Positions 1 through 64,000 of a DNA stretch of 64,000 nt are shown here, one piece after another. Numbering within the stretch: position 1 is the first letter of the stretch; each line of letters opens with the position of its first letter. The notes under the pieces were generated by a model. It saw only the letters and a list, made by a program, of their open reading frames with translations, searched no databases and was not told where the DNA came from. The translations under genes and the position numbers were made by a program. The DNA is from an uncultured Fodinibius sp. (GTDB lineage Bacteria > Bacteroidota > Rhodothermia > Balneolales > Balneolaceae): the NCBI GenBank assembly GCA_913056235.1, contig CAJXMW010000001.1, positions 1,240,001 to 1,304,000 on the forward strand. The letters are read 5' to 3'.

Positions 1-3000
1 GTGTGTATTGCGACAGCCACGATTCTGTTATGTTGTCTGGCCTTGCCTAACCCTTCCGCGGCCCAGCAGAAGGTGGCGACCTACCAGGACTACGACCAGT
101 GGGGGAACCTGCTGAAGGTGACCGAAGCTGACGGACCGACCCTGAACTTTTTTTACGGGTCCAACAGCCAGCCGATGACCCAGACCACATTAAATGGGGT
201 GTCGGGGATATACCTGACGGGTATCCTCACCGAGGGAAGCCCGCCCCTGGAGCAGCAAGCCGAATACAACAGTTTGGGGCAGTTGACGAAGCTCAACGAT
301 CCCAGCGGTACCATCCAGCGGTTTGCATACGATGAGCTGGGCCGGCTGGACACCGTACGCAATGACGCCAACGAGTTGGTGAGCGCCTATGAATATAAGC
401 TAAACTTTACGGGGGGCACCTACAGCGGGAGCAATGCCAACTGGGTGCAGACGCGCCAGCATACTGCCAGCCAAACGCGGTATGCGACCGAATACGTCGA
501 CGGGCTGGGCCGGTCGATCCAGACCCAGCAGCGGGTGGGGGCCGACGATATTGTAGCGAAGACGACGACCTACGATGCCGCCGGCCGTCCCCACAAGACT
601 TATAAAGGGTATAAGGATAATACCGGCCACGGCTACGATGACAGCTTTGACAGCCATGCCAGCACCTTTTACAGCGGAATTACTGGCGGTGGGACCCCCT
701 ACCAAGAAACCGAGTATGAGCTGAGCCCCTTGGGACGGCCTTCAAAGACCATTCCGGCCGGCGGGGAATCCAACAGCGGGGCGGTGACCACCGACTACGA
801 GGTGCGCCAGTGGAACGCCAGCTATTACCAGGTGAGGACCCAAACCGATGAGTCGGGGAAGGTAACGGAGACCTGGACCGACGGCTGGGGACGGAAGGTA
901 CGAACGATTTCCGATCCCGGAAGCATTAATGCCGAAACGATTTTTGAATATGATGAGCTTGATCAGTTAACCGAAGTTACGGCACCGAATAATACCGTTA
1001 CGACCTACGATTATAATGGCAAAGGCGAAGTGGTGGCCAAGGCCACCCCCGATGCCGACGGGGACGGCGACAATGACCCGACCGATGAGACGGCCACGGG
1101 GAGCCCGGATGTCCAATACATCTACGACCGGGCGGGCAACCTGCGGTTTGTCCAGGATGCGGTCCGGGCGTCCGCCGGAGAGGTGGTCTTCTACACCTAC
1201 GACAGCCAGGGGCGGAAAACCGCCGAAGGAGTAGCCAGCGCTAACTTCTCGAATCTCGACGGCGACCAGTCCTACGGATTTGAGTCAACAAACAGCAACC
1301 TGCGCGGGGCCTGGGCCTACGACAGCAAGCCCTCGACCAGCGCGTTCCCGTGGGACCAGTTTAGCTCGCAGCTTACGGGCACATCGGTAAGCAATACAAC
1401 CGGCCGGCTGGTTGCTCGGGCCTGGCGGGTGGACGACGGGAACAGCTCGCAGATGGGGTCGAATCCCTGGCAGCTGGAAGTCCTCAGCTACGACAGCGAA
1501 GGACGGGTGGCCGACAAATGGATTTGGACTGGCAACAATAGCAGCTGGGACACCCACTTGGCCTACGACTACAACCGCCAGGGCGACATTACCAAACGGC
1601 AGGTCACGGTGGGCTCGGAGACCCTCTACCAGTTTTACGAGTACAACCAGCGGGGCCTGCTGAGCAAAGTGTTTGCCAACACTGCTGACTCCCAACCGAG
1701 CCAGGCCGAGGTCACCTACAGCTACACCGCCACCGGTGCCATAGACAACATCGACTACCGGGGCAGCAAAGACGCCGACTATGGCTACACCATCCGCGAT
1801 TGGGTACATACCATAAACAATGTTGGCAGTCCGGGCGGGAATTTTGCAGCTGACTACGATTATACCGATAATGGGAATGTGGACATAGCAACCTTCCATA
1901 ACCCCCAAGTGCAGTCCGGCGGTGGCCCGGCCACCTACCAGTGGGCCTTTGGCTATGACGGGCTCAGCCGATTGACTGGAGCCAATTTTGAAGGCAGTTC
2001 TTCCAAATTTGATGTCGATAACCTGACCTACGACGATGCTGGCAATATCACCGGCCTGCAGCGCAACGATGAGACGGGCAGCCTGATCGATAACCTGAGC
2101 TACAGTTACTCGGGGAGCAATCGCCTGCAGAGCGTTACTGACGGAGTCGGGGCCACCGGCGCCGGCTGGGATGCCGAGGACGCCAGCTTTGGCTACGACG
2201 CGGGTGGCAACCTGACCAGCCAGTCCGGCAAGCTCGATGATGTAGCTTACGAGCATCGCAACCGGCCCACCTATTTTGACCTGTCTAATGGCTCGGACGT
2301 GCGCGCCTTTTACAACGCCGACGGCCAACGGGTCCTCAAGGAAGCCTCCGGCGGGGCCTGGAGCTTCTATGTGACCGATGGCCAACAGACGCTGGCCGTG
2401 GTTGACAACAGCGGCTTTGGCCACTTTAATTTGGTTGGAAACGAGGTCTTTGGCCGGTATACCGATTCCGGGGCAAGGCGGTACTACATCACCGATCACC
2501 TGGGTTCCACGCGGGCGGTCGTTGATAACAGCGGCAATGTATTAGAAACGTTCGACTATTACCCGTTTGGGGCGCCGATGCCGGGCCGCTACTCCCAAAG
2601 TGGCAACACCCTCGAGCGGTTCACCGGCAAGGAACGCGACAACGAAGCCAACCTCAACCTCGACTACTTCGGGGCCCGATACTACGATACCGCCCTCGGG
2701 CGGTGGCACTCCGTGGATCCGAAAGCAAAAGACTATCCGGCATGGAGCCCGTATAATTATACGATGAATAATCCAATGATTTTTATTGATCCTGATGGAC
2801 AAAGTGTTGGGTGTCCAGAAGAGCCTTGTGGTTTAATTGATCGAATAGTTAATTATTTTACGAATAGTGGTAAGGAGTTTAATTCAATTGACTATACGGA
2901 GCAAGTGGCTACTGGTGTTGGTGAAGATCTTGCAAAGGGAGCTCAAAAAATGCCAGGACAGCTGAAGGAAGGTGCTTTTACGGCTGGCGATGCAGTTGTC

Positions 3001-3462
3001 GATGGAACGGCAAGTGTTTCGGATGCAGTTTCAGGAAGCTCCACTGGTGCTGTAGGGGTAGGACTTTCGCTAGTAGCTGCTGGGGGAGCAGTGTCATATT
3101 TAACTGGCTCGCCTTTAGGTGCTTCAATGATAAGCAGTGGTTTGGAAATTACGGGTACTGCGGTTTCGGTTGGAACTAGTGCTGATGTCACCTCAGCAGT
3201 GGCTAAAGGAATTGATGCTGCTGCTTTTGATGGTTCTACTGATAGAGCTATAAATCAGGGAATAAGAGCAGGAGTAAGTTTTGTGGGAGGTAAGGTTTTA
3301 AGAGCTACCAAGGCTGGGGCTTTAAGATATGCTCAAACTGCAACCCAAGCTACGAGAAGCGTACCTGTTTCTGAAGGTATAAAGACTACAACTACAGCTG
3401 TAACAGATGCAACAAAAGTAGCAACACCATTAATTATGGAAAAGATAATTAGAGATAACTAA
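1..3462 (+). CDS. RHS repeat-associated core protein with signal peptide and variable C-terminal tip
   Basis: YD-repeat motifs throughout; conserved core tail DYYPFGAPMPGR...FTGKERDNEANLNLDYFGARYYDTALGRWHSVDPKAKDY...MNNPMIFIDPDG followed by an AT-rich divergent C-terminus. ORF starts at base 1, so the true start may lie upstream. Confidence 0.9.
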   Translation: MCIATATILLCCLALPNPSAAQQKVATYQDYDQWGNLLKVTEADGPTLNFFYGSNSQPMTQTTLNGVSGIYLTGILTEGSPPLEQQAEYNSLGQLTKLNDPSGTIQRFAYDELGRLDTVRNDANELVSAYEYKLNFTGGTYSGSNANWVQTRQHTASQTRYATEYVDGLGRSIQTQQRVGADDIVAKTTTYDAAGRPHKTYKGYKDNTGHGYDDSFDSHASTFYSGITGGGTPYQETEYELSPLGRPSKTIPAGGESNSGAVTTDYEVRQWNASYYQVRTQTDESGKVTETWTDGWGRKVRTISDPGSINAETIFEYDELDQLTEVTAPNNTVTTYDYNGKGEVVAKATPDADGDGDNDPTDETATGSPDVQYIYDRAGNLRFVQDAVRASAGEVVFYTYDSQGRKTAEGVASANFSNLDGDQSYGFESTNSNLRGAWAYDSKPSTSAFPWDQFSSQLTGTSVSNTTGRLVARAWRVDDGNSSQMGSNPWQLEVLSYDSEGRVADKWIWTGNNSSWDTHLAYDYNRQGDITKRQVTVGSETLYQFYEYNQRGLLSKVFANTADSQPSQAEVTYSYTATGAIDNIDYRGSKDADYGYTIRDWVHTINNVGSPGGNFAADYDYTDNGNVDIATFHNPQVQSGGGPATYQWAFGYDGLSRLTGANFEGSSSKFDVDNLTYDDAGNITGLQRNDETGSLIDNLSYSYSGSNRLQSVTDGVGATGAGWDAEDASFGYDAGGNLTSQSGKLDDVAYEHRNRPTYFDLSNGSDVRAFYNADGQRVLKEASGGAWSFYVTDGQQTLAVVDNSGFGHFNLVGNEVFGRYTDSGARRYYITDHLGSTRAVVDNSGNVLETFDYYPFGAPMPGRYSQSGNTLERFTGKERDNEANLNLDYFGARYYDTALGRWHSVDPKAKDYPAWSPYNYTMNNPMIFIDPDGQSVGCPEEPCGLIDRIVNYFTNSGKEFNSIDYTEQVATGVGEDLAKGAQKMPGQLKEGAFTAGDAVVDGTASVSDAVSGSSTGAVGVGLSLVAAGGAVSYLTGSPLGASMISSGLEITGTAVSVGTSADVTSAVAKGIDAAAFDGSTDRAINQGIRAGVSFVGGKVLRATKAGALRYAQTATQATRSVPVSEGIKTTTTAVTDATKVATPLIMEKIIRDN

Positions 3463-3704
3463 TGTTTGATCCTAAGGATGATTATGCTAATGATATTAGG
3501 AAATTTCTTGAAGAAATAGGATTGGATCCATTATATACATTAACTATAGTAGTTGATTTGATTGCTCTCAGTTACATTAAAGATTTAAAAAGATGGGAGA
3601 AAATAGAAGATTGGGAAAAGGGAATAGTAATAAGTACTTTTTTGGGAGCTGTTACTTTTACTTTAGCAAGTCTTCTTAGACTGATAGGTTTTTTAAAATT
3701 TTAA
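3462..3704 (+). CDS. small membrane protein, candidate immunity protein for the upstream RHS tip
   Basis: 80-aa ORF overlapping the RHS stop (TAATG), two hydrophobic segments; position typical of RHS immunity genes. Confidence 0.5.
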   Translation: MFDPKDDYANDIRKFLEEIGLDPLYTLTIVVDLIALSYIKDLKRWEKIEDWEKGIVISTFLGAVTFTLASLLRLIGFLKF

Positions 3705-3738
3705 AACCAATGTTCCACTAAATCCTCGGCCTAAAGGT

Positions 3739-4705
3739 ACTATATCAGCGATCACCCTAGTTTGACTGGGTGGTGGCCGAATTCACTGGCACAGTGCAGG
3801 AAACCTACGACTACTATCCGTTTGGGGCGCCGATGCCGGACCGTTACTCCCAAAGTGGCAACACCCTCGAGCGGTTTACCGGCAAGGAACGCGACACCGA
3901 AGAGAACCTGAACCTCGACTACTTCGGGGCCCGCTACTATGATACCGCCCTCGGGCGCTGGCACTCCGTGGATCCGAAAGCAAAAGACTTCCCGGCATGG
4001 AGTCCATATAATTACACCCTGAATAATCCATTAAATATGGTTGATCCCGATGGGCAGGCACCCTTGGATGACATCTACTTTGATAGTGAAACTGGTACGA
4101 CAGACATTGTTAGAACTGATGAACCAGATCAATTATTTGTTGATGGTAAGCGTGCGGGTGGAACAGATGTTAGTTTTTGGGAAGAGGGGGCAAAAACATA
4201 CAACAGTTATGATAATATGTTTGCCTCAACCTTTGGTGACCGCTTATTGAATGATTCCTATTATAGTAATTTGATGAGTGGTGCTTCGCGCCCGGAAATA
4301 AGAAAAGGTTTGTTTGATGCAAGAAGGAGTGTTGGGGTGAGCAGGGATTTTGAGGTACTCGGGAAAAGCATGGCTTTAGGAGCAGGTGTATTTTCGGCTA
4401 CAGCTTCAGGAGTTGGTATAGCAATGGGTGGAGTAGAACTGATCGGTGCAGGTACTGCAATCGGCACTGCTGGGAATGCTCTAAACACTGGATTTGAAAT
4501 TAAAGATGGTAATATAGCTAAAGCAAGCTTGAATGCTAGCTATATGTTAATATCGGGTGGTGCAGGAGTAGGTATAAAACACGCAACAAGTAGTATCAAT
4601 TTTTTAAATATTAACAATATAGGGGGGAAAGCTCTGCAAGGAAATAAGGTTGTTGTAGATCAAATTATTTTCTCTACTATTGGAGCTTCTGATAATAAAA
4701 AGTAA
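3739..4705 (+). pseudogene. orphan/displaced RHS tip (core fragment + second variable C-terminus)
   Basis: Bases ~3809-4045 nearly duplicate 2559-2795 (DYYPFGAPMP..FTGKERD..LDYFGARYYDTALGRWHSVDPKAKD). Upstream YYISDHPSLTG.. is out of frame with VVAEFTGTVQETYDYYPFG, consistent with a decayed core. ORF given as 3770..4705. Confidence 0.75.
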
Positions 4706-4712
4706 AAATTTG

Positions 4713-4892
4713 ATGGTTAATTTTATTGCAGGAACCATTTTAATTTTGGTCTCTTTAGTTGGTTTAATATTTGGATGTAGAGTTTGGAACCTGCATGATG
4801 ATTCATGGCATAAATCAGAACTTTTAAAGTTATTAGTAGGAGCTTTATTTATGATTATAATTGGGATAATATTAATTACAAAAGAGTTATAA
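4713..4892 (+). CDS. small two-TM protein, candidate immunity protein for the orphan RHS tip
   Basis: Short hydrophobic ORF immediately after the orphan tip; ATG at 4713 chosen over 4680. Confidence 0.4.
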   Translation: MVNFIAGTILILVSLVGLIFGCRVWNLHDDSWHKSELLKLLVGALFMIIIGIILITKEL

Positions 4893-4929
4893 ATATTTGT
4901 ATTTAATGTTTTAAAAGATATGAGCTATT

Positions 4930-5499
4930 ATGCTGAGAACTATTACAGTTTTTTCCCTTTCTTTTTTAATTTTTTTAGTTCAGGATCATAAACTGATACA
5001 TGAACAACCCGAGACAAGTGAGGTCAAAATATTTGAGCAGCAGTTTGGGAGTAAGTTAATTCCCTCCTCATCTGATGTGAGCTACAGTATTAGCCCAGAC
5101 TTGTGTCCTGCGGTTAATGAGTACAAATTTGCCGAACCGATGCGTTTTGCTCGTCCCGGTAAAGGTCTGCCCCCATTTGTAATAGAATATTATTATGCAA
5201 AATCAGATTCATTGGTGCATTGTGCAATTTATACAGTAGTAACGCCCAATGATCCCAGATTTGAAAAACTTGGTATGCCTATTTATGAAAAAATATTCAG
5301 TGATTTGGTTTCGCAGTTAAATAACGAGCTGGGAAAGCCGGATCTGTTGGATAAGGAATTCAAAGAGAGGGAAAACTCTGAAGGAACTATATCTACCCGG
5401 AAAGAGGTTGTTTGGACGAAAAAGAATATGATAGTGGAAGGTAAGTTTTATCAGAGCAACAAGCGGATACGTTTAATTCAGCGTTGGACGGATAATTAG
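4930..5499 (+). CDS. hypothetical protein with N-terminal hydrophobic segment
   Basis: Intact 189-aa ORF with hydrophobic N-terminus. Confidence 0.5.
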   Translation: MLRTITVFSLSFLIFLVQDHKLIHEQPETSEVKIFEQQFGSKLIPSSSDVSYSISPDLCPAVNEYKFAEPMRFARPGKGLPPFVIEYYYAKSDSLVHCAIYTVVTPNDPRFEKLGMPIYEKIFSDLVSQLNNELGKPDLLDKEFKERENSEGTISTRKEVVWTKKNMIVEGKFYQSNKRIRLIQRWTDN

Positions 5500-5521
5500 T
5501 AAATTCCTTTTGTTAACTGGT

Positions 5522-8500
5522 TCATTCTAACAAACTTCTAAACTCCTCCATCAGATGAAATCTCCGCTGCGAGATATACTGGATCAGCCCCTTCGCCCTT
5601 TTTGACGATGATTCTTCCTTTTCCAGCAGCTTGCTGAGTATTTCTTTCAGAGGTTCCCGCCATACTTGGATGTCGAGCGTTCGGTCGGTGCTTTTGACCA
5701 TGTTCTCGATGCAGTCCATTACCTTTTCGGGATATTCATCTACATAGTTAGGCAGTTGCTGCATTACTGCCCTGCTGTTTTCAACCTGAGGGGTAATCTT
5801 AAGTACTTCGTGCAGGCGTCCGATGTGTTGCGATTGTTCAAAAGTATCATGGGGGAAGCAATAACCGAAATAGGCTAATTCTTCTTCATAGGAACTATCG
5901 TTTTTGACGGACTTGCCCTTATTGATGCGATAATTCATGAAGTTTTCCAGACGGACGCATATTTCATCATCGAGTTTAGCTTCCATTCTGTCAAGGTTAC
6001 GGCCGATATATTCAAACAGGTACCCCCTGAGCTCTGCTGGTGCATGCTTGAAAAAAGTATCAAGCAATTCGCTGTCCAGTGTCAAATCTCCGTGCCAGTA
6101 ATATCCTAATAGGTGTTCGGCCAATCGGCGGTCCGGCATTAAGCCATTATCCCATGAATCAAACTCTAGGTTCAGTTGCGTTATTGCTTGCTCATAAACT
6201 GGTTGCAGATGGGTAAGCAAAAGTTGATGTGCCCGATGTTGTGTAATAAACCCGTACCAGGCAGCGTAGAACAAAGGTTGTTGTTCGGCTTCTGTGGGAA
6301 ATATGGTGTCCAGATGGCTGTTAAGCCAGTCGGGGTCTGTTTTAATTAGTTGCCAGAGGTGCTGTCCATATACCGAACGGATGGTTAGCGTTGGCTCTTG
6401 GTTGGTATCCAAATGTCGTTCCAGTACTTTTTGGACTTCTGGCATCTTAGCAAAACTTACGGATCCTTCATCTTCGTCATGAGTTCTTACCCAGTACATA
6501 TATTTGAAGACGGCATGCATGGCCTCACCGCGTACCGTGTTGATTGATACGCCCATCGGTTCGCGGTCCTTCTGTTGTTCAAATTCCTCGTCCGGTTGCG
6601 GGTGTTGAGTTAATGGATAAATCAATTCCCATACCTCGTCCCGGTATTGAAACGGAATCGGATGAGAAGTCGCCCGACATCCTACGCCAATCAGATCAGC
6701 AATTCGTTTGTGGATTCGAAGCCAGATAGGATCTCCCAGCCGGTCATCTTGTACATCTTGCTCATCATCTTCTTGTTCCAAAGCATACCTACATAACGAG
6801 AGGACAGTTTGCCAATCGATTTCTGAGCCATTTTTTAGAGCTTCACGGAGCCCGAGGATCAGAGAATAGATATAGTTGGGAAGTAATGTTTTGAAATCGG
6901 CGGCATGCTCAGCATAAGCAGCAGGTTGTTCTTCAATCACCTCTCTCAATACCCGACTGAGTCCTCGTGGTGAAGGACTACCGTAAGTTTCTTCCGGTTC
7001 CCATTCTTTGAGATATGCGATGACTTCTTCTGGGGAATGTTGGCTGAGTTCCTCAACATCCTTGGGTGAAGTTGGTCCGGTATGATACTGTATGTCAAAG
7101 GTATCCTCTTCTTTTTTAGGATTCCCGAAAGTGTCGACGAGTGATTCATATTTATTTTTCCAACTGTTTTCCAAGTACTCCGCGATGGGATGGAGCTTTA
7201 CTAACTTCCAGTGTTTTTGCAGCTTTTCAACTTCTTCATCTGTAGGATCATTCTCTACATGGCGTTTTTTCGCCGTTTCAAAACTGAGGCCTTCATCGAT
7301 CCATCCCAAAATCTGCTGTTGTTCTTCTTCAGCGAGATCTTGATAGAACTTCTCCAAAGTGGACTTATATTCTCGGGATATCCAATATTGGTCAAATAGC
7401 TTGTCATCTAGTAAAATGGGTTTTATTTGTTCCAGATCATCATGCCGCTTGTACAATAGTAGTTTTATTCGATCAAAAAGGTGCCAGTCATAATCATCCA
7501 GGATGGCTACAATATCGGTGTAGCTTGTCCCATCTTTAATGAAATGGTTCATCTCAGAGATGAGGGCTCGTAGAATATTATTTTTGACATGGTGTACACT
7601 TCGGTAGGACTGGTTGGGATCAAGTGAGAGCGATCGCGCCCAGGAGAATGAAGCATCTTTGGGAGACGAGAACTGATCATGTAGAAAATCATCCATTATC
7701 TGAGCTAATAAATTTATAGTCTCTTCGCCCAAATGTTTTCGAAGTTCTTTAATCTGATTGATCAAAAAATCTTCATATGCATAGTTAGAAACCGCCAGGT
7801 CTGAACTGCTATACGGCGTACGTGAAGATTTGTCGTCCGATTTAACGGGACCATATAACTTCCGAATAATTTCAGATGCCTCATCGCTGAAGCCATTTTC
7901 AGCCAAATGAAACACTAAATCCATATATGAATCAGCAGTATGAGAGACGGAGCCCGACTGAATACAATTGATAACCAAATCAATATGACGAGCACTGATA
8001 TCAGCCGGCATGTTGGCAATAGCCCGTATCAGATTTTCATGCACTTGAAAATTATCCGGGACAGGTATCCTTTCGATAATTCGAGTAACCTCTTTGGGTT
8101 TATCTTTAGCCACCTTTTGCAAATAGATACCGGCAGGCCATTGGGGATATTGCATCAAGTCATTTTCATGGTCATAAACACCGCTTGGTGGATGGTCGAA
8201 AAAACCGCGCTCATCAAATCGGGGAAGCCATTTGGGATCATTGCAATGCTGGAAAAGGTAAACGAGCGTCGTTTCATTTTTGGGAATATGGTTGTCGAGC
8301 AGTTTAGCTCGATCCTTGGAAGGAGGTTTATCCAAAATGCGATCAATAAGTTTAATCGTATCAAAGAAGTTGCTTTGAATCTTATCGATGATAACATCTA
8401 ATACGTAAATAAAATCTTCCCAAGCATCTTCAATTTCCTTTTTTCGCTGTTTAGGCTTTTTAAACGATGTACGGTGAGCCAGTTTGTTAAATTGATAGTC

Positions 8501-8830
8501 GTAGTTTTGATCTGTGTATCGTAACCAAATTTCTCTGACGGGGTGGTCTTCCGGTATTTTGAGTCTGGATAAAACTTGTTTTACATCTTTTTTGTGATCT
8601 TCGTCACCACTGTTGGGTTCATCAGCTTTAGTTCTTACGGCATCACGAATGGCGCTTTCAATTTCCCGAAAAAGAAATGCGATAATATGTGTTTCAGATT
8701 CCAGATTGTAGTCTCTGCTATCTAATAACCTGCAAATATCTCGAAAGAAGGCAGCGGGTCCTTCACCGATAAACTTAAGCTTCTCATGAACATCTTCGTA
8801 CAGCTGATCCTGGAATTGAACAGATTCCAT
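5522..8830 (-). CDS. large protein of unknown function (1102 aa)
   Basis: Single long intact ORF, no TM, predicted mostly helical; no family confidently recognised. Confidence 0.75.
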   Translation of the reverse strand: MESVQFQDQLYEDVHEKLKFIGEGPAAFFRDICRLLDSRDYNLESETHIIAFLFREIESAIRDAVRTKADEPNSGDEDHKKDVKQVLSRLKIPEDHPVREIWLRYTDQNYDYQFNKLAHRTSFKKPKQRKKEIEDAWEDFIYVLDVIIDKIQSNFFDTIKLIDRILDKPPSKDRAKLLDNHIPKNETTLVYLFQHCNDPKWLPRFDERGFFDHPPSGVYDHENDLMQYPQWPAGIYLQKVAKDKPKEVTRIIERIPVPDNFQVHENLIRAIANMPADISARHIDLVINCIQSGSVSHTADSYMDLVFHLAENGFSDEASEIIRKLYGPVKSDDKSSRTPYSSSDLAVSNYAYEDFLINQIKELRKHLGEETINLLAQIMDDFLHDQFSSPKDASFSWARSLSLDPNQSYRSVHHVKNNILRALISEMNHFIKDGTSYTDIVAILDDYDWHLFDRIKLLLYKRHDDLEQIKPILLDDKLFDQYWISREYKSTLEKFYQDLAEEEQQQILGWIDEGLSFETAKKRHVENDPTDEEVEKLQKHWKLVKLHPIAEYLENSWKNKYESLVDTFGNPKKEEDTFDIQYHTGPTSPKDVEELSQHSPEEVIAYLKEWEPEETYGSPSPRGLSRVLREVIEEQPAAYAEHAADFKTLLPNYIYSLILGLREALKNGSEIDWQTVLSLCRYALEQEDDEQDVQDDRLGDPIWLRIHKRIADLIGVGCRATSHPIPFQYRDEVWELIYPLTQHPQPDEEFEQQKDREPMGVSINTVRGEAMHAVFKYMYWVRTHDEDEGSVSFAKMPEVQKVLERHLDTNQEPTLTIRSVYGQHLWQLIKTDPDWLNSHLDTIFPTEAEQQPLFYAAWYGFITQHRAHQLLLTHLQPVYEQAITQLNLEFDSWDNGLMPDRRLAEHLLGYYWHGDLTLDSELLDTFFKHAPAELRGYLFEYIGRNLDRMEAKLDDEICVRLENFMNYRINKGKSVKNDSSYEEELAYFGYCFPHDTFEQSQHIGRLHEVLKITPQVENSRAVMQQLPNYVDEYPEKVMDCIENMVKSTDRTLDIQVWREPLKEILSKLLEKEESSSKRAKGLIQYISQRRFHLMEEFRSLLE

Positions 8831-9085
8831 CAGATAATTTTTTTAATGGGGATATTTAACGGACTAGTCTAAAATAAAGGATCTACTTCTTGGATGATAG
8901 AAGCTGGCTTCTAAACTACCTAGGTACTTGTTTTGATAAATGAGTAGTTGTGCTCATTTATTATCCCCGTCCCATCAATTAATGTTGCAATAGGCTTAAG
9001 ATAAGCCTACATAATTCCCCTGAATACTGATCCTCAAAGTCAATGAAAACGACGTTGATCAAGGATCAGAGCTTATCTAATACAT

Positions 9086-10312
9086 ATGGAGCAATCTGAG
9101 CAAGATCCCTTGGAGATAAAGGGAGGACATTTTAACAGTTCCGGCGGGAATAATAACCATTTTGGGAGAGGTTCGGTTGTTCAGCAGGTTAACAATATTA
9201 TTCATAAAGCCATAGATAATGGTATAAGTGATATTCATTTTGAGCCTTACGAAGATTTTTTTCGTGTTCGCTATCGATTAGATGGTGTGCTCCAAAAGGT
9301 TGGTGAGCTTAGGCTGAGACAGAAAGATGCGGTAATATCCCGTATCAAAATAATGGCCAACCTGGATATAGCCGAGAAGCGCCGACCTCAGGATGGCCGA
9401 ATAAAATTTGACCAAAAGGACAATTCTGTTGATTTAAGAGTTTCAACTCTCCCAACCAATTTTGGGGAAAAAATAGTATTACGGATTCTCGATAAGAGTA
9501 ACCAGCGCTTGGAGTTGGATGTCTTGGGATTTACTCAAAAGAATCTAGAGAGTTTTAGAAGGGCTTTAGGCTATCCTTATGGAATGATTTTGGTTACAGG
9601 TCCGACTGGCAGCGGTAAGACGACTACCTTGTATTCGGCACTTAACGAGCTGAATACAGAAGAGGTAAATATTACTACGATTGAAGACCCGATCGAATAT
9701 AATTTGCAGGGTATTAATCAGATGCATGTAAGGAGTGATATTGGATTAGACTTTTCTCAAGCTCTGAGGGCCATCCTGCGCCAAGATCCAAATATCATTA
9801 TGGTCGGAGAGATTCGGGATCGAGAAACAGCAGAAATTGCTATCCGGGCAGCACTAACAGGCCATTTAGTTTTTTCAACTTTACATACCAACGATGCTCC
9901 TTCTGCAGTAACACGTTTATTAGATATGGGTATCGAACCTTTTTTGGTTGCTTCCTCAGTCAGGCTGGTTATTGCTCAACGTTTGGTCCGAAAGGTATGT
10001 CTGAATTGTAAAAATATAACTGAGACTGATCCAGACTTGTTACAAGAATTGGGCATGGAGCAGGAGACAACGAAAGTTGGTGAAGGCTGCGAACAGTGTA
10101 GCGATACGGGATACCAGGGACGTACGGCACTTATTGAGCTAATAGAGTCCAGTTCAAAATTACAAGAACTAATAAATGATCGATCAGGAGCGGCTAAATT
10201 AAAGGAACAAGCTGTTAGGGAGGGGATGACAACGTTGCGTGAAAAAGGTATTCAAAAAATTAAGGAAGGAATTACCACTCCTAGTGAAGTGCTACGAGAA
10301 ACCCGTTTATGA
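9086..10312 (+). CDS. GspE/PilB-type secretion ATPase
   Basis: Walker A GPTGSGKTTT, Asp/His boxes (IEDPIEY, STLHTNDAPSAVTRL), tetracysteine CLNC..CEQC. Confidence 0.95.
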   Translation: MEQSEQDPLEIKGGHFNSSGGNNNHFGRGSVVQQVNNIIHKAIDNGISDIHFEPYEDFFRVRYRLDGVLQKVGELRLRQKDAVISRIKIMANLDIAEKRRPQDGRIKFDQKDNSVDLRVSTLPTNFGEKIVLRILDKSNQRLELDVLGFTQKNLESFRRALGYPYGMILVTGPTGSGKTTTLYSALNELNTEEVNITTIEDPIEYNLQGINQMHVRSDIGLDFSQALRAILRQDPNIIMVGEIRDRETAEIAIRAALTGHLVFSTLHTNDAPSAVTRLLDMGIEPFLVASSVRLVIAQRLVRKVCLNCKNITETDPDLLQELGMEQETTKVGEGCEQCSDTGYQGRTALIELIESSSKLQELINDRSGAAKLKEQAVREGMTTLREKGIQKIKEGITTPSEVLRETRL

Positions 10313-10388
10313 TAGATATTTTACAAAGACATATGGCTATTTTTCATATACCTGAAAAAAATCATTCAGGGGAAAGAGGGGCGCTATC

Positions 10389-12383
10389 TTGGGCTTTATG
10401 TTCCTTCTACTCATCATTTCTCAGTTAACCCAGGCCCAGTCTAATGGTAGTAAAATAATATCAGTTGATACTTCCTCATCAGGCGGAGAAAATAGTCAGT
10501 TAAAAAATACGCTTCGTCCAATGATTGACAGCACTCAAATTATGTTGAATTTGGAGGAGCTTCCGGAATCGGCGAATAATAGTGTTAAAAAATTGAATGT
10601 GCGGAGAATGGATGTCAAGAATCTGCTTCGGGGATTGGGCCGTGAATATGATCTCAATATGATTGTAGATAATGACATAAAACAACGAGCTACCGTCCGA
10701 TTATCAAATTTACCTGCTATGGAGGCCGTCGTACATATTTGTGAGGAATATGGGTTGCAGATATCGCAATCTGGGCAGGTCTTTCGAATTGGTAAGTACA
10801 CGCCACCAAAGCCCAAGAAGAAGCCACGAATTCCAGATATCACCAGAACAGACAGCTTGCTTACTTTCGACCTTAAGGGAAATGAACTCAAAAATGTGGT
10901 GCGGAGGGTCTCAGAGATAACCGGGGAGAATATTGTGATCCGAAATGGAGTATCTGGCCGAGTATCGGGTTTTTTGCAAGATGTGCCATTTCAGCAGGGT
11001 ATGAATACTATCCTTAAAAATAGTGGTTTTATAATTCGTGAACGTGAGGGTATCTATACGGTAGATCGTTCTGGAAGATCGATGTCCAAAAATGGAGAGG
11101 ACAATGGTAAATCCTTCTGGGTGAATGTGAATGATGGATTAATCAGTATGGATGTAACCAAGGCTAAGATTCCTGCCCTGATTAGAGAGATTGCCTTTCA
11201 GACGAATGTAAACTTGATCAACTATGAATTACCACAGGGGCGCATTACCGCGAAGACAACGGATTTGACCTTGGAGGAAACCTTGGCTTATCTCTTTCGA
11301 GGAACCAATGTAACCTATCGCAAAGAGAATGATATATATATAATCGGTGATAAAAGTACTAGTGGTATTGCTACCAATGAGCTGATTGAATTACAACATA
11401 TTCGTGCTGATGTGGCAATTGGATTAATACCACAATCCATTATACAAGGAGCAACAGTCAAAGTTGTAAAGGAACAAAATGGGCTGATGGTCATAGGGAC
11501 GAATGATATAATTCTGGAATTGAAAAGTTTCATCGAAGAAATTGATCACCCCACGCCTCAAATATTAATAGAAGCACTTGTTGTTGATTTAAAGTCGACA
11601 GACTTATTTGAGCTTGGTGCAACATTGGGATATTCACAGCAACCAGACAGTGGTTTTGCTAGTGGAACGTTTGCTACTTTTATGGAAGATGGGTTAACGA
11701 TACAGGGGGATGGACCGTCTGCAAATAGTTTGTTTGAGATTGATGGGGATCTTTTTGGTATAAATAATCTCGGAGTCCTACCTGACGACTTTTATTATCG
11801 GATAAATGCTTTAAGTCAAGAAGGGGTGATGAATGTACGTTCACGTCCTCAAATATCTACATTAAATGGGCATAAAGCGAGTATCGAAATAGGGACGACT
11901 CAATATTACATCCTAAAATCTAGTACTCCTTTAAAATCGCAGCAGGATGTTGTAGTCCAGGAAGATGAGCGTTTTGAAACTATTGAAGCTAATGTGAGCC
12001 TTGAGATTACGCCGTGGGTAAGTGCATCAGGTGGAGTTACGACTGAGATTCATCCTGAATTTAATACCCCAGTTGGAGACCTGAATTCTGATGTTCCTCC
12101 TACAATACAAAGTCGTGTTTTGGATTCTACTGTTCGCTTAAAAGACGGAGAAACCATTGTGCTTGGAGGGCTAATCCAAGAAAAGAAAATTCGAAACCTG
12201 AACAAAGTACCAATTCTGGGAGATATTCCATTGCTCGGGAAATTATTTACAAACCGAAGTACTGATAAACAGAAGTCCGAACTAGTCATCTTTTTAACTC
12301 CACATGTTTTTTATGGTGATGACTCAGATAGCAGGCGATGGAGAGAACTTCGTGAAGACTTAGATGTAGACATAGAAAAGTAA
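10389..12383 (+). CDS. type II secretion/type IV pilus secretin (GspD/PilQ-like)
   Basis: STN/N-domains then secretin C-terminus VRSRPQISTLNGHKASIEIG...DGETIVLGGLIQEKKIRNLNKVPILGDIPLLGKLFTNR. Confidence 0.93.
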   Translation: MGFMFLLLIISQLTQAQSNGSKIISVDTSSSGGENSQLKNTLRPMIDSTQIMLNLEELPESANNSVKKLNVRRMDVKNLLRGLGREYDLNMIVDNDIKQRATVRLSNLPAMEAVVHICEEYGLQISQSGQVFRIGKYTPPKPKKKPRIPDITRTDSLLTFDLKGNELKNVVRRVSEITGENIVIRNGVSGRVSGFLQDVPFQQGMNTILKNSGFIIREREGIYTVDRSGRSMSKNGEDNGKSFWVNVNDGLISMDVTKAKIPALIREIAFQTNVNLINYELPQGRITAKTTDLTLEETLAYLFRGTNVTYRKENDIYIIGDKSTSGIATNELIELQHIRADVAIGLIPQSIIQGATVKVVKEQNGLMVIGTNDIILELKSFIEEIDHPTPQILIEALVVDLKSTDLFELGATLGYSQQPDSGFASGTFATFMEDGLTIQGDGPSANSLFEIDGDLFGINNLGVLPDDFYYRINALSQEGVMNVRSRPQISTLNGHKASIEIGTTQYYILKSSTPLKSQQDVVVQEDERFETIEANVSLEITPWVSASGGVTTEIHPEFNTPVGDLNSDVPPTIQSRVLDSTVRLKDGETIVLGGLIQEKKIRNLNKVPILGDIPLLGKLFTNRSTDKQKSELVIFLTPHVFYGDDSDSRRWRELREDLDVDIEK

Positions 12384-12388
12384 TTATC

Positions 12389-13831
12389 ATGAAGATTCCT
12401 TTTTTACAAAAAAAGAGTGTTGGAATTCATATTACTTATCGGGCCATACGATGGGTCGAGTTGTCCCGAATTAGAAATGGTTTATCTCTTGATTGCGTTG
12501 AGACCTCCACTGTCAAAGAGGGCAACATTGCTGAATGTCTCAATCAAATTGTTGATAAAGCTAACCCATCGTTTCCTTATGTAATATCAAATTTAGATGG
12601 TAGTGAAGTACATCAGGAAATTATAGAAGTGCCTTTTCAAGAGGATGACTATTTAAATGAATGGGTGGAAGAGACTCCGAAAGAAATTATCCCTGAAGGT
12701 TCTGAGATCGACGAATTTCAAGTTGCCCATCATATAATAGGAGACAAGGATGAAAGAAGGAGCTGTTTGTTTGTAATGGCACCTAAAGAAGCCGTTGCCT
12801 CTCGAGTAGAACTTTTGGAATCAGTGGGTTTGCAGCCAATTGCTTTAACCACTGGCGATTTTGAGGCTGGATATGGACTTCTTTTTGACTCAGATTTCAT
12901 TAATGAAGATCCAATGCTCCTAAAAGCATTTGAGGATCGTGCCTGTTTATTGTCATATGAGGATGGTTTAGTATGTGACTTTTTTCCTCTTCCAGTTGTA
13001 AATGATGTGGAAGATCTGCTATCCGAAGTAGAATCATTGGTAGTGAGTCGACCAAATTATAAGGAAAGTAAATCAAGTCAGCTATTATATACTGCCCTAA
13101 GCAAAAACTTGAAGAATGCCGGCAATAATAAAGTCAGGTTAAAAATTCGGGAGTTACATCCCTTGCCGGATTTGAATTTGAAAGGTAAGAGATTGTCAAT
13201 GGATGAGTCTATAGCCTGTGGGATGGCGGTCAAACAACTTTATCCTGCTTTGGATCGTATTAATTTACTTGATGAAGAGAATGTACGGTTAAATGCAGAT
13301 GAGGTTGAAAAAAAGGACGCTTTTCTTACCACCGGGGTACTAGTTGGCTTTATTTTACTGGCATTTTTTTGCCTCAATCTACTCGAGTGGAACATGGAGC
13401 GTAGAAAATCAGATCTTGATAAGCAGGTTGCCCAAGTACAAGATAAAATCACTTCAGTTACAGATGCTCGTCAAAGAGTCCAAAATTTGAAGTCAACTAT
13501 TTCAGATGTTCGCCGGTTAGTGGCAGAGCGAACATCTATGGTAAAAGATTTGGAATCTATAAGCCGGTCTATACCGAATAGAATTTGGTTGGATGTCCTG
13601 CAATTGACTAACGAGTCTAAAAAGCCTCGCGTAATCTTAAAGGGGTATGCTAAAGATGAGTCAAGGGTTTCTTTATTACTTAGGAGATTAGAAAGATTGA
13701 AGGAGGTGAATAACGTTCGCCTGCTGTATTCTAAACAACTCAAGACGAGTGCTATTTATGATAAGAAGTATCAAGAAGATCTTATTACAAGTTATAAGGT
13801 CCAACTAAAAACAACCCAAGGTAGTGAATGA
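12389..13831 (+). CDS. PilM-PilN/GspL-like assembly protein
   Basis: N-terminal actin-like PilM features, TM ~residue 310, PilN-like periplasmic part; operon position. Confidence 0.7.
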   Translation: MKIPFLQKKSVGIHITYRAIRWVELSRIRNGLSLDCVETSTVKEGNIAECLNQIVDKANPSFPYVISNLDGSEVHQEIIEVPFQEDDYLNEWVEETPKEIIPEGSEIDEFQVAHHIIGDKDERRSCLFVMAPKEAVASRVELLESVGLQPIALTTGDFEAGYGLLFDSDFINEDPMLLKAFEDRACLLSYEDGLVCDFFPLPVVNDVEDLLSEVESLVVSRPNYKESKSSQLLYTALSKNLKNAGNNKVRLKIRELHPLPDLNLKGKRLSMDESIACGMAVKQLYPALDRINLLDEENVRLNADEVEKKDAFLTTGVLVGFILLAFFCLNLLEWNMERRKSDLDKQVAQVQDKITSVTDARQRVQNLKSTISDVRRLVAERTSMVKDLESISRSIPNRIWLDVLQLTNESKKPRVILKGYAKDESRVSLLLRRLERLKEVNNVRLLYSKQLKTSAIYDKKYQEDLITSYKVQLKTTQGSE

Positions 13832-14372
13832 GTTGTATATAAAATATCGGTGGAAGGGGGTAGGAGTATTAAGCGTTTTTTTGACCACGTACATCTTGTT
13901 TACCGTCTTTGTGCCTCAGGTAAATCGATTATTTGATACCTATAGTTCAATTCAAGGCCAAAAGGAGAAGATTAATACTGTTGCAAATTGGGAGTCAAAG
14001 TTAGAGAGTTACAATGCAAAGCTGAAAAGGTTAGAAAAATTTTCATCGAAGCTTTTTGTAAGTGTTTCGAGTAATGACGAGATGTCTGCGATTGTGGAAA
14101 TGGTTTATTCTCACGGGCAGGATTCTGGGGTAGATGTTCAAAGTATGGAACCCTTGGAGTCAGTGGATCGAAAAGTTGTTACTGAAATTCCCGTTTTGAT
14201 TATGGCATCTGGAGAATTTCATGCAATCATCGATTTCGTAAATAGCTTGGAACAAGCTAACCACTTAATACAAGTTAGTCGATTAGATATTAGATCAAAC
14301 AGTAAGGAGGATAGAATGAAACTATCTGCAAAAATTCAGTTGAATGTGATGATAATTCGAAAGAATAGTTAA
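13824..14372 (+). CDS. PilO/GspM-like protein
   Basis: Single N-terminal TM plus coiled coil and ferredoxin-like region; overlaps the PilN-like gene. Confidence 0.65.
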   Translation: MNELYIKYRWKGVGVLSVFLTTYILFTVFVPQVNRLFDTYSSIQGQKEKINTVANWESKLESYNAKLKRLEKFSSKLFVSVSSNDEMSAIVEMVYSHGQDSGVDVQSMEPLESVDRKVVTEIPVLIMASGEFHAIIDFVNSLEQANHLIQVSRLDIRSNSKEDRMKLSAKIQLNVMIIRKNS

Positions 14373-14380
14373 TAGCTGTC

Positions 14381-14842
14381 ATGCGCAAATTATTGGAAAA
14401 GCGTAGCATACAGCTTGTACTTGGAATTACTGTGATAGTAATCTGGGGCTTCAATATGTTGCAAATTGTAGATATGTCTAAAGATTCTGAAGAAACAAAT
14501 AAGTCCACAAAAATCGAATTCAGTAAGGCTTTTTTTACATTGCCGAATTTTCGTGAATATCAATATAAAGGTGATTACAAGGACCCGTTTGAAATCAAAC
14601 TCAGTAAAATTAAAAGGGAACCTAATATCCCCAAATCAAAGAAGTCAAATAAGAAAACAGTTAGGCCTCCTCAGCTCAAACTTACTGGAATTATTGAAGG
14701 AACTGCCTTAATACAAAATAACAATCAAACTGTTTTTTTTGTGGGAGTTGGTGATACAGTTGAAGGGGCACGAATCGAATCTATTGTTCAGGATTCTGTA
14801 ACACTGGTTTTTAAGCAAAGGACGTTTTCAATTAAGCTTTAA
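14381..14842 (+). CDS. PilP/GspC-like protein
   Basis: N-terminal TM, linker, PilP-like PPQLKLTGIIEGTALIQNNNQTVFFVGVGDTVEGARIESIVQDSVTL. Confidence 0.7.
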   Translation: MRKLLEKRSIQLVLGITVIVIWGFNMLQIVDMSKDSEETNKSTKIEFSKAFFTLPNFREYQYKGDYKDPFEIKLSKIKREPNIPKSKKSNKKTVRPPQLKLTGIIEGTALIQNNNQTVFFVGVGDTVEGARIESIVQDSVTLVFKQRTFSIKL

Positions 14843-14863
14843 TTTTTAAGAAGGAGGGGTATA

Positions 14864-15277
14864 ATGAAGTGGATACAGTCAATAAAAAAAGAAGAAGGGT
14901 TTACACTGCCAGAATTGCTTATCGTTCTGGTAATTATTGGGATACTGGTAATGATTGCAATCCCGATTTATCAAAATATAACTACAAAAGCGAAGACTAC
15001 TGAAGCTAAACTTATGCTTGGACAGGTGGAGACTCTTCAAAAAGCATATTACATGGAATACGACTATTACGCCAGTGACCTTGCCGCTATTGGTTTTGAA
15101 CAAAACAAGTTGGTAACGGATGGGGGCAAAGCACGTTATGTGATTGAAATTGAAAAAGCCAATGAAAAAAGCTTTATAGCTACGGCTACTTCAGTAATAG
15201 ATTTTGATAAGGATGGAGCCTATAACGTTTGGGTCGTGAACGAAGATGGCGTCATAAAACAGAAAGTACCTGACTAA
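14864..15277 (+). CDS. major pseudopilin (GspG/PilA-like)
   Basis: Class III signal KKEEGFTLPELLIVLVIIGILVMIAIPIY. Confidence 0.9.
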   Translation: MKWIQSIKKEEGFTLPELLIVLVIIGILVMIAIPIYQNITTKAKTTEAKLMLGQVETLQKAYYMEYDYYASDLAAIGFEQNKLVTDGGKARYVIEIEKANEKSFIATATSVIDFDKDGAYNVWVVNEDGVIKQKVPD

Positions 15278-15861
15278 TGAATATACAATCGAGTTCCAAG
15301 TTCCAAATCCAATTAAGTACCAGAGGTATACAAAAGGTTGGGTTTATTGTAGGGATGATTTTGTTACAATTTTTTCTGGCGAAATCTTTTGGCATCATCT
15401 TGGTTATTGATCTAACGCTTATTCTCTTGTTGGCCGCTTCCGTGTGGACTGATATTCTGTATGGTGTAATTCCCAATTTCATTATTGGATGTGGTCTTGT
15501 TTCTGCGGGTGTATTTCTGATACTAGGCGAGTTGAAATTGACTAAAACACTTATTGCCGCCGCTTCAATTCTAGTACTCTTGCTTTTAATTTGCTGGTTA
15601 AGCGAAAAGTTTTTTGGTCAGCCAGGATTAGGAATGGGCGATCTTAAATTATTCTTTGTACTGGGTTTATATTTGGGTTGGGAGATTTTTTGGGTTCTAT
15701 ATATAGCAGTAATGGTTGGTGGCCTATTTGCTATCTGTGGAATTATAGTTAAGTATTTAAGTCGAAAGAGTCGTCTTCCATTTGCGCCATTTATAGCCAT
15801 TGCCTTTCTGGTGACTCATTATTTTCTGCCATTGAGTTTGGTTATGGGGTATTTGAGATGA
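15277..15861 (+). CDS. prepilin peptidase (A24 family, short form)
   Basis: Membrane protein with Asp motifs AASVWTDILYGVIPN and GLGMGDLKLF. Confidence 0.85.
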   Translation: MNIQSSSKFQIQLSTRGIQKVGFIVGMILLQFFLAKSFGIILVIDLTLILLLAASVWTDILYGVIPNFIIGCGLVSAGVFLILGELKLTKTLIAAASILVLLLLICWLSEKFFGQPGLGMGDLKLFFVLGLYLGWEIFWVLYIAVMVGGLFAICGIIVKYLSRKSRLPFAPFIAIAFLVTHYFLPLSLVMGYLR

Positions 15862-17219
15862 ATACAGCTAAGCGATTAATAAAGGTTGAAAAAGGGTCTG
15901 TTCTACCAGCGGTATTGATTACAATTTTTATTATAACCCTGATGGTTGGAATGATTATGGCTGGTACGGTTATGCAAGGGCGTTTCATTCAACAGGATAT
16001 AAAGGAAGTTCAGGCAAGATATACTGCAGAAGGGGCTGTATTTCAGTATTTATCTAGTGATTCTATCATTTTAAAAGACAGTATGGAAGTGGTGCTTCCG
16101 GACAGCCAGAAAGCAATTGTATATGCCGAACCATTTGGCGGGTATTTGAAAATGATGTCAAAGGTGAAACGGAGACATCAAGACAAGAAAATTCGAATGT
16201 TGATAGGGCATAAACCTAAACAGTCATTTAAAAAGGCTGTTATTTTGGGAGATATTAGTTCCAAACTAAACTTAACCGGATCAGCTATTATAAAAGGTGA
16301 TATAACAACGGGTCCCCATGGAGTTAAGAAAAGAGCGTTTAAAGGAGAATTGTTTAGTGGATCAATACAAGGTCACATTCATAAGCAAGATTCATCAGGA
16401 TTACCAACGTTTGATAGTCAGATGTTAAGGGATGAGATAAAGCATTATGACAAGTTAATAAGGAGCCCGCCTGAAAATGCTAAAATCTTTAAAAGAAACC
16501 GTTTTAGAGCTGAAGATATTTTGAACAGTGGAAATGAATCTCAGATACTTTTTTTCCTTGGGGATGTTGAAATTTTCTCTAGAAAGCCAGTTGAATGGCC
16601 TGAGTCTTTAATTATAGTTTCAAAAGGTACTATCAGGTTAAACGGAAATATTGAATTTGGGGCATTTAGTAAATTTATCGCTGGGGAGAAAATAGTGTTA
16701 CAGGGAGAAATTAAAGGGAAACAAGCACTTTTTTATGCTGCTAAAGAAATTAGTTTGAAAGGTAAAGTCAATTGTTCTGCCCAATTTTTATCCCAGAAAA
16801 AGATTACTCTAAATGACAAGACTTATCTACACTACCCGTCTTTTTTATATGTAAACGGAACCACTAAATCAGGTACTCGATCAGGGAGTATTACTCTTAA
16901 AGATAAAAGTATTTTGGATGGCATTGCTTTAATCCCAAATCCTCAAAAAAAGGTTACCGATAGCAAAATAAAAATAACAATCGGAGAACGAGCTAGAATA
17001 AGAGGGGCTTTATATAATTCAGGACAGACAGAATTGTTAGGCAGTATTTTAGGGTCTGTACAAACATTTCAATTTTATTTTTATAAATCACCGACCTCGT
17101 ATATAAACTGGATAAAGGATGCTGTCATAAACGTAGATAAACGCCCCCAAAAATTTGCTGTGCCTATTGGCTTTATTCAAGATAATTCTTACGAAATATT
17201 AGCTTGGAGGGAGTTATGA
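15858..17219 (+). CDS. pilin-like N-terminus fused to a beta-helix/polymer-forming-like domain
   Basis: N-terminal hydrophobic pilin-like helix (EKGSVLPAVLITIFIITLMVGMIMA); repeating beta segments; within pilus operon. Confidence 0.55.
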   Translation: MNTAKRLIKVEKGSVLPAVLITIFIITLMVGMIMAGTVMQGRFIQQDIKEVQARYTAEGAVFQYLSSDSIILKDSMEVVLPDSQKAIVYAEPFGGYLKMMSKVKRRHQDKKIRMLIGHKPKQSFKKAVILGDISSKLNLTGSAIIKGDITTGPHGVKKRAFKGELFSGSIQGHIHKQDSSGLPTFDSQMLRDEIKHYDKLIRSPPENAKIFKRNRFRAEDILNSGNESQILFFLGDVEIFSRKPVEWPESLIIVSKGTIRLNGNIEFGAFSKFIAGEKIVLQGEIKGKQALFYAAKEISLKGKVNCSAQFLSQKKITLNDKTYLHYPSFLYVNGTTKSGTRSGSITLKDKSILDGIALIPNPQKKVTDSKIKITIGERARIRGALYNSGQTELLGSILGSVQTFQFYFYKSPTSYINWIKDAVINVDKRPQKFAVPIGFIQDNSYEILAWREL

Positions 17220-17494
17220 GTAAATGTAAGAAGCAGAGATGGATACAAAGGCTAGTGTCATCTTCAAAAGGGACTACTTTGGTAGAAGTATTGGTGTCAT
17301 TAGCTCTTCTTTTGAGTGTTTTGCTACCTGCAAGCATTTTTCTTGGTTATATAGCTAATTATCCAGATAACAGAAATAAAGTTATTGCGCTTAGCAGAGC
17401 GCAAACGTCGATGGAGCAACTGTTAAAGGAGGGGAAGTTTATCAAGATGAAGGATATAAGTAAGCAACCACTTATTTGTTTAGTGAGGCGCTAG
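17216..17494 (+). CDS. minor pseudopilin (GspI-like), possibly frameshifted
   Basis: SSKGTTLVEVLVSLALLLSVLLPASIF type III signal; ends abruptly, next ORF overlaps in another frame. Confidence 0.65.
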   Translation: MSKCKKQRWIQRLVSSSKGTTLVEVLVSLALLLSVLLPASIFLGYIANYPDNRNKVIALSRAQTSMEQLLKEGKFIKMKDISKQPLICLVRR

Positions 17495-17886
17495 TTAACG
17501 ATTGGGAACGAAATATCCGTCTTGAGAATAAACTGCACACTCTGATCCACGGGATGTCGGAAGATGTTTATGAAGCTCAAACAATAAACAACCTTGAAAA
17601 GCAAGCGCTTTCAATGAAAATGCCAGGAGGCGTTACGCGAGAATATGGTTTCGTTGATGGGAAACTCACAAGAAATCAAACCACATTATTAGATAAGAGT
17701 TATAAGATCATCGATTTTGAAATATCATCGAATCTCTTTTTAACATCTCAAATGGATTTTTCTCCCAAAAAGTTGAAAGTAATAAATATCAAAATTGCAT
17801 TAACAGATGGAAGGGATACACTACAGGCTATACGTGCTGTACGATTACGGGCACCTTCTACCTGGAACTCTTTAAGGAAAGAATAG
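17476..17886 (+). CDS. GspJ-like C-terminal fragment or separate minor pseudopilin lacking an N-terminal helix
   Basis: 136-aa ORF without pilin signal, only a TTG start; content resembles GspJ globular region. Confidence 0.45.
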   Translation: MFSEALVNDWERNIRLENKLHTLIHGMSEDVYEAQTINNLEKQALSMKMPGGVTREYGFVDGKLTRNQTTLLDKSYKIIDFEISSNLFLTSQMDFSPKKLKVINIKIALTDGRDTLQAIRAVRLRAPSTWNSLRKE

Positions 17887-17889
17887 CTT

Positions 17890-19032
17890 ATGGCACAATT
17901 ACCACCAGCTCTTTCCCAGACGGGAAACAATACAGATAACAGTTGTAGCGGGGAATCATCATCCATTAAAAATGTTCTATCCTCTTTTTCATTAAGATCT
18001 ATATCTGAAAAAAATGTAATTGATTTTACAAGAGGATTTGCGGTGATGCTCAAAGCTCGGCTCTCTCTGATCCAAGCACTTGATACCTCTATCGGTCAAG
18101 AAGAAAATGCAAGATTTAAAGAGGTTCTCATGGATATTCGTAAAAATGTTCGAGGAGGAGAAAGTCTTGCTACTAGCCTCTCTAAACATCCTGATGTCTT
18201 TGATACATTTTATGTTAACTTGGTCAAAGTTGGAGAGTTAGCGGGGATTTTAGGGGATGTTTTGCTACGTCTGGCAGATTATATGTTGAAGCGTCATACT
18301 CTTAAGAAAAAAGTAAAGATGGCAATGCTTTATCCTGCCATGATATTGGGAGTTGCTGTATCTGCAATTCTATTTTTATTATTGATAATTATACCAACTT
18401 TTGCAGAAATGTATAGAGATTTTGATGCTGAATTGCCAGAGCTAACCCAGCTTGTATTATCAGCCAGTCAATGGCTGAGCAATTATTTTTGGTTGTTGCT
18501 GCTAGTATTAATTGGGATGATTTTAACAATCAAATACGTACTACAAAGACCAAAATTTAGATATAAGTTTGATCGGATAAAATTAAAGGTTCCTTTTTTA
18601 GGTACATTATTTACTGAAAATATTGTTGCTCGTTTTTGCCAAACTTTGGGGACATTATTAAAGAGTGGCATTTCATTAGTGGAAGCTTTATCAATAATTC
18701 AGAAAGCTACCAAAAATTTATTGGTTCAAGATGCAATAAAGGGCATGTTAGTAACTATTAAAAAAGGAGAAAGCCTTGGGGAAGCTATGAGGAAGAAAAA
18801 TGTTTTTCCGCCTATTGTCCTTCAAATGATTAGTGTTGGTGAGGAGACTGCTGAGCTTGACAGGATGTTACTACACGTAGCAGATCATTTTCGGGAAGAG
18901 ATTGACTTAAAAGTGGAAAACTTGACTTCAATTATAGAGCCTACTCTTATTATTATTCTAGGCATAGTTCTAGGTTTCTTAATTGTCGCAATGTATCTGC
19001 CAATGTTTGAGCTGATGAATGTAATTGGTTAG
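17890..19032 (+). CDS. GspF/PilC inner-membrane platform protein
   Basis: Duplicated GspF domains with TMs: FTRGFAVMLKARLSLIQALD ... FCQTLGTLLKSGISLVEAL. Confidence 0.93.
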   Translation: MAQLPPALSQTGNNTDNSCSGESSSIKNVLSSFSLRSISEKNVIDFTRGFAVMLKARLSLIQALDTSIGQEENARFKEVLMDIRKNVRGGESLATSLSKHPDVFDTFYVNLVKVGELAGILGDVLLRLADYMLKRHTLKKKVKMAMLYPAMILGVAVSAILFLLLIIIPTFAEMYRDFDAELPELTQLVLSASQWLSNYFWLLLLVLIGMILTIKYVLQRPKFRYKFDRIKLKVPFLGTLFTENIVARFCQTLGTLLKSGISLVEALSIIQKATKNLLVQDAIKGMLVTIKKGESLGEAMRKKNVFPPIVLQMISVGEETAELDRMLLHVADHFREEIDLKVENLTSIIEPTLIIILGIVLGFLIVAMYLPMFELMNVIG

Positions 19033-19049
19033 ATCTTGGGGATTTATAA

Positions 19050-19077
19050 CAAAAGCCGTAAAAATTTACGGCTTTTG
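19050..19077 (+). terminator. intrinsic terminator of the secretion operon
   Basis: Perfect 13-bp stem CAAAAGCCGTAAA-aa-TTTACGGCTTTTG directly after gspF-like stop. Confidence 0.8.
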
Positions 19078-19139
19078 TATTGGAATGTTTGCACCTTTAA
19101 CCAGCTATAAAACTATTTTATCTGTTCAATAACTAGCTT

Positions 19140-19511
19140 TTAGATTAATCGGAGTAGGGTACTGAATACCTTTCGAACAAATCCTCCAACCCGAATCAAG
19201 ATACGACTACCAAATTGATCTAGGACAATTCGTAGTTCATGTAGAAACAGGTCAAGCAGACGCTCCTTTTCTTGTGGGGAGAGTTTTCTTCCTTCTTCAC
19301 TATTTCGGTTGGTATATTGGGCATACAACCGAAGGATATTTTGGGCTTTCTCAAACAGGCTACGGATTTGAACGGAGGCCGATAGGGCAATTATTCCTAG
19401 AATAACCACGCCAATTTCGGCCAAGTTATTTGGAACCAGTAAGCCTGATAGCCAGTCTGCAGGGATTAGAATCAATGTGGCAGCGAATAAAAAAGATAGA
19501 ATTGTAATCAT
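19140..19511 (-). CDS. small membrane protein (virion block)
   Basis: 123-aa ORF with two N-terminal TM segments, last gene of the minus-strand block. Confidence 0.5.
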   Translation of the reverse strand: MITILSFLFAATLILIPADWLSGLLVPNNLAEIGVVILGIIALSASVQIRSLFEKAQNILRLYAQYTNRNSEEGRKLSPQEKERLLDLFLHELRIVLDQFGSRILIRVGGFVRKVFSTLLRLI

Positions 19512-19972
19512 AGGTTTTTCTTTGATTTATGGGGTTTGAATTGGGAAATTTTTTTGGCTTCGATTTTGAGGTCAGAGTAATCCTCATCAAACAAGGAGTT
19601 TCCAGGAATCTTGTGACTTTGATTCTTCTGTATCTGCTTCAGCCACTTTTGTCCTAACCCTTTAGCCTGCTTATTGGATAACCCATCCCCCTTTCCTTGA
19701 AGCAAATCATAAACAGGATTGGTTTGTGTGGCTCCTGATGAGATAGCGATCAAACCATAGAGGTATCCGACAATCTCAAGGATCGAAAGGATAAGCAGTA
19801 GGGTCGTATCAATTCCAGAGGCTGATAGCCTGCCGGTTGACAAAAGTCCAGATATGGTGAGGCTAGCGATCCCGCTTTTTACAATGCCCCTACCTTTTTC
19901 AGGGGTTTTGCTTTTGAATAAGCCAATTAAGGTAGGGACTGCCTTAATGATGGGTTTTAGTATTTTCAGCAT
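19508..19972 (-). CDS. membrane protein, candidate holin-like
   Basis: TM segments; start MLKILKPIIKA chosen (20092 extension overlaps upstream gene). Confidence 0.45.
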   Translation of the reverse strand: MLKILKPIIKAVPTLIGLFKSKTPEKGRGIVKSGIASLTISGLLSTGRLSASGIDTTLLLILSILEIVGYLYGLIAISSGATQTNPVYDLLQGKGDGLSNKQAKGLGQKWLKQIQKNQSHKIPGNSLFDEDYSDLKIEAKKISQFKPHKSKKNL

Positions 19973-20303
19973 CAGTAGTGTCTTGTTTGGTTGGGGATTT
20001 ATATTGGTGGATCCGGCGGGGGATGATTTCAAATTCAATCGATCGGATTCGCTGGTTATGATCTTCAAAGCGTCCGTTTGTACGCCGGACATGCGTTTCC
20101 AAGCTTTCTTCCAATTTGCTTAGGTTGTTAGCCTGTACTTTCACTTTCTCATTGATGCCAATCATCAGCTCATACCACTTTTTAATTTCGGCGGTCTGGT
20201 TATTGATCGAATCGTAGATGCCGGTCAAAAACAGGCAGATAATCGTGGTAACAATCAACTCCTTGTACTTTTGAAAGAAGCCATCTGTTTGGAATTTGCT
20301 CAT
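19944..20303 (-). CDS. TM + coiled-coil protein, lysis-module candidate
   Basis: N-terminal TM followed by coiled coil; adjacent to endolysin-like gene. Confidence 0.5.
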   Translation of the reverse strand: MSKFQTDGFFQKYKELIVTTIICLFLTGIYDSINNQTAEIKKWYELMIGINEKVKVQANNLSKLEESLETHVRRTNGRFEDHNQRIRSIEFEIIPRRIHQYKSPTKQDTTDAENTKTHH

Positions 20304-20833
20304 GGGTCGTACCTCCTTATTGCCTCATCCAGCGTTACGGATTGCTTGTTCGATTTGCAGTAAAAGAGGCCACTGGTTAGGGATTGGTAATAATATTGGC
20401 CGTCGATTCGGAGCCACCGCAGTGGGCGCCGGGACCGGTCGTTCCCGGACCATCCATCAACATGTAGCCCAATGGCAGGTACCGATGCTCCTTGCTTGTT
20501 GATATAGTTCCAGTCAAAGTATAGGCCTACGCCTTGGAATCCCCAGGTAGTGGCCAGTAGCCAGTGCCGGAGCGCGGAAGGTTGAGTAGTTAGCCACCGG
20601 TTAAAAAGAAGCACATCAAAGGCAAACCCTTGGCCGTGGGATTTGGGATCTCCCTTTCGCCAGGCCGAGGAGACTAGGGTGGGAAGGCGGTGCCACTGGC
20701 GCCAGGCTAGAAATGAGCGAAGAAAACCAATATCCATACGCTTCAGTGATCCCGGCCTCTGAATTTCGAGTTCCTTGATCGAGAAGTGGTTGCAGTAGCT
20801 GTCCAGCAGTGCGCTGTAATCTTGGGTATTCAT
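20300..20833 (-). CDS. M15-like peptidase (endolysin candidate)
   Basis: SAWRKGDPKSHGQGFAFDVL and GLHVD resemble the M15 HxxxxxxD...HxD zinc-site pattern. Confidence 0.6.
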   Translation of the reverse strand: MNTQDYSALLDSYCNHFSIKELEIQRPGSLKRMDIGFLRSFLAWRQWHRLPTLVSSAWRKGDPKSHGQGFAFDVLLFNRWLTTQPSALRHWLLATTWGFQGVGLYFDWNYINKQGASVPAIGLHVDGWSGNDRSRRPLRWLRIDGQYYYQSLTSGLFYCKSNKQSVTLDEAIRRYDP

Positions 20834-21105
20834 TATTTGTTCCCTCTTGTGGCTACAAGCAATAGGCCAACGACTGCTATCCCGGCAACAACTTTTATGG
20901 GCGTGGGTATTTCGCTGTTAATGTACTTTTTGGCTTCCTTCATGAGATCTTCTTGGGTTTCAGTGTTAGTTTCGTCCTGGTTTGATTCACCCAGGCCAGG
21001 GTGGCATCCGCAATCGCTTTGCAGGTACCCGGAACCGTTACCTAATGCGTGATCCTTACAGCCACAATTGCACGAATTTTCGGAGAGTTGTGATATATTT
21101 TCCAT
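20833..21105 (-). CDS. small Cys-rich protein with C-terminal TM
   Basis: CNCGCKD..SDCGCHPG N-terminus, TM IKVVAGIAVVGLLLVATRGNK. Confidence 0.5.
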   Translation of the reverse strand: MENISQLSENSCNCGCKDHALGNGSGYLQSDCGCHPGLGESNQDETNTETQEDLMKEAKKYINSEIPTPIKVVAGIAVVGLLLVATRGNK

Positions 21106-21142
21106 GGTGGGTTGGTAATTAGTTTGTTATCGTTGAATTGGG

Positions 21143-21601
21143 TTAAAAGAGGAGTTTCCAAAGTATTAGGCCGGATATTGTTGCTCCACCTGCTGCGGCA
21201 TGTGTTTTCTTGATCTCCATGCCACCTATATTCACGGTTCCATGCAGATAACCGCCGTTGGTATTCACTGAGCTATTTTGCGTAGATGTTTTTGCAGCTG
21301 GTTTCTGGTTGGGCTTCGCTTGCTCTTTCGTAGGGACCGGTGGTTTTTTCGGCAGTGTTACATTGATATAGCGAGGTGCTGGAATAGGGCTGCGATGTTC
21401 AATTACGGGATTTAAAACTGGCCTCCCGGCCGGTTTGGCAACTGTTGGTTTTGGGGGCAAAGTTTTGGACCCAGCAATGGTTCTGGCTGGTTTTCTGATT
21501 TCAACGGCGGGGCGTAGTTGGTGGCGGCGGATAGCTGGCAGGCGACCTAAGCCTTTCGGATTAGTCTGTTCGGCATCGATATAATGGGAGTCAGTGGTCA
21601 T
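21143..21601 (-). CDS. Pro/Lys-rich protein with C-terminal hydrophobic anchor
   Basis: 152-aa ORF, C-terminal GGATISGLILWKLLF. Confidence 0.5.
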   Translation of the reverse strand: MTTDSHYIDAEQTNPKGLGRLPAIRRHQLRPAVEIRKPARTIAGSKTLPPKPTVAKPAGRPVLNPVIEHRSPIPAPRYINVTLPKKPPVPTKEQAKPNQKPAAKTSTQNSSVNTNGGYLHGTVNIGGMEIKKTHAAAGGATISGLILWKLLF

Positions 21602-22158
21602 ACTTTCTGTGGGTTGATGTAGTTATAAGTTAGAAAGCCAACTGTGGCTAATGGCAGTAGATACGCCGATAGGCTAATGGCTTTAGAGGGACCCATCAGT
21701 TGGCCAATAAGCTCTTTGCGACTGAAGACATCGGTGCTATAATCTCCACCGGTCGTGACCGAATCCGGTGGAAGCCCTGCGTAAACAGCGCTTCGGACCT
21801 TGAAGGGCCCGGCATTATAGGCTGCAACTGCTTGGCTGATATTTCCGTTAAACTCCTTGATGATGTGCGCCAAATACTGAGCTCCGTAAGCGATATTTGA
21901 CTGGTGATCCAGTGGGTTGTGGCTATTGGTAAAGGTGGGGTGATGGCGTTTGTCGATCTGCATAATGCCGATTCCATTCCCATGGTCGCCGGTGCCGTCA
22001 GCAGAAAGGGCAAGTCCCATCCGGCTTTCTCGGGAGGCAATGGCCAACAGAAGATGCAAGGGAATCCCCTGTTGGGTGGATGCATCTGCGAAAAGGGAAA
22101 GAATACCGCGGAGCCGGATATACGTCAGCTCCGTTGATATGGATAGCGAGCTTGCCAT
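21598..22158 (-). CDS. lytic transglycosylase (SLT-like) with C-terminal TM anchor
   Basis: ASRESRMG..GIGIMQID..NIAYGAQYL..AVAAYNAGP and terminal TM. Confidence 0.85.
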   Translation of the reverse strand: MASSLSISTELTYIRLRGILSLFADASTQQGIPLHLLLAIASRESRMGLALSADGTGDHGNGIGIMQIDKRHHPTFTNSHNPLDHQSNIAYGAQYLAHIIKEFNGNISQAVAAYNAGPFKVRSAVYAGLPPDSVTTGGDYSTDVFSRKELIGQLMGPSKAISLSAYLLPLATVGFLTYNYINPQKV

Positions 22159-23612
22159 CAGGCCACCATTTTGATTTTATAGTTGACCTTCCGCATTTGC
22201 CCGGCCATAATCGTGAACTGATCTGCTGGCGCTAGAGCCTTGCGAGCAACGAGTTTGGGGGAGAATCGATAGGTGCTGTCATCATTTTTTGCGTACAGAC
22301 CAATCTCTTTAACCGTAATATCGGTTGTTCCTTTATTTTCGAATACTCGGGAAAGGTTATAATACGCCTCGTTATTGGTTTCATCGATGGTCACATTATC
22401 ATCAATCATCATGCCGTGATGAAGCAGTTGGCCGTCCCCGAATCCGTGGGTAATGCCACCCAGATTGTAGGGGGTATCGGGGGTCGCATCGGGGGAAAGA
22501 TCGGTGTCGGTCATCGAGACGAATTTGTTGCTTTGGCCAACCCGCAGCCCGAGTTGCCAACCTTTGTCACTGGTCGAAGCATTGTCCTCCAGCGAACACA
22601 TCGAGGTTCCCCCACCACCGATGCACATGAGCATCCGCGCCCAACCCGAATGGGTTGTTTCAACAGCTTGCCGCCGTAGTGCTTTGGCAAATTCGGCCAA
22701 AAATCCGCCGTTGGTTCCATTTAGGTCAGTATCTTGGTTGAAGTTTTCGAGCTCAAACCGGCATTCATAGTCTAGGGTTAGGGTCTTGCTGTCGGGCAGG
22801 TTAATAGCAGATTGGAGAATATCCCGAGCATGCAGGCTGCCTATCGTCTTCAGGGCATACCGGGACAGATCGATGTAGGTAACGAGTCCCATTTCACGGA
22901 TAGTGATGTCCCCACCCGTGGCATTGGTAAAGGGAGCAGAAATCGTAAAGATCGATTTTTCTTGGTCGGTAACGACACCGGAAACGGATACAGAACCCCG
23001 CGAGAGTAGGGCATCAATGGGATTTTCTAGGCCAACATCGGAAATGCTCAGTGGCCTTGTTCCGGCCCCAAGGGTAGGATATACTTTCCGGAAAGGCATG
23101 CAATACCGCTGGGTAGTAGCAATGTTCTTGTAGGTTTTGGAGATGCAGGTCGCATCATCGGCGACATAAGTTGAAGGATCAATCGTCGTGGGCGCGTCTT
23201 TGAGGCGAATATAGTCATTGTTGGTATGGGCACTTTCGACTTCCCACGTACCATTAAGCTCGGGGACGGACTGGCATCCCCAAATATGGACCCATACCGG
23301 TTCTTCTCCGTTTGGATTTCCTGAGTGAGAGCCGTTAAACACGTTACGCAGGTAGCTGCGATAGATTTCTAGGGCACCATCGACAATGTGAAGGCTGGTG
23401 ATCTTGTAATCAGGAACATACTGTTCTAGCGGAGATATGAGCCGCTGGGTTCGACCGCCGTGCATCATCCCGTGAATATCCCTGAGAAATCCTCCGACAA
23501 ATGACTCGCTGTGCAATCTAAGTAGGTGTTTACCGTCCATTCGAATATTACAGAACAGATCCATCCCGGATTTGGGTGTCCCAATTGATAAGGTGTGATT
23601 AATGGTATCCAT
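22158..23612 (-). CDS. putative virion (spike/fiber-like) protein
   Basis: Intact frame from ATG at 23612 (MDTINHTLSIG); repeated beta-rich segments with TxxxIGLYAKN/REMGLVTY motifs; listed ORF start 24122 overlaps upstream gene in another frame. Confidence 0.55.
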   Translation of the reverse strand: MDTINHTLSIGTPKSGMDLFCNIRMDGKHLLRLHSESFVGGFLRDIHGMMHGGRTQRLISPLEQYVPDYKITSLHIVDGALEIYRSYLRNVFNGSHSGNPNGEEPVWVHIWGCQSVPELNGTWEVESAHTNNDYIRLKDAPTTIDPSTYVADDATCISKTYKNIATTQRYCMPFRKVYPTLGAGTRPLSISDVGLENPIDALLSRGSVSVSGVVTDQEKSIFTISAPFTNATGGDITIREMGLVTYIDLSRYALKTIGSLHARDILQSAINLPDSKTLTLDYECRFELENFNQDTDLNGTNGGFLAEFAKALRRQAVETTHSGWARMLMCIGGGGTSMCSLEDNASTSDKGWQLGLRVGQSNKFVSMTDTDLSPDATPDTPYNLGGITHGFGDGQLLHHGMMIDDNVTIDETNNEAYYNLSRVFENKGTTDITVKEIGLYAKNDDSTYRFSPKLVARKALAPADQFTIMAGQMRKVNYKIKMVA

Positions 23613-23616
23613 GTAG

Positions 23617-24168
23617 TTAAGCGATTGTAGTGATAATATTAGTGTAGGCGTTTCCGGTCTGGGGCCGCTGCTCTTCTCCAATAGCCGGATCTGTTTGCAG
23701 GGTAGCTGATATCGGTCCGGAGCGGGAGATAGGGTCATAGTTTGCGGCAGGAGTAGTGAGAGCCGCCGGACGGAACTCGAATTGGGTAGCGTCGATTGGC
23801 GTAATATCAAGGGCGACGATTCCGAATGGGGTTTCGTTGATCTTCTGGACGTCATCGGGGGTGATGACCGAATAGATGGGGGACTGGCCGATGATTCCGC
23901 TGGATGTTTTCGAACGCACGCGGAAATAGTGGCGGGCATCCAGGTACGTAATGGGAAAATAAAGGGTGTGGTAACGAACCATCTCCGCTGGCTCCCGGTG
24001 ATACTCGGGGGTCCTAGCCAGGTTGCCCGGATCCAGTCCCCAATCCATCTGGGAAGAGGCCTTTTTGCCGGTGGCCCATGAGACCTGGATGGAGCCGTCG
24101 ACCAGCATACCGCTGACGACACGCATTTTAAATCCTTCGTTAAACTCTTTACCGGTGATTTCGCTCAT
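23617..24168 (-). CDS. putative virion protein with fibronectin-III-like segment
   Basis: SIQVSWATGKKASSQMDWGLDPG...YFRVRSKTSSG Fn3-like pattern. Confidence 0.45.
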   Translation of the reverse strand: MSEITGKEFNEGFKMRVVSGMLVDGSIQVSWATGKKASSQMDWGLDPGNLARTPEYHREPAEMVRYHTLYFPITYLDARHYFRVRSKTSSGIIGQSPIYSVITPDDVQKINETPFGIVALDITPIDATQFEFRPAALTTPAANYDPISRSGPISATLQTDPAIGEEQRPQTGNAYTNIITTIA

Positions 24169-24169
24169 G

Positions 24170-24589
24170 TCAGGCGCTCCAAAAGATTTCGGTTACGAGA
24201 GCTTTTGAGGTTTCCAGGGCTCCAGAGTTCTCATCCCATAGCCCCATCATGCCACCTTTGTAGAGTTCTTTGAACTGGCGCTCGTCCATGTGAAGCGTTT
24301 CACCGGGCTTGAGCTTGAAGGTATAGTGTCGGTCGTCAATACGACTGGTATCAAGGGCAATCATAAATTCTCCATCGCTGCTATTATGGATGATGACGCC
24401 CAGCCGCATGGGATTGCCGTTGACCAGTTTTACCGGATTGGTTCCCTGTTTGAGAACGGGCGAAATAGCGGTTCCAATTCGTTTGCCTCCCTGTGGGGCC
24501 GATGAGATATTTTGTCCACGAAGTTCAAGCAGCAGGCTATCCAGCTTTTGGGTTAGATCGCATAGGGATGTGATTAAGGCATTCCACAT
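24170..24589 (-). CDS. putative minor virion protein
   Basis: Intact beta-rich 139-aa ORF next to capsid candidates. Confidence 0.4.
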   Translation of the reverse strand: MWNALITSLCDLTQKLDSLLLELRGQNISSAPQGGKRIGTAISPVLKQGTNPVKLVNGNPMRLGVIIHNSSDGEFMIALDTSRIDDRHYTFKLKPGETLHMDERQFKELYKGGMMGLWDENSGALETSKALVTEIFWSA

Positions 24590-24592
24590 AGG

Positions 24593-25372
24593 TTATATCT
24601 CCAGTGGTTTGCTATCAGTTTGTTGGACCGCATATGCTTCACAGAGAAAACTTACGTTGGCCTGTGAGGGGCCTCTGTTGGAAGCATATACTTGAAACGG
24701 CATGTTGGAGCCAATGATAAACGGCACGTTGGCATAGAATTGGCTGAATTCATCATTGAGTTGTTCCAAGTAGATCTCATTGCGAATAGTCGTGTTATAG
24801 ACCTTCAGGCTGGTAGTGATATCACCGGGCCGGTCGCTGCTCATTGCCACCCGTCGAGCTTCCACATCAATACTTTTGGCTTTAACGCCTAGGTCTATAT
24901 TAACGGCCCCCGTTGGTAAGGTTGCCTGGCCATATAAGAAACGAGGTTGTGGCATCAGGGAACCGATGTCCTCGTAAATCGCGGAAAGTTTAGCCAGCCC
25001 AAAGTGATCGAATCCGACCACTTCCATATTAATGTTCTGCGAGGCGCTATGGGTATTGGTAAGTTCAAAGACGAGACTGTTGCTTTTCTGAATGATAAAT
25101 GGGGCAAGCAGGCCCTCGATGCGCTGGAAAAGTCGGTAGACGACGGCAAGCTGCAGGTCTCGAAACAGGTACAGGTCTTCATTTAGCCGTGCTGATACCA
25201 GCACCTTGTCCATGTTGGGGGCATAGGGGAGAATCCGGCGAACCCCGAAGCTTTCCCCGCCCATCCCGTTCATGATAATATGCCCACTTGCTCCCGCCGG
25301 AAGATCAACCGATTTGGCTGGATTGAAGGGCGTAGATTCGGTAGGTGGAATAAAATTCTTTACAATCTTCAT
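24593..25372 (-). CDS. candidate major capsid protein (beta-rich, 259 aa)
   Basis: Beta-rich, no TM or enzyme motif; adjacent to a second beta-rich protein in the virion block. Confidence 0.45.
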   Translation of the reverse strand: MKIVKNFIPPTESTPFNPAKSVDLPAGASGHIIMNGMGGESFGVRRILPYAPNMDKVLVSARLNEDLYLFRDLQLAVVYRLFQRIEGLLAPFIIQKSNSLVFELTNTHSASQNINMEVVGFDHFGLAKLSAIYEDIGSLMPQPRFLYGQATLPTGAVNIDLGVKAKSIDVEARRVAMSSDRPGDITTSLKVYNTTIRNEIYLEQLNDEFSQFYANVPFIIGSNMPFQVYASNRGPSQANVSFLCEAYAVQQTDSKPLEI

Positions 25373-25445
25373 CGCTGGTACGTTAAAGGATTAGAGCAAT
25401 ATTGAATAACCGGCAGCGGCACGGTACCGCTGCCGGTTGGAGAGG

Positions 25446-26066
25446 TTATTTTTCAGGCTTCATTTCGGCGACGACAATGCTTGCTCGCAGGTACAGCAGG
25501 CCTTGGCCGGAGGTGGTCCAGTTCTCATCGCTGGGAAACACCGAGGCGTCATCAAAGTGAACCGACAGCGATAAGGTTTGGTTAACCGCCAAGTCAAAAG
25601 GATCAGCTAGGCGATACTCATCAGCAGATTTGAGCGAGGCAATACGCTTGAAGACCACGGGAGCATCTACGGTATTGGCCGTACCTGCTACCATATGCAT
25701 GCCCGTGCCGGAAAAATTGGAGTGCTTGGAGATCGGCACGCGCAGGAATTCTTTGTTGTCATTGTCGGCCTGCAAAATAACTCCGGCATCTTTCAGGGAG
25801 TTGACAATGCCTCGCGAGTCGATGCCATTGGCATCATCATCCTCGATAAACTGCTTCGTGACTTCGAACGATAGCGCCAGAATACGTCGCTTCAGCTCTC
25901 CCGGGAAGGGGTTGCCCACGTAATTGTTGCGGGTAATTTTCCGCGTCGAGTTGGGCGGGAAAAAGTTTACGACCGCCCCATTTTGTTCCACCTTTTGCGT
26001 GTCAAAATAGGTTTTGATGCGGGCACTGGCGGGTACAATTGCTTTTTTAGTAATTTGGTTGCTCAT
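25446..26066 (-). CDS. candidate major capsid protein (beta-rich, 206 aa)
   Basis: Beta-rich, soluble, adjacent to the 259-aa protein; two-MCP arrangement as in P23-77-like viruses (inference). Confidence 0.45.
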   Translation of the reverse strand: MSNQITKKAIVPASARIKTYFDTQKVEQNGAVVNFFPPNSTRKITRNNYVGNPFPGELKRRILALSFEVTKQFIEDDDANGIDSRGIVNSLKDAGVILQADNDNKEFLRVPISKHSNFSGTGMHMVAGTANTVDAPVVFKRIASLKSADEYRLADPFDLAVNQTLSLSVHFDDASVFPSDENWTTSGQGLLYLRASIVVAEMKPEK

Positions 26067-26166
26067 AGCTTGTAGTGTTAAAGAGATTTTAGTTGGGCCA
26101 TATGGCGATTTAGCTTATTCCCGTAAGCAGTCTCTGGGCAGTGAGAGCTATGAGTAGAAAGAGGGG

Positions 26167-26688
26167 TTATACCTCCACGGTTTCCTCAAATGCGTTTTCG
26201 ATTTGGGTTACATGGCCGGTTTGCGGGGGGAGTTGGGCTGCAGGCGCGGTTGGCGCGGGGAGGTCTTGATCATCCCACAGGTATTCACTTCCTTCCATCA
26301 GTCCTTGAGAGGGCGTCCAGTCGGGCATGACGAACTTGATCAGTTCCATGACGCCTTGCACGCCGAGACCCATAGCCAGGCCGCGAAGGTGGGGGTTTTT
26401 GGTAAACATGGTAAAGACCATGCCGAGCGTGAGGGGCAGGCCAACGCGGGCCGCTTGCTGGACAGTAGCTGAGCTGCCGCCAAGAATAGCGGGAACGGCC
26501 AGCCCGTTCAGCTGCGCGCCAATGGCCTGGCCGCCCACAATATATCCGGCAGTGATAAGCTGTTGCTTGAATTCGCCGACAGCCTTTTCGGTAGTTGTTT
26601 GTTTTGCCATAGTTGCAGGTTTTGGAGTTGTTGGGTTTTCGATTATATCCAAGTGGGTTGGATTTTTTGCAAATATTCGTTGGGTCAT
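26167..26688 (-). CDS. multi-TM small membrane protein (virion membrane candidate)
   Basis: 173 aa with hydrophobic Gly/Ala-rich segments. Confidence 0.5.
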   Translation of the reverse strand: MTQRIFAKNPTHLDIIENPTTPKPATMAKQTTTEKAVGEFKQQLITAGYIVGGQAIGAQLNGLAVPAILGGSSATVQQAARVGLPLTLGMVFTMFTKNPHLRGLAMGLGVQGVMELIKFVMPDWTPSQGLMEGSEYLWDDQDLPAPTAPAAQLPPQTGHVTQIENAFEETVEV

Positions 26689-26706
26689 GGTAGGGCTATG
26701 ATGGGA

Positions 26707-29700
26707 TTAGTTGAGAATTCCTCGTTCGTCAATATTTAAACTGGTAATGATATACACGTCACCGTATTGAAAGATGGGACGCATTCCGTCATCGAAATAG
26801 TGATAGTACTGGTGGTTCTCACCTTTCTTGTCGCCCGGGTATATCACCTTGTCACTGCCGTACATAATACGTTCGGCATGGCCGACCGATACTAATTCCG
26901 CACCCATGGGAGGAAACAGTTCGAAGTCGTAGCCGTCGGCCGGGAAATGGTGAAATTCCTGGTACATTTGTTCGGCCTCGTCGCTGTCAAAGGCTCCTTT
27001 AAGCAACTTCATCCGGTGGGTAGGGAATCCGAACAGCGTCGTTCCCTCTCCGTCGATGATCATGGCAAGTTGGTCAGACTGGATCCGCTGCATGAAGCCT
27101 TTGGTGTCAATAAACTCCAGCTCCCCCACGGTTCCGGCATATACCAGTGGTTCACCAAATAACGTCTTGAGAGGCTGTGGAAGATTTTCTAGTTGCTGGG
27201 GTTGGCTATATTCTGCTCTGTTGGGGCGGGCCTGTTTGGGTTTGGTCCCGTCCCGATAAATCCCCACTTCTCTTGCCCGGACCGTTCCTTTTATCCCATA
27301 GGTAGGGGCGATACGATTGAGCTCTTCGTATAGCTCTGCGCGGTCGGTGAATTTAGTTTTGACCAGCTCGTTGACGACATCTTGCAATTTGGTGACGGTG
27401 TCTTGGTTGGTTTTTAGATTGACCTGAGCTTGCCCGAGTTCCTTGCGGGTTTGCTCGTGGGTAATCTCCAGTTCTTTCAAGGTTTTCTTCGAGCGGCCGA
27501 GCTCCGAGGTAATCTGCTGGATACGGGCCTGGGCGGACTGCTGCCACCCTTTTTCGAGGGCTAAGAATAGGTCGGCCAATTTGGTTTTGATGATCGGCAG
27601 CCAACGCTGGAGCTTATACATGCCAAGTTGTTGCTTGATTTGATCGTAGGTAACATCGCTGTCGTCCGTGTTTGAGGTCTGTTTTTCGGCGTCGATATCT
27701 ATCTCGTAATGAGCGTAAAAATCAGATTCATCGGCAATAATATTGCCTTTGTTACCGGCCAGGCTTCGGCCCGATTGCACCGGCTCATCCATGCTCCACC
27801 CGAATGTTTCATTCAGCTGGTCACCAGCCATCTGTTTGATGGAGCTCCATTTGATCTTGTTATAAAAGCTCCGGTTGGGAGCGTTGGGATCAGGGATGAG
27901 ATTAAACAGTACCCGGCCGTTGGCGTTATTTTTAGGAACCTCCAGGGTTAGCTCGTGGCGGAATCGGGGAATGCGCTTACCGTCGGAAGACAGGTTGTTT
28001 TCGATAGTCCCGATCTCTCCGCTATAGTCCAGCCAGCCGATCCGAATGAGTCCGTTCTCTAGAGCCTCTGCTCCCGAGTTCGGAAGCTCCGAGTCAATAA
28101 GGGCTTGCTCTCGTTGGATGGCCGATTCCATCCGCTCGGAGCGTTTGGTTACGTCCCCGCTTGCTTGCGCCAGTGATGACTCCAGGCGCTGGGTTTCGCT
28201 GAGCAAGGACTCAATGCGGGCTTTCAATACCTTGGTCTGCGCTTTGGACTGGAAAAACTCTTTGACTCTGGGATCGGAGTTGGTGGCGGCTACCATCTGC
28301 TCGTACTCCAAAGATTCACCGTCGGAATCGGCGGAAGTTTCCCGTGCGTCTCCAAAGAAGAGCTCATCAATCCAACTTTGCTTCTTGCTGACCAGCTCCA
28401 GGCGGTACTGATCGAAAGAATCTTTCATCAGGTAGAAGTGAATATTTACTTTTCCGTGCTGGTTGCCTTGGCGGAGCCCGCGCCCGTTGCGCTGTTGAAT
28501 TTGGGAGGGCGTATAAGGCACATCCATGTGATGCAGGTCAGTGGTCCATTTCTGCAGGTTCATGCCTTCGGCAATCGACTGGTTGCCAATGAGCACCCGG
28601 TACTTGCCAACATTGAAATCGTCCTGCACCTCTTTTTTAAGGGCCTCCTTGTCATCGGAAGAAGAAATAAAATAGTCATCACCTTTCTTGTCGGTGCCAA
28701 TGATAGAGCCGTTAATAATGGCTATTTCTTTGGCCGGAATGCCTGCTTTTGTCAGTTCCTCCTTGATGAGCTGGTGGTAACTGCCACCTTTTTGGCCTTC
28801 TACGGAGATCCAGTCGCAGAAAATAATTTGATTGCGGAATATGGGAGTCGTGGGATTCTCGCGGCTTGCGTATAAGGCCTCGACAATCATAATAGCCTTA
28901 TCAAAGGTTTCTTCTATTTGATCACTACCGTCGGAGAATTTCTCTCGCTGTTTCTCAATTTTATTAAGCAAGAATTGCTTGCCTACCGGCACCGCATGCA
29001 GGTTTCCTTCGGTGGCTTTAATTTCTTGGGCAACCTCTTCGAAGTATGCAAGGGATTTGAGCTCTTTAATAAGGTTATGTCGGGACCGGCTTTCGTATGG
29101 ATTTGGATTTTCTCGGGCAGACGGTACTTTCGAAAAGAAATCCCCATAGATGCTTTCCGGAACTCTGCTTGGAGCAGGATTTTCTCGGTGGGCGTAGCTT
29201 TCGGCTACGTTTTCCACCAGGGTTCCGAGTTTCAGAAATTTCCCATCGACGCCCTTAAAACTGTTATCATACACGCGAAGGTCGGTCGCAATCTTGCTGC
29301 CATCCCCGGTGATCACCAGGAAGTTGTCCTTGGTCTGGCATCCGCGCTGACGCATGCAATCTAGGATATTATCGGCTCGGAGTATGATATCGTCAAAGAG
29401 TAGCTTATGAATTTCGCTGGGCTGGATGACTTGTTGTTTTGTTTCGGCTTCGGGTCGCTTGAATTTTGGTTTTAATGTTTTGGGGTTGCCTTTTTCGTCC
29501 ACTTCGAGGTTCCCAGCCTCATCTTTGAGTAGATCCGGAAACTTATCGTAGAATCCCACCAGCTGATCATAACTTTTAATATCCATGACCTCATCGATAA
29601 TGGAGCGCATCTCTGGGAGATTGTAATACCCGCCGACCACGCGCTCAGTCCGGTATTCGCCGTTGGTCTTTTTGACGATTTTTTCCTCCTCGCGGACAAA

Positions 29701-32700
29701 CTGGTTAATAAAGTTGTCGAGATTCGCAATTTGGTATTTCTCTAGCAGGTCTGGGGCACAGAGGTTGAGCATGTGCCAAACCTCGACGGGGGAATTCACC
29801 ACCGGCGTAGCGGTTAGGACAAATACGTTTTTAAACCCTATTTTTGAAAACAGCCACTTCGTTTTTTGGAGGGCATCTTCGGCTCGTTGGGACGGTTTAT
29901 TAGCGGCAATGCCAAGCTTGGCTGCTTTGGCGCTACCAAGCGCGTTTTTGTAGAAATGGGCCTCATCAAAAAACAGGGCATCAACCCCGAGCTCATCAAA
30001 AAAGATGTCGGTGTCCAGCCGCTTGGCATTTGCCACATTACGGAGTTTGGCTTCCCATTCTTCTTTCATCTTCTCCAGGCGGGTGACCATCGACTTTTTG
30101 GCCGTGGAACTGAGCGCGTCGTCCTCTTCGATCAGTTCGTCGAAGTGTTCAATCATTTGATCAAAGTATTCGACGCGATCGGAATACATCTGTTGTTGCA
30201 CGGCCGGGGACAGGGGCAGGCTCTTGAACGCATGATCGGCGATAAAGATCGCATCCCAGTTATACAGCTGGGCCATGGTGAGCTCCCTGTGGCGCTCGGG
30301 GCCGGCCATTTTCATGTTGAGGATCTTCGCATCGGGGAACAGCATCGAATATTCTTCCACCCATTTTTCCTGCACTTTACCGGGTACCACAAACATCGGT
30401 TTGCGGCAGGCGCCTTGCTGGGCCAATACCTGAGAAGTGATAATGGAGGCGAGCGTCTTACCGGCGCCGACGTCGTGGCAATTGGCTCCCCGTCCGTTCC
30501 AGACCAACTTTTCGGCTACCGCGCGATTATGTTTGTACACCGAAAAGTCCTTGACCCCGTAGAAGGTATCCGACATGCCGCGCACGCGAAGGGTGGCTCC
30601 ATCAAATTGCGGGTTGATATGAGCGTTATATTCGTGGTTATAGGCCTCTTCGATGAGCTCGCGGATTTCTGTGGAGGTTTTGGTGCGGACCCACTGGTTG
30701 AACTTTTGGGGGACCCGCGTCAGCATCTGGTCATTATGGGTTCGCTGCTTGGCGCGGGCTCGTTCGATCAGCGCTTGCTGGCCGGTTTGCTCGGCTCGTT
30801 TGAGCGTCATATTCGGCAGCACGTTGTCGTCCTCATCGTAGAAGACCAGCGGGAAGCTGGAATCCTGGATATAGTTATTAATAATCTTGCTGAAAGGCGT
30901 CTCGCCCCATCCTTGGTTCCAGTCGTCAGCCGTTTCCTCGCCATTTTTAATATATCGCCCGCCTTTGCGGAGTTTCATGTAGAAGCGGTTGCCGAGATCA
31001 GCTTTATCTTTGACGAGTCCGATGTGGACGTCCCGATAGCCGAGTTCATCTTTTATCCACTGGGTGAGCACTTTCGTGGGCAGATAGGTAAAAATGTGGT
31101 GGGGATCCACGGTGATCGAATATGCGTCAATCCATTCGGGAAGGACGGCTTTCAGGGCTTTGGTATTCTTTTCCAGCTGATTGTCTTCCGCCACTTGGAG
31201 TTTATGGCGTACATTGCCGGCCAGATATTGATAGCGAAATTCGTAGCCATTAGACTCGGGGTTATAGAAGAAATCCGGGTGCTCCTCGATGGCTTGGGTG
31301 AGCTCGGCCCGGTTGGCTGTACCGCCTTTGTAGGTAGACTGGTAGAAATCTAGCGTTAGCTCTTCGCCAATGGAGCGGCCATACATGGCTATTTCAGCCA
31401 AATCATCGGAGTCCGAGACCGCCGGCACGTAGTTATCGTTGAACATCGAATCCGCATCAATGATATCAGCGTACACCAGCTCCCCGCTGATCGGATCGCG
31501 TTTTACAAAGGTCGTTAGTTTATATAGGCGGTTGTCGTAGCGGAATACCTGGCGGATGTCTTCGTCTTCATCGGGAATGCCGTAGGTGTCGATATGGGTC
31601 CCGAGAAGTTGCTTAAACTCCCCGCGCAGCGGCTCTTTTTGGGCGGTATCCTGGGCCAGTGCGGTCACGAAATCATCATAGGTGTCGAGCATTTGGCAGG
31701 CCGAGCTGATCTTGGCCCGCAGTCCTTCGCCCGTTTTGTCGCTGGTACCTACGGTTATGGGTTTGAAGTAGTGTCGCTGTTTTTCATAGAAGGTTCCTTC
31801 ATGGTAAATAATATTACCCGCGTGATAGTCGCGGCCGGTGTCCAATCTAATTCCTTCATCAGGTATTCGGTAGAATGGTAGCTGCTTAGGGAGGGGGTAG
31901 GGAAACTGGAGATCATCTCCAATCACGCGGTCGGTAAGCTTGTTATTGACCTGACCTTTGACACCCATGCGCGTCAGAAACTGCATGTCGTGGCCTTGAA
32001 TATGCTCACCTAATACCTGGTTGGGATATTTTTGGAAATAGGGGTTGTAGTAGGCTCCATAAGATTCCCCGTTATGTTCGGTGATACTGACGGCCAGTTC
32101 CTCATAGGCAAACAGTTGGTTTAGCTTACTGGTGACGTCAGGGTGTTGTTCCCCGTCAATGTCCGGATACTTTTGAAATAAGATCAAATCCGTGGTTACC
32201 AGCGTATCGGCATTATCTTTAAAAGCAGTTGAGGGGAGTCGGTAGGCGCCCACAAATCGGGCCCGCTGGACCATGGCCTGTCGGATGGCCGGATCTTTTT
32301 TGTCCATCGTACCGACTGAGGTAATCGCCGCCATAAAACCGCCAGGCTGGAGCGCATCCAAAGACTTTAGAATGAAATAGTCGTGGATACGGGGATTCAA
32401 GTGGGCTAAGGGATCGCGCTGGGTATGAACTTTTATATCCCCAAAGGGGACGTTGCCGATAGCGCCGGTAAGATTATATAGCGACAGATCGGTCTCAGCA
32501 AAGTTTTGGTGCCTGACTAACTGGGTAGGATACAATAATTTTGCAATGCGAGAGCTCACTGCCGATCGTTCTACCATCAGCATGCGATAGTGGTCAGAAT
32601 TGGGGAGGAATCCCGCAAAGTTGCCAATGCCCGCCCCGGGCTCTAATATGTTGCCGCCTTCCACGCCCATAGCCTGAAGCTTCTTCCAAATTAGCTGTAC

Positions 32701-33957
32701 TAACGGGTAGGAGGTGTAATGCTCGTTGAGTAGGCCGCGCTCAGTGCCGGTTCGGTCCTCGCCGTACCCCAATCCACCAGCTCCGGTGTACCGGCGAAGA
32801 ATGTCCAGGTCCGATTCGGTGATGGCCCGATTTTCTTTTTCCAAGACCGCTAGGGCCGCTTCGTTGGCCCGGCGTCGCTCGGATTTCGAAAGTTTTATAG
32901 GAGTAAAATTTTCAAGTTGGAGGCCGGAAAAATTGCTTCCATATTCGGCTTCTCCCGGCCGATCTCCGGGGGCTTGGTATGATTGGTCGCCGTTTTTTTC
33001 AGGGCTTTTCGATTTCTTTTGGGCGACGGAAAATACCTCGTCGAAATCGACGCCAACCGCTTCCCCATGTTCGCGAAATAGTTTCAACGCCTGCTCGCGA
33101 TGTTCCTTGGGAAACTTATCGAGCGAAAAGGCCAGAGCCAGTTTCTGTACCGTCTGGGTGAAAGAATCTTGGAGCGCCTGCAATTCACTCGAAGGGTTTT
33201 CGCGGGAGGTTAGTTGCTCTGTCAATTTTGTGGGGTTGTCCAGAAGAGCATCGATTTTATTTGCGGCAGCTTCATCCCCTTGGTCCGCTTGCCAGGCCAG
33301 ATCAGTGAGATGGTTCATTCGTTGGGTATTGAGGGCGCCATTTTTGTACGGGGTGTGAGCTGCACTGGCTATTTGGGCCATACGCTTGGTCTTTACCTGT
33401 ACCTCAACAGGGATATCTCCCTCTTGACCAGCCATGACAATAAAGTGGTGGGCCCGATAACCGCCAACCGGATTGGCGTATTTATTTTCATGTTCAAATA
33501 CGTTGCCAATGGTTCCTGAAGCAATTTTTTGGGCTACCTGATCCAGCTCAGCTTGTCCGTCCAATACAATCATGCACCCGGCCATATCGGTCAGGCCTTG
33601 GGTATAGAGCTGGCCGGTGCCAGCTTGCTTAATATCGGCTTTAGTACGCTTGCGCCGCAATTTGTTGATGACCGAATAGGGGGATTTCACGCGGCCCTTG
33701 ACGGTGGCGGTCGGGTGCAAGTCTTTGAGCGAAGCTATTACTTCATCCAAAGCCTGCTGGTAGTCCCCGCGAAGGGCAATCAGCTGTTTAATTTCTTCGG
33801 TGAGTTTGGTCTCCTCAACAGTCTCGGTGTCCCCGTCTCGTTGTGGATTAGGATCGTCGGCATTCGGGATCCCGTCTTCATCGAAGTCGCCAAAAATGCC
33901 GGGATAGTCCTCGGTTGTAATGTCTTCAAAAGGCGTAACAGTCGGATTGTCTCGCAT
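26707..33957 (-). CDS. polyvalent protein: RelA/SpoT-like domain + N6-DNA methyltransferase-like domain + SNF2/DEAH helicase
   Basis: GRVKSPYSVINKL..DMAGCMIVLDG..GYRAHHFIVM..VEVQVKTKRMAQIASAAHTPYK (RelA/SpoT); NILEPGAGIGNFAGF..GNVPFGD (MTase); CHDVGAGKTLASI..DALFFDEAHFYKN..VLTATPV..RNGRGLRQGN (SF2). Confidence 0.85.
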   Translation of the reverse strand: MRDNPTVTPFEDITTEDYPGIFGDFDEDGIPNADDPNPQRDGDTETVEETKLTEEIKQLIALRGDYQQALDEVIASLKDLHPTATVKGRVKSPYSVINKLRRKRTKADIKQAGTGQLYTQGLTDMAGCMIVLDGQAELDQVAQKIASGTIGNVFEHENKYANPVGGYRAHHFIVMAGQEGDIPVEVQVKTKRMAQIASAAHTPYKNGALNTQRMNHLTDLAWQADQGDEAAANKIDALLDNPTKLTEQLTSRENPSSELQALQDSFTQTVQKLALAFSLDKFPKEHREQALKLFREHGEAVGVDFDEVFSVAQKKSKSPEKNGDQSYQAPGDRPGEAEYGSNFSGLQLENFTPIKLSKSERRRANEAALAVLEKENRAITESDLDILRRYTGAGGLGYGEDRTGTERGLLNEHYTSYPLVQLIWKKLQAMGVEGGNILEPGAGIGNFAGFLPNSDHYRMLMVERSAVSSRIAKLLYPTQLVRHQNFAETDLSLYNLTGAIGNVPFGDIKVHTQRDPLAHLNPRIHDYFILKSLDALQPGGFMAAITSVGTMDKKDPAIRQAMVQRARFVGAYRLPSTAFKDNADTLVTTDLILFQKYPDIDGEQHPDVTSKLNQLFAYEELAVSITEHNGESYGAYYNPYFQKYPNQVLGEHIQGHDMQFLTRMGVKGQVNNKLTDRVIGDDLQFPYPLPKQLPFYRIPDEGIRLDTGRDYHAGNIIYHEGTFYEKQRHYFKPITVGTSDKTGEGLRAKISSACQMLDTYDDFVTALAQDTAQKEPLRGEFKQLLGTHIDTYGIPDEDEDIRQVFRYDNRLYKLTTFVKRDPISGELVYADIIDADSMFNDNYVPAVSDSDDLAEIAMYGRSIGEELTLDFYQSTYKGGTANRAELTQAIEEHPDFFYNPESNGYEFRYQYLAGNVRHKLQVAEDNQLEKNTKALKAVLPEWIDAYSITVDPHHIFTYLPTKVLTQWIKDELGYRDVHIGLVKDKADLGNRFYMKLRKGGRYIKNGEETADDWNQGWGETPFSKIINNYIQDSSFPLVFYDEDDNVLPNMTLKRAEQTGQQALIERARAKQRTHNDQMLTRVPQKFNQWVRTKTSTEIRELIEEAYNHEYNAHINPQFDGATLRVRGMSDTFYGVKDFSVYKHNRAVAEKLVWNGRGANCHDVGAGKTLASIITSQVLAQQGACRKPMFVVPGKVQEKWVEEYSMLFPDAKILNMKMAGPERHRELTMAQLYNWDAIFIADHAFKSLPLSPAVQQQMYSDRVEYFDQMIEHFDELIEEDDALSSTAKKSMVTRLEKMKEEWEAKLRNVANAKRLDTDIFFDELGVDALFFDEAHFYKNALGSAKAAKLGIAANKPSQRAEDALQKTKWLFSKIGFKNVFVLTATPVVNSPVEVWHMLNLCAPDLLEKYQIANLDNFINQFVREEEKIVKKTNGEYRTERVVGGYYNLPEMRSIIDEVMDIKSYDQLVGFYDKFPDLLKDEAGNLEVDEKGNPKTLKPKFKRPEAETKQQVIQPSEIHKLLFDDIILRADNILDCMRQRGCQTKDNFLVITGDGSKIATDLRVYDNSFKGVDGKFLKLGTLVENVAESYAHRENPAPSRVPESIYGDFFSKVPSARENPNPYESRSRHNLIKELKSLAYFEEVAQEIKATEGNLHAVPVGKQFLLNKIEKQREKFSDGSDQIEETFDKAIMIVEALYASRENPTTPIFRNQIIFCDWISVEGQKGGSYHQLIKEELTKAGIPAKEIAIINGSIIGTDKKGDDYFISSSDDKEALKKEVQDDFNVGKYRVLIGNQSIAEGMNLQKWTTDLHHMDVPYTPSQIQQRNGRGLRQGNQHGKVNIHFYLMKDSFDQYRLELVSKKQSWIDELFFGDARETSADSDGESLEYEQMVAATNSDPRVKEFFQSKAQTKVLKARIESLLSETQRLESSLAQASGDVTKRSERMESAIQREQALIDSELPNSGAEALENGLIRIGWLDYSGEIGTIENNLSSDGKRIPRFRHELTLEVPKNNANGRVLFNLIPDPNAPNRSFYNKIKWSSIKQMAGDQLNETFGWSMDEPVQSGRSLAGNKGNIIADESDFYAHYEIDIDAEKQTSNTDDSDVTYDQIKQQLGMYKLQRWLPIIKTKLADLFLALEKGWQQSAQARIQQITSELGRSKKTLKELEITHEQTRKELGQAQVNLKTNQDTVTKLQDVVNELVKTKFTDRAELYEELNRIAPTYGIKGTVRAREVGIYRDGTKPKQARPNRAEYSQPQQLENLPQPLKTLFGEPLVYAGTVGELEFIDTKGFMQRIQSDQLAMIIDGEGTTLFGFPTHRMKLLKGAFDSDEAEQMYQEFHHFPADGYDFELFPPMGAELVSVGHAERIMYGSDKVIYPGDKKGENHQYYHYFDDGMRPIFQYGDVYIITSLNIDERGILN

Positions 33958-33961
33958 AGGG

Positions 33962-35245
33962 TTATCCCAGTATTTTGGTTAGGAAGTCGTCCAGTTTGGC
34001 CTGGCTTTCTTTGGCCGCTTCAATGTCGATGGGTTGCCGGGTTTCTGCATCAGAAGAAGTGTCTTTCTCTTTTGGCGCAGTCTTGACTTGTTTCTCGGCA
34101 GTGGTAGGCTTGCTTTTGGTAGGTTGCTTTTTGGTTTTCGATGGAGGTGAGCTGGGTGGGGTAGGTTTGGGTTCCTTTTTGGCCAGGGCCCGTTCCTGGC
34201 GCTTGTATTCCTTGGCGCCCAGTACCACTTTGGCGTGATCTTGCTTGAAGATTCGGATCTCGAGGTCGCCGTATTTGTTGACCAATTTTTTCCAGCATGC
34301 TTTTAATCCGCCACCAGTACCTTCGGTACAGGCTTGGTACTCCAGGTGGCCATCGAGGAGCAGGTCCATGATATATCGCTTTTTGGGATAGTCGGCCGTA
34401 TAACGAATCGACAGGTGGGCGTTTTCAGATTCCCCGGAATGCCGTGGGGCATAGCAGGGCATCTTGCTACCGAACATCGAGTTGATGCGTTTCCAGGAGC
34501 GAATTTTGTGGAGATTGTCTAATTTTTTGAGGGTGATTTTAAACGGAGTATCTACGGGGTTTTCGCGGTTGTCGGGCGACGCTTGTTTCGAGGATTTAGG
34601 TTTTGGTGACACTTTTCGGTCGGCGGCCGTAAATGGCACGGCAATGGCCGTAAGTTCCCGGTAGCGGTTCTTCTCGGTTTCGGCGCCACCTTCTTTGGTA
34701 ACCTTGATTTCAATATCACATTCGTGGGCAATGCTGGTGTTGCCTTTGTATTGCCCGTCTTTGGTGGCATGGGAAACCATCACAAACATGATCCCGTTTT
34801 CGCGGCACCACTGGGCTAGTTCCACGGTTTCCTTCGCGTTGGCATCAATGACGGAGATGGAATCCAGGATGCACCCGAACGACCGGTTTTTGAGCAGTAT
34901 TTCTTTAAGGGACTGAATGGATTTCCACTTCGTAAAATTGAGGTTCCGGTGGGTAGCTCCCAGTCGCTTCACGCGGTCGACCAGTGTTTTGCCAAAATGT
35001 TCTTCGGCGGGGATATATTCGATGCGCCCATGGGCGGCCAGCGCGTCGGCCAGTCCCAGACTCATGGTTGATTTACCGGCTCCTTTTTCGCCCCAGATAA
35101 AGATTACGGCATTTTTTTCGGGCTCACCGAGCAGTCGTCCGTAGGGCGGGGCTATTTTTATGCCTTTAATGTTCAACTTGGAAAGCTGCTGAGCAGTCAT
35201 TGATTCCATATTATTGTCGTCTGATAGTTTTAATTGCGATTCCAA
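33962..35245 (-). CDS. RecA/RadA-superfamily P-loop ATPase
   Basis: Walker A IWGEKGAGKSTMS, Walker B CILDSISVID, RadA-like MVSHATKDGQYKGNTSIAHECDIEI. Confidence 0.75.
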   Translation of the reverse strand: MESQLKLSDDNNMESMTAQQLSKLNIKGIKIAPPYGRLLGEPEKNAVIFIWGEKGAGKSTMSLGLADALAAHGRIEYIPAEEHFGKTLVDRVKRLGATHRNLNFTKWKSIQSLKEILLKNRSFGCILDSISVIDANAKETVELAQWCRENGIMFVMVSHATKDGQYKGNTSIAHECDIEIKVTKEGGAETEKNRYRELTAIAVPFTAADRKVSPKPKSSKQASPDNRENPVDTPFKITLKKLDNLHKIRSWKRINSMFGSKMPCYAPRHSGESENAHLSIRYTADYPKKRYIMDLLLDGHLEYQACTEGTGGGLKACWKKLVNKYGDLEIRIFKQDHAKVVLGAKEYKRQERALAKKEPKPTPPSSPPSKTKKQPTKSKPTTAEKQVKTAPKEKDTSSDAETRQPIDIEAAKESQAKLDDFLTKILG

Positions 35246-35534
35246 TGGCGATAATAGTCAGGCTGCCAAAAAGCAGCACCTTGTGGTTTACCGATGTCGG
35301 TGGTGGCCCTTGGGTTATGGCTTTCGGGTTAATGCCAAGTTTTTGTAGTAGCTCCTGACCCGCTATGCCGCTGGTTGGGAGTCCCAGTTGTTGTTGGGCT
35401 TGCTTGACGGCTGCCTGCGTTTCCGGGCCAAAGATGCCGTCAACGCCATATTTTGGGAGCTCGATACCAAGAGCTTTCAATGCTGATTGCAGGTGCATGA
35501 CCTGCGGTCCTTTATCACCTATTTTGAGGGTCAT
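35211..35534 (-). CDS. peptidoglycan-binding domain protein with C-terminal TM
   Basis: GDKGPQVMHLQSALKALG..YGVDGIFGPETQAAVKQAQQQLGL plus tail VLLFGSLTIIAIGIAIKTIRRQ. Confidence 0.85.
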   Translation of the reverse strand: MTLKIGDKGPQVMHLQSALKALGIELPKYGVDGIFGPETQAAVKQAQQQLGLPTSGIAGQELLQKLGINPKAITQGPPPTSVNHKVLLFGSLTIIAIGIAIKTIRRQ

Positions 35535-35941
35535 GATGAAGATCGTTGTTGGTTTATGACGGTGAGTCCGGCAATGCCGATGGCGATGCCAACGGATAGC
35601 AGGCCGGCGTGTTTGAGTGCGGCTACGGGTTTGCTGCTTGCTACGGTTTCCTGAAGACCCACAAGATCACTTACCGCCTGCAGGTCGACATATTCGAAGT
35701 ACTGGTTGATCACCTCGGCATTTCGGTTGTAGACAGTATTTAACCCCTCTTTATCGGTCGTTAGATCGGCCATAATTATTGCGGTCGTAGCCGCTTTTCC
35801 TTTCTTGCCGCTTAAGGCCCGATCGGCAAGGCCAATGGCTTTGCGAAACGCATTCTTGCCGGTCTGACGCAGGTAGCTGCTAAGATCGCCCATGCCATCA
35901 TCAACAATCTGATAATCGCGGCCTTCAATTAACTCATGCAT
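35531..35941 (-). CDS. small protein with C-terminal TM
   Basis: Start MHELIEGRD at 35941; C-terminal LLSVGIAIGIAGLTVINQQRSSS. Confidence 0.5.
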   Translation of the reverse strand: MHELIEGRDYQIVDDGMGDLSSYLRQTGKNAFRKAIGLADRALSGKKGKAATTAIIMADLTTDKEGLNTVYNRNAEVINQYFEYVDLQAVSDLVGLQETVASSKPVAALKHAGLLSVGIAIGIAGLTVINQQRSSS

Positions 35942-36617
35942 CCGGTTTCTCCTTCTGTGTGCTCTTTGATAGTTGTTTGATGCTATCACGCAAACCCGGC
36001 ATGAGGGGAGCCAGGAAGTACGCTCCGGCTCCGAGGCCCACCAGCCACAATGCTTTGGTGAGGGTACTGTTGACACCGTTGAATGCACTTTGCGGGCTCG
36101 GCAAGCTAATCTGATACCACGGTTCGGTGGGAGGAGCATATACCCCGCTTTGTTGGCCTTGGTCGATATCCAAATCCAGCGTCATAACCTTAGAGGCTGC
36201 AAGCGGTTTGGCCTCGGATATATTGGTTTCCGTAACATTGCTGGGATGCAGCTCAAAGATGACTGGGTGATTGCGGTCCGGGCGAAACGATCGCCCGAAG
36301 ACCAGTCGCGTTTGCCCACGGCATCCGTCCCACATGCTGGTCAGGATGCGGGATATGGCCAATATCTTTCGGGATTGTGGATCGAGAGCGGCTATTACAG
36401 CATCCGGACATGATATAAGCAGAAACGAATTCCAAATGTTGCGGTACCGGTCGATTTCAATATCAACGGAAAAGGGCACCCCGTTTTTGGGTAGTCCGCG
36501 CTCCGGATACCGCCCGATAATGCGAACTTCACCTGCCTCAGAGCTAATAATATTTCCTGTAATGCCGGCCGAGCCTAGCCCGTGATCGCTATATGCGGAG
36601 TGTATGGTCTGTGTCAT
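35934..36617 (-). CDS. beta-rich protein with near-C-terminal TM
   Basis: 227 aa; TM ALWLVGLGAGAYFLAPLMPG. Confidence 0.5.
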   Translation of the reverse strand: MTQTIHSAYSDHGLGSAGITGNIISSEAGEVRIIGRYPERGLPKNGVPFSVDIEIDRYRNIWNSFLLISCPDAVIAALDPQSRKILAISRILTSMWDGCRGQTRLVFGRSFRPDRNHPVIFELHPSNVTETNISEAKPLAASKVMTLDLDIDQGQQSGVYAPPTEPWYQISLPSPQSAFNGVNSTLTKALWLVGLGAGAYFLAPLMPGLRDSIKQLSKSTQKEKPDA

Positions 36618-36618
36618 G

Positions 36619-36927
36619 TTATCTTCGTCTGGTTAAGATTCGAAATCCGATGTATCCGCCAGCAATCCATCCTAAGGTTTTACTGTTCCGGCTAAACCAT
36701 TCCCGGATCTCACCGGTGGGGTGAGGACCGGAAAGCCGCTGGCAGATTGATTGCTTTTCGGAGGATTTAATCTCGGCCCCTTTGGGGATTTCCTGCACCT
36801 GGATAGCCGGTTGCAGGTAGATCGTTTCTTCCGATGGGGAGGGGTTTGGATAGCGGCCGTTGGGAATATGGCCATCGAGATAATGAGAAATTCCTACCGG
36901 ATGGGCGGGATAAGTGACTTCGATCAT
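36619..36927 (-). CDS. small protein with C-terminal TM and basic tail
   Basis: TLGWIAGGYIGFRILTRRR end. Confidence 0.5.
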   Translation of the reverse strand: MIEVTYPAHPVGISHYLDGHIPNGRYPNPSPSEETIYLQPAIQVQEIPKGAEIKSSEKQSICQRLSGPHPTGEIREWFSRNSKTLGWIAGGYIGFRILTRRR

Positions 36928-36928
36928 A

Positions 36929-37294
36929 TTAGGATTTCTTTTTTAATAAGGTGTACATGACTGTTCCCCCAACGGCCACTACGCCGCCAATGAGTAAGAT
37001 AGATGTCATGCTGTCTCCACTGGATTTCTGGGATTGCATCAGCGCCATTTGCTGCTCAGGCGTAAGTCCTGGATGTCCAGAGTTATTGTTACCTCCATTG
37101 ATCACCCCATCAACGGTTACGGCCGTATCGGCCGCAGTCGTAAGAAAGCTTGACAGGTCATTTAAAATGCTGCCAAACTTGGTTTTCTTTGAGGTGGTGG
37201 ACCTCGTAGGAGGTAGTGAGGGACTTGTTAAGCTATAGTTAAACGGTCGGGTGGTTTGCAAGAAATCAATTTGATCGAAAGAGCTGCTGTTCAT
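36929..37294 (-). CDS. small protein with C-terminal TM and basic tail
   Basis: SILLIGGVVAVGGTVMYTLLKKKS end. Confidence 0.5.
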   Translation of the reverse strand: MNSSSFDQIDFLQTTRPFNYSLTSPSLPPTRSTTSKKTKFGSILNDLSSFLTTAADTAVTVDGVINGGNNNSGHPGLTPEQQMALMQSQKSSGDSMTSILLIGGVVAVGGTVMYTLLKKKS

Positions 37295-37303
37295 AGTGGC
37301 AGG

Positions 37304-37726
37304 TTACGCAGGTTGAGAGTTAGTTTTTTTCTTTTTGGCAATAAGCAAAATGGCCGTTCCCAGGATGGCTACGCCACCAACGGCGGCTCCCGCTATCATG
37401 GCCGTAGAAGCCGTCTGCTGTTTTTCCGCGGTATCGGTCACGTTATGCTGAAGGGCCGTCATGAGCTGCTGTTTCTCCTGCTCCATGGTTTTCTTTTCGG
37501 CCAGCTTGCGCTCGTGGGCTTTGCAGAGGGCTTGCGATTTTTCGCGTTTCCGCCGGCACCTCTTTAATGCCCCAAACATCTTGCCCCGGCAGCTTTGGTT
37601 GGCATACCGGCAGGGATCATCTTGTTCCCATCCGGCAAATCCACTTGGACTAGTCAGGTTGTTTGTAATGATCAACTGATCATCATCGCTTGTTATCGCT
37701 ACTGGTTGTATGTACGAACTGCTCAT
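37304..37726 (-). CDS. small protein with C-terminal TM and basic tail
   Basis: TAMIAGAAVGGVAILGTAILLIAKKKK end. Confidence 0.5.
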   Translation of the reverse strand: MSSSYIQPVAITSDDDQLIITNNLTSPSGFAGWEQDDPCRYANQSCRGKMFGALKRCRRKREKSQALCKAHERKLAEKKTMEQEKQQLMTALQHNVTDTAEKQQTASTAMIAGAAVGGVAILGTAILLIAKKKKTNSQPA

Positions 37727-37731
37727 AAAGG

Positions 37732-38763
37732 TCAGGAGTGGTTAAGGGCCCAATATCCGGCGCCGGTAAATGCGATTAGACCTACCGATAGCCCGCCGTA
37801 GAGGAGCCATTTCTTGGTTGTTCGTTGCTGTTGGTCTGCAAAAAAATTGTTGTCCAGACTACCAAATCTGTTCAGGTAGTCAACGGCTGGCTGTCCGTAA
37901 TTTTGGATAACTTGAGCGTACTGTTGGAGCACGGCGTTATCTTTTTGAGAAAATGAAATAACATCCGATCGAACGCCTCGGGCCATCAGATAGTCTCGCC
38001 ATTTTCCGCGCTGGATGCGCTCGTCCTTATCCTTGGCGCCAAACCATTTTGAAAACATGCTTTTCATGGTGATGCCTGTTTGCAGAGCCGTGGTTGCAGC
38101 CGTTGCAGCAGTAATCGGATCAATCCCTAAATGATTAGGCATCTTGTTGAGGAGATGATTAGATTTTTTGATAAGGGTTTCATCGAAGGCAAACCCAGGA
38201 TATTTGGCTACGGTCGTATCAAAAGATTTCCATCCATCGGGGGAGCGAAAGACGGTATAGATATGATCGTAGTTTCGCCCGGTTCGGCTTAAAATCCGAA
38301 ATCCAGTTTGAATGCCCAGGGTTTGTAGCAACGCGGCCGACAATATCGCGTGATCGTCGCAATCACCCGCCTTTTGTTTGAGCGTTACATCCGGGGATTG
38401 AATGCGTTCAATGTTCCAGGGATCCCGAACGTAGTTGATATTGTGGGTTATCCATCGGTACAGGGCCTCGGCAACCTGTTGGGTATTTCGAAGGTTAGGA
38501 AGTCCGGTGTCTCGGTTGGGGCGTATGCGACGAGTAATGGAAAGGGCCAACTTCCGAAGGTCTTCGTGGCCGGTGTATTTCGTTACAAGTCCGGAGGCTA
38601 GCCCGAGTACATGGTTAATGCCCGGATATGTCCGGCGCTGGGAAAAAATAGGGGCGGCAGCATTACCGTGTGTGGGATTTGCTGCCGCCTTATTGCTCAT
38701 CACTAAACCGTCGGTAGTGACTGCTTTTCGGGAAGGGGTGATATGAGGATAATGGCTGCTCAA
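37732..38763 (-). CDS. transglutaminase-like cysteine protease domain with C-terminal TM
   Basis: Cys-His-Asp: QKAGDCDDHAILSAALL / YDHIYTVF / SFDTTV; terminal TM KKWLLYGGLSVGLIAFTGAGYWAL. Confidence 0.75.
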   Translation of the reverse strand: MSSHYPHITPSRKAVTTDGLVMSNKAAANPTHGNAAAPIFSQRRTYPGINHVLGLASGLVTKYTGHEDLRKLALSITRRIRPNRDTGLPNLRNTQQVAEALYRWITHNINYVRDPWNIERIQSPDVTLKQKAGDCDDHAILSAALLQTLGIQTGFRILSRTGRNYDHIYTVFRSPDGWKSFDTTVAKYPGFAFDETLIKKSNHLLNKMPNHLGIDPITAATAATTALQTGITMKSMFSKWFGAKDKDERIQRGKWRDYLMARGVRSDVISFSQKDNAVLQQYAQVIQNYGQPAVDYLNRFGSLDNNFFADQQQRTTKKWLLYGGLSVGLIAFTGAGYWALNHS

Positions 38764-38987
38764 GAGCGGTAGGTGATATAGTCAAGTAAAAGTTGCAGGC
38801 CGTGCTCGGGATTACGGGTTGTTACATTACCCAGGCGCTTTGCCAATTTTGGGTCAAGGTCGCCCAAACTGATAAGTACACCTGCGAATTGACGGGAGCG
38901 TGTGATAGTCGTTATTCCCGGGTCATCCAATTCCTTGTAGATATTATCCCGAAGGCTCGTAACAGTTTGTTGGGTAATGGTTGGCAT
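38760..38987 (-). CDS. hypothetical small protein
   Basis: 75-aa ORF overlapping its neighbour. Confidence 0.4.
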   Translation of the reverse strand: MPTITQQTVTSLRDNIYKELDDPGITTITRSRQFAGVLISLGDLDPKLAKRLGNVTTRNPEHGLQLLLDYITYRS

Positions 38988-38996
38988 AGCTGTTGA

Positions 38997-39401
38997 TTAT
39001 GGTTTGGGTCCGTTGGACGTGACCAGTTTTTGCAATTCAATAATGATTTCTGTGAGGAGCGCTTTGATCTGATTGCTCACGGTGATACCGCTGAAGCGTA
39101 GCAGCTGGTCGGTAGCGAAAGGGGCAGGGATATAGGCAAGCGTAGTAGCGTGTTGCCCTAATCCATCCACAAGGGGATATACGGTTTTTGCAATGCGTTC
39201 GGCTCCTATATCCCTGCTTATCGCTTCTTCAGAAAGTAGTTTAGCCATGCGTGTCCAATCCTGTATCGTAATCGGGCGTCCATAAGACTGCATCAGTGCC
39301 AGTTGTGATTTGATGCGTTTTGCGTAGCGTCCGTAGGGCTGCGGGTAGTCGCCTAGATATTCGAGGGCCATTTTGAGTAAGGGGATATGATCAGGATTCA
39401 T
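38997..39401 (-). CDS. hypothetical protein
   Basis: 134-aa ORF in the operon. Confidence 0.4.
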   Translation of the reverse strand: MNPDHIPLLKMALEYLGDYPQPYGRYAKRIKSQLALMQSYGRPITIQDWTRMAKLLSEEAISRDIGAERIAKTVYPLVDGLGQHATTLAYIPAPFATDQLLRFSGITVSNQIKALLTEIIIELQKLVTSNGPKP

Positions 39402-39421
39402 GGCAGAGATGGGTATGATAA

Positions 39422-40423
39422 CTAAAGGGTTATGTTTGGCTGGTGGTGTCCATTGACAGCTGGAGGAGTAAAACTGCCGTTAAGAGTAGGGCCCTCTACG
39501 TCTCCGCCTTGCGGCTCCAGATGGCTGGGCATATCGGCGGGAAGGTGCCGAGGAGTCTCCTCCCCGGCACCTTTGGATTGTTCGGCTTCGTTGTTGAGGA
39601 GGGCATCTTGTTGGGGTAGGGAAGAGTTTTGTTTGGCCTGTATGCTGTTGGCTATCGAGGCTTTTAAAGCATTGGCTTGTTCGGCAGATAGTTGGTCTTG
39701 TCCGCCACCGGTCCGTTGGGCAAAGAGTCCTGAGATGACGCTAAAAAACAATGGCGCATTTTCCTCAAGCATATCTAACATGCGACTTCCGGCATCACGG
39801 CCGCCCGCTCGCTGTTCCATTTCCATGCGGAATTTTACCTTTTCCAGTTCTCCGAGCTCTTTTTCAAGGTCTTTGAGGTCTGTTCGGTGAAGTTCTTTGA
39901 GGCGGTCGATCTCATTGCGGTGGGACTCTTTCAGGTCGCCCAGCTCTTTCTGATGGGTGAGTAAGGTCGTGGTTTTGTCCTCGGCAAGTTCCCGCTTCAG
40001 ATTCATAATTTCATCGACCTGCTGGCGGATCTTACGGTCCGCATCGTGAAGTTCTCCTTCCAACCGAAGAATACGATTGCTGTAATAGTCCTCATCTTTG
40101 GTCTCCCTGGAGCCCATTGGTTGCTCGAACAGATCAGCAGCTACTTCAGCGTGTTTATTGGGTCCGTCAATCCGGAAATTAATTTCGATATCCTGGTCGG
40201 CACCGGTATGCAGGGTATAGATGCCGGGCTGGAGGCGACACATGGCCTTGGCCACGTTAAAAGGAGATCGAATATTGAACGGAATGTCCTTTTCGACGTC
40301 GATAAAGTCATCGGTTCTACCGGAAATGCGCCCGAAAATAGGCATGCCATCTTGCATTTCCTGGAGCGTGGTAGCAAAATCGCGTTGCTGGGTTTCTAAG
40401 GTATCTGGCAAATGTTCAGGCAT
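39422..40423 (-). CDS. coiled-coil protein, first gene of virion operon
   Basis: 333 aa with long coiled coil, followed by a hydrophobic stretch PLFFSVISGLFAQ. Confidence 0.55.
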   Translation of the reverse strand: MPEHLPDTLETQQRDFATTLQEMQDGMPIFGRISGRTDDFIDVEKDIPFNIRSPFNVAKAMCRLQPGIYTLHTGADQDIEINFRIDGPNKHAEVAADLFEQPMGSRETKDEDYYSNRILRLEGELHDADRKIRQQVDEIMNLKRELAEDKTTTLLTHQKELGDLKESHRNEIDRLKELHRTDLKDLEKELGELEKVKFRMEMEQRAGGRDAGSRMLDMLEENAPLFFSVISGLFAQRTGGGQDQLSAEQANALKASIANSIQAKQNSSLPQQDALLNNEAEQSKGAGEETPRHLPADMPSHLEPQGGDVEGPTLNGSFTPPAVNGHHQPNITL

Positions 40424-40447
40424 CGGTCCCGGCTTGGTTAATTTGTC

Positions 40448-40473
40448 GTGATTGTATCATTTTAGGCAATCAC
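40448..40473. promoter_or_regulatory. operator-like inverted repeat upstream of virion operon
   Basis: GTGATTG-n12-CAATCAC just upstream of the 40423 start. Confidence 0.4.
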
Positions 40474-40798
40474 CGATGCTAACGTAACACTATTTTAAAT
40501 TAGGAAAAATACCCCGGGATGGGCTGGAATAGCCTGCAATAAGCTGCCAGAGATTGGGACAGGATGGGAAAAGAAGAAACAAGAAGTGCTAATGAGAAGA
40601 GTATTTCTGAGGAAGGGAATATAGATAGATAATATTATGTGTAAGTGTTATTTGTACTACATGAAGAGCCCCGCTAGTATAAAGAATATGATGCTAAACC
40701 CTCTTAGAAAAATTGAAGGGCAATATTGCATGTAAGGATGACAATGAATAGTATTTGAACTGTATGTATAAAACGAGGTTATATCCAAACTTTCAGCT

Positions 40799-41491
40799 AT
40801 GAATGAAGAAGAGAAGAAACAAATTCAAAAAGAGCTAAATGAGATACTCGATTCTCGTGAAGATGAAATTATAGAAAATTATCCAAAAGTACGTGAGGCT
40901 TTTCAAACACCATATGGGTGGCCTGAAATAGACACTTTGAGGCACGAAGCAAGCTTATGTATAATTTTTGGTTTACATCAAGCTGCTATCACATTCATAA
41001 ATCATATGCTCGAAAATTTTTTAAAAAATTGCTTAGGATATAAAGAAGCATTTGACAACTATGATGAATCCGATCACGATACTCCTAGTGTTGACAATCT
41101 CGCTAAGTGGTTAAAACCAAATTTTGAAAAGCACGATGATAAAAACCTCCATGACACAATTGAGTTATCATTCAAAAAAGACATAATCACAGAGGGTCAA
41201 AAAGACAAACTGCACCAAATTAGAGAAAAGCTTAGAAATGCATATAGCCATGCGCAGAAGGGGAAAATTCATGGAGATACTGAAATACCAATTCAAGGCC
41301 TACATTTAAATGATGATAACCAGTTTGAAGTAGAACCAGAATCTGATCAACTGATCACTGCTCTACCTTTTATCCAAGGTCAATCCCAATACTATCATGC
41401 TAAAGCAAACTCAGTTCCATATTTTAAGTATGTAGACAATTTGGTAAGGGAAACAATGCCGAAAATTTTCCCTGATGCTGAAAATGAATGA
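40799..41491 (+). CDS. cassette 1: HEPN-like protein
   Basis: KLHQIREKLRNAYSHAQKG contains Rx4H HEPN motif after helical region. Confidence 0.5.
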   Translation: MNEEEKKQIQKELNEILDSREDEIIENYPKVREAFQTPYGWPEIDTLRHEASLCIIFGLHQAAITFINHMLENFLKNCLGYKEAFDNYDESDHDTPSVDNLAKWLKPNFEKHDDKNLHDTIELSFKKDIITEGQKDKLHQIREKLRNAYSHAQKGKIHGDTEIPIQGLHLNDDNQFEVEPESDQLITALPFIQGQSQYYHAKANSVPYFKYVDNLVRETMPKIFPDAENE

Positions 41492-41497
41492 GTTTGG

Positions 41498-41624
41498 ACA
41501 TAACCGCACATTAATGGGACAGGCATTGCCTATTCTTGCCAACCTCTCTTTTTATAGTTACTCTTTCATTTGTAAACAATTTCAAAACGTTGGTGCTTGC
41601 ACTTTATGCGCGATGCCATTAGGT
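41498..41624 (+). repeat. attC-like site 1
   Basis: ACATAAC...ATTAGGT, 127 bp; conserved arm GCACATTAATG / CTTTATGCGC with extra T. Confidence 0.65.
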
Positions 41625-41646
41625 GGTTGAAATTCAAGAGATTAAC

Positions 41647-42477
41647 ATGGTAGAAAAAATTAGATTGGTAATAAGAGTTTTCTTTTTAAAAACTTGGATC
41701 CAAATTACTGGATTGCCAGTGTTTCTGTTTTTGTGCTATTTGGTTGCACAATTGTTACAAAAGCTTCAAAAATTAGGTTTAATAACAATTAGTTTTAGTT
41801 TTGGGACACTCAATAGCTACTTGCAAATAATCTCTTCTATCACCGGTACAATAGGAGCAATCCTTATTGGATTTTTCTTTTTTAGATTTCAAACAATTCA
41901 ATCTGACCTTAAAGACTGGTATATAGAAATACAGAGAGAAGTAGATAAGTTCACAAAAATATTACATGAAATACCTAATAGATACTTTGAACTTAAACCT
42001 ATCTTAGATCGAGCTATCAAGCATCTTGAAAGCATTAAATTATATGATTATCCATTTCTTGAAGAAGAGGATTGGGAAATTATCCAACGACCATCAAACA
42101 CAATTTTCGATAGCCAAGAAATAAATTCAACAGATGAATGTCCTTATAAGATAATTGCTTCAACAGTAAGAATAGAGGAATATTTTAAACAGCTAAATAT
42201 CTCCACTATAGAAATTATCATTTCAGAATTTATTTTACACCTAATTTATAAGCTTTTTGCAATATTGATAACATCTTTAGCTTTGATGTTAATATTTAGC
42301 GTAATAAAAATTACTCATTCATCAGCTAATTATATCTACTCAGCTATTGTATTATCACTTTCATATTTTACTTTTATTGTAATCGCAGAAACTGTTTTCC
42401 ATTTTAAAGAATATTATAAAAACGTTTCTCCAGCAGAAGAAAGTGAAAAATTAACAACCACCTACCCCGCGCATTAA
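41647..42477 (+). CDS. cassette 2: membrane protein of unknown function
   Basis: Two N-terminal and two C-terminal TM segments; ATG at 41647 preferred over GTG at 41623, which lies in the recombination core. Confidence 0.6.
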   Translation: MVEKIRLVIRVFFLKTWIQITGLPVFLFLCYLVAQLLQKLQKLGLITISFSFGTLNSYLQIISSITGTIGAILIGFFFFRFQTIQSDLKDWYIEIQREVDKFTKILHEIPNRYFELKPILDRAIKHLESIKLYDYPFLEEEDWEIIQRPSNTIFDSQEINSTDECPYKIIASTVRIEEYFKQLNISTIEIIISEFILHLIYKLFAILITSLALMLIFSVIKITHSSANYIYSAIVLSLSYFTFIVIAETVFHFKEYYKNVSPAEESEKLTTTYPAH

Positions 42478-42586
42478 GGAGACATGCCTCGCCAATTCTA
42501 TGCTGCTCTTGGTTTTAAGCCTCTTCTTTCGTTAGTTGCCAAATAAGCAGTAATACGTATGCAGCTTATTCGCAAGGTCGTTAGGT
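42460..42586 (+). repeat. attC-like site 2
   Basis: ACCTACC...GTTAGGT, 127 bp; GCGCATTAAG / CTTATTCGC arm. Confidence 0.75.
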
Positions 42587-42600
42587 AAAAATTTCTAGCA

Positions 42601-44010
42601 ATGGATAATAAACCTTTCATCCAAGAGATAGATCGGCTATTTAATGTTACCAATGGAGATAAGACCGCTGAGAATATAAGGTTTAAAGTTACTTTTGATT
42701 ATTTGAGTGAAGGTTTATTAGAATGTGAGCTAATAGGTAATCAAACCCATTTCGATAAAGTTTCTGAACTGTATTTCCCAGGGATTAAAGAAAAAAGTTT
42801 GAAAGTTTATTCCCCCAAGGATTCCAATCGAGATATTTCTTTTGACATTATTAGTATTCCTAGTATCCCATTGATGTCAGGAGGAAGAGATATAGTTCAA
42901 ACCTATGATCATATCTCAATTGAAATAGATAATCTGAGAATGGTTAATAGTTATTCAAACGATATTGAAAATCCTAAGATCCATTATCATTTCACTAAAC
43001 CAAATTCTTACTGGCATTACATTAACAGTTATAAACTAAATGAAGAAACAGGAGATGTCGAATATGAGAATCCTCTATTGAAGAATCATGATTTTCCAGG
43101 TCTGATATCTTTTAAAAGACAAAAAATTAAGGACGTATATGAGTTTAGGGATAATTCAGCAATTATTGAGACATCGCAAAATGCTCTTGTTTTTGAACCA
43201 AATAAACATTTTTCTCCTGAAGAATTGATTAAGCTTAGTGATCCAATCGTCAATATTATTGAGAAGCAATTTTCATTACTTCAAAGGAGACGTTCAGTTT
43301 GGTATAAGTATGTAATAGAGCTAGACGATAGGGCTATTATCTTTATCAAGAATTATGAGAGGTCAAAAGACCCGAAAGTTCCCCATCACCGGTTTATAGT
43401 TGATATCAGCGATTCGCGAGAATTTTTGAATAAGACATTTCCACAATTTCAACAGTATTTAAATAATGGCTTAGATCTTATTTCGCCGATCAATTATTAT
43501 TTATCTGCTCTAGAAGTAAAGTATATAGAGGCAGCTTTCGGTATGTTATTTTTTGCCTTAGAAAAGCTTAAAGATGAAATCTGTAAGGCCTATCCAAATA
43601 AATTCAGAAGTCAAATATTCACTGAAGAATCAAATATAAGTTTTGATGAATACCGTGCTTTATTCAAAGATTTAACAAAAGAATATATTGATGATAAAGA
43701 GACAAGGAAACTACTTTATGAAAAGTTGTTGGGGCTAAACCGCCCTTCTTTTAAACAAAGTTTGAAAGAGATATTATCTCAATTTCAGGTTAAATGGAAA
43801 GATCTATATGTATTAGACGATGATTTGAATTTTATAGACCTTAGAAATAAACTTTTCCATTCAAATACTGACATAGACAATAATCTACTATTTAAGGAAA
43901 AAGTAAGGCTTAAAGCTGTTTTTGAAAGAATTATACTTAGTCTACTTGGATGGGAAAATATTGAAAAAGTGCCTCAAGAAAGCCTACTAGACATCTTAAA
44001 TGAAACATGA
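42601..44010 (+). CDS. cassette 3: protein with C-terminal HEPN-like motif (ApeA-like architecture)
   Basis: 469 aa; FIDLRNKLFHSNTDID carries Rx4H motif. Confidence 0.5.
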   Translation: MDNKPFIQEIDRLFNVTNGDKTAENIRFKVTFDYLSEGLLECELIGNQTHFDKVSELYFPGIKEKSLKVYSPKDSNRDISFDIISIPSIPLMSGGRDIVQTYDHISIEIDNLRMVNSYSNDIENPKIHYHFTKPNSYWHYINSYKLNEETGDVEYENPLLKNHDFPGLISFKRQKIKDVYEFRDNSAIIETSQNALVFEPNKHFSPEELIKLSDPIVNIIEKQFSLLQRRRSVWYKYVIELDDRAIIFIKNYERSKDPKVPHHRFIVDISDSREFLNKTFPQFQQYLNNGLDLISPINYYLSALEVKYIEAAFGMLFFALEKLKDEICKAYPNKFRSQIFTEESNISFDEYRALFKDLTKEYIDDKETRKLLYEKLLGLNRPSFKQSLKEILSQFQVKWKDLYVLDDDLNFIDLRNKLFHSNTDIDNNLLFKEKVRLKAVFERIILSLLGWENIEKVPQESLLDILNET

Positions 44011-44013
44011 TTT

Positions 44014-44142
44014 TTATAACTAGTTCGCGCATTAAGGGGACACCTCGTCTACTGGTTGCAGCTCTTTGGTTTAAAGCTCCTCTTTCGTTAGTTGCTAATT
44101 CAACATTTATGTATGTGCACCTTATGGGCAAGGTCGTTATAC
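44014..44142 (+). repeat. attC-like site 3
   Basis: TTATAAC...GTTATAC, 129 bp; GCGCATTAAGG / CCTTATGGGC arm. Confidence 0.75.
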
Positions 44143-44164
44143 TACCTAAAAGCTAAATCAATAA

Positions 44165-45235
44165 ATGATCGTCATGAGAAAAGTACTCTTAAGTTCATTA
44201 TTTGTTTTCCTATTTGTAACCCAAGTTCAAGGCCAAGATTGGCTTGATGTTGAATGGGGAAGTTCAAGAGAAGAAGTTCACTATTCAGAAACAGGTCAGT
44301 TAATTCAGTGGAAATTAGGAGGGATTTACTATGAAGAAACAATTAATGGCCAAAGATATGCTAGAAAATATCGTTTTATTGAGGATTCACTCGTTGCTGC
44401 TACACGTTATCCCACAATAGATCGAACCAAATTAGAATCAAAAAATTTGATGGAGCGCATAAAAAAAATTCGAGATAAACAGAGCCAATATATTAAAAAC
44501 TTGGGTGAACCAGATTTTATTGATAATTCAGATGAGCTTTCAGTTAAACACTATGGTTGGAATTTAGATAGCACATTTGCAATTGCTGAAGTAGATAAAG
44601 ACGATGAATCTGGCAATGTCTGGTATTCCATTGGTCAGTTATCAGGAAACGAGCGAAGAAAACGATATAAAAATGATAAAGGCGCTCTACGTAAAAAATT
44701 CCGTCAATTAACTGAAGATGAATTTTCTTTCGAGGAAGACCCAGACGTACCAGCAGATCTGAAAGACAACCCTTCTTTATCAATTGAAGATAAATTATTG
44801 GCAATTCATGATGAAATGGAAGGAAGGACTATTTATCGAGACCCTTCCACAGGAAATGAGAAGTCCGATAATGAATTATCTCTTATTCTTATTGAAAAAG
44901 AGAATAACCTGAATCTTATTCTCAATAAAACCTACAGCGCCTCTGATTGGCTCTTCATAAATTCTATGATTGTTTTAGCTGATGGTGAACGCTTTGAGTT
45001 TAATGACATTTCAAATCGAGTCAATCGTGAAACGACAAGCATTGGTATAAAAGAAACGTACCAAACATCTGTTCAAGGTAAATTAGACAAAGCAGTACGG
45101 GCCATTGCCAATGCGGACGAAGCAAAAATCAGACTTAAAGGGAAGAGTTCATACAGAGATATTGAAATTTCCGAGAGAGAAAAAAGGGCAATGGAAAATA
45201 TCTTAGCTTTATATGACAAAAAACAAAATGACTAG
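44165..45235 (+). CDS. cassette 4a: secreted protein of unknown function
   Basis: Signal peptide MRKVLLSSLFVFLFVTQVQGQ; intact 356-aa ORF. Confidence 0.6.
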   Translation: MIVMRKVLLSSLFVFLFVTQVQGQDWLDVEWGSSREEVHYSETGQLIQWKLGGIYYEETINGQRYARKYRFIEDSLVAATRYPTIDRTKLESKNLMERIKKIRDKQSQYIKNLGEPDFIDNSDELSVKHYGWNLDSTFAIAEVDKDDESGNVWYSIGQLSGNERRKRYKNDKGALRKKFRQLTEDEFSFEEDPDVPADLKDNPSLSIEDKLLAIHDEMEGRTIYRDPSTGNEKSDNELSLILIEKENNLNLILNKTYSASDWLFINSMIVLADGERFEFNDISNRVNRETTSIGIKETYQTSVQGKLDKAVRAIANADEAKIRLKGKSSYRDIEISEREKRAMENILALYDKKQND

Positions 45236-45237
45236 AT

Positions 45238-45620
45238 ATGTCTGAAGACGAAGATTTAGAGATAGAAATCTTGCAGCATATTGATGCTATGGATAAAGAA
45301 GAGCTTTATAAAAATAACCAAAACCTTGAAATACAGGGATATGAAGATAAGACAGTCACTTATAAAGCTTTTGAAATGAAAAAAGATGGTCTAATTGAAG
45401 CCTTTACTAAGGATCATAACACTGGAGTAGATGGTGTCATAGTTAAAGGTCTAACCCAAAAAGGGAAACAGTTTTAAGAGAATATAGAGAAACATGGTTC
45501 GAAAAATTATTTCCTCTTTTCAAAGAAAAATTTTGGGAGGAATTGGCTGAAAACTTAGCCAAATGGACGATATATCTCATTTTTCTCGGAATTGGAGTTT
45601 TAATCGGCTATTTCTTGTGA
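45238..45620 (+). pseudogene. cassette 4b: wHTH-like small protein, likely frameshifted before a C-terminal TM
   Basis: 79-aa ORF ends ..LTQKGKQF*; another frame continues LREYRETWFEKLFPLFKEKFWEELAENLAKWTIYLIFLGIGVLIGYFL* to 45620. Confidence 0.5.
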
Positions 45621-45644
45621 AGATTTATTGAATTTAAACCGGTA

Positions 45645-45774
45645 ATATATCTCGTGCATTTAAGGGAGCGGACCTCGCCTATTATTTGCCCGTTTTTGGT
45701 TTTTCAGCTCTCCATTCGTTATTTATCAATTTAATTTTCTTTTCGCGAGCTCTTTAAGCACAATGCTATTAGGC
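45645..45774 (+). repeat. attC-like site 4
   Basis: ATATATC...ATTAGGC, 130 bp. Confidence 0.65.
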
Positions 45775-45797
45775 ACATATAAAATATTCATTAATTC

Positions 45798-46550
45798 ATG
45801 GAAGAGACTAGTTCGTTAATAATTTCCCAAGCAACTGGAAAAGCACTTGATAAAATTTGGGACAAGTTTAAGGAGTCAGTTTTATACCGTTATTCTAGAT
45901 ATCGATCATTACGGTTTTTCTACACTTTCTTAGGAATATATAAAGAAGAAATTGAAGCAGACGACTTTGAGAATCGAATTTTCACAAATGATAAATTGGA
46001 AAAAATTCTAGAAGATGATAATAAAAGTAAAATATTATTTGAAGCATATCGAAGGGTAGCTTTTTCTGCTTCTAAGGATCTTGGACCTGCAATTATTGGG
46101 TTATTGACATCGGAATTAATTTTAGAAAATCGCTTTGCTACAGAGGAAGAAGAAAGGATATTTCAAGCAGCTGAATCCTTATCAGATCAGGAATTAATAG
46201 AATTTGAAAGACATTGTGCAAAAGAGTTTGAAGAAGGCCAAGATGATTTTGAATTAGAGTTAGATAAAAAATGGATTGACTCTAATTGGAATAAGAATGA
46301 ACAGGTTTATATATCTCCAGTTAATCTCGGTTCAGTTTTGGGAACTTGGGCCTTAAAACTAAAAAATATCGGAATTATTACAGAATTTACCACTGATAAA
46401 ACTACTGAGTATTTTGAGGATTCAGAACGTCATATAGACGAAGATGGTGAAGTCAGGGAAATAAAATCATTTATTAAAATTGATCACGAATATAATAAGT
46501 TTTGTAAACTTATAAGCCGGTCTCGAGACTATTTGAATTTCAAACAATAA
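45798..46550 (+). CDS. cassette 5: unknown protein
   Basis: Intact 250-aa ORF, cassette-type placement. Confidence 0.55.
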   Translation: MEETSSLIISQATGKALDKIWDKFKESVLYRYSRYRSLRFFYTFLGIYKEEIEADDFENRIFTNDKLEKILEDDNKSKILFEAYRRVAFSASKDLGPAIIGLLTSELILENRFATEEEERIFQAAESLSDQELIEFERHCAKEFEEGQDDFELELDKKWIDSNWNKNEQVYISPVNLGSVLGTWALKLKNIGIITEFTTDKTTEYFEDSERHIDEDGEVREIKSFIKIDHEYNKFCKLISRSRDYLNFKQ

Positions 46551-46554
46551 ATGT

Positions 46555-46659
46555 GACTAATCCGCCTTAACCCCCCCTTAACTTGCCAATTTTTGGCTTT
46601 TTAGTTCTCCGTTAATTATTTAGAAGAGAAACATTTTTTCGTGAGGAATGTCGCTACAC
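46555..46659 (+). repeat. attC-like site 5
   Basis: GACTAAT...GCTACAC, 105 bp, shares TTTTTGGCTTTTTAGTTCTCCGTTA core with the other sites. Confidence 0.55.
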
Positions 46660-46694
46660 CTAAAAGATCAAAATTTTAAATCGAATACACGGTA

Positions 46695-47348
46695 ATGAAA
46701 TTTTATTATCTACTGGCTTTTTCCTTGTTAATGATCAGTTCTTGTGGCAAAGAGGTTAGGGAGGAAGTGACAAATCGATATGAAGGTGGCGAGAAAAAAG
46801 TTGTTGTGAAGTATCAGGGAACTGGATCAGAAGAAAAAATTTTAGAGAGGCTGACCTACAGTAAAAGCGGAGAATTAATAAAATTTGAAGATTTAGAATC
46901 TGATTCAGTAAAAAACTACATTGATTTAAATCCGGAGCTACAAAAAGCTGCAGGATTAAAAAAATATTTGCAAGGTACTTGGCACAAAGAACTTTCATCA
47001 AGTGATGATTTAAAAAGAATAGTTTTCAACGCAGATACCCTGAAAGTTTACAATACATTCATTGACCCTATTTTAGGGGAACCGGAAAGAAAAGATACAT
47101 CAAGAGCAAAAAAGGTTTGGTTAGTTAATTATCTAGATGATCAAAAATTGGTCGTGAAAGAAAGGTTTTCTGAAACTTATAAGGATTTTTCTCCAGCTAT
47201 GCCCGACACGACGGTGACTTATGATAGTGATGATCCGGAAAGAATTTTAGATCCCCAAGATGATTGGGTAATAGAAATTGTATTTATTGATTCAGGCTCT
47301 TTTAAAAGCGAACTTTTAGACAAATCTAAAAGTACTTATTCAAAATAG
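46695..47348 (+). CDS. cassette 6: lipoprotein of unknown function
   Basis: Lipobox MKFYYLLAFSLLMISSCGKE. Confidence 0.65.
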   Translation: MKFYYLLAFSLLMISSCGKEVREEVTNRYEGGEKKVVVKYQGTGSEEKILERLTYSKSGELIKFEDLESDSVKNYIDLNPELQKAAGLKKYLQGTWHKELSSSDDLKRIVFNADTLKVYNTFIDPILGEPERKDTSRAKKVWLVNYLDDQKLVVKERFSETYKDFSPAMPDTTVTYDSDDPERILDPQDDWVIEIVFIDSGSFKSELLDKSKSTYSK

Positions 47349-47501
47349 GTGTGTAGGTACAGCCCGCCATTTTATTACACCGCTTATTTCTTTACTTAAA
47401 ACTCTAAATTTTAGAATAGAAGTGTTCCCACCTAACGGGTCTTTCCCTGTTACTCTTTAAGAGTAAGAATCAGGGTTTAACAAAGGGCGCGAGTTAATAA
47501 A

Positions 47502-47553
47502 ATTAATCTTTCGGGTTTTAATATGCGATTAATTTAAACTATCGGGACTTAAG
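47502..47553. repeat. left copy of 52-bp imperfect direct repeat flanking fic
   Basis: attaatctttcgggttttaat and tttaaactatcgggacttaag, 31 bp start-to-start. Confidence 0.7.
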
Positions 47554-47567
47554 GCATATGTATGGAA

Positions 47568-49052
47568 CTAGTAAGGCAGGCGTAACCGAATACCCTCCTG
47601 GTCAGCTTCGGTTGGATCCATAAAGGCATTGGTGGCTTCCATCTGAGCTCGTGCTTCATCGTAATTGTCCCAACTGATAGCTTGCACATACTTTTGACCA
47701 AAGTCGAGGGTTCGGATCAAAGCATCTGATTGCTGGTTGTGAGTTAAAGCTTTTAAGGCAGCCAAGTAGTTATTACGGTAAACCGTGGGGATAATAATTT
47801 TTTGTTGATCGGCGGCAACGAGTTCTGCATTCATCATGATGCGAGCTATACGACCATTGCCGTCCGTGAACGGATGCACTTCGCTAACCAGGAACATCAT
47901 AAATACCGCTTTCTGGAAGGGGTATTCCAAACCGCGATAAATTTCAAATCCACGTTCCAGGGTAGCCGGGACTAGCTCAGGCTTTACAAACTGAGTGCTG
48001 CCGGCCACATTCGTTTTGGTTTTAAATTCTCCAGGTTTTTTGTCTTTCCGCAGAGCCATCACGGTAGAATGCCGATTCTTTAACGAGGCAATAAACTCGT
48101 CGAAATTCTCGGGTGTTTTTGCCATTTCCGAGTAGTTGGAAACAATCCGAAAGGTCCCCATTACATCATGGGCATCTTCGGGACGCTCAGCTGGTATCGC
48201 GTTGTTAAAAACGATATCGGCCGCCTCATCTACTTCAAATTCGGTTCCTTCAATAAAATTGGAGAAATAGGCTTCGAAGAATGAGAGGTTTATTCGTTTG
48301 TCCTGCGAAAGGTTGGACGCAGAACGAGTGTGAGGAGCAAAATCCGACAGATCTTCAAAAAGTTTGAGAAACAGATCTACGCGATCGGGGTCATACGGCT
48401 TTTTAGATTTCCGGGCTTTACCGACATCTGATTTAATATTGGAGTCGCGCGTGCCCTGCAGGCTACCAATAAGATCGTCAAGCTTTTCATATTCTTCTTG
48501 CATATCCAGCTGTTGGGCAATTTCTCGGGCTCGGTCGCGGATACTATTGACATGGTCGGCGCCGCGCACCCGAAAGAGTTTATCCAAGCGCTCTTCTATC
48601 TCTTCTTGTCGAAGGGTTCTTGGAACCGATCCCTTGCGGGCTCGGGAAGGGCGCATGTTTTCAATATAGGCTCTGGGTTCGGAGCTAATGTGGAGTCCGT
48701 TAATAAAAGGACGGTCGCTTTCTAACGGGTCATGTCCTTTACGCGGATTGAAAATCAAGCCGGGAATTTCCGTTATACGCTTTTTGGATGAGACGATAAA
48801 AACCGAACCATCTTCCGCCGGTTTATTTTCCAATGCCGTCCGGTCGGCAATGAGTGCATCGGGATAATATTCTGATAGCAGATTGACCCAATGCCGTTTG
48901 ACAATAACTTCTGGATCATCGGTCAGATTCTTCGTGTATAGGCGGGACCCGATCTTTTTAAGTTCTCCGCTTGATACAGCCTGTGATACCTGGGAAGAAA
49001 TATCCGTATGGGAGACGAATACTTCCGGCATGTCATCTAAAAAATTTGCCAT
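47568..49052 (-). CDS. Fic domain protein with N-terminal wHTH-like region
   Basis: Fic motif HPFTDGNGRIAR; upstream inhibitory-type motif SNFIEG. Confidence 0.9.
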   Translation of the reverse strand: MANFLDDMPEVFVSHTDISSQVSQAVSSGELKKIGSRLYTKNLTDDPEVIVKRHWVNLLSEYYPDALIADRTALENKPAEDGSVFIVSSKKRITEIPGLIFNPRKGHDPLESDRPFINGLHISSEPRAYIENMRPSRARKGSVPRTLRQEEIEERLDKLFRVRGADHVNSIRDRAREIAQQLDMQEEYEKLDDLIGSLQGTRDSNIKSDVGKARKSKKPYDPDRVDLFLKLFEDLSDFAPHTRSASNLSQDKRINLSFFEAYFSNFIEGTEFEVDEAADIVFNNAIPAERPEDAHDVMGTFRIVSNYSEMAKTPENFDEFIASLKNRHSTVMALRKDKKPGEFKTKTNVAGSTQFVKPELVPATLERGFEIYRGLEYPFQKAVFMMFLVSEVHPFTDGNGRIARIMMNAELVAADQQKIIIPTVYRNNYLAALKALTHNQQSDALIRTLDFGQKYVQAISWDNYDEARAQMEATNAFMDPTEADQEGIRLRLPY

Positions 49053-49077
49053 TTAAGCTACCTTTTTAAGGTAATTT

Positions 49078-49129
49078 ATTAAACTTTCGGGATTTAATAA
49101 ATTATTTATTTAAATAATCGGGTTTTAAT
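49078..49129. repeat. right copy of 52-bp imperfect direct repeat flanking fic
   Basis: attaaactttcgggatttaat and tttaaataatcgggttttaat, 31 bp start-to-start. Confidence 0.7.
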
Positions 49130-49295
49130 ATCGGTAATGGAGGAGGGGTAAACATACAAAAACTGCGAAAACTATCTATGTGTGGTAGCTGTCTAAACTT
49201 GCTTTGGTTGCACGATTGGTACATCAATATCAAAAAAATCCATTATTGATTGCTATGGCATCCCGAAAGGTTTCGGCGTCTTCGTGTAGGTTCAT

Positions 49296-50021
49296 CTAAA
49301 CAATATTCCAGTTTTGAGCTGTAGGTAAGCTATTGCCAAGACTACCGAATTCATAACTCGATAAGGGATTCAAGCTATTCTTCAATTTTGGAAAAGTGTT
49401 ATTGAACTCCTGGTAGGTAAGCAAGGCTCCCAGCAACGCGCGAACCCGGGGAGGGTATTGCAAGGCAAAGGTAATTAGCGTATTTCTATCGGGTGTACTC
49501 AAATCATTGATGCGGCTTTGGAGTTGCCTGATAGCATTATCGATATCAAGGTCTGGAATTTTCTTAAAATCCTTTATGGCATCCAGAATCTCTAGGAAAC
49601 GGATATTCTTGTCCGTAGGATCTACGTAACTTTTGACCGATTTTATTTTCAGGTTATCGATCTTTGTATTGATCCTTTTTTTATTGCAGGCCAGAGTAAC
49701 GGTTTTGGGCACCTGGGTCGTAAGCCCCATTCGATTGTACAAGGATAAACCGGTGATATAAGCAATACGATTGTTACCTTCGTACATATAGGGTTTGAGC
49801 AGCTGCTCTTCATTGGGCTTTAAATCGCCAAACAACGACTTCTTGGGCTTATAAAATAGACCTTTGGAAATCCTTTTTACGACACCCTTGGATATCAACC
49901 GCTCGATGGCCTTGGTTGCAGCCCCATATTCGCTATTATCTATGCCGAGCTGGTCATATTTAAATGTGGTTCCTTCGTCAAAGGAGGAAACTTTGTCTTT
50001 TATTCTTTTTGCAGTACTCAT
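49296..50021 (-). CDS. AbiEi/DUF6088-like antitoxin-type protein (no partner toxin adjacent)
   Basis: N-terminal wHTH ..AIERLISKGVVKRISKGLFYKPKKS.., AbiEi-like YITGLSLYNRMGLTTQVPKTVTLA. Confidence 0.65.
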   Translation of the reverse strand: MSTAKRIKDKVSSFDEGTTFKYDQLGIDNSEYGAATKAIERLISKGVVKRISKGLFYKPKKSLFGDLKPNEEQLLKPYMYEGNNRIAYITGLSLYNRMGLTTQVPKTVTLACNKKRINTKIDNLKIKSVKSYVDPTDKNIRFLEILDAIKDFKKIPDLDIDNAIRQLQSRINDLSTPDRNTLITFALQYPPRVRALLGALLTYQEFNNTFPKLKNSLNPLSSYEFGSLGNSLPTAQNWNIV

Positions 50022-50258
50022 AATACCTAGTTATGCTAATGGCCTTTCAACAGCTTGTATAAATATAGTATTTAATCTTTAAGAATGTCAAGTTTTTTAC
50101 GTTATTTACTTGACATAGTGAAGGTATAAATTTCCCGTTTAGGTGTTTTAGATATAAACGCATGTGGAATGCTAGTAAGGTGAATTTTAAATCAATAGGC
50201 GGGACAGTTCTGCAGTGTTAGCAGGTGCATTATTCTGTTAAAAGGTAAAGAATAATTC

Positions 50259-50714
50259 TTATTCTAACTCATAAAATTTGTTTCCTGTCTCTGAAACTAA
50301 TGAGCATGATTGCCTATAAATTTCTTCAGTATTAAAATCGATTGCTCCAATTATTACCAATAGAGCAAAATTGTTATGTGATGATGCAATCTCTAAAAGA
50401 GATGATATATCTTTATAGCTGGGTTTGGGTATTTTTTGGGGATGTGAGTGCCATTCTCCCAAGTACTTTATATTTTCAGCCGAATTTGCTAGCTCCATTT
50501 CCAAAAACATATCAATGTAGTCAGGATCAGCTCTAAAGTATTCCCTTCTATGAATAGCTTTTGGACCTCCATCGCTAGCTTTCTTAACATGTACAATATC
50601 TTTTTTTGTGGCACCTAACAAAACTCCTCCTGTTTCTTTCAAGCCAAATTTCCGGATTTCTGCTTCGAAGAGCTCTAGGACTTGTTTGTTAAAGATTATT
50701 CCTGAGTACTGCAT
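50259..50714 (-). CDS. JAB/MPN metalloprotease (deubiquitinase-like)
   Basis: JAMM motif: TGGVLLG..; EWHSHPQKIPKPSYKDISS (HSHP-x7-S-x2-D). Confidence 0.9.
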   Translation of the reverse strand: MQYSGIIFNKQVLELFEAEIRKFGLKETGGVLLGATKKDIVHVKKASDGGPKAIHRREYFRADPDYIDMFLEMELANSAENIKYLGEWHSHPQKIPKPSYKDISSLLEIASSHNNFALLVIIGAIDFNTEEIYRQSCSLVSETGNKFYELE

Positions 50715-52327
50715 ATATTACACTCTGCGTCTAGCTCATGGTTGGTGATTTCCCACTTAAAAGGTTTCATTTCTTTTGATCCCATAGGCCCATGCCAATA
50801 ATATTGATTTCCATTTGAAGAAGGATAAGTCGATTCTTCTTCACTAAGTAATTCCTGTAATGCAATACGACTTGCTTGAAGTGCAATCTCTTTAGTATCA
50901 ATTTCTGAGCCTGGTAAAGGCGGACTCGAGCAACTCCCATATTCCGGAGAGAGTTCGTTTAATTCAAACTCTCCATCAGGCTTTGGTAACGTATCAAGGT
51001 TTTGATTCGCTAAGCATCTTAAACAAGGAGTTTCTTGGTATTTCACAACCTGTATAGAACCTGAAAACCCCCCTTGCGAAACTCTGCCAAAAATAAATGG
51101 TATATCAAATTGGGGAGTATATAAATCATTGATCATATAGTCTACAGAATCTTCCGCTGTAAGTACCAAGCAAAGATCACTACTTGAAAGACTTTTTTCT
51201 AACAGACCATCGTCATCTAAAACATTTACGTGATAGCAATTAACATTAATATTTGGATTAGATCTTAATATAAGACGTTTCCCAACTTGAACCTTAGGCT
51301 CACCAATATAAAATAGATCAGCGGCATGCCGTACGGAATTGCCTATCTCAAAAGTATCTTTGTCAATTAAATCAAAATTACCAACCCCGTTTCTTGCAAG
51401 TGACCTCGAAACTTCACTTCCTATCGCTCCAATCCCAATTACTGTAACCTTTTTATCTTTTAAAATTTGATCATCGAACAGATCTTTTGTGCGATGGTAA
51501 AGCTCTCGGTCAATATTCCGGCACAACAAATAATTTAATTGTACTCCTCTTTGATTTCTAGCAGTTTTAAAGAAGTGCCACGGGTTAGGATCATCCGGTA
51601 AATACAAACCAATATTTGGTATGGCTCCCTGATTGAAATCTTCACCAAAATTATTTTTTAGGATTTTAAATAGTTTTTTCCCATTAGATGATTCAAATAA
51701 ATTTTTGAACGTAATTCCATTATCAAACTTATACCATTTGAAGACTTCCTGGCCTACTTGTAAACCAAATGTCTTGTCTTGCAAGACATTAGTTTCGAGG
51801 ATATAATAGTTAGGCTTAAATTGTGTAAGAACAAATTTCCCCGTCCTAGCATAACTTGGGAAATTAAAATCCTCTGGTAAAAGTACTTGTCCAACCTGCT
51901 TAAGTGGGGCAGTGGCTTCGTCTACAATCTCATCTGGGGAAAACCCTTCCTCTGAATGAACTGAAGAAAGCCATTTCTGTGATCTCTTCAAAACCCGACC
52001 AACGTTATGGGTTTTACTATTCCAGTCAGCGGTTCGCATTAAGCACATGGCCCCATCCTGGTACTGATTACCCTTATTAAAATGTTTTACATTACCATTA
52101 TCTATTGGTAAAACTTTAGGCGGAGCTGCTGGATATTTGGTCGGAAAAACTATTCTTAGAGTTTGGTATTTATTTTCATCAAACTCTAAACGTCCCGATA
52201 CGACAATCCTACCATTCTTTTCTTCAAGACTCGAAAGTTCAAATATCCCTTCTAAACCTTCTTTTAGTGTACTTTTCTCTGCCTTAAAGAGATTTTTCCT
52301 AGATTCATGCCATCTGTAAGTCTCCAT
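50696..52327 (-). CDS. E2-E1 fusion (UBC-like + ThiF/E1 adenylating domain)
   Basis: E2: FPTKYPAAPPKV..HFNKGNQYQDGAMCLM; E1: VTVIGIGAIGSEVSRSLARNGVGNFDLIDKDTFEIGNSVRH, PCLRC. Confidence 0.9.
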   Translation of the reverse strand: METYRWHESRKNLFKAEKSTLKEGLEGIFELSSLEEKNGRIVVSGRLEFDENKYQTLRIVFPTKYPAAPPKVLPIDNGNVKHFNKGNQYQDGAMCLMRTADWNSKTHNVGRVLKRSQKWLSSVHSEEGFSPDEIVDEATAPLKQVGQVLLPEDFNFPSYARTGKFVLTQFKPNYYILETNVLQDKTFGLQVGQEVFKWYKFDNGITFKNLFESSNGKKLFKILKNNFGEDFNQGAIPNIGLYLPDDPNPWHFFKTARNQRGVQLNYLLCRNIDRELYHRTKDLFDDQILKDKKVTVIGIGAIGSEVSRSLARNGVGNFDLIDKDTFEIGNSVRHAADLFYIGEPKVQVGKRLILRSNPNINVNCYHVNVLDDDGLLEKSLSSSDLCLVLTAEDSVDYMINDLYTPQFDIPFIFGRVSQGGFSGSIQVVKYQETPCLRCLANQNLDTLPKPDGEFELNELSPEYGSCSSPPLPGSEIDTKEIALQASRIALQELLSEEESTYPSSNGNQYYWHGPMGSKEMKPFKWEITNHELDAECNICSTQE

Positions 52328-52329
52328 GG

Positions 52330-52605
52330 TTACGCAAACCCTTTATCTCGATCTGGTTTATCTTTCACTTTTTCAAATAGCCTAAGTGTTTCACCATCTC
52401 GAATACCGGTCTCCTCAATAGTTTGGGTAAGATCTTCAAGAGGGGTTCCATCTTCCCTTCTTAAAGTTCGATCTTCGAGATCAATATTTAGTTTTGCCTT
52501 TGCCTTGTTTAGGATAACCTTGAGTTTTTGTTTAGAAACGTACTCCTCCTCAAAAACTTGATCATCCTCAATTAATACACTAAGTGATAATTTATCAGAA
52601 CTCAT
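52330..52605 (-). CDS. ubiquitin-like beta-grasp protein
   Basis: 91 aa; LEDRTLRREDGTPLEDLTQTIEETGIRDGETLRLFEKV; 2-nt gap to the E2-E1 gene; C-terminus ..DKGFA. Confidence 0.75.
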   Translation of the reverse strand: MSSDKLSLSVLIEDDQVFEEEYVSKQKLKVILNKAKAKLNIDLEDRTLRREDGTPLEDLTQTIEETGIRDGETLRLFEKVKDKPDRDKGFA

Positions 52606-52720
52606 AACGCTGAATATTTCTGTTTTAATTAGTTAGTAAATCAGAGTTTAAAAAAATAATCCAGTGCTTTAACGCATGGATTTCTGTTTTATTATATAAG
52701 AAAATCAGAATTAAGTCAAA

Positions 52721-53323
52721 TTAGACGAAAACTGACTTGTTCATATAGATAGGACCTCCTGAAGGACTAGTCTCTTTGACTCTCGTAATTAATCTATTAT
52801 CCTCCAAATTCTTGAGGATCCTATTTGTGTAAGGCAACTTCAAATTTACAGCTTCAGCAATATCATTAGTAAAAGCTTCCTTTTGCTTGAGTATATATTC
52901 TAATACAGATCTTTGCTTCTTTTTTTTACTAATTTCTTTTTTTGAATCTCGAGGATCAGAAGATGATAAATAACCTAATATCTGAGGCTGCTGAAAACTT
53001 TCACTAACTAAAAATGTAGAATACCCTTTTTGATTTAAAGCATAAATTAAACCATCAAAAACCTTTTCATAATCCGACTCATCATACCTTAAACATATAC
53101 AATAAAAACTATATTGGTCTGTGATAAGGTTCGACAAAACTTTTCTGATTGTCTGTTTTGCATATGAATAGCCAATATAACTTACGCCATTGGCATTCAG
53201 TGTTATTACATTCTCCTTACCAATACTTTTTAACTTTTTATGTAAAAGTGGATAATCCTGATCTTGTGCTTTATCAACATCATTTAATTGGGCACCAAAT
53301 AATTTTTTCAAAGGGATTTCCAT
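52721..53323 (-). CDS. STAS-like (DUF4325-type) domain + C-terminal wHTH
   Basis: ITLNANGVSYIGYSYAKQTIRKVL then VLEYILKQKEAFTNDIAEAVNLKLPYTNRILKNLEDNRLITRV. Confidence 0.5.
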   Translation of the reverse strand: MEIPLKKLFGAQLNDVDKAQDQDYPLLHKKLKSIGKENVITLNANGVSYIGYSYAKQTIRKVLSNLITDQYSFYCICLRYDESDYEKVFDGLIYALNQKGYSTFLVSESFQQPQILGYLSSSDPRDSKKEISKKKKQRSVLEYILKQKEAFTNDIAEAVNLKLPYTNRILKNLEDNRLITRVKETSPSGGPIYMNKSVFV

Positions 53324-53386
53324 AGAATCTTCTGATTTACCATTATAGTGAAAGAGAATATATTGTTTATACTATTCTCTTACAAA

Positions 53387-54253
53387 TCAGTTCCACAAAA
53401 ATACTTGGGTCCCAGGATAAAACGGGGTCTTTTGAATCTTAAAGTTTTGATCACCTTTTAATCGTTTGATTTCTGCTGTACCAGACCTATAGCAACAGTG
53501 TAATTTTAAATCCCTACATTTTTCAAAAATAAACCTTGCTCCCCCTCCACGATCTTCATTATGTGCGAACCTTGATTTCTCTTCAATTATTGCCGCCTTA
53601 ATGGCTTCCTCGTCGTTTTCAAAATTATAATGGGTATTCAAACTACGCTTTATTCCTACCCCGCAATCACCAATAGCAACTACAATTTTTGGTTTCGTTT
53701 TTTGATATACTTGAGATTGGGCACAAAAATAGGCGTATTCCTTATTAGGATTTGAATGATTACGGTGATTTAAAAAGGCTTCCTCAAAAACATTGCGGTA
53801 TAAAGTTTCTTTGTTTTTCCTAATAAGACCATTCTCCTCTAAAAAATTTACTAGTACAAAGACTAGGTCATTCATCTTGGTTTTTAGATCATATTTTTGT
53901 GTATCAATGATTGATGTGTGGGTTAGGCTGTTCTTTTCCTCTGGTAAAAACTTACCTGTCAAATGGTAAATTTTATCTTTTATTTGTAGAGAAAGATCTA
54001 AACCGCTAAACATATTTATATGGACTAAGTATCTACGCACATTATACTTACCACTTTCACTGTCGGGTAGTATTATCTTTACATCTCTTTCATTCTGTGA
54101 GCTAATCCTATGCAAAATTAATCTAAATAATACTACCCCATCTGGTGTTGCAAATTCCAGGTTAGATAAATCAAAGACTTGATCCTCTTCATAGTCAATA
54201 CTTCCTAAACCTAAAATTGAATTATAATCTAATTTGGATAAAGAATATTTCAT
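53387..54253 (-). CDS. STAS-like domain + GHKL-type ATPase
   Basis: DLSNLEFATPDGVVLFRLIL (STAS-like); FEEAFLNHRNHSNP (N-box), VAIGDCGVGIKRSL and DRGGGARFIFEKC (G boxes). Confidence 0.65.
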   Translation of the reverse strand: MKYSLSKLDYNSILGLGSIDYEEDQVFDLSNLEFATPDGVVLFRLILHRISSQNERDVKIILPDSESGKYNVRRYLVHINMFSGLDLSLQIKDKIYHLTGKFLPEEKNSLTHTSIIDTQKYDLKTKMNDLVFVLVNFLEENGLIRKNKETLYRNVFEEAFLNHRNHSNPNKEYAYFCAQSQVYQKTKPKIVVAIGDCGVGIKRSLNTHYNFENDEEAIKAAIIEEKSRFAHNEDRGGGARFIFEKCRDLKLHCCYRSGTAEIKRLKGDQNFKIQKTPFYPGTQVFLWN

Positions 54254-54260
54254 CTAATTA

Positions 54261-57200
54261 CTAATTTCTTGAAATGGAGCCTTCCACAATCCCAATCTCC
54301 TCCTCACTCAATCCATAAAGCTCATAAACAAGCTGGTCTATTTCCTCCTCCAGCTCGCTGATGTCAGCTTCCGGATCCTTATCTTTAGTACTAAGGATTT
54401 GATCAACTTTCTTTTTAATTTCGTCAGTTTGTGGTTTAACTATTGGGAATTGTTCAATATAGAATGGCTTAATTTCATAATATCCACCACGTCTCCCCGC
54501 TGTTGTATTTGACAAGAAGAACCACCCTAAATTTGAATTTAGTATCCCAATTAATTCAAATTCATCTGTGGGTATGAATACCGAAGGAGCATTTATATAA
54601 TGTTTCCTTTTATCAAACGTAAACTCACCCCTCGATTGCAAATTTCGCCAACATATTTTTTCTTCTTCAAAACTTTCAAGGTACGCACATGCACGTAATT
54701 CCCACCAATATTCACCTTGATCATAACGTTTTTTTGCTGCCTTTTTGTATTTACTCAAGTAATCTGCTATAGCAGGTAATTCTTCCTGAACGGCTTCCCA
54801 TTTATCATCTCTATTACTGAACTTTTTATCGGTCCAACCATTTGGAATATTGATTAGATATTTATCTGAATTTGGTGGGATAAATCTATTAATATCTTTA
54901 CCCGATAAATATTTTTGAATTACTTTTTCACTACTTTTGTGTTTGTTAATTAGTTTCTCCCGAGTTTCTTCATCAATTACGAAGGCATCATTTAAACCAG
55001 TAATTAACCCACGATATATTTCACCATTCACATGTTCTTTAAGTTTAATGCCTGAATTACCGAGCTTAGATAAAATTGATTGAGATTCTTTATCTAAAAG
55101 TGTCCAAACTTCTTTGCTTAACTTTTCTTGATCTGATTCAAAGCAACTTTCTCCCAAATAATGTTCTAAGTCTGTAAAATCTAAACTTTCAACTTCACAG
55201 GCTTGAAAAAGATCATCTGGCAATTTCTTATTTATTTCAAGTAAACAAGGATAAACAGTTGCTTCCTCAAATACTGGAAGATCCCCAAAATCAATAATTG
55301 ATTGAATTTGGAAGTTCTGTAGCCATTCTCGCAGGGGTTTTCCATAGCTTGCCCTCATCCATTTATTGGATACGATATAATGGAAACATCCATTAGTTGA
55401 TAAAACTTCAATACCCTTTTGGACAAAGTATTGATATAGATCGGCATAACCGCTGTAAACCTCATACTTTTCTTTTAGATAGGGTTTAATTTCCTTTAGG
55501 AGTTCTTGCCGTATATATGGCGGATTTCCAATCACCGCATCAAAGCCGGTATAGTAGCCGTCCTCGTCCAGTACCTCGGGGAATTCAAAGCGCTATTCAA
55601 AAGCTTGGTCGTAAAAGCTGGCGGTTTCCAACTCCTTAAGCTCCTCTTCCAGCTCGGCAATTTTCTTCTCGGTCTTTTTGATCTTCTTTTTCTCTTTCTT
55701 GCTCTTCTTGTCTCCTTCAAACAGATCCAGCTTAGCCTCTTCCTTAATCAGCAGTTCACGTTGTTTTTTCAGTTTCTGTCGGACGGGGTGTAGCTCTTTG
55801 AGACCCACCGAAAAGCTCTCTTTAATAGAGTTAATTTGTTCCTTTAATGCTCGTTTGTCTTCACGATCCCCGGTTTCTTTGTAGCTTCGTACGGCCTCTT
55901 TATATTCTTTAATAGTCAAATCGTCGTTGTTGGCCAGGATCTGCGAAAGATCCGCATCCAGATCAAAGCGGCTGACCAGCGAGTTCCCCTGTTTGATATT
56001 GATATCAATATTGGGCAGCACTTCGAGCTGTTGGAAGTCCGTACTTTCCTTGTAATAGGCATGCTTCAGTAACTCAATCCACAAGCGCAGCCGACAGATA
56101 TTTACCGAATTGGGGTTGATATCCACCCCGAACAGGCAGTTTTCAATGAGGACATTCTTTTCCCGGAACAGGGCTTTCTGCAGGCGCTGGGTGTCGGGAC
56201 CCACGGTACGTTCAATGGTTCCATTTTCTTTCCACTCCGAATGCACGCGGTATTCGAAAAAGGGATCTTGTCCCACCGAGATACTGAGTTCATCATTGTC
56301 CACGCTGATTTCTACATCCCGAATGCGGTGGTTATCCTCATCCACAAAGATGCGGAGATCACTTTTAACAGCTATCAACTCATTAAGGGCCGAAACCAGA
56401 AAGTGTCCGGATCCAACGGCCGGATCACAAATGGTGATGCTATTTACAATTTCGTTGGCCTTATCGTAAGGAACTTCATGGCGGGATATCTTACCGGCCA
56501 CGTCATCGATATCCTCACAATCCCAATCCTCATAGATCTCGTTAAACTTTTGTACTACCGCCCGACGAATGGTTTCCCGGCACATATACTCCGTGATATA
56601 ACCGGGTGTAAAGAAGGAGCCATCCTTGTAGCCGTTAATCTTCTCAAAAATGCGTCCCAGAACCGAAGCGTTAATAAGCGTTTTGGCTTCTTTCTGGACC
56701 TCGGCCGTACCTTCGGTATTAAAGTTATAGGCATCAAGAAAACGTAGCAGGTATTCGAGAGCAGACAGCTGTTCTCCTTTGAGGCGCTCCCCGTCCCGGT
56801 TGCGAATTTTACTACGACTGTACACCGGCATTTGTAGTCCGTCCTCCAGTTCTGAGATGCGAATCGTATCTTGCTCGATATCGGCCACATCAAACAGGGA
56901 GCTGTTTAGATAGGGGATATGGCCAAAGTGGGTGTTTATGCGATCGGAACGATCTTCCACAGGTACGGCCAAAACCTGGAAGAAGAGTTTATTGAGTCCA
57001 TCATATTCCTCAATATCGCGATGGCTTAAAAACCGGTACCGGTCGTCTTCCCGGTGATACTTGAAGAGTTGGGCTTCCAGCAGTTTCAAAAAGAGAATGC
57101 GATTAATCCAGGTGATCAAGAGCTGGATAGCCACGTTAAATAGCTGCTCTTCTTCATCTTCACCAAACTCTGATCGGTTCGGAAGGCGCGAAATTACGTT

Positions 57201-58103
57201 CAGACTTTTAAGCTGGGTGATAGTATTTTCAATCAGGGAAGCGTGCTGGCGGTTTTCCTCATCCAGCCGGGTAATATAGTGGGTGCCTTTCTCCTTGTAT
57301 TCTTTCAGGCCCATGATATAGAGCAACTCGCGGTAAAACGCTTTGTTAAGCTCATTGCTGTCGCTGGCAAATGGTTGTTTGAGCAGGTGCGTTGGCGTAA
57401 ATAGTTTAAAGATCGGCACCAGCTTTTTTTGCTCGTCCCGGCTCAACTCATCTTTTTCCAGCAGTTTTCTATAGCTACTCAGGTCTAATTCGGCTGCTGT
57501 AATGCTCACGTCGAGCTCTTCGACAAATTCCGAAAGATGATCATAGACAAACTGGGTGCGGGAACTCACTTTTTGTCCCTGTTTCCACTCTTCATACCAG
57601 CCGGTCAGTTTCTTGGATTCATAGAAATGCCGTTCGAAATCCTGAGCATCGAAGACATACCAGTTATATACATCGGTAATTATGATATGTTTGATATCTT
57701 CGTTGCCGTTATCGATACGTTCCCGAAGGTAGTAGAGGATGGATTCGTGAAATGCCTTACGGTTTAGGTCATCCCCGGTAATCATTTCCGAGCTGTTAGA
57801 CGGACGCTTGGCTTCTATGATAACACCTACGTTCGACTTGCGGGTTTTCCCATTATGGATAGCCAGATCCTGTCGCTCCTTGGTGTTGATGTAGTGGTCT
57901 TCCTCAAAGTTGGTATTGCTGAAAAAAGGCTTGATCAGGTTTTTGAGGTGCTCCTCGGATTCGCCTTCCTCGACCGCATCATCAGCTTGGCTCAATAGCT
58001 TCAACAGTCGTTGGCGAAAGGTTTCGAATTCGGTCTCGGTGATCGATTCTTGAAGGAAGGCATTGTCAACAGCTCGTCGTGCGGAGGTCGTCTCTATCTG
58101 CAT
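54261..58103 (-). pseudogene. type IIG-like restriction-methylase interrupted by in-frame TAG
   Basis: ORFs 58103..55593 and 55535..54261 are in the same frame: ...ELETASFYDQAFE-TAG-RFEFPEVLDEDGYYTGFDAVIGNPPYIRQ...; nuclease-like VGVIIEAKRP, MTase motif I ICDPAVGSGHFL, motif IV GNPPY. Confidence 0.85.
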
Positions 58104-58190
58104 GTTTATTTATTTACTAACCAACTTTTTGTTTGACCTCATTCTAAGCACTGGAAGGGGAACAAGCAAAAACACATATAGCTATTGAAG

Positions 58191-58523
58191 TTAAGCAAGT
58201 TGTATCCCAAATTTTTTGAACAGTTCTTTTAGAAAGCGCACTAGTTTTCCAAAGGGGAAACTGTCTTCATTTAGATTGTACTTATGCCAGAGCTTAATAA
58301 TATGTTGTGCTTCTCGACTAAATGCTTCAATTGGTTTGCCACTACCTGATCCACCACAAGCACCACTTGATAAAGACACTTTTGCGTTTTCATGTTCAAT
58401 TATAACCTGAACACAAACGTTACCTGAATTATTTAGGCTTTCTTTGTAAGCATGTCGAACCGATGCAGTTGTTATATTTGGGGTACTAAGTTTCTTATTC
58501 CCTCCGAAATCAATAGTAATCAT
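58191..58523 (-). CDS. hypothetical protein with SSGACGGSGSGK segment
   Basis: Intact 110-aa ORF, unrecognised family. Confidence 0.4.
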   Translation of the reverse strand: MITIDFGGNKKLSTPNITTASVRHAYKESLNNSGNVCVQVIIEHENAKVSLSSGACGGSGSGKPIEAFSREAQHIIKLWHKYNLNEDSFPFGKLVRFLKELFKKFGIQLA

Positions 58524-58630
58524 AATATTGTCTCTTGTTGTTAGTCATTACTCATTTCGATACATAAGCAGCTTAACCGACAACATTATGTCACCCCATT
58601 TAATTAGAAAGCTTTCATAGAAAAGAGGTA

Positions 58631-59152
58631 TTAATAATTAACTGGCAAAGATTTCATTCCAATTTGTTTAGCCACAAAATAGGTCGAATTGCCATCCACA
58701 ATATCAAAAAGACCTATTTCTTCTGCATTTGACCTAATAGAAATAGGTTTTCTTCTGGGTATTATTCCCTGATAAGCTTGTCGCATTTTGGTAAACCCGT
58801 TGGCAATTCCATTAGGACGCTTTCTGGTTGGACGAAGACAAAGGATAGGTACAATGGCTGTAGCTTCATGCATATCGAAAAAACGATCTAGACAGTTGGG
58901 ATCCAGGCAGAACATACGCTGGTAATTTTGGAGGTACGTCCCAACTTGTTCCATATTGAGCCAACCGGTCAGTGGGACCTCAAAACCATCCTCATTTATA
59001 TAATTCACCCTAATAAGGTGGCCTAATTCATCAACAGATAGATGAAGTTCGTTGAAATCATGATACTGACGGTTGATTTTATCTATCTGCTTTGTGTAAT
59101 GGCCCAACAAAGTAGATGGATTACTGTCATCAGTTGCTTTCATATATCCCAT
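58631..59152 (-). CDS. ParB-like domain protein (tentative)
   Basis: C-terminal IVDGNSTYFVAKQIGMKSLPV resembles ParB VxDGNxRYxAAKxLGxxxxPV. Confidence 0.45.
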   Translation of the reverse strand: MGYMKATDDSNPSTLLGHYTKQIDKINRQYHDFNELHLSVDELGHLIRVNYINEDGFEVPLTGWLNMEQVGTYLQNYQRMFCLDPNCLDRFFDMHEATAIVPILCLRPTRKRPNGIANGFTKMRQAYQGIIPRRKPISIRSNAEEIGLFDIVDGNSTYFVAKQIGMKSLPVNY

Positions 59153-59467
59153 CTATAGGTTTTCCGCCTGTGGATTATCCCTAATGAGCCTAATTATGTT
59201 ATCCACTTCCGACTTTTTGCAAAGCTTAATAGCTTTTCGACCATTTTGGATATTTCGACCATAGCTTCGGACCGTTAACAGCTCGCGATATCCGCATCGA
59301 TAGAAAGAGGTGCGGGAAATACGGCCCAGCTGCTCACACATATAACTGATCGCTTCTCCAATCGTCATGAAATCCTCGCTTTGGGAGGGATTGTTTGGGA
59401 CTGGAGAAGGCTGGTTTTCAGGATTTTCAAAATTAGACATAACCTTTCTTATTTTCTTAGACGCCAT
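59153..59467 (-). CDS. small HTH/excisionase-like protein
   Basis: TIGEAISYMCEQLGRISRTSFYRCGYRELLTVRSYGRNIQ helix-turn-helix-like. Confidence 0.5.
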   Translation of the reverse strand: MASKKIRKVMSNFENPENQPSPVPNNPSQSEDFMTIGEAISYMCEQLGRISRTSFYRCGYRELLTVRSYGRNIQNGRKAIKLCKKSEVDNIIRLIRDNPQAENL

Positions 59468-59713
59468 AGTTAAGTGTAGTAAAAACTGATAGTTAACCGC
59501 CTAAGAAATTGCCAAAGATTAATCTTAGATGTCTTAGGCCAATCTTAGAGTTCTTAGGCGTTTCTTAGGTGATTTCTTAGATATATTATTATTAACTAAC
59601 TTATTATTTATTATATACTTGCAGGGTGTTGTTTTGTGGAATAAATGAGGATCTAAGAAAATAAGACGCTTTTTAACAATTCTTGGATAATCTCATATTT
59701 CCCAAAAAAACTC

Positions 59714-61852
59714 CTAAAATGGGGGTTCAGTTTTTGAACCATTCGTTGCAATGTGTTTGTCGTTTTGTTGGGATTGTTGTTTCATCATGATTACTGCTTC
59801 TTCTCGTTTGCCAAAGGCCCGAAGCCAGGAGGGGGTTAGGTTTTTTCTGGGCAGGTGATACCCGTGTCGGTTTTCCTGGACGGTTCCTTTTATGGGATCC
59901 TCATAGCTGTAATAATTGGTTTTTGCCTTTCCGTGCAGGTCTAAGGCTTCTATTTCTTCCCGGACAATATCCTGGCTGATATACTCACGTCCTTTATTGT
60001 AATTGGTGTAAGCGTCCCAGATGCCACTCCAATACATGACGAGTCCATCTTTGCTGTTCCATCCGTAGTAGCGTTTCGGCAGCTCCCCGTTATCATTCAT
60101 GATCTCAATACTGGCCAAGAATTGTTGCAGGGGTGTTTGGTGGACTTCCTTTTCAGCTGAATTAGCTAAAAAAGTTACGCCATAGCGGAATATCTCTGTA
60201 GAGGTGCGATTCTCACGGAGCAGTTGTTGCATTTCCTGCCGATCTTCTGGGCTTACCGTATGTTTGTTCTCCTCCTCCAGGGATTGTTGAACAAATTCAG
60301 CGAATTCTACATCGCTGGGCCGACAGACAAATAGATCCACCGTAATAAGGGCCGCCATATTTTCAATTTGACGGTCTTTAATCTGGAATCGCACGCCTTC
60401 CTGGTCACTTCTCCGTCCCAGCTCATCTTCTACCGCTTCGGTCAGCAGGCGTTTGGTCCAGAGCAACTCGCTTTTAAACAGCTCCCGATTAAAGTCATTA
60501 AACTTGTAGAGCAAGGACAGAAAGAGTTGCTGCATTTCCTTTTTATGGTTATCAAACCACCACAAATTGTGAACTGAACCCCGTTTGTCTTTGGCATATT
60601 CAATCATAATACACCGCGACCGAAAGTGATCTTCCGTAGGTTTATAGTTTGAGATGAACATGAGTTGCGACCGTACCGGGCTCCAGGCGTTTTTAGATCG
60701 ATCATGGGAGGCACTAACTCCACGTTGTCTCAACTCGTACCACATGTTAAATACTTGTGGTGTGATCTTACCTTTGCCGGGGACAAACTCATCCATGATC
60801 ACGGGAATCTTACTGTGGTTGGCCAGTTTGTTTTCAGCCGATTTAAGTGTTGGATTGGAATCTACATCTGTAAACGACTGCCCAAAGAAATTGAGCATAA
60901 TTTGAGATAATTGTCCTTTACCCGTGGAGGGCTCTCCATAGAGGTATAGAAAAACCACATGTTTAAATACATCGTAGGTCTCGTCGAAAAACAGAAAGGA
61001 GAGCATATAGGAGAAAATAAGATAGCCCTCAGCCTTCTTTTCAGGTTGTTGCCCAGCAATTAGTTCTCCGAATTTATCACGGACCGTGTCAGTAAAATAC
61101 CGGAGCTCATTACCGGTAAAAAGCTGATGTTCGTCGTCGGTATGGAATCCATCCTTGGCTGGGAGCAAATCTAACAGTGGCGCCGGTTCAATACGCCCGG
61201 GTTTAACGTAAAAGGTAGTGTCGGCAGCTACCATGGGGAATAGCCCGGAATCCGGATTAGGGGCAATAATATATTGGGGTTCACGCAGGTGATCACTTGG
61301 AATGTTGATCAAGGCATTGCGGGTCAGATAAAACTTGTAGCCATGGTGCTCGACAAATCCATAGTAGTTAAATTCATAGACGGTCTGCGGTTGCCACCGG
61401 TTACAGAGGAAACTCATAAAGAACAGAATTTCATCATCAGACTTGAACCGGGCCGACTGGTAGGAATGTTTAAAGATCTGGATCTGGAAGGCCTTCTTGG
61501 ACAGCAGGTCCTCTGGCTCCAGGACAAAGAGTTCGCTTTGAGTTAAGGTTCGCGTCTCCGGGGTGAGCCAGCTTACCTGGCATTCATAGAGAGTAGAATC
61601 CCATTTTAGGGTCTCGGGATTATAGCGGATGATCTTGGAGTGTATTTCGATATCGAAGGTGCCGATTCGGCGACTAGTGCCGTCGGTTTCATTGCGATAC
61701 CAGCCAAAGTCCAGGGGATCGGAGCTGTCGATATATTCAAAAGGTGCTTTTTGAGAATCGGAAACTGCAGTTGGCTCAAATTCTTCCGGGCTGTTTCGAC
61801 TGTTAGGTGATAATAGCTTTAGAGAGCCTTCCCTGTTTTTGCTGCTGCTCAT
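59714..61852 (-). CDS. D5/SF3-like replication ATPase (primase-helicase)
   Basis: VFLYLYGEPSTGKGQLSQIM Walker A, IPVIMDEFVPGKG Walker B, MFISNYKP sensor. Confidence 0.75.
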   Translation of the reverse strand: MSSSKNREGSLKLLSPNSRNSPEEFEPTAVSDSQKAPFEYIDSSDPLDFGWYRNETDGTSRRIGTFDIEIHSKIIRYNPETLKWDSTLYECQVSWLTPETRTLTQSELFVLEPEDLLSKKAFQIQIFKHSYQSARFKSDDEILFFMSFLCNRWQPQTVYEFNYYGFVEHHGYKFYLTRNALINIPSDHLREPQYIIAPNPDSGLFPMVAADTTFYVKPGRIEPAPLLDLLPAKDGFHTDDEHQLFTGNELRYFTDTVRDKFGELIAGQQPEKKAEGYLIFSYMLSFLFFDETYDVFKHVVFLYLYGEPSTGKGQLSQIMLNFFGQSFTDVDSNPTLKSAENKLANHSKIPVIMDEFVPGKGKITPQVFNMWYELRQRGVSASHDRSKNAWSPVRSQLMFISNYKPTEDHFRSRCIMIEYAKDKRGSVHNLWWFDNHKKEMQQLFLSLLYKFNDFNRELFKSELLWTKRLLTEAVEDELGRRSDQEGVRFQIKDRQIENMAALITVDLFVCRPSDVEFAEFVQQSLEEENKHTVSPEDRQEMQQLLRENRTSTEIFRYGVTFLANSAEKEVHQTPLQQFLASIEIMNDNGELPKRYYGWNSKDGLVMYWSGIWDAYTNYNKGREYISQDIVREEIEALDLHGKAKTNYYSYEDPIKGTVQENRHGYHLPRKNLTPSWLRAFGKREEAVIMMKQQSQQNDKHIATNGSKTEPPF

Positions 61853-62060
61853 GTAGTTTTTGTTGAGATATTAAAATTTTGTGTTCGCTCACGTAGTTGA
61901 GCCTGTAGAGGTCTTTTCCATACCCATAGATCACCCAAAGGTCGTAGCCTTCGACGATCTGTGTTTCAATGAGCCGGACGGTTTCGGTGCGCTGGATACC
62001 ATCGCTGTCAAGAAATGCAATGGTATCACCAAGGGTATATCGTGTACGTATAGTAGCCAT
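61803..62060 (-). CDS. hypothetical small protein
   Basis: 85-aa ORF in early operon. Confidence 0.45.
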   Translation of the reverse strand: MATIRTRYTLGDTIAFLDSDGIQRTETVRLIETQIVEGYDLWVIYGYGKDLYRLNYVSEHKILISQQKLHEQQQKQGRLSKAIIT

Positions 62061-62069
62061 GGTAATGTG

Positions 62070-62369
62070 TCAGGTGGATAGTTGAATGCCTTTGGTCTTC
62101 CGAAGTGCTTCAATAGAAAGATCGAACTCATTGGTAAGCCGAGAGGTGAGCGTCTGCTCTGAAATCCCTAATGCTTGTTCCATGTTGCACAAGCGTTGGT
62201 CGGAAATGTAGTATGGTTTTTTGAACCACTGCCGAAAAGTGTTAAGCTTTATCTGAGGGTAAAGCGCCCGGCGAAACTCATCAATGGTGTCGTATTGATT
62301 GATTATCTGACCTTTGATGATGCCGAGCCGAAGCCGGTTTATATCATATTTGGTTATGGCTGGATACAC
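62070..62369 (-). CDS. small putative DNA-binding regulator
   Basis: 99-aa helical ORF divergent from the repressor gene. Confidence 0.45.
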   Translation of the reverse strand: MYPAITKYDINRLRLGIIKGQIINQYDTIDEFRRALYPQIKLNTFRQWFKKPYYISDQRLCNMEQALGISEQTLTSRLTNEFDLSIEALRKTKGIQLST

Positions 62370-62422
62370 TGAAAAATTCTCTTTTTAATAATTGTCGGTT
62401 AGCAGTATTATAAGCGCGTTAT

Positions 62423-62492
62423 CGGTAAACATTACCGTTACCGCGGGGTCTAATTTAGTGACGTGATAACATCGAAACAACAAAATATTGTT
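62423..62492. promoter_or_regulatory. divergent control region with two palindromes
   Basis: CGGTAA-aca-TTACCG (62423-62437) and AACAA-aata-TTGTT (62479-62492) between divergent regulators. Confidence 0.5.
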
Positions 62493-62565
62493 ACTATTGC
62501 ATCACTATTCTATAAAGAGAGAGTGTAAGTGCGGCTAAAACAATTACTTAAGTAAGGACAAAAAA

Positions 62566-62976
62566 GTGGAAGAAATTGAACAAGACATCCTACAGGAAAA
62601 TATTCAGTATTTACTCGATGAATATTATGACGGGAACGTTTCAAAAATGCAGCGCCAAACAGGAGCGAATCGCTCTGTCATATCTGAGCTAAAGAATGGC
62701 AGTAAAAATGAAGTCAACAGCTCGACGTTACGTCATTTTGCCCAGGCAGGGATCAACATCAATTGGCTATTGACCGGGGTAGGACCTCATTTTGTGATCG
62801 GCAATGAAGAGGAGCTGAAAACCGAGCTGAAGCAAAAGCAGTTGCTTGAGAATAGGATGGCTGAGATCAAAGAATTGGTGTCAGAAATTGATCAGCAGCT
62901 GGAGGAACATCCAGAGCTAAAGTTGGATCCGGATGTTATGTCAGCTTTGTTGGACTTGCTGAAAAGAGCAATATAG
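62566..62976 (+). CDS. phage-type repressor (HTH)
   Basis: LLDEYYDGNVSKMQRQTGANRSVISELKNGSKNEVNSSTLRHFAQAGININWLLTGVGP. Confidence 0.7.
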   Translation: MEEIEQDILQENIQYLLDEYYDGNVSKMQRQTGANRSVISELKNGSKNEVNSSTLRHFAQAGININWLLTGVGPHFVIGNEEELKTELKQKQLLENRMAEIKELVSEIDQQLEEHPELKLDPDVMSALLDLLKRAI

Positions 62977-62991
62977 CATCTAATGGTGATG

Positions 62992-63336
62992 CTAGCCGTT
63001 CTGTTTGAACATTCGTTCTATTACACGCCGCTCAAAGTATTTTCGACGCGCCCCGGCCTGAAAGCTTGGAATATGCTTTTTATGACCCGGAAGGAAATTG
63101 CTCCGGTTTAAGATCGTGCGGTGCGAGATTCCAAACTCGGCCTGAATTTCTTGCGCCGTCATATATTTCGATTTATCAGGTTTGACCATGATGGAGTCTA
63201 AAACAAAATCCAGCTTGGCTTCTAGGGTAGCGATTGTCTGGAGAAGAGAATCCTTGGGGTCTTGTGCTGTCATGATATTCCTTTGCTGCGATATTTTTTG
63301 CCGCAAAAAGAAATGACTTTTCAGAATAAAATGCAC
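62992..63336 (-). CDS. excisionase-like MerR/HTH_17 protein
   Basis: YMTAQEIQAEFGISHRTILNRSNFLPGHKKHIPSFQAGARRKYFERRVIERMF. Confidence 0.7.
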   Translation of the reverse strand: MHFILKSHFFLRQKISQQRNIMTAQDPKDSLLQTIATLEAKLDFVLDSIMVKPDKSKYMTAQEIQAEFGISHRTILNRSNFLPGHKKHIPSFQAGARRKYFERRVIERMFKQNG

Positions 63337-63364
63337 TTTTTAAATCAACATTTTTTAAAAAATT

Positions 63365-64000
63365 TTAATCTTTCACTTCAGTGATAAGTCCATTGCGATT
63401 TGCCGTATTGAGCAAGTCATTAGCAACCAGGTGGACATATTTGTTGGTTACCTCTAAACTTTTGTGTCCTAGCATATTTTTTACCTCAATCACATTGAAT
63501 CCGTTGCGAAGCAGGAAGGTAGCACAGGAATGCCGGAGGCCGTGAAAGTGTATTGAATCTTTTAGTTTCGCCTCTTCGGTTGCATAATATTTGAACCGTT
63601 TTGATACATAACCCCCTCTGAGAGCTTTCTCACCACCGGGTACTGACATTGGACTTGTGAAAACGAGTCCCTTCTTAGGATTACCGTTGAACTCTTTCCA
63701 TCGTTTAAGCTCGGTATATAGTTTATCAAAAATGGGTACCGTGCGTTCGTATCCGTTTTTTGTGTCGGTAACTCTGAGAAATCGATCTTTGATATTTACA
63801 TGCTCCCACCGAAGCTGAATAATTTCCTTTCTACGTAGGCCGGTATAAAAAGCTAGCGTAATAAGTGGGATAAACCAGTGTTGTTTCTGCTGATCCGTTG
63901 AAATTGCTCCCGACTCTTGGTGCTTTTTCTGATACGCTTTAAACTTTTTAAAGATGTAGTTGAGTTGTTCCTCATCGATAATTTTATCAACAAGGTTATC
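63365..64000 (-). CDS. tyrosine recombinase/integrase (truncated by window end)
   Basis: Frame is open to 64000: ..LITLAFYTGLRRKEIIQLRWEHV..FHGLRHSCATFLLRNG..LGHKSLEVTNKYVHL. Confidence 0.9.
   Translation of the reverse strand, partial: DNLVDKIIDEEQLNYIFKKFKAYQKKHQESGAISTDQQKQHWFIPLITLAFYTGLRRKEIIQLRWEHVNIKDRFLRVTDTKNGYERTVPIFDKLYTELKRWKEFNGNPKKGLVFTSPMSVPGGEKALRGGYVSKRFKYYATEEAKLKDSIHFHGLRHSCATFLLRNGFNVIEVKNMLGHKSLEVTNKYVHLVANDLLNTANRNGLITEVKD

Follow-up and report, generated by a model that had tools for sequence, protein, structure and literature searches.

Analysis and initial features of the 21-kb block

The stretch between positions 19140 and 40423 of the window (the whole 64,000-nucleotide stretch of Fodinibius DNA analyzed here) raises the question of which type of element it specifies, having originally been predicted to represent an integrated tailless, membrane-containing virus resembling Salisaeta icosahedral phage 1 (SSIP-1) or P23-77. 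It forms a single minus-strand operon of approximately 25 genes (24 to 25 tandem open reading frames [ORFs], from 40423 down to 19140), in agreement with the predicted coordinates and strand, and its GC content of 0.49 to 0.53 is distinct from the approximately 0.31 to 0.40 of the adjoining stretches (approximately 50% versus 37% overall). On the basis of the homology, gene order, attachment sites, purifying selection, and relatedness among elements observed, we propose that the block is very probably the full virion operon of a temperate, SSIP-1-type tailless virus, located in tRNA-Arg(acg) of a Fodinibius-type host; its morphology, the role of each protein, and its inducibility are what we infer. 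The block is the virion operon only, the integrated unit being three to four times longer and thus exceeding both 21 and 45 kb.

Profile searches of Pfam and PHROGs detected no terminase, portal, tape measure, sheath, or HK97 family in the block, in keeping with the predicted absence of a tailed-phage module, and the Caudoviricetes set of terminase, portal, HK97 capsid, and tail genes is lacking. The SLT, the peptidoglycan-binding protein, and the ATPase that had been predicted were confirmed (3e-16; PG_binding_1, 3e-16; and phrog_6891, 7e-27, respectively), as was a transglutaminase-like core (E value, 2e-10), while a simple hydropathy scan identified eight small ORFs with a hydrophobic segment (C-terminal in five of the eight), matching the small transmembrane (TM) proteins anticipated. 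The virion genes are intact, and purifying selection is evident from pN/pS values of 0.04 to 0.4 among the block genes tested, the lowest being those of the capsid candidates, the ATPase, and the DarB-like gene, and the operon is kept in tRNA-Arg elements across the genus.

Kinship with SSIP-1

SSIP-1 has been described as an icosahedral membrane-containing phage (PMC6356626, PMC5332951) whose genome barely resembles anything in GenBank (PMC6356626), and it was the sole relative of the element in the phage collection searched. Family HMMs matched SSIP-1 gp33, gp34, gp35, gp36, gp40, gp43, gp44, gp45/46, gp47, gp48, and gp54, strictly in order; reversed-sequence and P23-77 controls were empty, the exceptions being the generic SLT and the 333-aa protein discussed below, whose score was close to that of a decoy. 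The gene-order comparison suggested with the original prediction returned collinear homologues of at least 10 SSIP-1 proteins (gp34 to gp36, gp40, gp43, gp44, gp45/46, gp47, gp48, and gp54). Because several of these partners are annotated virion proteins, assignment of the block as an SSIP-1-like virion module is well supported at the sequence level. The tailless morphology and internal membrane would follow by analogy with SSIP-1; what the sequence itself displays is a lack of tail genes and a set of small TM proteins.

SSIP-1 likewise possesses an integrase and a halophilic host, but its proteins are only 20 to 44% identical to those of the block, its integrase, replication, and cargo genes are different, and it encodes two small-capsid paralogues (gp45 and gp46) where the present element encodes one. 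Its circular genome measures 43.8 kb, compared to 69 to 95 kb for the tRNA-Arg units and 38 to 41 kb for compact relatives; the excess of the former over SSIP-1 counts against the main explanation. No relatives were found in IMG/VR when scanned with the 259-aa protein, a 62%-identical homologue thereof, the 206-aa family alignment, and the ATPase.

Gene content of the virion operon

Read along the minus strand, the operon begins with a 333-aa coiled-coil protein (39422 to 40423), whose match to SSIP-1 gp33 is weak (HMM E value, 6e-4; decoy, 0.005), followed by a 134-aa protein (38997 to 39401) matching part of gp33 (4e-16) and a transglutaminase-like protein (37732 to 38763; PF01841) homologous to structural gp34 (1e-44). 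Two small proteins of 140 and 121 aa with C-terminal TM segments (36929 to 37726), present in all tRNA-Arg elements, precede the homologues of gp35 (35934 to 36617; 4e-8) and gp36 (7e-8), the latter being a TM protein of approximately 136 aa (35531 to 35941) which was shortened from a 202-aa ORF by reference to its relatives. A protein harboring a peptidoglycan-binding domain (PF01471, 3e-16) and, by hydropathy scan, a C-terminal TM segment (35211 to 35534) is followed by a RadA/KaiC-type ATPase (33962 to 35245), a candidate packaging or entry motor. This ATPase is a homologue of the SSIP-1 structural ATPase gp40 (5e-48; tblastn, 4e-23), SSIP-1 providing its best phage match and RadA its nearest cellular homologue.

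Beyond the DarB-like gene, the operon encodes a homologue of structural gp44 (26167 to 26688; 2e-11) and the two major capsid candidates. The small one (206 aa; 25446 to 26066) matches structural gp45 and gp46 (1e-29 and 2e-16) and is encoded by the best-conserved gene (pN/pS, 0.04 to 0.10), while the large one (259 aa; 24593 to 25372) is a homologue of structural gp47 (8e-31), SSIP-1 being its only phage match. Both proteins singled out as capsid candidates thus match annotated SSIP-1 virion proteins, and the adjacency of their genes is itself an SSIP-1-like feature. A 139-aa homologue of structural gp48 follows (24170 to 24589; 6e-4; best decoy, 0.36). What had been called as a 654-aa ORF was judged from its relatives to comprise a conserved 183-aa gene (23617 to 24168; pN/pS, 0.33 to 0.39) and a separate spike or receptor-binding candidate of approximately 496 aa (22158 to 23648). 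The latter shows 91% identity to its counterparts in two elements and approximately 70 to 72% to most others, and its gene is, to judge from sequence, swapped between elements. The operon closes with an SLT transglycosylase (21598 to 22158; gp54 homologue, 4e-48; PF01464, 3e-16), a 177-aa protein (20300 to 20833) kept in all tRNA-Arg and tRNA-Met elements, and, as determined by element comparison and hydropathy scan, three small TM-segment proteins (19140 to 20303). In the 177-aa protein, the SxHxxGxAxD...HxD pattern of the predicted M15-like peptidase could be read, but a Pfam match was absent. SSIP-1 has no equivalent of the spike candidate or of several of the small genes.

The largest gene of the block (26707 to 33957), not among the features named in the original prediction, encodes a 2416-aa DarB-like methylase/SNF2 helicase (phrog_10089, 1.7e-169) which also matches SSIP-1 structural gp43 (4e-16). 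Its DarB homology spans methylase and helicase parts, as in DarB-like antirestriction proteins, and phage P1 DarB and its relatives are likewise large methylase-like/SNF2 helicase proteins; unlike these, however, the present protein sits in a tailless-virus operon and is fused to an N-terminal RelA/SpoT domain (RelA_SpoT, 4e-13), a domain which gp43 lacks according to Pfam. P1 DarB is carried in the phage head and guards incoming P1 DNA against restriction.

Relationship to P23-77

The P23-77-like part of the original prediction derives solely from papers that class SSIP-1 and P23-77 together as viruses with two capsid proteins (PMC6356626, PMC4958249, PMC5332951), but a direct sequence or profile tie was not found: P23-77 VP16 and VP17 did not match the capsid candidates (hhalign, probability of <2%), nor did sequence and profile searches of the PDB return a match for these. 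AlphaFold models of the 206- and 259-aa proteins, based on six close sequences only, reached pLDDT values of 37 and 31, too low for a fold search, and lent no structural support to the vertical single jelly rolls that characterize the two major capsid proteins of P23-77-type viruses. With respect to the A32-type packaging ATPase of the Halopanivirales, the ATPase of the block matched AAA_25/KaiC best in Pfam, with Pox_A32 only at an E value of 0.016, and its hhalign score of 81% against the P23-77 ATPase may reflect a common P-loop. The Thermus phages P23-77 and IN93 (Matshushitaviridae, Halopanivirales) share the general order of ATPase, small major capsid protein, large major capsid protein, and transglycosylase, whereas their 17- to 20-kb genomes lack a giant DarB-like gene and their capsid proteins have no sequence or profile match to those described here.

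Integration module, cargo, and boundaries

Genes for an integrase, a candidate excisionase, a repressor, and a candidate replication protein were located at 59.7 to 64 kb as predicted, although the integrase gene overruns the window end. The tyrosine integrase (63365 to 64531, minus strand, the part within the window, 63365 to 64000, being C-terminal; PHROGs integrase, 2e-52; PF00589) adjoins the attL tRNA-Arg fragment at 64688 to 64768, outside the window. A small HTH protein (62992 to 63336, minus strand; weak HTH_17; phrog_4745, DNA binding), found at the same position in all tRNA-Arg elements, is the excisionase candidate, and the Cro/C1-type repressor (62566 to 62976, plus strand; HTH_19, phrog_8) is the sole divergent gene of this module. 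The 712-aa replication protein candidate (59714 to 61852, minus strand; weak phrog_1829 primase match, 0.002) has a homologue in all elements (80 to 94% within the genus and 23 to 29% in distant ones). The integrase and the attachment sites giving flanking repeats are features of a temperate integrating virus and, together with the repressor, the tRNA attachment site, and the defence and adaptive cargo, sustain the view of a temperate element with a large cargo.

Each end of the tRNA-Arg units, which are 69 to 95 kb in length, carries integrase arm sites (pairs of GTACTACA spaced by 12 bp). A tRNA-Arg half repeat also delimits the units, the far end of which holds a displaced tRNA half, and each unit has a single PF00589 integrase. 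Their order is tyrosine integrase (left end), replication genes, defence cargo, virion operon, adaptive cargo (23 to 57 kb, including metal-efflux, secretion, and other host-useful genes), and right attachment site. In the window, the first cargo (40799 to 59467) is variable and mainly of defence type (a type IIG restriction-modification system spread over two ORFs, E1-E2/JAB, AbiEi, Fic, and HEPN), while the second (1 to 19032) comprises RHS-type genes and a type II secretion/pilus-like operon (9086 to 19032; Secretin, 6e-45; T2SSE, 2e-138) and runs beyond the window to attR candidates at approximately -3992 or -11012 (G000:C1:1235961-1236008 and 1228942-1228988). The integrated unit appears to measure 68.8 or 75.8 kb, overrunning the window on both sides; the nearest of its right ends is degenerate, with a single arm site and a 79% tRNA half, which leaves the precise end point uncertain.

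A provirus end approximately 100 bp after 19140 was rejected, as no attachment repeat is present there, the conserved end being situated much further left, and assignment of the secretion operon to the core chromosome was likewise rejected, its GspF relatives in the genus being only approximately 25% identical. The empty site of genome G006 did not match the right chromosomal flanks, since flanks beyond attR are not common between genomes.

Relatives and alternative explanations

A survey of 244 genomes from the class revealed relatives in 21. The host genome carries three, two at tRNA-Arg, which are distinct (the 259-aa protein being only approximately 80% alike), and a compact one at tRNA-Pro on contig 5 (40.9 kb, perfect 45-bp repeat); a further compact relative, G007b, spans 38.2 kb between exact tRNA repeats. 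Between G002 and G003, the virion operon is 86% identical and the host flank 78%, while the longest cargo pieces reach 89 to 91% and some 78 to 84%; the virion operon and most common cargo are closer than the host flank, a pattern expected of mobile DNA.

The compact relatives of 38 to 41 kb also bear on a competing explanation, which we regard as unlikely but deserving of consideration, namely, that the 69- to 95-kb units are composites of a 40- to 46-kb SSIP-1-like provirus beside older islands at a tRNA-Arg hotspot, the inner attachment site having been lost. A BREX-bearing element with a related integrase adjoins the present element, extra full tRNA-Arg copies occur within some units (own1 and G005b), and G002 and G003 carry their cargo in permuted order, all of which are consistent with such a hotspot. 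Conversely, no inner tRNA-Arg fragment lies between the integrase and the far end in G002, G003, G005a, G007a, and G009, each unit has a single integrase, and the conserved terminus bearing the arm sites is confined to the far end and in no case follows the 123-aa gene, so that independent inner-site loss would be needed in all of these units.

A defunct or domesticated provirus, with virion genes now working for the host, e.g., as a gene-transfer agent or secretion device, is improbable. Wide distribution in the genus, a large host-useful cargo, and the fact that no particles are known accord with this reading, but conservation extends to the attachment sites, the integrase, and the replication genes, and the divergence of the two tRNA-Arg copies in this host, between-species movement, and spike gene exchange are typical of active viruses. 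A conjugative integrative element with acquired virus genes is more improbable still, despite its ICE-like size and cargo, given a complete virion operon under selection and the below-cutoff result for the T4SS coupling protein PF02534, the sole mating family searched, in six element-carrying genomes. A diverged tailed phage with head and tail genes beyond recognition is the least probable reading, for while DarB-like proteins are known mostly from tailed phages, the block is devoid of terminase, portal, and tail families (Pfam, PHROGs) and collinear with an icosahedral membrane-containing phage (PMC6356626, PMC5332951).

Proposed life cycle and implications

For the temperate SSIP-1-like virus proposed here, the integrase would recombine in the anticodon stem-loop of the neighboring tRNA, restoring the tRNA, while the repressor, the excisionase candidate, and the 712-aa protein would handle lysogeny and replication. 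Upon induction, the shell would be built of the 206- and 259-aa proteins, with the small TM proteins housed in a membrane inside the particle, while DNA would be packed or translocated by the gp40-like ATPase. Breaching of the cell wall, on the way in or out, would fall to the SLT and to the peptidoglycan-binding and M15-like proteins. The giant DarB-like protein, whose counterpart in SSIP-1, gp43, carries a structural annotation, is proposed to travel in the particle and shield incoming DNA from restriction in the manner of P1 DarB. We more tentatively suggest, as a possibility, that the whole 69- to 95-kb unit is excised by one integrase and packaged in SSIP-1-type particles, making tailless virions large-cargo gene-transfer vehicles.

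The integrated kin found across the Balneolaceae provide SSIP-1 with close relatives that have culturable hosts (Fodinibius salipaludis, F. salsisoli, and F. sediminis; the element is present, for instance, in F. salsisoli 1BSP15-2V2 and F. sediminis DSM 21194), permit capsid and attachment comparisons, and show that such viruses are temperate. If packaging of the long units does take place, tailless viruses would move island-sized adaptive DNA, a task that, to our knowledge, has until now been ascribed chiefly to tailed phages and conjugation.

Virion operon and its relatedness to SSIP-1

ORF calls and translations place every real gene of the block at 19140-40423 on the minus strand, as the original prediction of a unidirectional block had it, and a GC content of 0.49-0.53 sets the block apart from the adjoining stretches (roughly 0.31-0.40). 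The claim that it holds no recognisable tailed-phage genes was upheld by family searches in Pfam and PHROGs, which found none, and the domains of its SLT, peptidoglycan-binding and ATPase proteins were confirmed, together with a transglutaminase-like domain; the many small transmembrane proteins reported earlier correspond to eight small ORFs with a hydrophobic segment, which is C-terminal in five. The largest gene (26707-33957, 2416 aa), absent from the original list, encodes a DarB-like protein (phrog_10089, E 1.7e-169) with an N-terminal RelA/SpoT domain (Pfam, E 4e-13).

The proposal of an SSIP-1-like virus was borne out by gene order and HMM matches to SSIP-1 proteins. The sole tblastn match of the 259-aa large capsid protein candidate (24593..25372) in 50,697 phage records was SSIP-1 gp47 (E 0.02), and the best match of the ATPase among phage records was gp40 (E 4e-23). 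Family HMMs, built from Fodinibius and other Balneolaceae elements with SSIP-1 excluded and then run against SSIP-1, gave matches following the operon order from gp33 to gp54: gp33 (134-aa protein family, E 4e-16, and, weakly, the 333-aa protein family), gp34 (E 1e-44), gp35 (E 4e-8), gp36 (E 7e-8), gp40 (ATPase, E 5e-48), gp43 (DarB-like, E 4e-16), gp44 (E 2e-11), gp45 and gp46 (206-aa small capsid protein candidate, 25446..26066; E 1e-29 and 2e-16), gp47 (259-aa family, E 8e-31), gp48 (E 6e-4) and gp54 (SLT, E 4e-48). The SSIP-1 record annotates gp34, 40, 43, 44, 45, 46, 47 and 48 as structural. Control searches with reversed SSIP-1 proteins and P23-77 ORFs returned nothing comparable apart from the general SLT domain. 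Chance does not account for the order and depth of these matches, and, as far as homology and gene order go, the block is firmly predicted to be an SSIP-1-like temperate tailless virus. No published account of SSIP-1-like proviruses was found in the literature searched.

Because both gp45 and gp46 (L051:34635-35959) match the 206-aa family, the small capsid protein is duplicated in SSIP-1, whereas the Fodinibius elements carry one copy. The RelA/SpoT domain is fused to the DarB-like virion-protein homologue here and kept in the element of genome G056, whereas Pfam finds none in SSIP-1 gp43, where a ParB_N-like stretch takes its place. Reviews group SSIP-1 with P23-77 among viruses that possess two types of major capsid protein (PMC6356626, PMC4958249, PMC5332951); this second half of the predicted affiliation was not seen in sequence, as hhalign of P23-77 VP16/VP17 against both capsid families gave probabilities under 2% and PDB profile searches with the capsid candidates gave no match. 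AlphaFold models of the 206-aa and 259-aa proteins (pLDDT 37 and 31) were too low in confidence for use.

The reading frames of the block remain open and show purifying selection, with pN/pS values of 0.04-0.10 (206-aa protein), 0.11-0.16 (259-aa protein) and 0.11-0.14 (ATPase and DarB-like gene). The spike candidate, which shares 91% identity with two elements and about 70-72% with most others, is swapped as one unit between elements. Roles of the virion proteins are predicted from SSIP-1 homology, domains and the analogy to DarB of P1.

Integrated units and attachment sites

The genus-wide order comprises tRNA-Arg, integrase, a small HTH gene, a divergent repressor, a 712-aa replication gene, variable cargo 1, the virion operon and variable cargo 2. 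A tRNA search located displaced tRNA 3' halves, beginning in the anticodon stem-loop, 69-98 kb from the tRNA; the preceding ~110 bp are alike in seven of the eight ends compared. Six of these alike ends contain GTACTACA twice, 12 bp apart, and the same pair precedes the integrase; in tcg-type elements the arm word is another one, likewise present at both ends. Only one tyrosine integrase is present per unit. Unit lengths are 69.3 (genome G009), 73.1 (G005a), 87.1 (G007a), 88.7 (G005b, extra tRNA copies inside), 90.1 (G002), 94.8 (G003) and 96.5 kb (the host's second tRNA-Arg element, likewise with extra copies), a and b denoting separate elements of one genome. Inside this last unit lie three extra full tRNA-Arg genes (G000:C1:441623-473760).

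For the window element, attL lies just beyond the window (G000:C1:1304688-1304768, window 64688-64768), and attR is either a degenerate copy at G000:C1:1235961-1236008 (68.8-kb unit) or an intact one at G000:C1:1228942-1228988 (75.8 kb). A right end just past the 123-aa gene (19140) was dropped, the attachment repeat not being found there. A 69-95 kb island carrier is well supported as an integrated unit and unproven as a packaged particle genome. No mating coupling protein (PF02534) exceeded the cut-off in six genomes carrying the element.

Right of the window lies a 46.7-kb tRNA-Arg element (G000:C1:1304768-1351377; L047, L067, L084) with a related integrase and the BREX genes BrxC, PglX, PglZ and BrxL, without virion genes; it may represent a satellite or a rival island at a shared attachment site.

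Cargo, mobility and distribution

The original prediction of a temperate virus with a large cargo is sustained by the tRNA repeats and integrase, both cargo regions lying inside the integrated unit. Cargo 1 of the window is mostly of defence type (type IIG restriction-modification, an E1-E2 fusion with JAB, AbiEi, Fic and HEPN); the type IIG protein spans two ORFs (54261-58103) matching consecutive parts of one model, perhaps through a frameshift. Cargo 2 holds RHS-type genes and a compact type II secretion/pilus-like operon (9086-19032), whose GspF relatives in the genus are only ~25% identical. In G003, cargo 2 instead encodes RND efflux, P-type ATPases, a multicopper oxidase and DsbD; this efflux/P-type ATPase cassette directly follows the virion operon in G003 and lies at the right end beside attR in G002. 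Between these two genomes, cargo 2 is mostly 89-91% identical at the DNA level (some pieces 78-84%) and the virion operon 86%, compared with 78% in the host flank. The cargo blocks are also permuted, and this pattern as a whole fits horizontal movement.

Named relatives indicate Aliifodinibius/Fodinibius as the genus, and the 206-aa family is present in 21 of the 244 genomes of the class (5 of 89 genera). The host genome carries three elements. Besides that of the window there is another at tRNA-Arg(tcg) on contig 1, and contig 5 holds a divergent element bounded by tRNA-Pro, which its integrase adjoins, and an exact 45-nt copy of the tRNA 3' half 40.9 kb away. The G007b element has the same arrangement (38.2 kb), and that of G056 is a similar 39.5-kb unit flanked by two tRNA-Met copies. 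These compact members (38.2-40.9 kb) match the SSIP-1 genome (43.8 kb) in size and show that the group is temperate.

Follow-up and report, generated by a model that had tools for sequence, protein, structure and literature searches.

SSIP-1 is an unclassified phage, which has been grouped with viruses possessing two major capsid proteins (MCPs). It contains a membrane, and its genome was reported with almost no resemblance to anything in GenBank (PMC6356626). Virion proteins anchored by their C-terminal end have already been seen in other internal-membrane viruses: PM2, FLiP, PRD1 (protein P7) and HCIV-1. In PM2 (Corticoviridae), P3 and P8 are small virion proteins with one terminal helix followed by a basic tail (RGNK, KRK). 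In FLiP (Finnlakeviridae), C-terminal transmembrane (TM) segments are found on structural proteins, including a putative lytic enzyme. P7 of PRD1, an internal-membrane phage which enters the cell with virion enzymes, is a lytic transglycosylase with one TM segment near the C-terminus; tube entry of this phage involves digestion of the peptidoglycan by virion enzymes (PMC3782422). VP10 and VP13, virion proteins of HCIV-1 and HHIV-2 (Sphaerolipoviridae), have TM helices predicted at the C-terminus (PMC6414509).

Here we describe a provirus whose nearest known relative, judging by its sequence, is SSIP-1. Its late block encodes ten proteins with a predicted C-terminal anchor. This block is likely to represent the late operon of an SSIP-1-like temperate phage with an internal membrane, in which the ten proteins are tail-anchored in the virion membrane, with N-terminal domains facing the capsid and enzymes used for entry.

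The Provirus and Its Relatives

This block makes up the late module of a temperate provirus of about 45 kb, inserted in a Fodinibius/Aliifodinibius chromosome. The provirus extends from about 19,160 to 64,531 and ends just beyond the window (the whole 64-kb stretch of DNA that was analysed). Its main landmarks were as follows:

19160..40570, minus strand: late (virion and lysis) module, with synteny conserved in sister proviruses
59714..61852, minus strand: 712-aa P-loop protein, probably for replication, kept in every sister provirus examined
63365..64000, minus strand: integrase, at the other end of the provirus; the gene continues to 64531 in genome coordinates

The 712-aa protein matched no Pfam or NCBIfam family. 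The integrase, regulators and this conserved protein lie 16–24 kb upstream of position 40,570, on the same strand as the late module, and because of them a GTA-like remnant ending at 40,570 and devoid of integrase was ruled out. An exact att repeat was searched for and none was found; in several sister proviruses, a tRNA-Arg gene adjoins the integrase. The relatives were located in named genomes of Fodinibius, Aliifodinibius and Gracilimonas, as well as in Balneola MAGs, and scans of IMG/VR (2.9 million contigs) returned no member of the family. A 22-kb contig of F. sediminis was considered as a possible circular episome, and the terminal overlap sought was not found. The host of the provirus is a salt-loving bacterium.

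Next to the block of anchored proteins, three membrane genes (119, 194 and 123 aa, positions 19140–20303) resemble a lysis end. The adjoining 177-aa gene (20300–20833), whose translation shows an HxxGxxxD motif, may encode an endolysin; family searches with it yielded no match.

Capsid Genes, ATPase and Relation to SSIP-1

The initial annotation had mentioned SSIP-1 as a comparison, and this kinship was borne out by homologues of its ATPase and capsid-region proteins. The matches were obtained by hmmsearch, BLASTP and tblastn, and "structural" refers throughout to the GenBank annotation of the SSIP-1 proteins.

24170..24589, minus strand: 139-aa protein (g139), homologue of gp48 (structural; E 0.0011, BLASTP 7e-4)
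24593..25372, minus strand: candidate large major capsid protein (g259), homologue of gp47; double jelly roll model, pLDDT 82.6
25446..26066, minus strand: candidate second capsid protein (g206), homologue of gp45/gp46; weak jelly-roll-like model
26167..26688, minus strand: 173-aa protein (g173), homologue of gp44 (structural; E 9.6e-12)
26707..33957, minus strand: 2416-aa RelA/SpoT-SNF2 helicase protein, counterpart of gp43 (annotated as structural DNA methyltransferase)
33962..35245, minus strand: RadA/KaiC-type ATPase, homologue of gp40 (structural)
38997..39401, minus strand: 134-aa protein, homologue of gp33 (E 1.5e-13)

The four genes g173, g206, g259 and g139 are collinear with gp44, gp45–46, gp47 and gp48 (E from 3e-17 to 1e-3). 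The ATPase matched gp40 over 195 residues (BLASTP E 1e-29; tblastn 4e-23), with phrog_6891, AAA_25, KaiC and RadA/Sms as its top family matches and, with regard to the FtsK/A32-type packaging ATPase of PRD1-type viruses (Tectiliviricetes), a weak one to Pox_A32 (E 0.016). The 2416-aa protein matched the C-terminal part of gp43 (2319 aa; E 9e-12) and, as in SSIP-1, is encoded between the ATPase and the capsid genes. Homologues of gp34, gp35, gp36 and gp54 were also present, and those annotated as structural in SSIP-1 comprised gp34, gp40, gp43, gp44, gp45/46, gp47 and gp48. The order from ATPase to capsid is the same, and the genome sizes are close (43.8 kb for SSIP-1, about 45 kb for the provirus). 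In contrast, most proteins are only about 20–42% identical, and the element described here, known from its genes alone, is integrated in a chromosome and carries defence-gene cargo.

The model of g259 gave Z scores of 10.9 with the STIV MCP (4.7 Å over 234 residues), 8.8 with PM2 P2 and 8.0 with PRD1 P3, PHM being equal to the first at 10.9. It aligned over 209–234 residues with the MCPs of STIV, PM2 and PRD1, as compared to only 106 with P23-77 VP16–VP17. The two halves of the model resemble each other (P 1.8e-4), and it superimposed with a TM score of 0.84 on BFVD entry I1ZBI0, an unnamed protein with the length of gp47 (256 aa). For the weak g206 model, the top Z score was 7.5, to HHIV-2. 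The comparison with P23-77, also proposed initially, which concerns the two-MCP viruses with vertical single beta-barrels (Sphaerolipoviridae, Matshushitaviridae), gained no support from sequence: neither P23-77 nor SH1 was among the matches listed for the ATPase and g259 in phage protein searches (single-sequence tblastn). The model of the large capsid protein appears closer to a double jelly roll than to the VP17 type of P23-77.

Ten Proteins with a Predicted C-Terminal Anchor

The ten open reading frames named at the outset were all recovered with their lengths. The values of dG are the predicted energies of the C-terminal segment, in kcal/mol.

20833..21105, minus strand: 90-aa tail-anchored protein, C-terminal end VVAGIAVVGLLLVATRGNK; dG -0.52
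21143..21601, minus strand: 152-aa Pro-rich protein, with a weak anchor reaching the exact C-terminus; dG 1.05
21598..22158, minus strand: 186-aa SLT lytic transglycosylase with C-terminal anchor (PF01464, E 2.9e-16); dG 1.02; SSIP-1 gp54, E 6e-48
35211..35534, minus strand: 107-aa protein, peptidoglycan-binding domain (PF01471, E 3e-16) and anchor, KTIRRQ tail; dG -0.85
35531..35941, minus strand: 136-aa tail-anchored protein; dG 0.26; SSIP-1 gp36, E 4.5e-8
35934..36617, minus strand: 227-aa protein, TM segment at about 185–206 then a 21-residue tail; dG -0.07; SSIP-1 gp35, E 1.7e-8, same layout
36619..36927, minus strand: 102-aa protein, weakest anchor, RRR tail; dG 1.64
36929..37294, minus strand: 121-aa tail-anchored protein, LLKKKS tail, with orthologues in sister elements; dG -0.87
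37304..37726, minus strand: 140-aa tail-anchored protein, IAKKKK tail; dG -0.89
37732..38763, minus strand: 343-aa transglutaminase-like protein (TGase; PF01841, E 1.7e-10), C-terminal anchor at 318–340; dG -1.24; SSIP-1 gp34, E 1.7e-45

One C-terminal hydrophobic helix was predicted in each of the ten proteins by a re-implementation of the Hessa biological-hydrophobicity predictor, the energies serving mainly for relative comparison. The predictor correctly gave three helices for a T2S-F homologue at 17890–19032. No N-terminal hydrophobic signal was found in any of the ten, giving the tail-anchored architecture (a single C-terminal TM segment and no N-terminal signal), clear for seven and marginal on energy alone for the SLT, 152-aa and 102-aa proteins. 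In the remaining proteins of the late module, the C-terminal energy was never below 3.2 kcal/mol. On the Kyte-Doolittle scale only five passed 1.6, with two further at about 1.5, an undercount as this scale alone misses some Gly/Trp/Tyr-rich helices.

Of the 25 genes of the late module, 10 encode a predicted anchor, compared to 6 among 379 host ORFs (Fisher P 7e-10); shuffling predicted 0.85. Because the cut-off of 1.7 kcal/mol was chosen once the value of the 102-aa protein was known, the analysis was repeated with the cut-off varied between 0 and 2.5 kcal/mol, and the enrichment persisted (P ≤ 5e-6).

The fusion of SLT, peptidoglycan-binding and transglutaminase-like domains to such anchors was confirmed by the Pfam matches and the predicted C-terminal TM segments. 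Glu44 of the SLT protein was invariant in 21 sequences and the C135-H167-D182 triad of the TGase in 15. Wall hydrolysis cannot be deduced from a transglutaminase fold alone. The tails of KKK/RRR type, initially described as frequent, were present in the 140-, 121-, 102- and 107-aa proteins, but those of the TGase and SLT proteins are short and nearly uncharged (NHS, NPQKV).

All ten genes are under purifying selection (dN/dS about 0.05–0.34 in nearly all pairs tested), and the helices were kept in sister elements even at 15–40% identity of the C-terminal sequence. The anchor of the 90-aa protein was retained in all sisters where an orthologue was detected. It remained weak in the 152-aa family (dG 0.54–1.08 in nine orthologues) and in the 102-aa family (1.06–1.37 in nine sisters, 2.57 in E014). 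In most sisters, the domain of the peptidoglycan-binding protein was about 80% identical and its tail only about 35%; one distant orthologue (E033) was devoid of anchor.

Proposed Location and Orientation in the Virion

In SSIP-1, gp34, gp35, gp36, gp39, gp41, gp42, gp52, gp53 and gp54 are tail-anchored, and gp34, gp41 and gp53 among these are annotated as structural. The TGase, 186-, 227- and 136-aa proteins match tail-anchored gp34, gp54, gp35 and gp36, respectively; counterparts sought for the peptidoglycan-binding, 140-, 121-, 102-, 152- and 90-aa proteins were not detected. An internal virion membrane is well supported by these comparisons, because the late module is homologous to that of SSIP-1, including a tail-anchored protein, gp34, annotated as belonging to the virion. 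The initial proposal that the anchored proteins populate this membrane is supported for the TGase through gp34; the other nine have no orthologue with a structural annotation. We infer a virion location for all ten: the single helix probably fixes them in the membrane inside the virus particle.

We propose the following model. The proteins, which lack signal peptides, would be synthesized in the cytoplasm and inserted post-translationally by their C-terminal helix. When the capsid wraps a patch of inner membrane, the cytoplasmic face would, by analogy with PRD1, become the capsid-facing side; this would place the N-terminal domains between the membrane and the capsid shell, with the short, mostly basic C-terminal tails toward the DNA. 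The small non-enzymatic members may be tethers between capsid and membrane, or vertex and packaging parts. As in PRD1, the members with SLT, peptidoglycan-binding and transglutaminase-like domains would serve in entry, as enzymes opening the cell wall while the membrane changes shape to form a conduit for delivery.

It is unlikely, in our opinion, that a part or even the majority of the ten act instead in assembly or lysis as non-structural factors, which would be anchored in the inner membrane of the host late in infection and left unpackaged. This would fit with gp35, gp36 and gp54 not being annotated as structural, and with the vicinity of the membrane genes and of the HxxGxxxD gene resembling a lysis end. 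However, gp34, the SSIP-1 homologue of the TGase, is annotated as structural and has the same architecture, the genes are in a single co-oriented block with the capsid genes, and mass spectrometry easily overlooks small hydrophobic proteins.

Still less probable is the reverse orientation, in which the vesicle lumen (periplasmic before budding) would hold the N-terminal domains, and the C-terminal tails would be on the cytoplasmic or capsid side. The positive-inside rule runs against the proposed capsid-facing orientation for the 140-, 121- and 227-aa families, in which the C-terminal tail is more positive than the N-terminal flank, but agrees with it for the TGase, SLT and 152-aa families, several others being neutral. 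In addition, N-terminal domains of about 65–320 residues would need translocation without signal peptides. The possibility that these are ordinary host membrane proteins neighbouring a prophage, for which no supporting point was found, can practically be dismissed, as the TGase and 140-aa genes occur at provirus loci only, being absent from the provirus-free genomes that were searched, and the block shows synteny with other proviruses and has homologues in common with SSIP-1.

Comparison with Other Internal-Membrane Viruses

No sequence homology or relation was found with PRD1, PM2, FLiP or HCIV-1/HHIV-2, and each differs from the virion proposed here. The membrane proteins of PRD1 are mostly tiny or anchored N-terminally (11 N-terminal, 2 C-terminal), and it possesses no TGase or peptidoglycan-binding protein. 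The C-terminal anchors of PM2 carry no enzymes, its endolysin P5 having only a weak N-terminal segment. FLiP has a 9.2-kb ssDNA genome, and HCIV-1/HHIV-2 a two-MCP capsid. What is unusual in the provirus is the number of anchors, the anchoring of transglutaminase and peptidoglycan-binding domains, and a family not found in the IMG/VR scans. In a literature search joining transglutaminase with internal-membrane virions, none of the papers listed mentioned transglutaminase.

More tentatively, the virion membrane could be made mainly of C-tail-anchored proteins as a modular display, in which the ectodomains (SLT, peptidoglycan-binding, transglutaminase-like wall peptidase) evolve independently of the interchangeable anchors and jointly form a wall-opening entry kit, the large capsid protein being a duplicated (double) jelly roll despite the grouping of SSIP-1 with two-MCP viruses. 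If the enzymes ride the internal membrane, this would be a clear phage example of entry by means of wall enzymes anchored in a membrane, one of them transglutaminase-like. The proviruses supply SSIP-1 with a family of relatives in named genomes and MAGs, and thus the virion membrane, the unusual ATPase and the capsid lineage become accessible to comparative and genetic tests.

C-Terminal Helices in the Late Module

The initial annotation described at least ten tail-anchored proteins, naming those of 90, 152, 186 (SLT), 107 (peptidoglycan-binding), 136, 227, 102, 121, 140 and 343 aa (transglutaminase-like, TGase). All ten ORFs were found on the minus strand at 20,833–38,763, with exactly these lengths. 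The anchors withstood topology prediction: a transmembrane-energy scan gave each protein a single C-terminal helix, strong in seven and marginal in three (SLT, 152-aa and 102-aa), and no second helix elsewhere. The remaining module proteins had C-terminal energies above 3.2 kcal/mol, leaving a clean gap between them and the ten. Such helices were present in 10 of 25 module proteins versus 6 of 379 host-side ORFs (P 7e-10), these six being mostly doubtful-looking short ORFs. Within-protein shuffling predicted 0.85 such proteins, and a cut-off sensitivity run showed the enrichment to be independent of the cut-off. The two homologues tested were not ordinary host membrane proteins.

Conservation and Selection

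The hydrophobic C-terminus was retained in sister proviruses despite sequence divergence. In most sisters, the peptidoglycan-binding protein was approximately 80% identical over its domain and 35% over the last 40 residues, with insertion still predicted, and TGase and SLT orthologues at 15–40% C-terminal identity likewise retained the helix. The exceptions were a distant peptidoglycan-binding orthologue (E033) which had lost the anchor, a distant match to the 227-aa protein (C5) without the helix, and the 102-aa orthologue in E014, with an energy of only 2.57. Nearly all pairwise comparisons of the ten genes gave a dN/dS of 0.05–0.34, with 0.60 in one low-count pair. Across 15 sequences the TGase triad C135-H167-D182 did not vary, nor did the SLT Glu44 across 21, SSIP-1 included. 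Archaeal pseudomurein endoisopeptidases provide a precedent for wall peptides being attacked by an enzyme of transglutaminase fold.

Relation to SSIP-1 and the Candidate Capsid Protein

24593–25372, minus strand: g259, candidate large capsid protein
25446–26066, minus strand: g206, second capsid candidate
26707–33957: 2416-aa protein, N-terminal RelA/SpoT domain plus SNF2/helicase domains

The two SSIP-1 records were the only phages matched by g259 and the best phage match of the ATPase.

Table. Late-module proteins, SSIP-1 counterparts and GenBank annotation of the latter where structural.
ATPase: gp40, structural
2416-aa protein: gp43, structural
g173: gp44, structural
g206: gp45-46, structural
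g259: gp47, structural
g139: gp48, structural
TGase: gp34, structural
227-aa: gp35
136-aa: gp36
SLT: gp54
g134: gp33

SSIP-1 is described as a membrane-containing phage with two MCP types (PMC6356626). Its own late region encodes tail-anchored gp34, 35, 36, 39, 41, 42, 52, 53 and 54, among which gp34, gp41 and gp53 are annotated as structural; gp50 also ends with a helix. Since gp43 is annotated as structural, the (p)ppGpp-synthetase-like domain of the 2416-aa protein may be packaged.

The g259 model (pLDDT 82.6) showed two jelly rolls and matched STIV MCP (Z 10.9), PM2 P2 (8.8) and PRD1 P3 (8.0) over 209–234 residues; peptidylglycine monooxygenase, likewise a double jelly roll, reached an equally high score. 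Profile comparison aligned the two halves with each other (P 1.8e-4), suggesting an internal duplication. The BFVD match I1ZBI0 (TM 0.84) is probably gp47. SSIP-1 has been grouped among two-MCP viruses (PMC4958249), and the double jelly roll predicted by the model sits uneasily with this single-barrel placement.

Proposed Orientation and Entry

An N-terminal hydrophobic signal was absent from all ten proteins, so their N-terminal domains should remain cytoplasmic. In PRD1-type assembly, host membrane enters a capsid forming in the cytoplasm, and its cytoplasmic face becomes the capsid-facing one. The enzymes would therefore lie beneath the shell, with the short C-terminal tails towards the DNA. 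The positive-inside rule supported this orientation for TGase, SLT and the 152-aa protein, spoke against it in the families of the 140-, 121- and 227-aa proteins and was neutral for others; alternatively, basic tails could contact DNA. Entry might resemble that of PRD1, whose vesicle becomes a tube while virion enzymes digest peptidoglycan (PMC3782422).

C-terminal anchoring of virion membrane proteins is already known. Anchors like those of the ten occur in PM2 P3 and P8, PRD1 P7, FLiP structural proteins (a putative lytic enzyme among them) and HCIV-1 VP10 and VP13 (PMC6414509). Distinctive here are the number of anchors, the TGase and peptidoglycan-binding domains that they carry, and the addition of a provirus family, not listed before, to the orphan phage SSIP-1.

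Provirus Extent, Distribution and Other Genes

Homologous blocks were found in 7 of 11 other same-genus genomes searched and in other Balneolaceae, with further, more distant relatives; carriers included Fodinibius salsisoli, F. sediminis, Aliifodinibius salipaludis, Gracilimonas amylolytica and Balneola MAGs. The genome that contains the window (G000) holds a second close copy (C1:416,000–438,000; L003, L004) and a third, distant relative (C5:240,000–261,000; L034, L035). IMG/VR gave no match with the large capsid protein (single sequence and alignment), second capsid protein, ATPase or TGase. A 388-aa integrase, a small HTH protein, a regulator and a 712-aa P-loop protein, 16–24 kb upstream, were kept in every same-genus sister provirus compared over that region, which places the provirus at ~19,160 to ~64,531, slightly past the window end. 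The integrase adjoined tRNA-Arg in several sisters, and in genome G007 its left flank matched the G000 sequence adjoining the right-flank operon.

The 41–58 kb region, lying between early and late modules, looks like variable defence cargo:

47568–50021: AbiEi-like protein (241 aa) adjoining a 494-aa protein matching PDC-S04/SoFic models
50259–52605: JAB peptidase, E1-E2-like protein and 91-aa probable ubiquitin-like protein, a CBASS/Bil-like conjugation cassette
54261–58103: Type IIG restriction-methyltransferase spread across a pair of ORFs, of 836 and 424 aa

The last two ORFs match 14–740 and 810–1245 of the same model, so the gene is interrupted or naturally split. A 177-aa protein (20300–20833) carries an HxxGxxxD...HxD-like motif as in M15-type endolysins, a likeness without Pfam, NCBIfam or PDB backing. 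At the late-module start, a conserved non-coding stretch (40480–40570, TCCCAATCYGTCCCA...TTCCAGCCCATCCCGGGGTATTT), present in 9 of 9 proviruses aligned, is possibly a late promoter or module boundary.

What the first reader, a model, noticed from the sequence alone, without database searches (positions are those of the whole stretch)
40779..47430. Six-cassette integron-like array in the accessory region, without an integron integrase
Seen: six gene units, all on +, flanked by minus-strand genes, separated by related spacers of 127, 127, 129, 130 and 105 bp. Each cassette's first bases are complementary to its own tail. C1 head GTTATATCCAAACT vs tail AGTTTGGACATAAC (13/14). C2 TTAGGTGGTTG vs CAACCACCTAC (10/11). 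C4 TTATACTACC vs GGTAATATATC. C5 TTAGGCACAT vs ATGTGACTAA. C3 and C6 match with small gaps. Spacers share cores such as TTTTGGTTTTAAGCTCYTCTTTCGTTA. In sites 1-3 the 5' arm (GCGCATTAAGG type) pairs with the 3' arm leaving one extra T, like the extrahelical base of attC hairpins. Established: integron cassettes carry attC (R'' RYYYAAC ... R' GTTRRRY), and R' is completed by the next cassette's head, so head/tail complementarity is diagnostic. Inference: this is a CALIN-type array carried by a virus-like element. Some cores deviate from GTT (ATTAGGT, ATTAGGC, GCTACAC).
Basis: partly seen in the sequence, partly recalled or inferred. Interest (0 to 1): 0.92.

Follow-up and report, generated by a model that had tools for sequence, protein, structure and literature searches.

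The report
Integrase-less integron inside a provirus
A tailless, membrane-type provirus in a salt-loving Fodinibius bacterium carries its own integron landing site followed by six gene cassettes but no integron integrase, and similar orphan landing sites with cassettes are scattered through the genus, which suggests that one host integrase may serve many gene-capture platforms, some of them on viruses.

Summary
Cassette head/tail complementarity is the best of all 720 pairings. The same spacer type recurs 28-30 times in this genome and in all 11 congeners searched. In one well-assembled congener more than 25 copies form a canonical array beside intI, so these are the genus's attC sites. (1) The genome has an intact integron integrase, on contig C6 (466 bits). 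(2) The array is not a plain CALIN: an attI profile built only from intI-linked sites of other genomes matches 40621-40781 (E 2.6e-11) and ends exactly where cassette 1 begins. (3) The "virus-like element" is a ~45.6 kb tRNA-Arg-associated provirus colinear with Salisaeta icosahedral phage 1. Most copies carry attC units at the same edge and orientation of its cargo bay. The window's attC cores are decayed (0/5 keep both, against 55/61 beside intI), so the array is probably frozen or weakly mobile. Beyond the finding, 12 Fodinibius genomes hold about 45 orphan attI units but only about 13 intI genes. Phage integrons and CALINs are known (Qi 2023); a fixed attI platform on this virus type I found in no paper searched.

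The parts
40621..40778 (+). attI-like recombination site (type B), ending G^TT at the start of cassette 1
   Evidence: nhmmer profile of four intI-linked attI sites (G003, G005, G009, G010): E 2.6e-11, 42.5 bits, positions 4-163 of 163; R3 genome search E 2.6e-12
40779..41618 (+). cassette 1; ORF 40799-41491 (230 aa, weak DUF4145 / CARF-HEPN-like matches)
   Evidence: head/tail complement AGTTTGGAYATAA; Pfam E 1.2e-4 below cutoff, PADLOC E 3.7e-5
41487..41632 (+). attC 1 (R' ATTAGGT, core lost GTT)
   Evidence: model R1 E 1.1e-28 in own genome; cores
41619..42580 (+). cassette 2; ORF 41623-42477 (hydrophobic stretches)
   Evidence: head/tail complement CAACCACCTA; no Pfam family above cutoff
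42446..42594 (+). attC 2 (R'' CCTAC, R' GTTAGGT)
   Evidence: R1 E 2.5e-31; cores
42581..44136 (+). cassette 3; ORF 42601-44010 (469 aa, Apea-like HEPN domain)
   Evidence: Pfam PF18739 26.6 bits over cutoff 24.4; absent in 150 relatives
44006..44150 (+). attC 3 (R' GTTATAC, altered R'' spacer)
   Evidence: R1 E 3.8e-31
44137..45768 (+). cassette 4; ORFs 44165-45235 and 45238-45477 (DUF2513)
   Evidence: Pfam DUF2513 31.4 bits over cutoff
45637..45782 (+). attC 4 (R' ATTAGGC, degenerate)
   Evidence: R1 E 2.9e-30; cores
45769..46653 (+). cassette 5; ORF 45798-46550 (250 aa, no family)
   Evidence: head/tail complement TAAATGTGACTAA
46546..46667 (+). attC 5 (R' GCTACAC, R'' ACTAAT, degenerate)
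   Evidence: R1 E 2.5e-19; cores
46654..47430 (+). cassette 6; ORF 46695-47348 (217 aa, lipoprotein-like start), with a very degenerate terminal site about 47345-47430
   Evidence: head/tail match TAGGTGT; shared right flank begins at 47457-47503 in congeners; terminal site not found by the attC models
19165..64000 (-). host element: provirus related to Salisaeta icosahedral phage 1, continuing ~770 bp past the window; modules: structural 19165-40570, cargo bay 40570-58640, replication/integration 58640-64770
   Evidence: co-linear copies in 6 congeners plus a second copy in this genome; 11 genes co-linear with SSIP-1 gp33-gp54
33962..35245 (-). ATPase homologous to SSIP-1 gp40 (annotated structural ATPase)
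   Evidence: tblastn E 4e-23, phmmer E 1.8e-28
25446..26066 (-). homologue of SSIP-1 virion protein gp45/gp46
   Evidence: phmmer E 5.1e-18
63365..64000 (-). C-terminal part of the 390-aa tyrosine integrase of the provirus (not IntI)
   Evidence: PF00589 E 1.1e-31; 36.6 bits against the IntI model, far below its 265-bit cutoff

Best explanation
Window 40621-47430 is an integron cassette array with its own attI but no intI. It lies at the left edge of the cargo bay of an integrated SSIP-1-like tailless provirus in a Fodinibius (Balneolaceae) genome. Shown: the sites are the genus's attC; the array begins at an attI of a type found beside intI in other Fodinibius; one intact IntI is encoded elsewhere in the genome; attC units occupy the same edge and orientation in most provirus copies examined, with different cassettes; the window's own attC cores are largely decayed. 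Inferred: cassettes were delivered to the provirus attI by a host IntI acting in trans, and the provirus carries them as cargo (HEPN-domain cassettes, next to Fic, ThiF/E2-like and methylase genes, suggest defence functions). In this genome the array now moves rarely or not at all.
For: Head/tail complementarity: best of 720 pairings in the window; over 90 cassettes of fetched arrays, own 20.8 vs swapped 11.7, z 31, 0 of 20000 permutations. Same attC type genus-wide and beside intI in G002. L''/L' covariation. attI at 40621-40781 from a profile that excludes it, repeated by R3. IntI TIGR02249 466.6 bits vs cutoff 265. Provirus copies and modules, SSIP-1 co-linearity, tRNA-Arg sites. attI in provirus copies of G005, G007, G009 and a partial one in G001; attC in G003, G007, G008, G009, weak in both G005 copies, plus two on the G001 contig with the shared right flank. 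Cassette-level difference between G003 and G008 bays. Cassettes 1 and 3 absent in 150 relatives. Cassettes shared at 97-98% between platforms of one genome.
Against: None of the window's five attC keeps both AAC and GTT cores, and reconstructed attC hairpins of the window fold no better than shuffles (mean z 0.0, n=4) whereas sites beside intI do (mean z -2.1, n=15). No window cassette was found at another platform. The host's own intI-linked attI is type A while the provirus attI is type B, so whether this IntI recognises it is unknown. Two provirus copies (G000 C1:398-438k and G002) lack detectable attI and attC.
Confidence: 0.85

Rival explanations
1. Relic: the provirus once captured a segment of a chromosomal integron (attI plus cassettes) by ordinary recombination; cassettes have since decayed and IntI never acts on it in trans.
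For: attC cores decayed in the window (0/5) and in other proviruses (1/11); two orphan attI elsewhere (L229, L238) still carry the 5' ~100 codons of intI.
Against: Two different attI types at nearly the same edge of the same provirus family (type B in window, G005, G007; type A in G009), and mismatch with the host's intI-linked attI type in three of four genomes. G003 and G008 differ by one cassette with near-identical flanks. First attC of G009's provirus is intact.
Confidence: 0.3
2. A CALIN without attI, seeded by IntI-mediated cassette insertion at a non-attI genomic (attG-like) site.
For: No intI beside the array (one search places it on C6); attG-type insertion is known from the literature (own knowledge).
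Against: A full-length attI match ends exactly at cassette 1, and related provirus copies carry stronger attI matches at the same place (G005 81 bits, G009 67 bits).
Confidence: 0.06
3. The 40621-40778 segment is a conserved viral promoter and only resembles attI because both are AT-rich promoters.
For: AT-rich, with a large composition-bias correction on the profile hit (19.3 bits; 42.5 bits remain).
Against: The match runs 160 bp to the G^TT boundary; 39 of 45 orphan attI units have an attC downstream on the same strand, median 962 bp; such units lie in many unrelated contexts.
Confidence: 0.05
4. An ordinary fixed operon with repeat-type spacers, no integron.
For: Genes co-oriented.
Against: Same spacers beside intI with unrelated genes between, head/tail covariation, the tested cassette genes absent in relatives while flanks are shared.
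Confidence: 0.01

Closest known systems
Chromosomal integron with IntI, attI and attC array (here Fodinibius G002 C2:545-577 kb)
   Same: Same attC type, same one-way cassette order from an attI, same head/tail rule
   Different: No intI beside it; sits in a provirus; attI of another type than the host's own; attC cores decayed
CALIN (cluster of attC sites lacking an integron integrase; IntegronFinder usage)
   Same: attC array with no integrase nearby
   Different: Has an attI in front of cassette 1
Integrons and CALINs in phage genomes (Qi et al. 2023, PMC9892861)
   Same: Phage-borne attC arrays; [quoted passage not shown]
   Different: Those are reported as individual phage cases; here an SSIP-1-like tailless virus family carries attC units at one conserved place in several host species
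[quoted passage not shown]
   Same: 11 genes in the same order incl. ATPase gp40, 2319-aa gp43, gp44, gp45, gp47, gp48, gp54
   Different: Here integrated at tRNA-Arg with a defence-like cargo bay; SSIP-1 itself was not searched for attC or attI

Membership tests
Integron cassette array (attC sites) | Cassette head complementary to its own tail (R'/R'') | tested here: met
   Best of 720 permutations in the window; z 31 over 90 cassettes
Integron cassette array (attC sites) | R' GTT and R'' AAC cores | tested here: not met
   Window: GTT 2/5, AAC 0/5 by aligned columns (sites 1 and 3 contain AAC shifted out of the column); sites beside intI 60/61 and 55/61. Read as decayed members, not intact ones
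Integron cassette array (attC sites) | Imperfect palindrome with L''/L' pairing and an extra base on the L'' side | tested here: met
   6 sites; 117 sites, 90.9% paired, 8/9 pairs with two-sided changes
Integron cassette array (attC sites) | Stable single-strand hairpin | tested here: inconclusive
   Window sites no better than shuffles; intI-linked sites mean z -2.1
Complete integron | intI next to attI | tested here: not met
   Only intI in the genome is on C6:301-1239, a different contig
Complete integron | attI site before the first cassette | tested here: met
   40621-40781, E 2.6e-11
CALIN | Two or more attC with no integrase nearby | tested here: met
   Five attC, no intI in the window
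SSIP-1-like virus | Homologues of the virion ATPase and virion proteins in the same order | tested here: met
   gp33-gp54 homologues, co-linear
SSIP-1-like virus | Produces tailless membrane-containing particles | not testable with these tools
   Needs induction and electron microscopy
Functional cassette exchange in trans | IntI recombines provirus attI/attC | not testable with these tools
   Indirect support only: shared cassettes between platforms of one genome

The most novel reading that the evidence does not exclude
Fodinibius runs a distributed integron: one (rarely more) chromosomal integrase serves several dispersed attI platforms per genome in trans, and tailless proviruses have taken up such platforms at a fixed cargo site, so that viruses load and exchange host gene cassettes, probably including defence genes, without carrying an integrase.
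Probability: 0.45. Interest if true: 0.85.

Novelty: new variant of a known kind. Interest (0 to 1): 0.74.

Why it matters
Integrons are normally described as an integrase next to its own attI and array. About 45 attI units with cassettes and no neighbouring complete intI in 12 genomes of one genus, some on proviruses, would separate the platform from its enzyme. It would make trans-acting integron recombination between chromosome and virus directly testable in culturable, harmless halophiles. It also gives a route by which a tailless virus family could acquire and swap accessory genes one cassette at a time. If cassettes are not exchanged in trans, the same data still give a well-replicated series of attC decay without a linked integrase.

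Tried and rejected
Rfam search of the array: nothing meaningful. Folding of the linear sites alone: no signal, explained by linear sites pairing R'' and R' of different cassettes and by decay. Viral-contig scan with the ATPase: no relatives. tRNA search in the window found none; tRNA-Arg genes appear at the ends of several provirus copies. Search for window cassette genes in all loci fetched by then and, for cassettes 1 and 3, in 150 relatives: none. Idea that the left junction is an attG-type insertion: dropped when the attI profile matched. Idea that the host's own intI array supplied the provirus attI: not supported, as the types differ. Literature search for orphan attI terms returned only irrelevant papers among those listed, and no held paper mentions Fodinibius with integrons; absence in this library is not proof of novelty.
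Full report
WHAT WAS CHECKED. The six co-oriented units are present as described. For each cassette I compared the reverse complement of its head with every tail. The correct pairing scored 99, the best of all 720 permutations (mean 69). Single cassettes vary: 1 and 2 are strong, 3 and 4 weak on their own. The L''/L' arms pair with one extra T on the L'' side.

ARE THE SPACERS attC? A covariance model was built from the five window sites plus one related site at C1:1228617, about 11 kb left of the window (R1). It finds 28-30 sites in the whole genome: clusters on C1 (this array), C4 and C2 (both ending at contig ends), C5 and C1:702-704 kb, and single sites. In the well-assembled congener G002 more than 25 sites run from C2:545 to 575 kb on one strand, and intI lies divergently at C2:576659. 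So the sites are the attC of the genus's chromosomal integron. R1 contains the window's sites, so their own scores are circular; the sites beside intI are independent. Over 90 cassettes from fetched arrays, head and tail complementarity is 20.8 for own pairs against 11.7 for swapped pairs (z 31, 0 of 20000 permutations; own pair ranks first for 45 of 90). On 117 aligned sites the L''/L' helix is 90.9% paired with two-sided changes in 8 of 9 pairs, 0 of 500 shuffles (alignment fitted to the model).

THE INTEGRASE. The genome does encode an integron integrase: C6:301-1239, TIGR02249 466.6 bits against a cutoff of 265, an open 321-aa frame. It begins about 280 bases from the end of contig C6, with its attI and the start of a first cassette between it and that contig end. 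C4 ends in an array in the orientation expected for its continuation, and so does C2, so the main integron is probably broken by assembly.

AN attI IN FRONT OF CASSETTE 1. Aligning the segments between intI and the first cassette in nine genomes shows two attI types: type A (G000, G002, G006, G007, G008) and type B (G003, G005, G009, G010). A profile of the four type B sites, none from the window, matches window 40621-40781 over nearly its full length with E 2.6e-11 in 0.9 Mb, ending in the GTTA at the start of cassette 1. The same profile matches provirus copies in G005 (81 bits), G007 (33 bits) and partly G001 (19.5 bits); the type A profile matches G009's provirus (67 bits). The window match is one of the weaker ones (42.5 bits after a large composition correction). 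Its position, orientation and the stronger homologues in the same place carry the case.

THE ELEMENT. Window 19165 to about 64770 is co-linear with copies in G002, G003, G005 (two), G007, G008 and G009 and a second copy in this genome; G001 has the left edge. It ends at tRNA-Arg sequence and has its own tyrosine integrase, distinct from IntI. Its ATPase matches Salisaeta icosahedral phage 1 gp40, and 11 genes are co-linear with SSIP-1 gp33 to gp54, including proteins annotated as structural in that virus. SSIP-1 is a membrane-containing phage of a hypersaline host (PMC6356626). The conserved structural module ends near 40570; the variable bay runs from there to about 58640; the replication/integration module follows. 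In the bay come the array, then Fic, DUF6088, a ThiF/E2-like gene and a split methylase with DUF7149/DUF7814.

FIXED PLACE, DIFFERENT CASSETTES. attC units follow the same edge of the structural module, in the same orientation, in the window, G007, G008, G003 and G009, and weakly in both G005 copies; G001 has two on the contig bearing the shared right flank. Two copies (second copy in this genome; G002) have none that the models find convincingly. DNA comparison of the window's bay with 60 relatives hits only the attC spacers and the flanks, not the cassette genes. Cassettes 1 and 3 have no homologue in 150 relatives. G003 and G008 share a first cassette (362 aa, 90% identical DNA) and then carry different second cassettes (244 vs 277 aa); the shared flank resumes four bases after the last attC in G008. 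This is a cassette-level difference inside the provirus.

STATE OF THE ARRAY. Both core triplets are intact in 55 of 61 sites beside intI, 12 of 23 in orphan arrays, 1 of 11 in other proviruses and 0 of 5 in the window (alignment columns, so shifted cores count as lost). Reconstructed attC hairpins of the window fold like shuffles, those beside intI better (mean z 0.0 vs -2.1). Most likely the window's array is no longer, or hardly, mobile.

BEYOND THE FINDING. Searching 12 genus genomes with the two attI models gives roughly 60 to 70 matches, some of them partial or overlapping, against about 13 intI genes. I fetched the orphans: of 45 units scored, 39 have an attC downstream on the same strand, median 962 bp. 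Two keep the 5' 100 codons of intI. Contexts recur between species. Near-identical cassette segments occur on different platforms of one genome: G003 C1/C6 (97.7%), G007 C1:167k/786k (97.0%), G010 beside intI/C1:44k (98.1%). This favours action in trans but does not prove it; duplication would give the same pattern.

NOVELTY. Phage-borne integrons and CALINs are published (Qi et al. 2023, PMC9892861). No held paper mentions Fodinibius with integrons. I rate this a new variant of a known kind: integrase-less attI platforms, on a conserved site of a tailless provirus family.

Noticed in passing
12 Fodinibius genomes, loci L204-L243 (e.g. G006 C1:1449233, G010 C1:44244, G000 C6:148571, C5:38809, C1:704392): About 45 orphan attI units of 150-160 bp with a sharp 5' edge and cassettes downstream, versus about 13 intI genes in the genus.
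   Followed up: partly
G003 C1/C6, G007 C1:167k/786k, G010 SCI/C1:44k (loci L215, L243, L223, L106, L099, L100): Cassette segments 97-98% identical shared between separate platforms of the same genome.
   Followed up: partly
C1:1228617-1228764 and 1228942-1228988 (L018 8617-8988): A lone attC lies about 180 bp from a 47-bp exact copy of the tRNA-Arg end found at the provirus right end.
   Followed up: no
L107 about 7687-8716 (G009 provirus): An ORF resembling an IS110-type transposase (by eye) abuts an attC whose 5' part is missing, as if the element had inserted into attC.
   Followed up: no
G006 C1:699563 (L229) and G008 C33:227663 (L238): Orphan attI next to truncated intI (first ~100 codons), pointing to loss of intI from former complete integrons.
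   Followed up: partly
L243 2449-3903 (G003 C6): A type B attI appears split by about 1.3 kb of other DNA (matches to model 3-91 and 81-163).
   Followed up: no
G011 (same genus): At least 20 attC matches and several attI matches but no intI at E 1e-60; incomplete assembly or true loss.
   Followed up: no
window 26707-33957: 2416-aa ORF with RelA/SpoT-like N-terminal match and DarB-like/methylase-helicase matches, homologous at its C-terminus to SSIP-1 gp43.
   Followed up: no
window 50696-52327: Single ORF with E2-like and ThiF (E1-like) domains in the provirus cargo bay.
   Followed up: no
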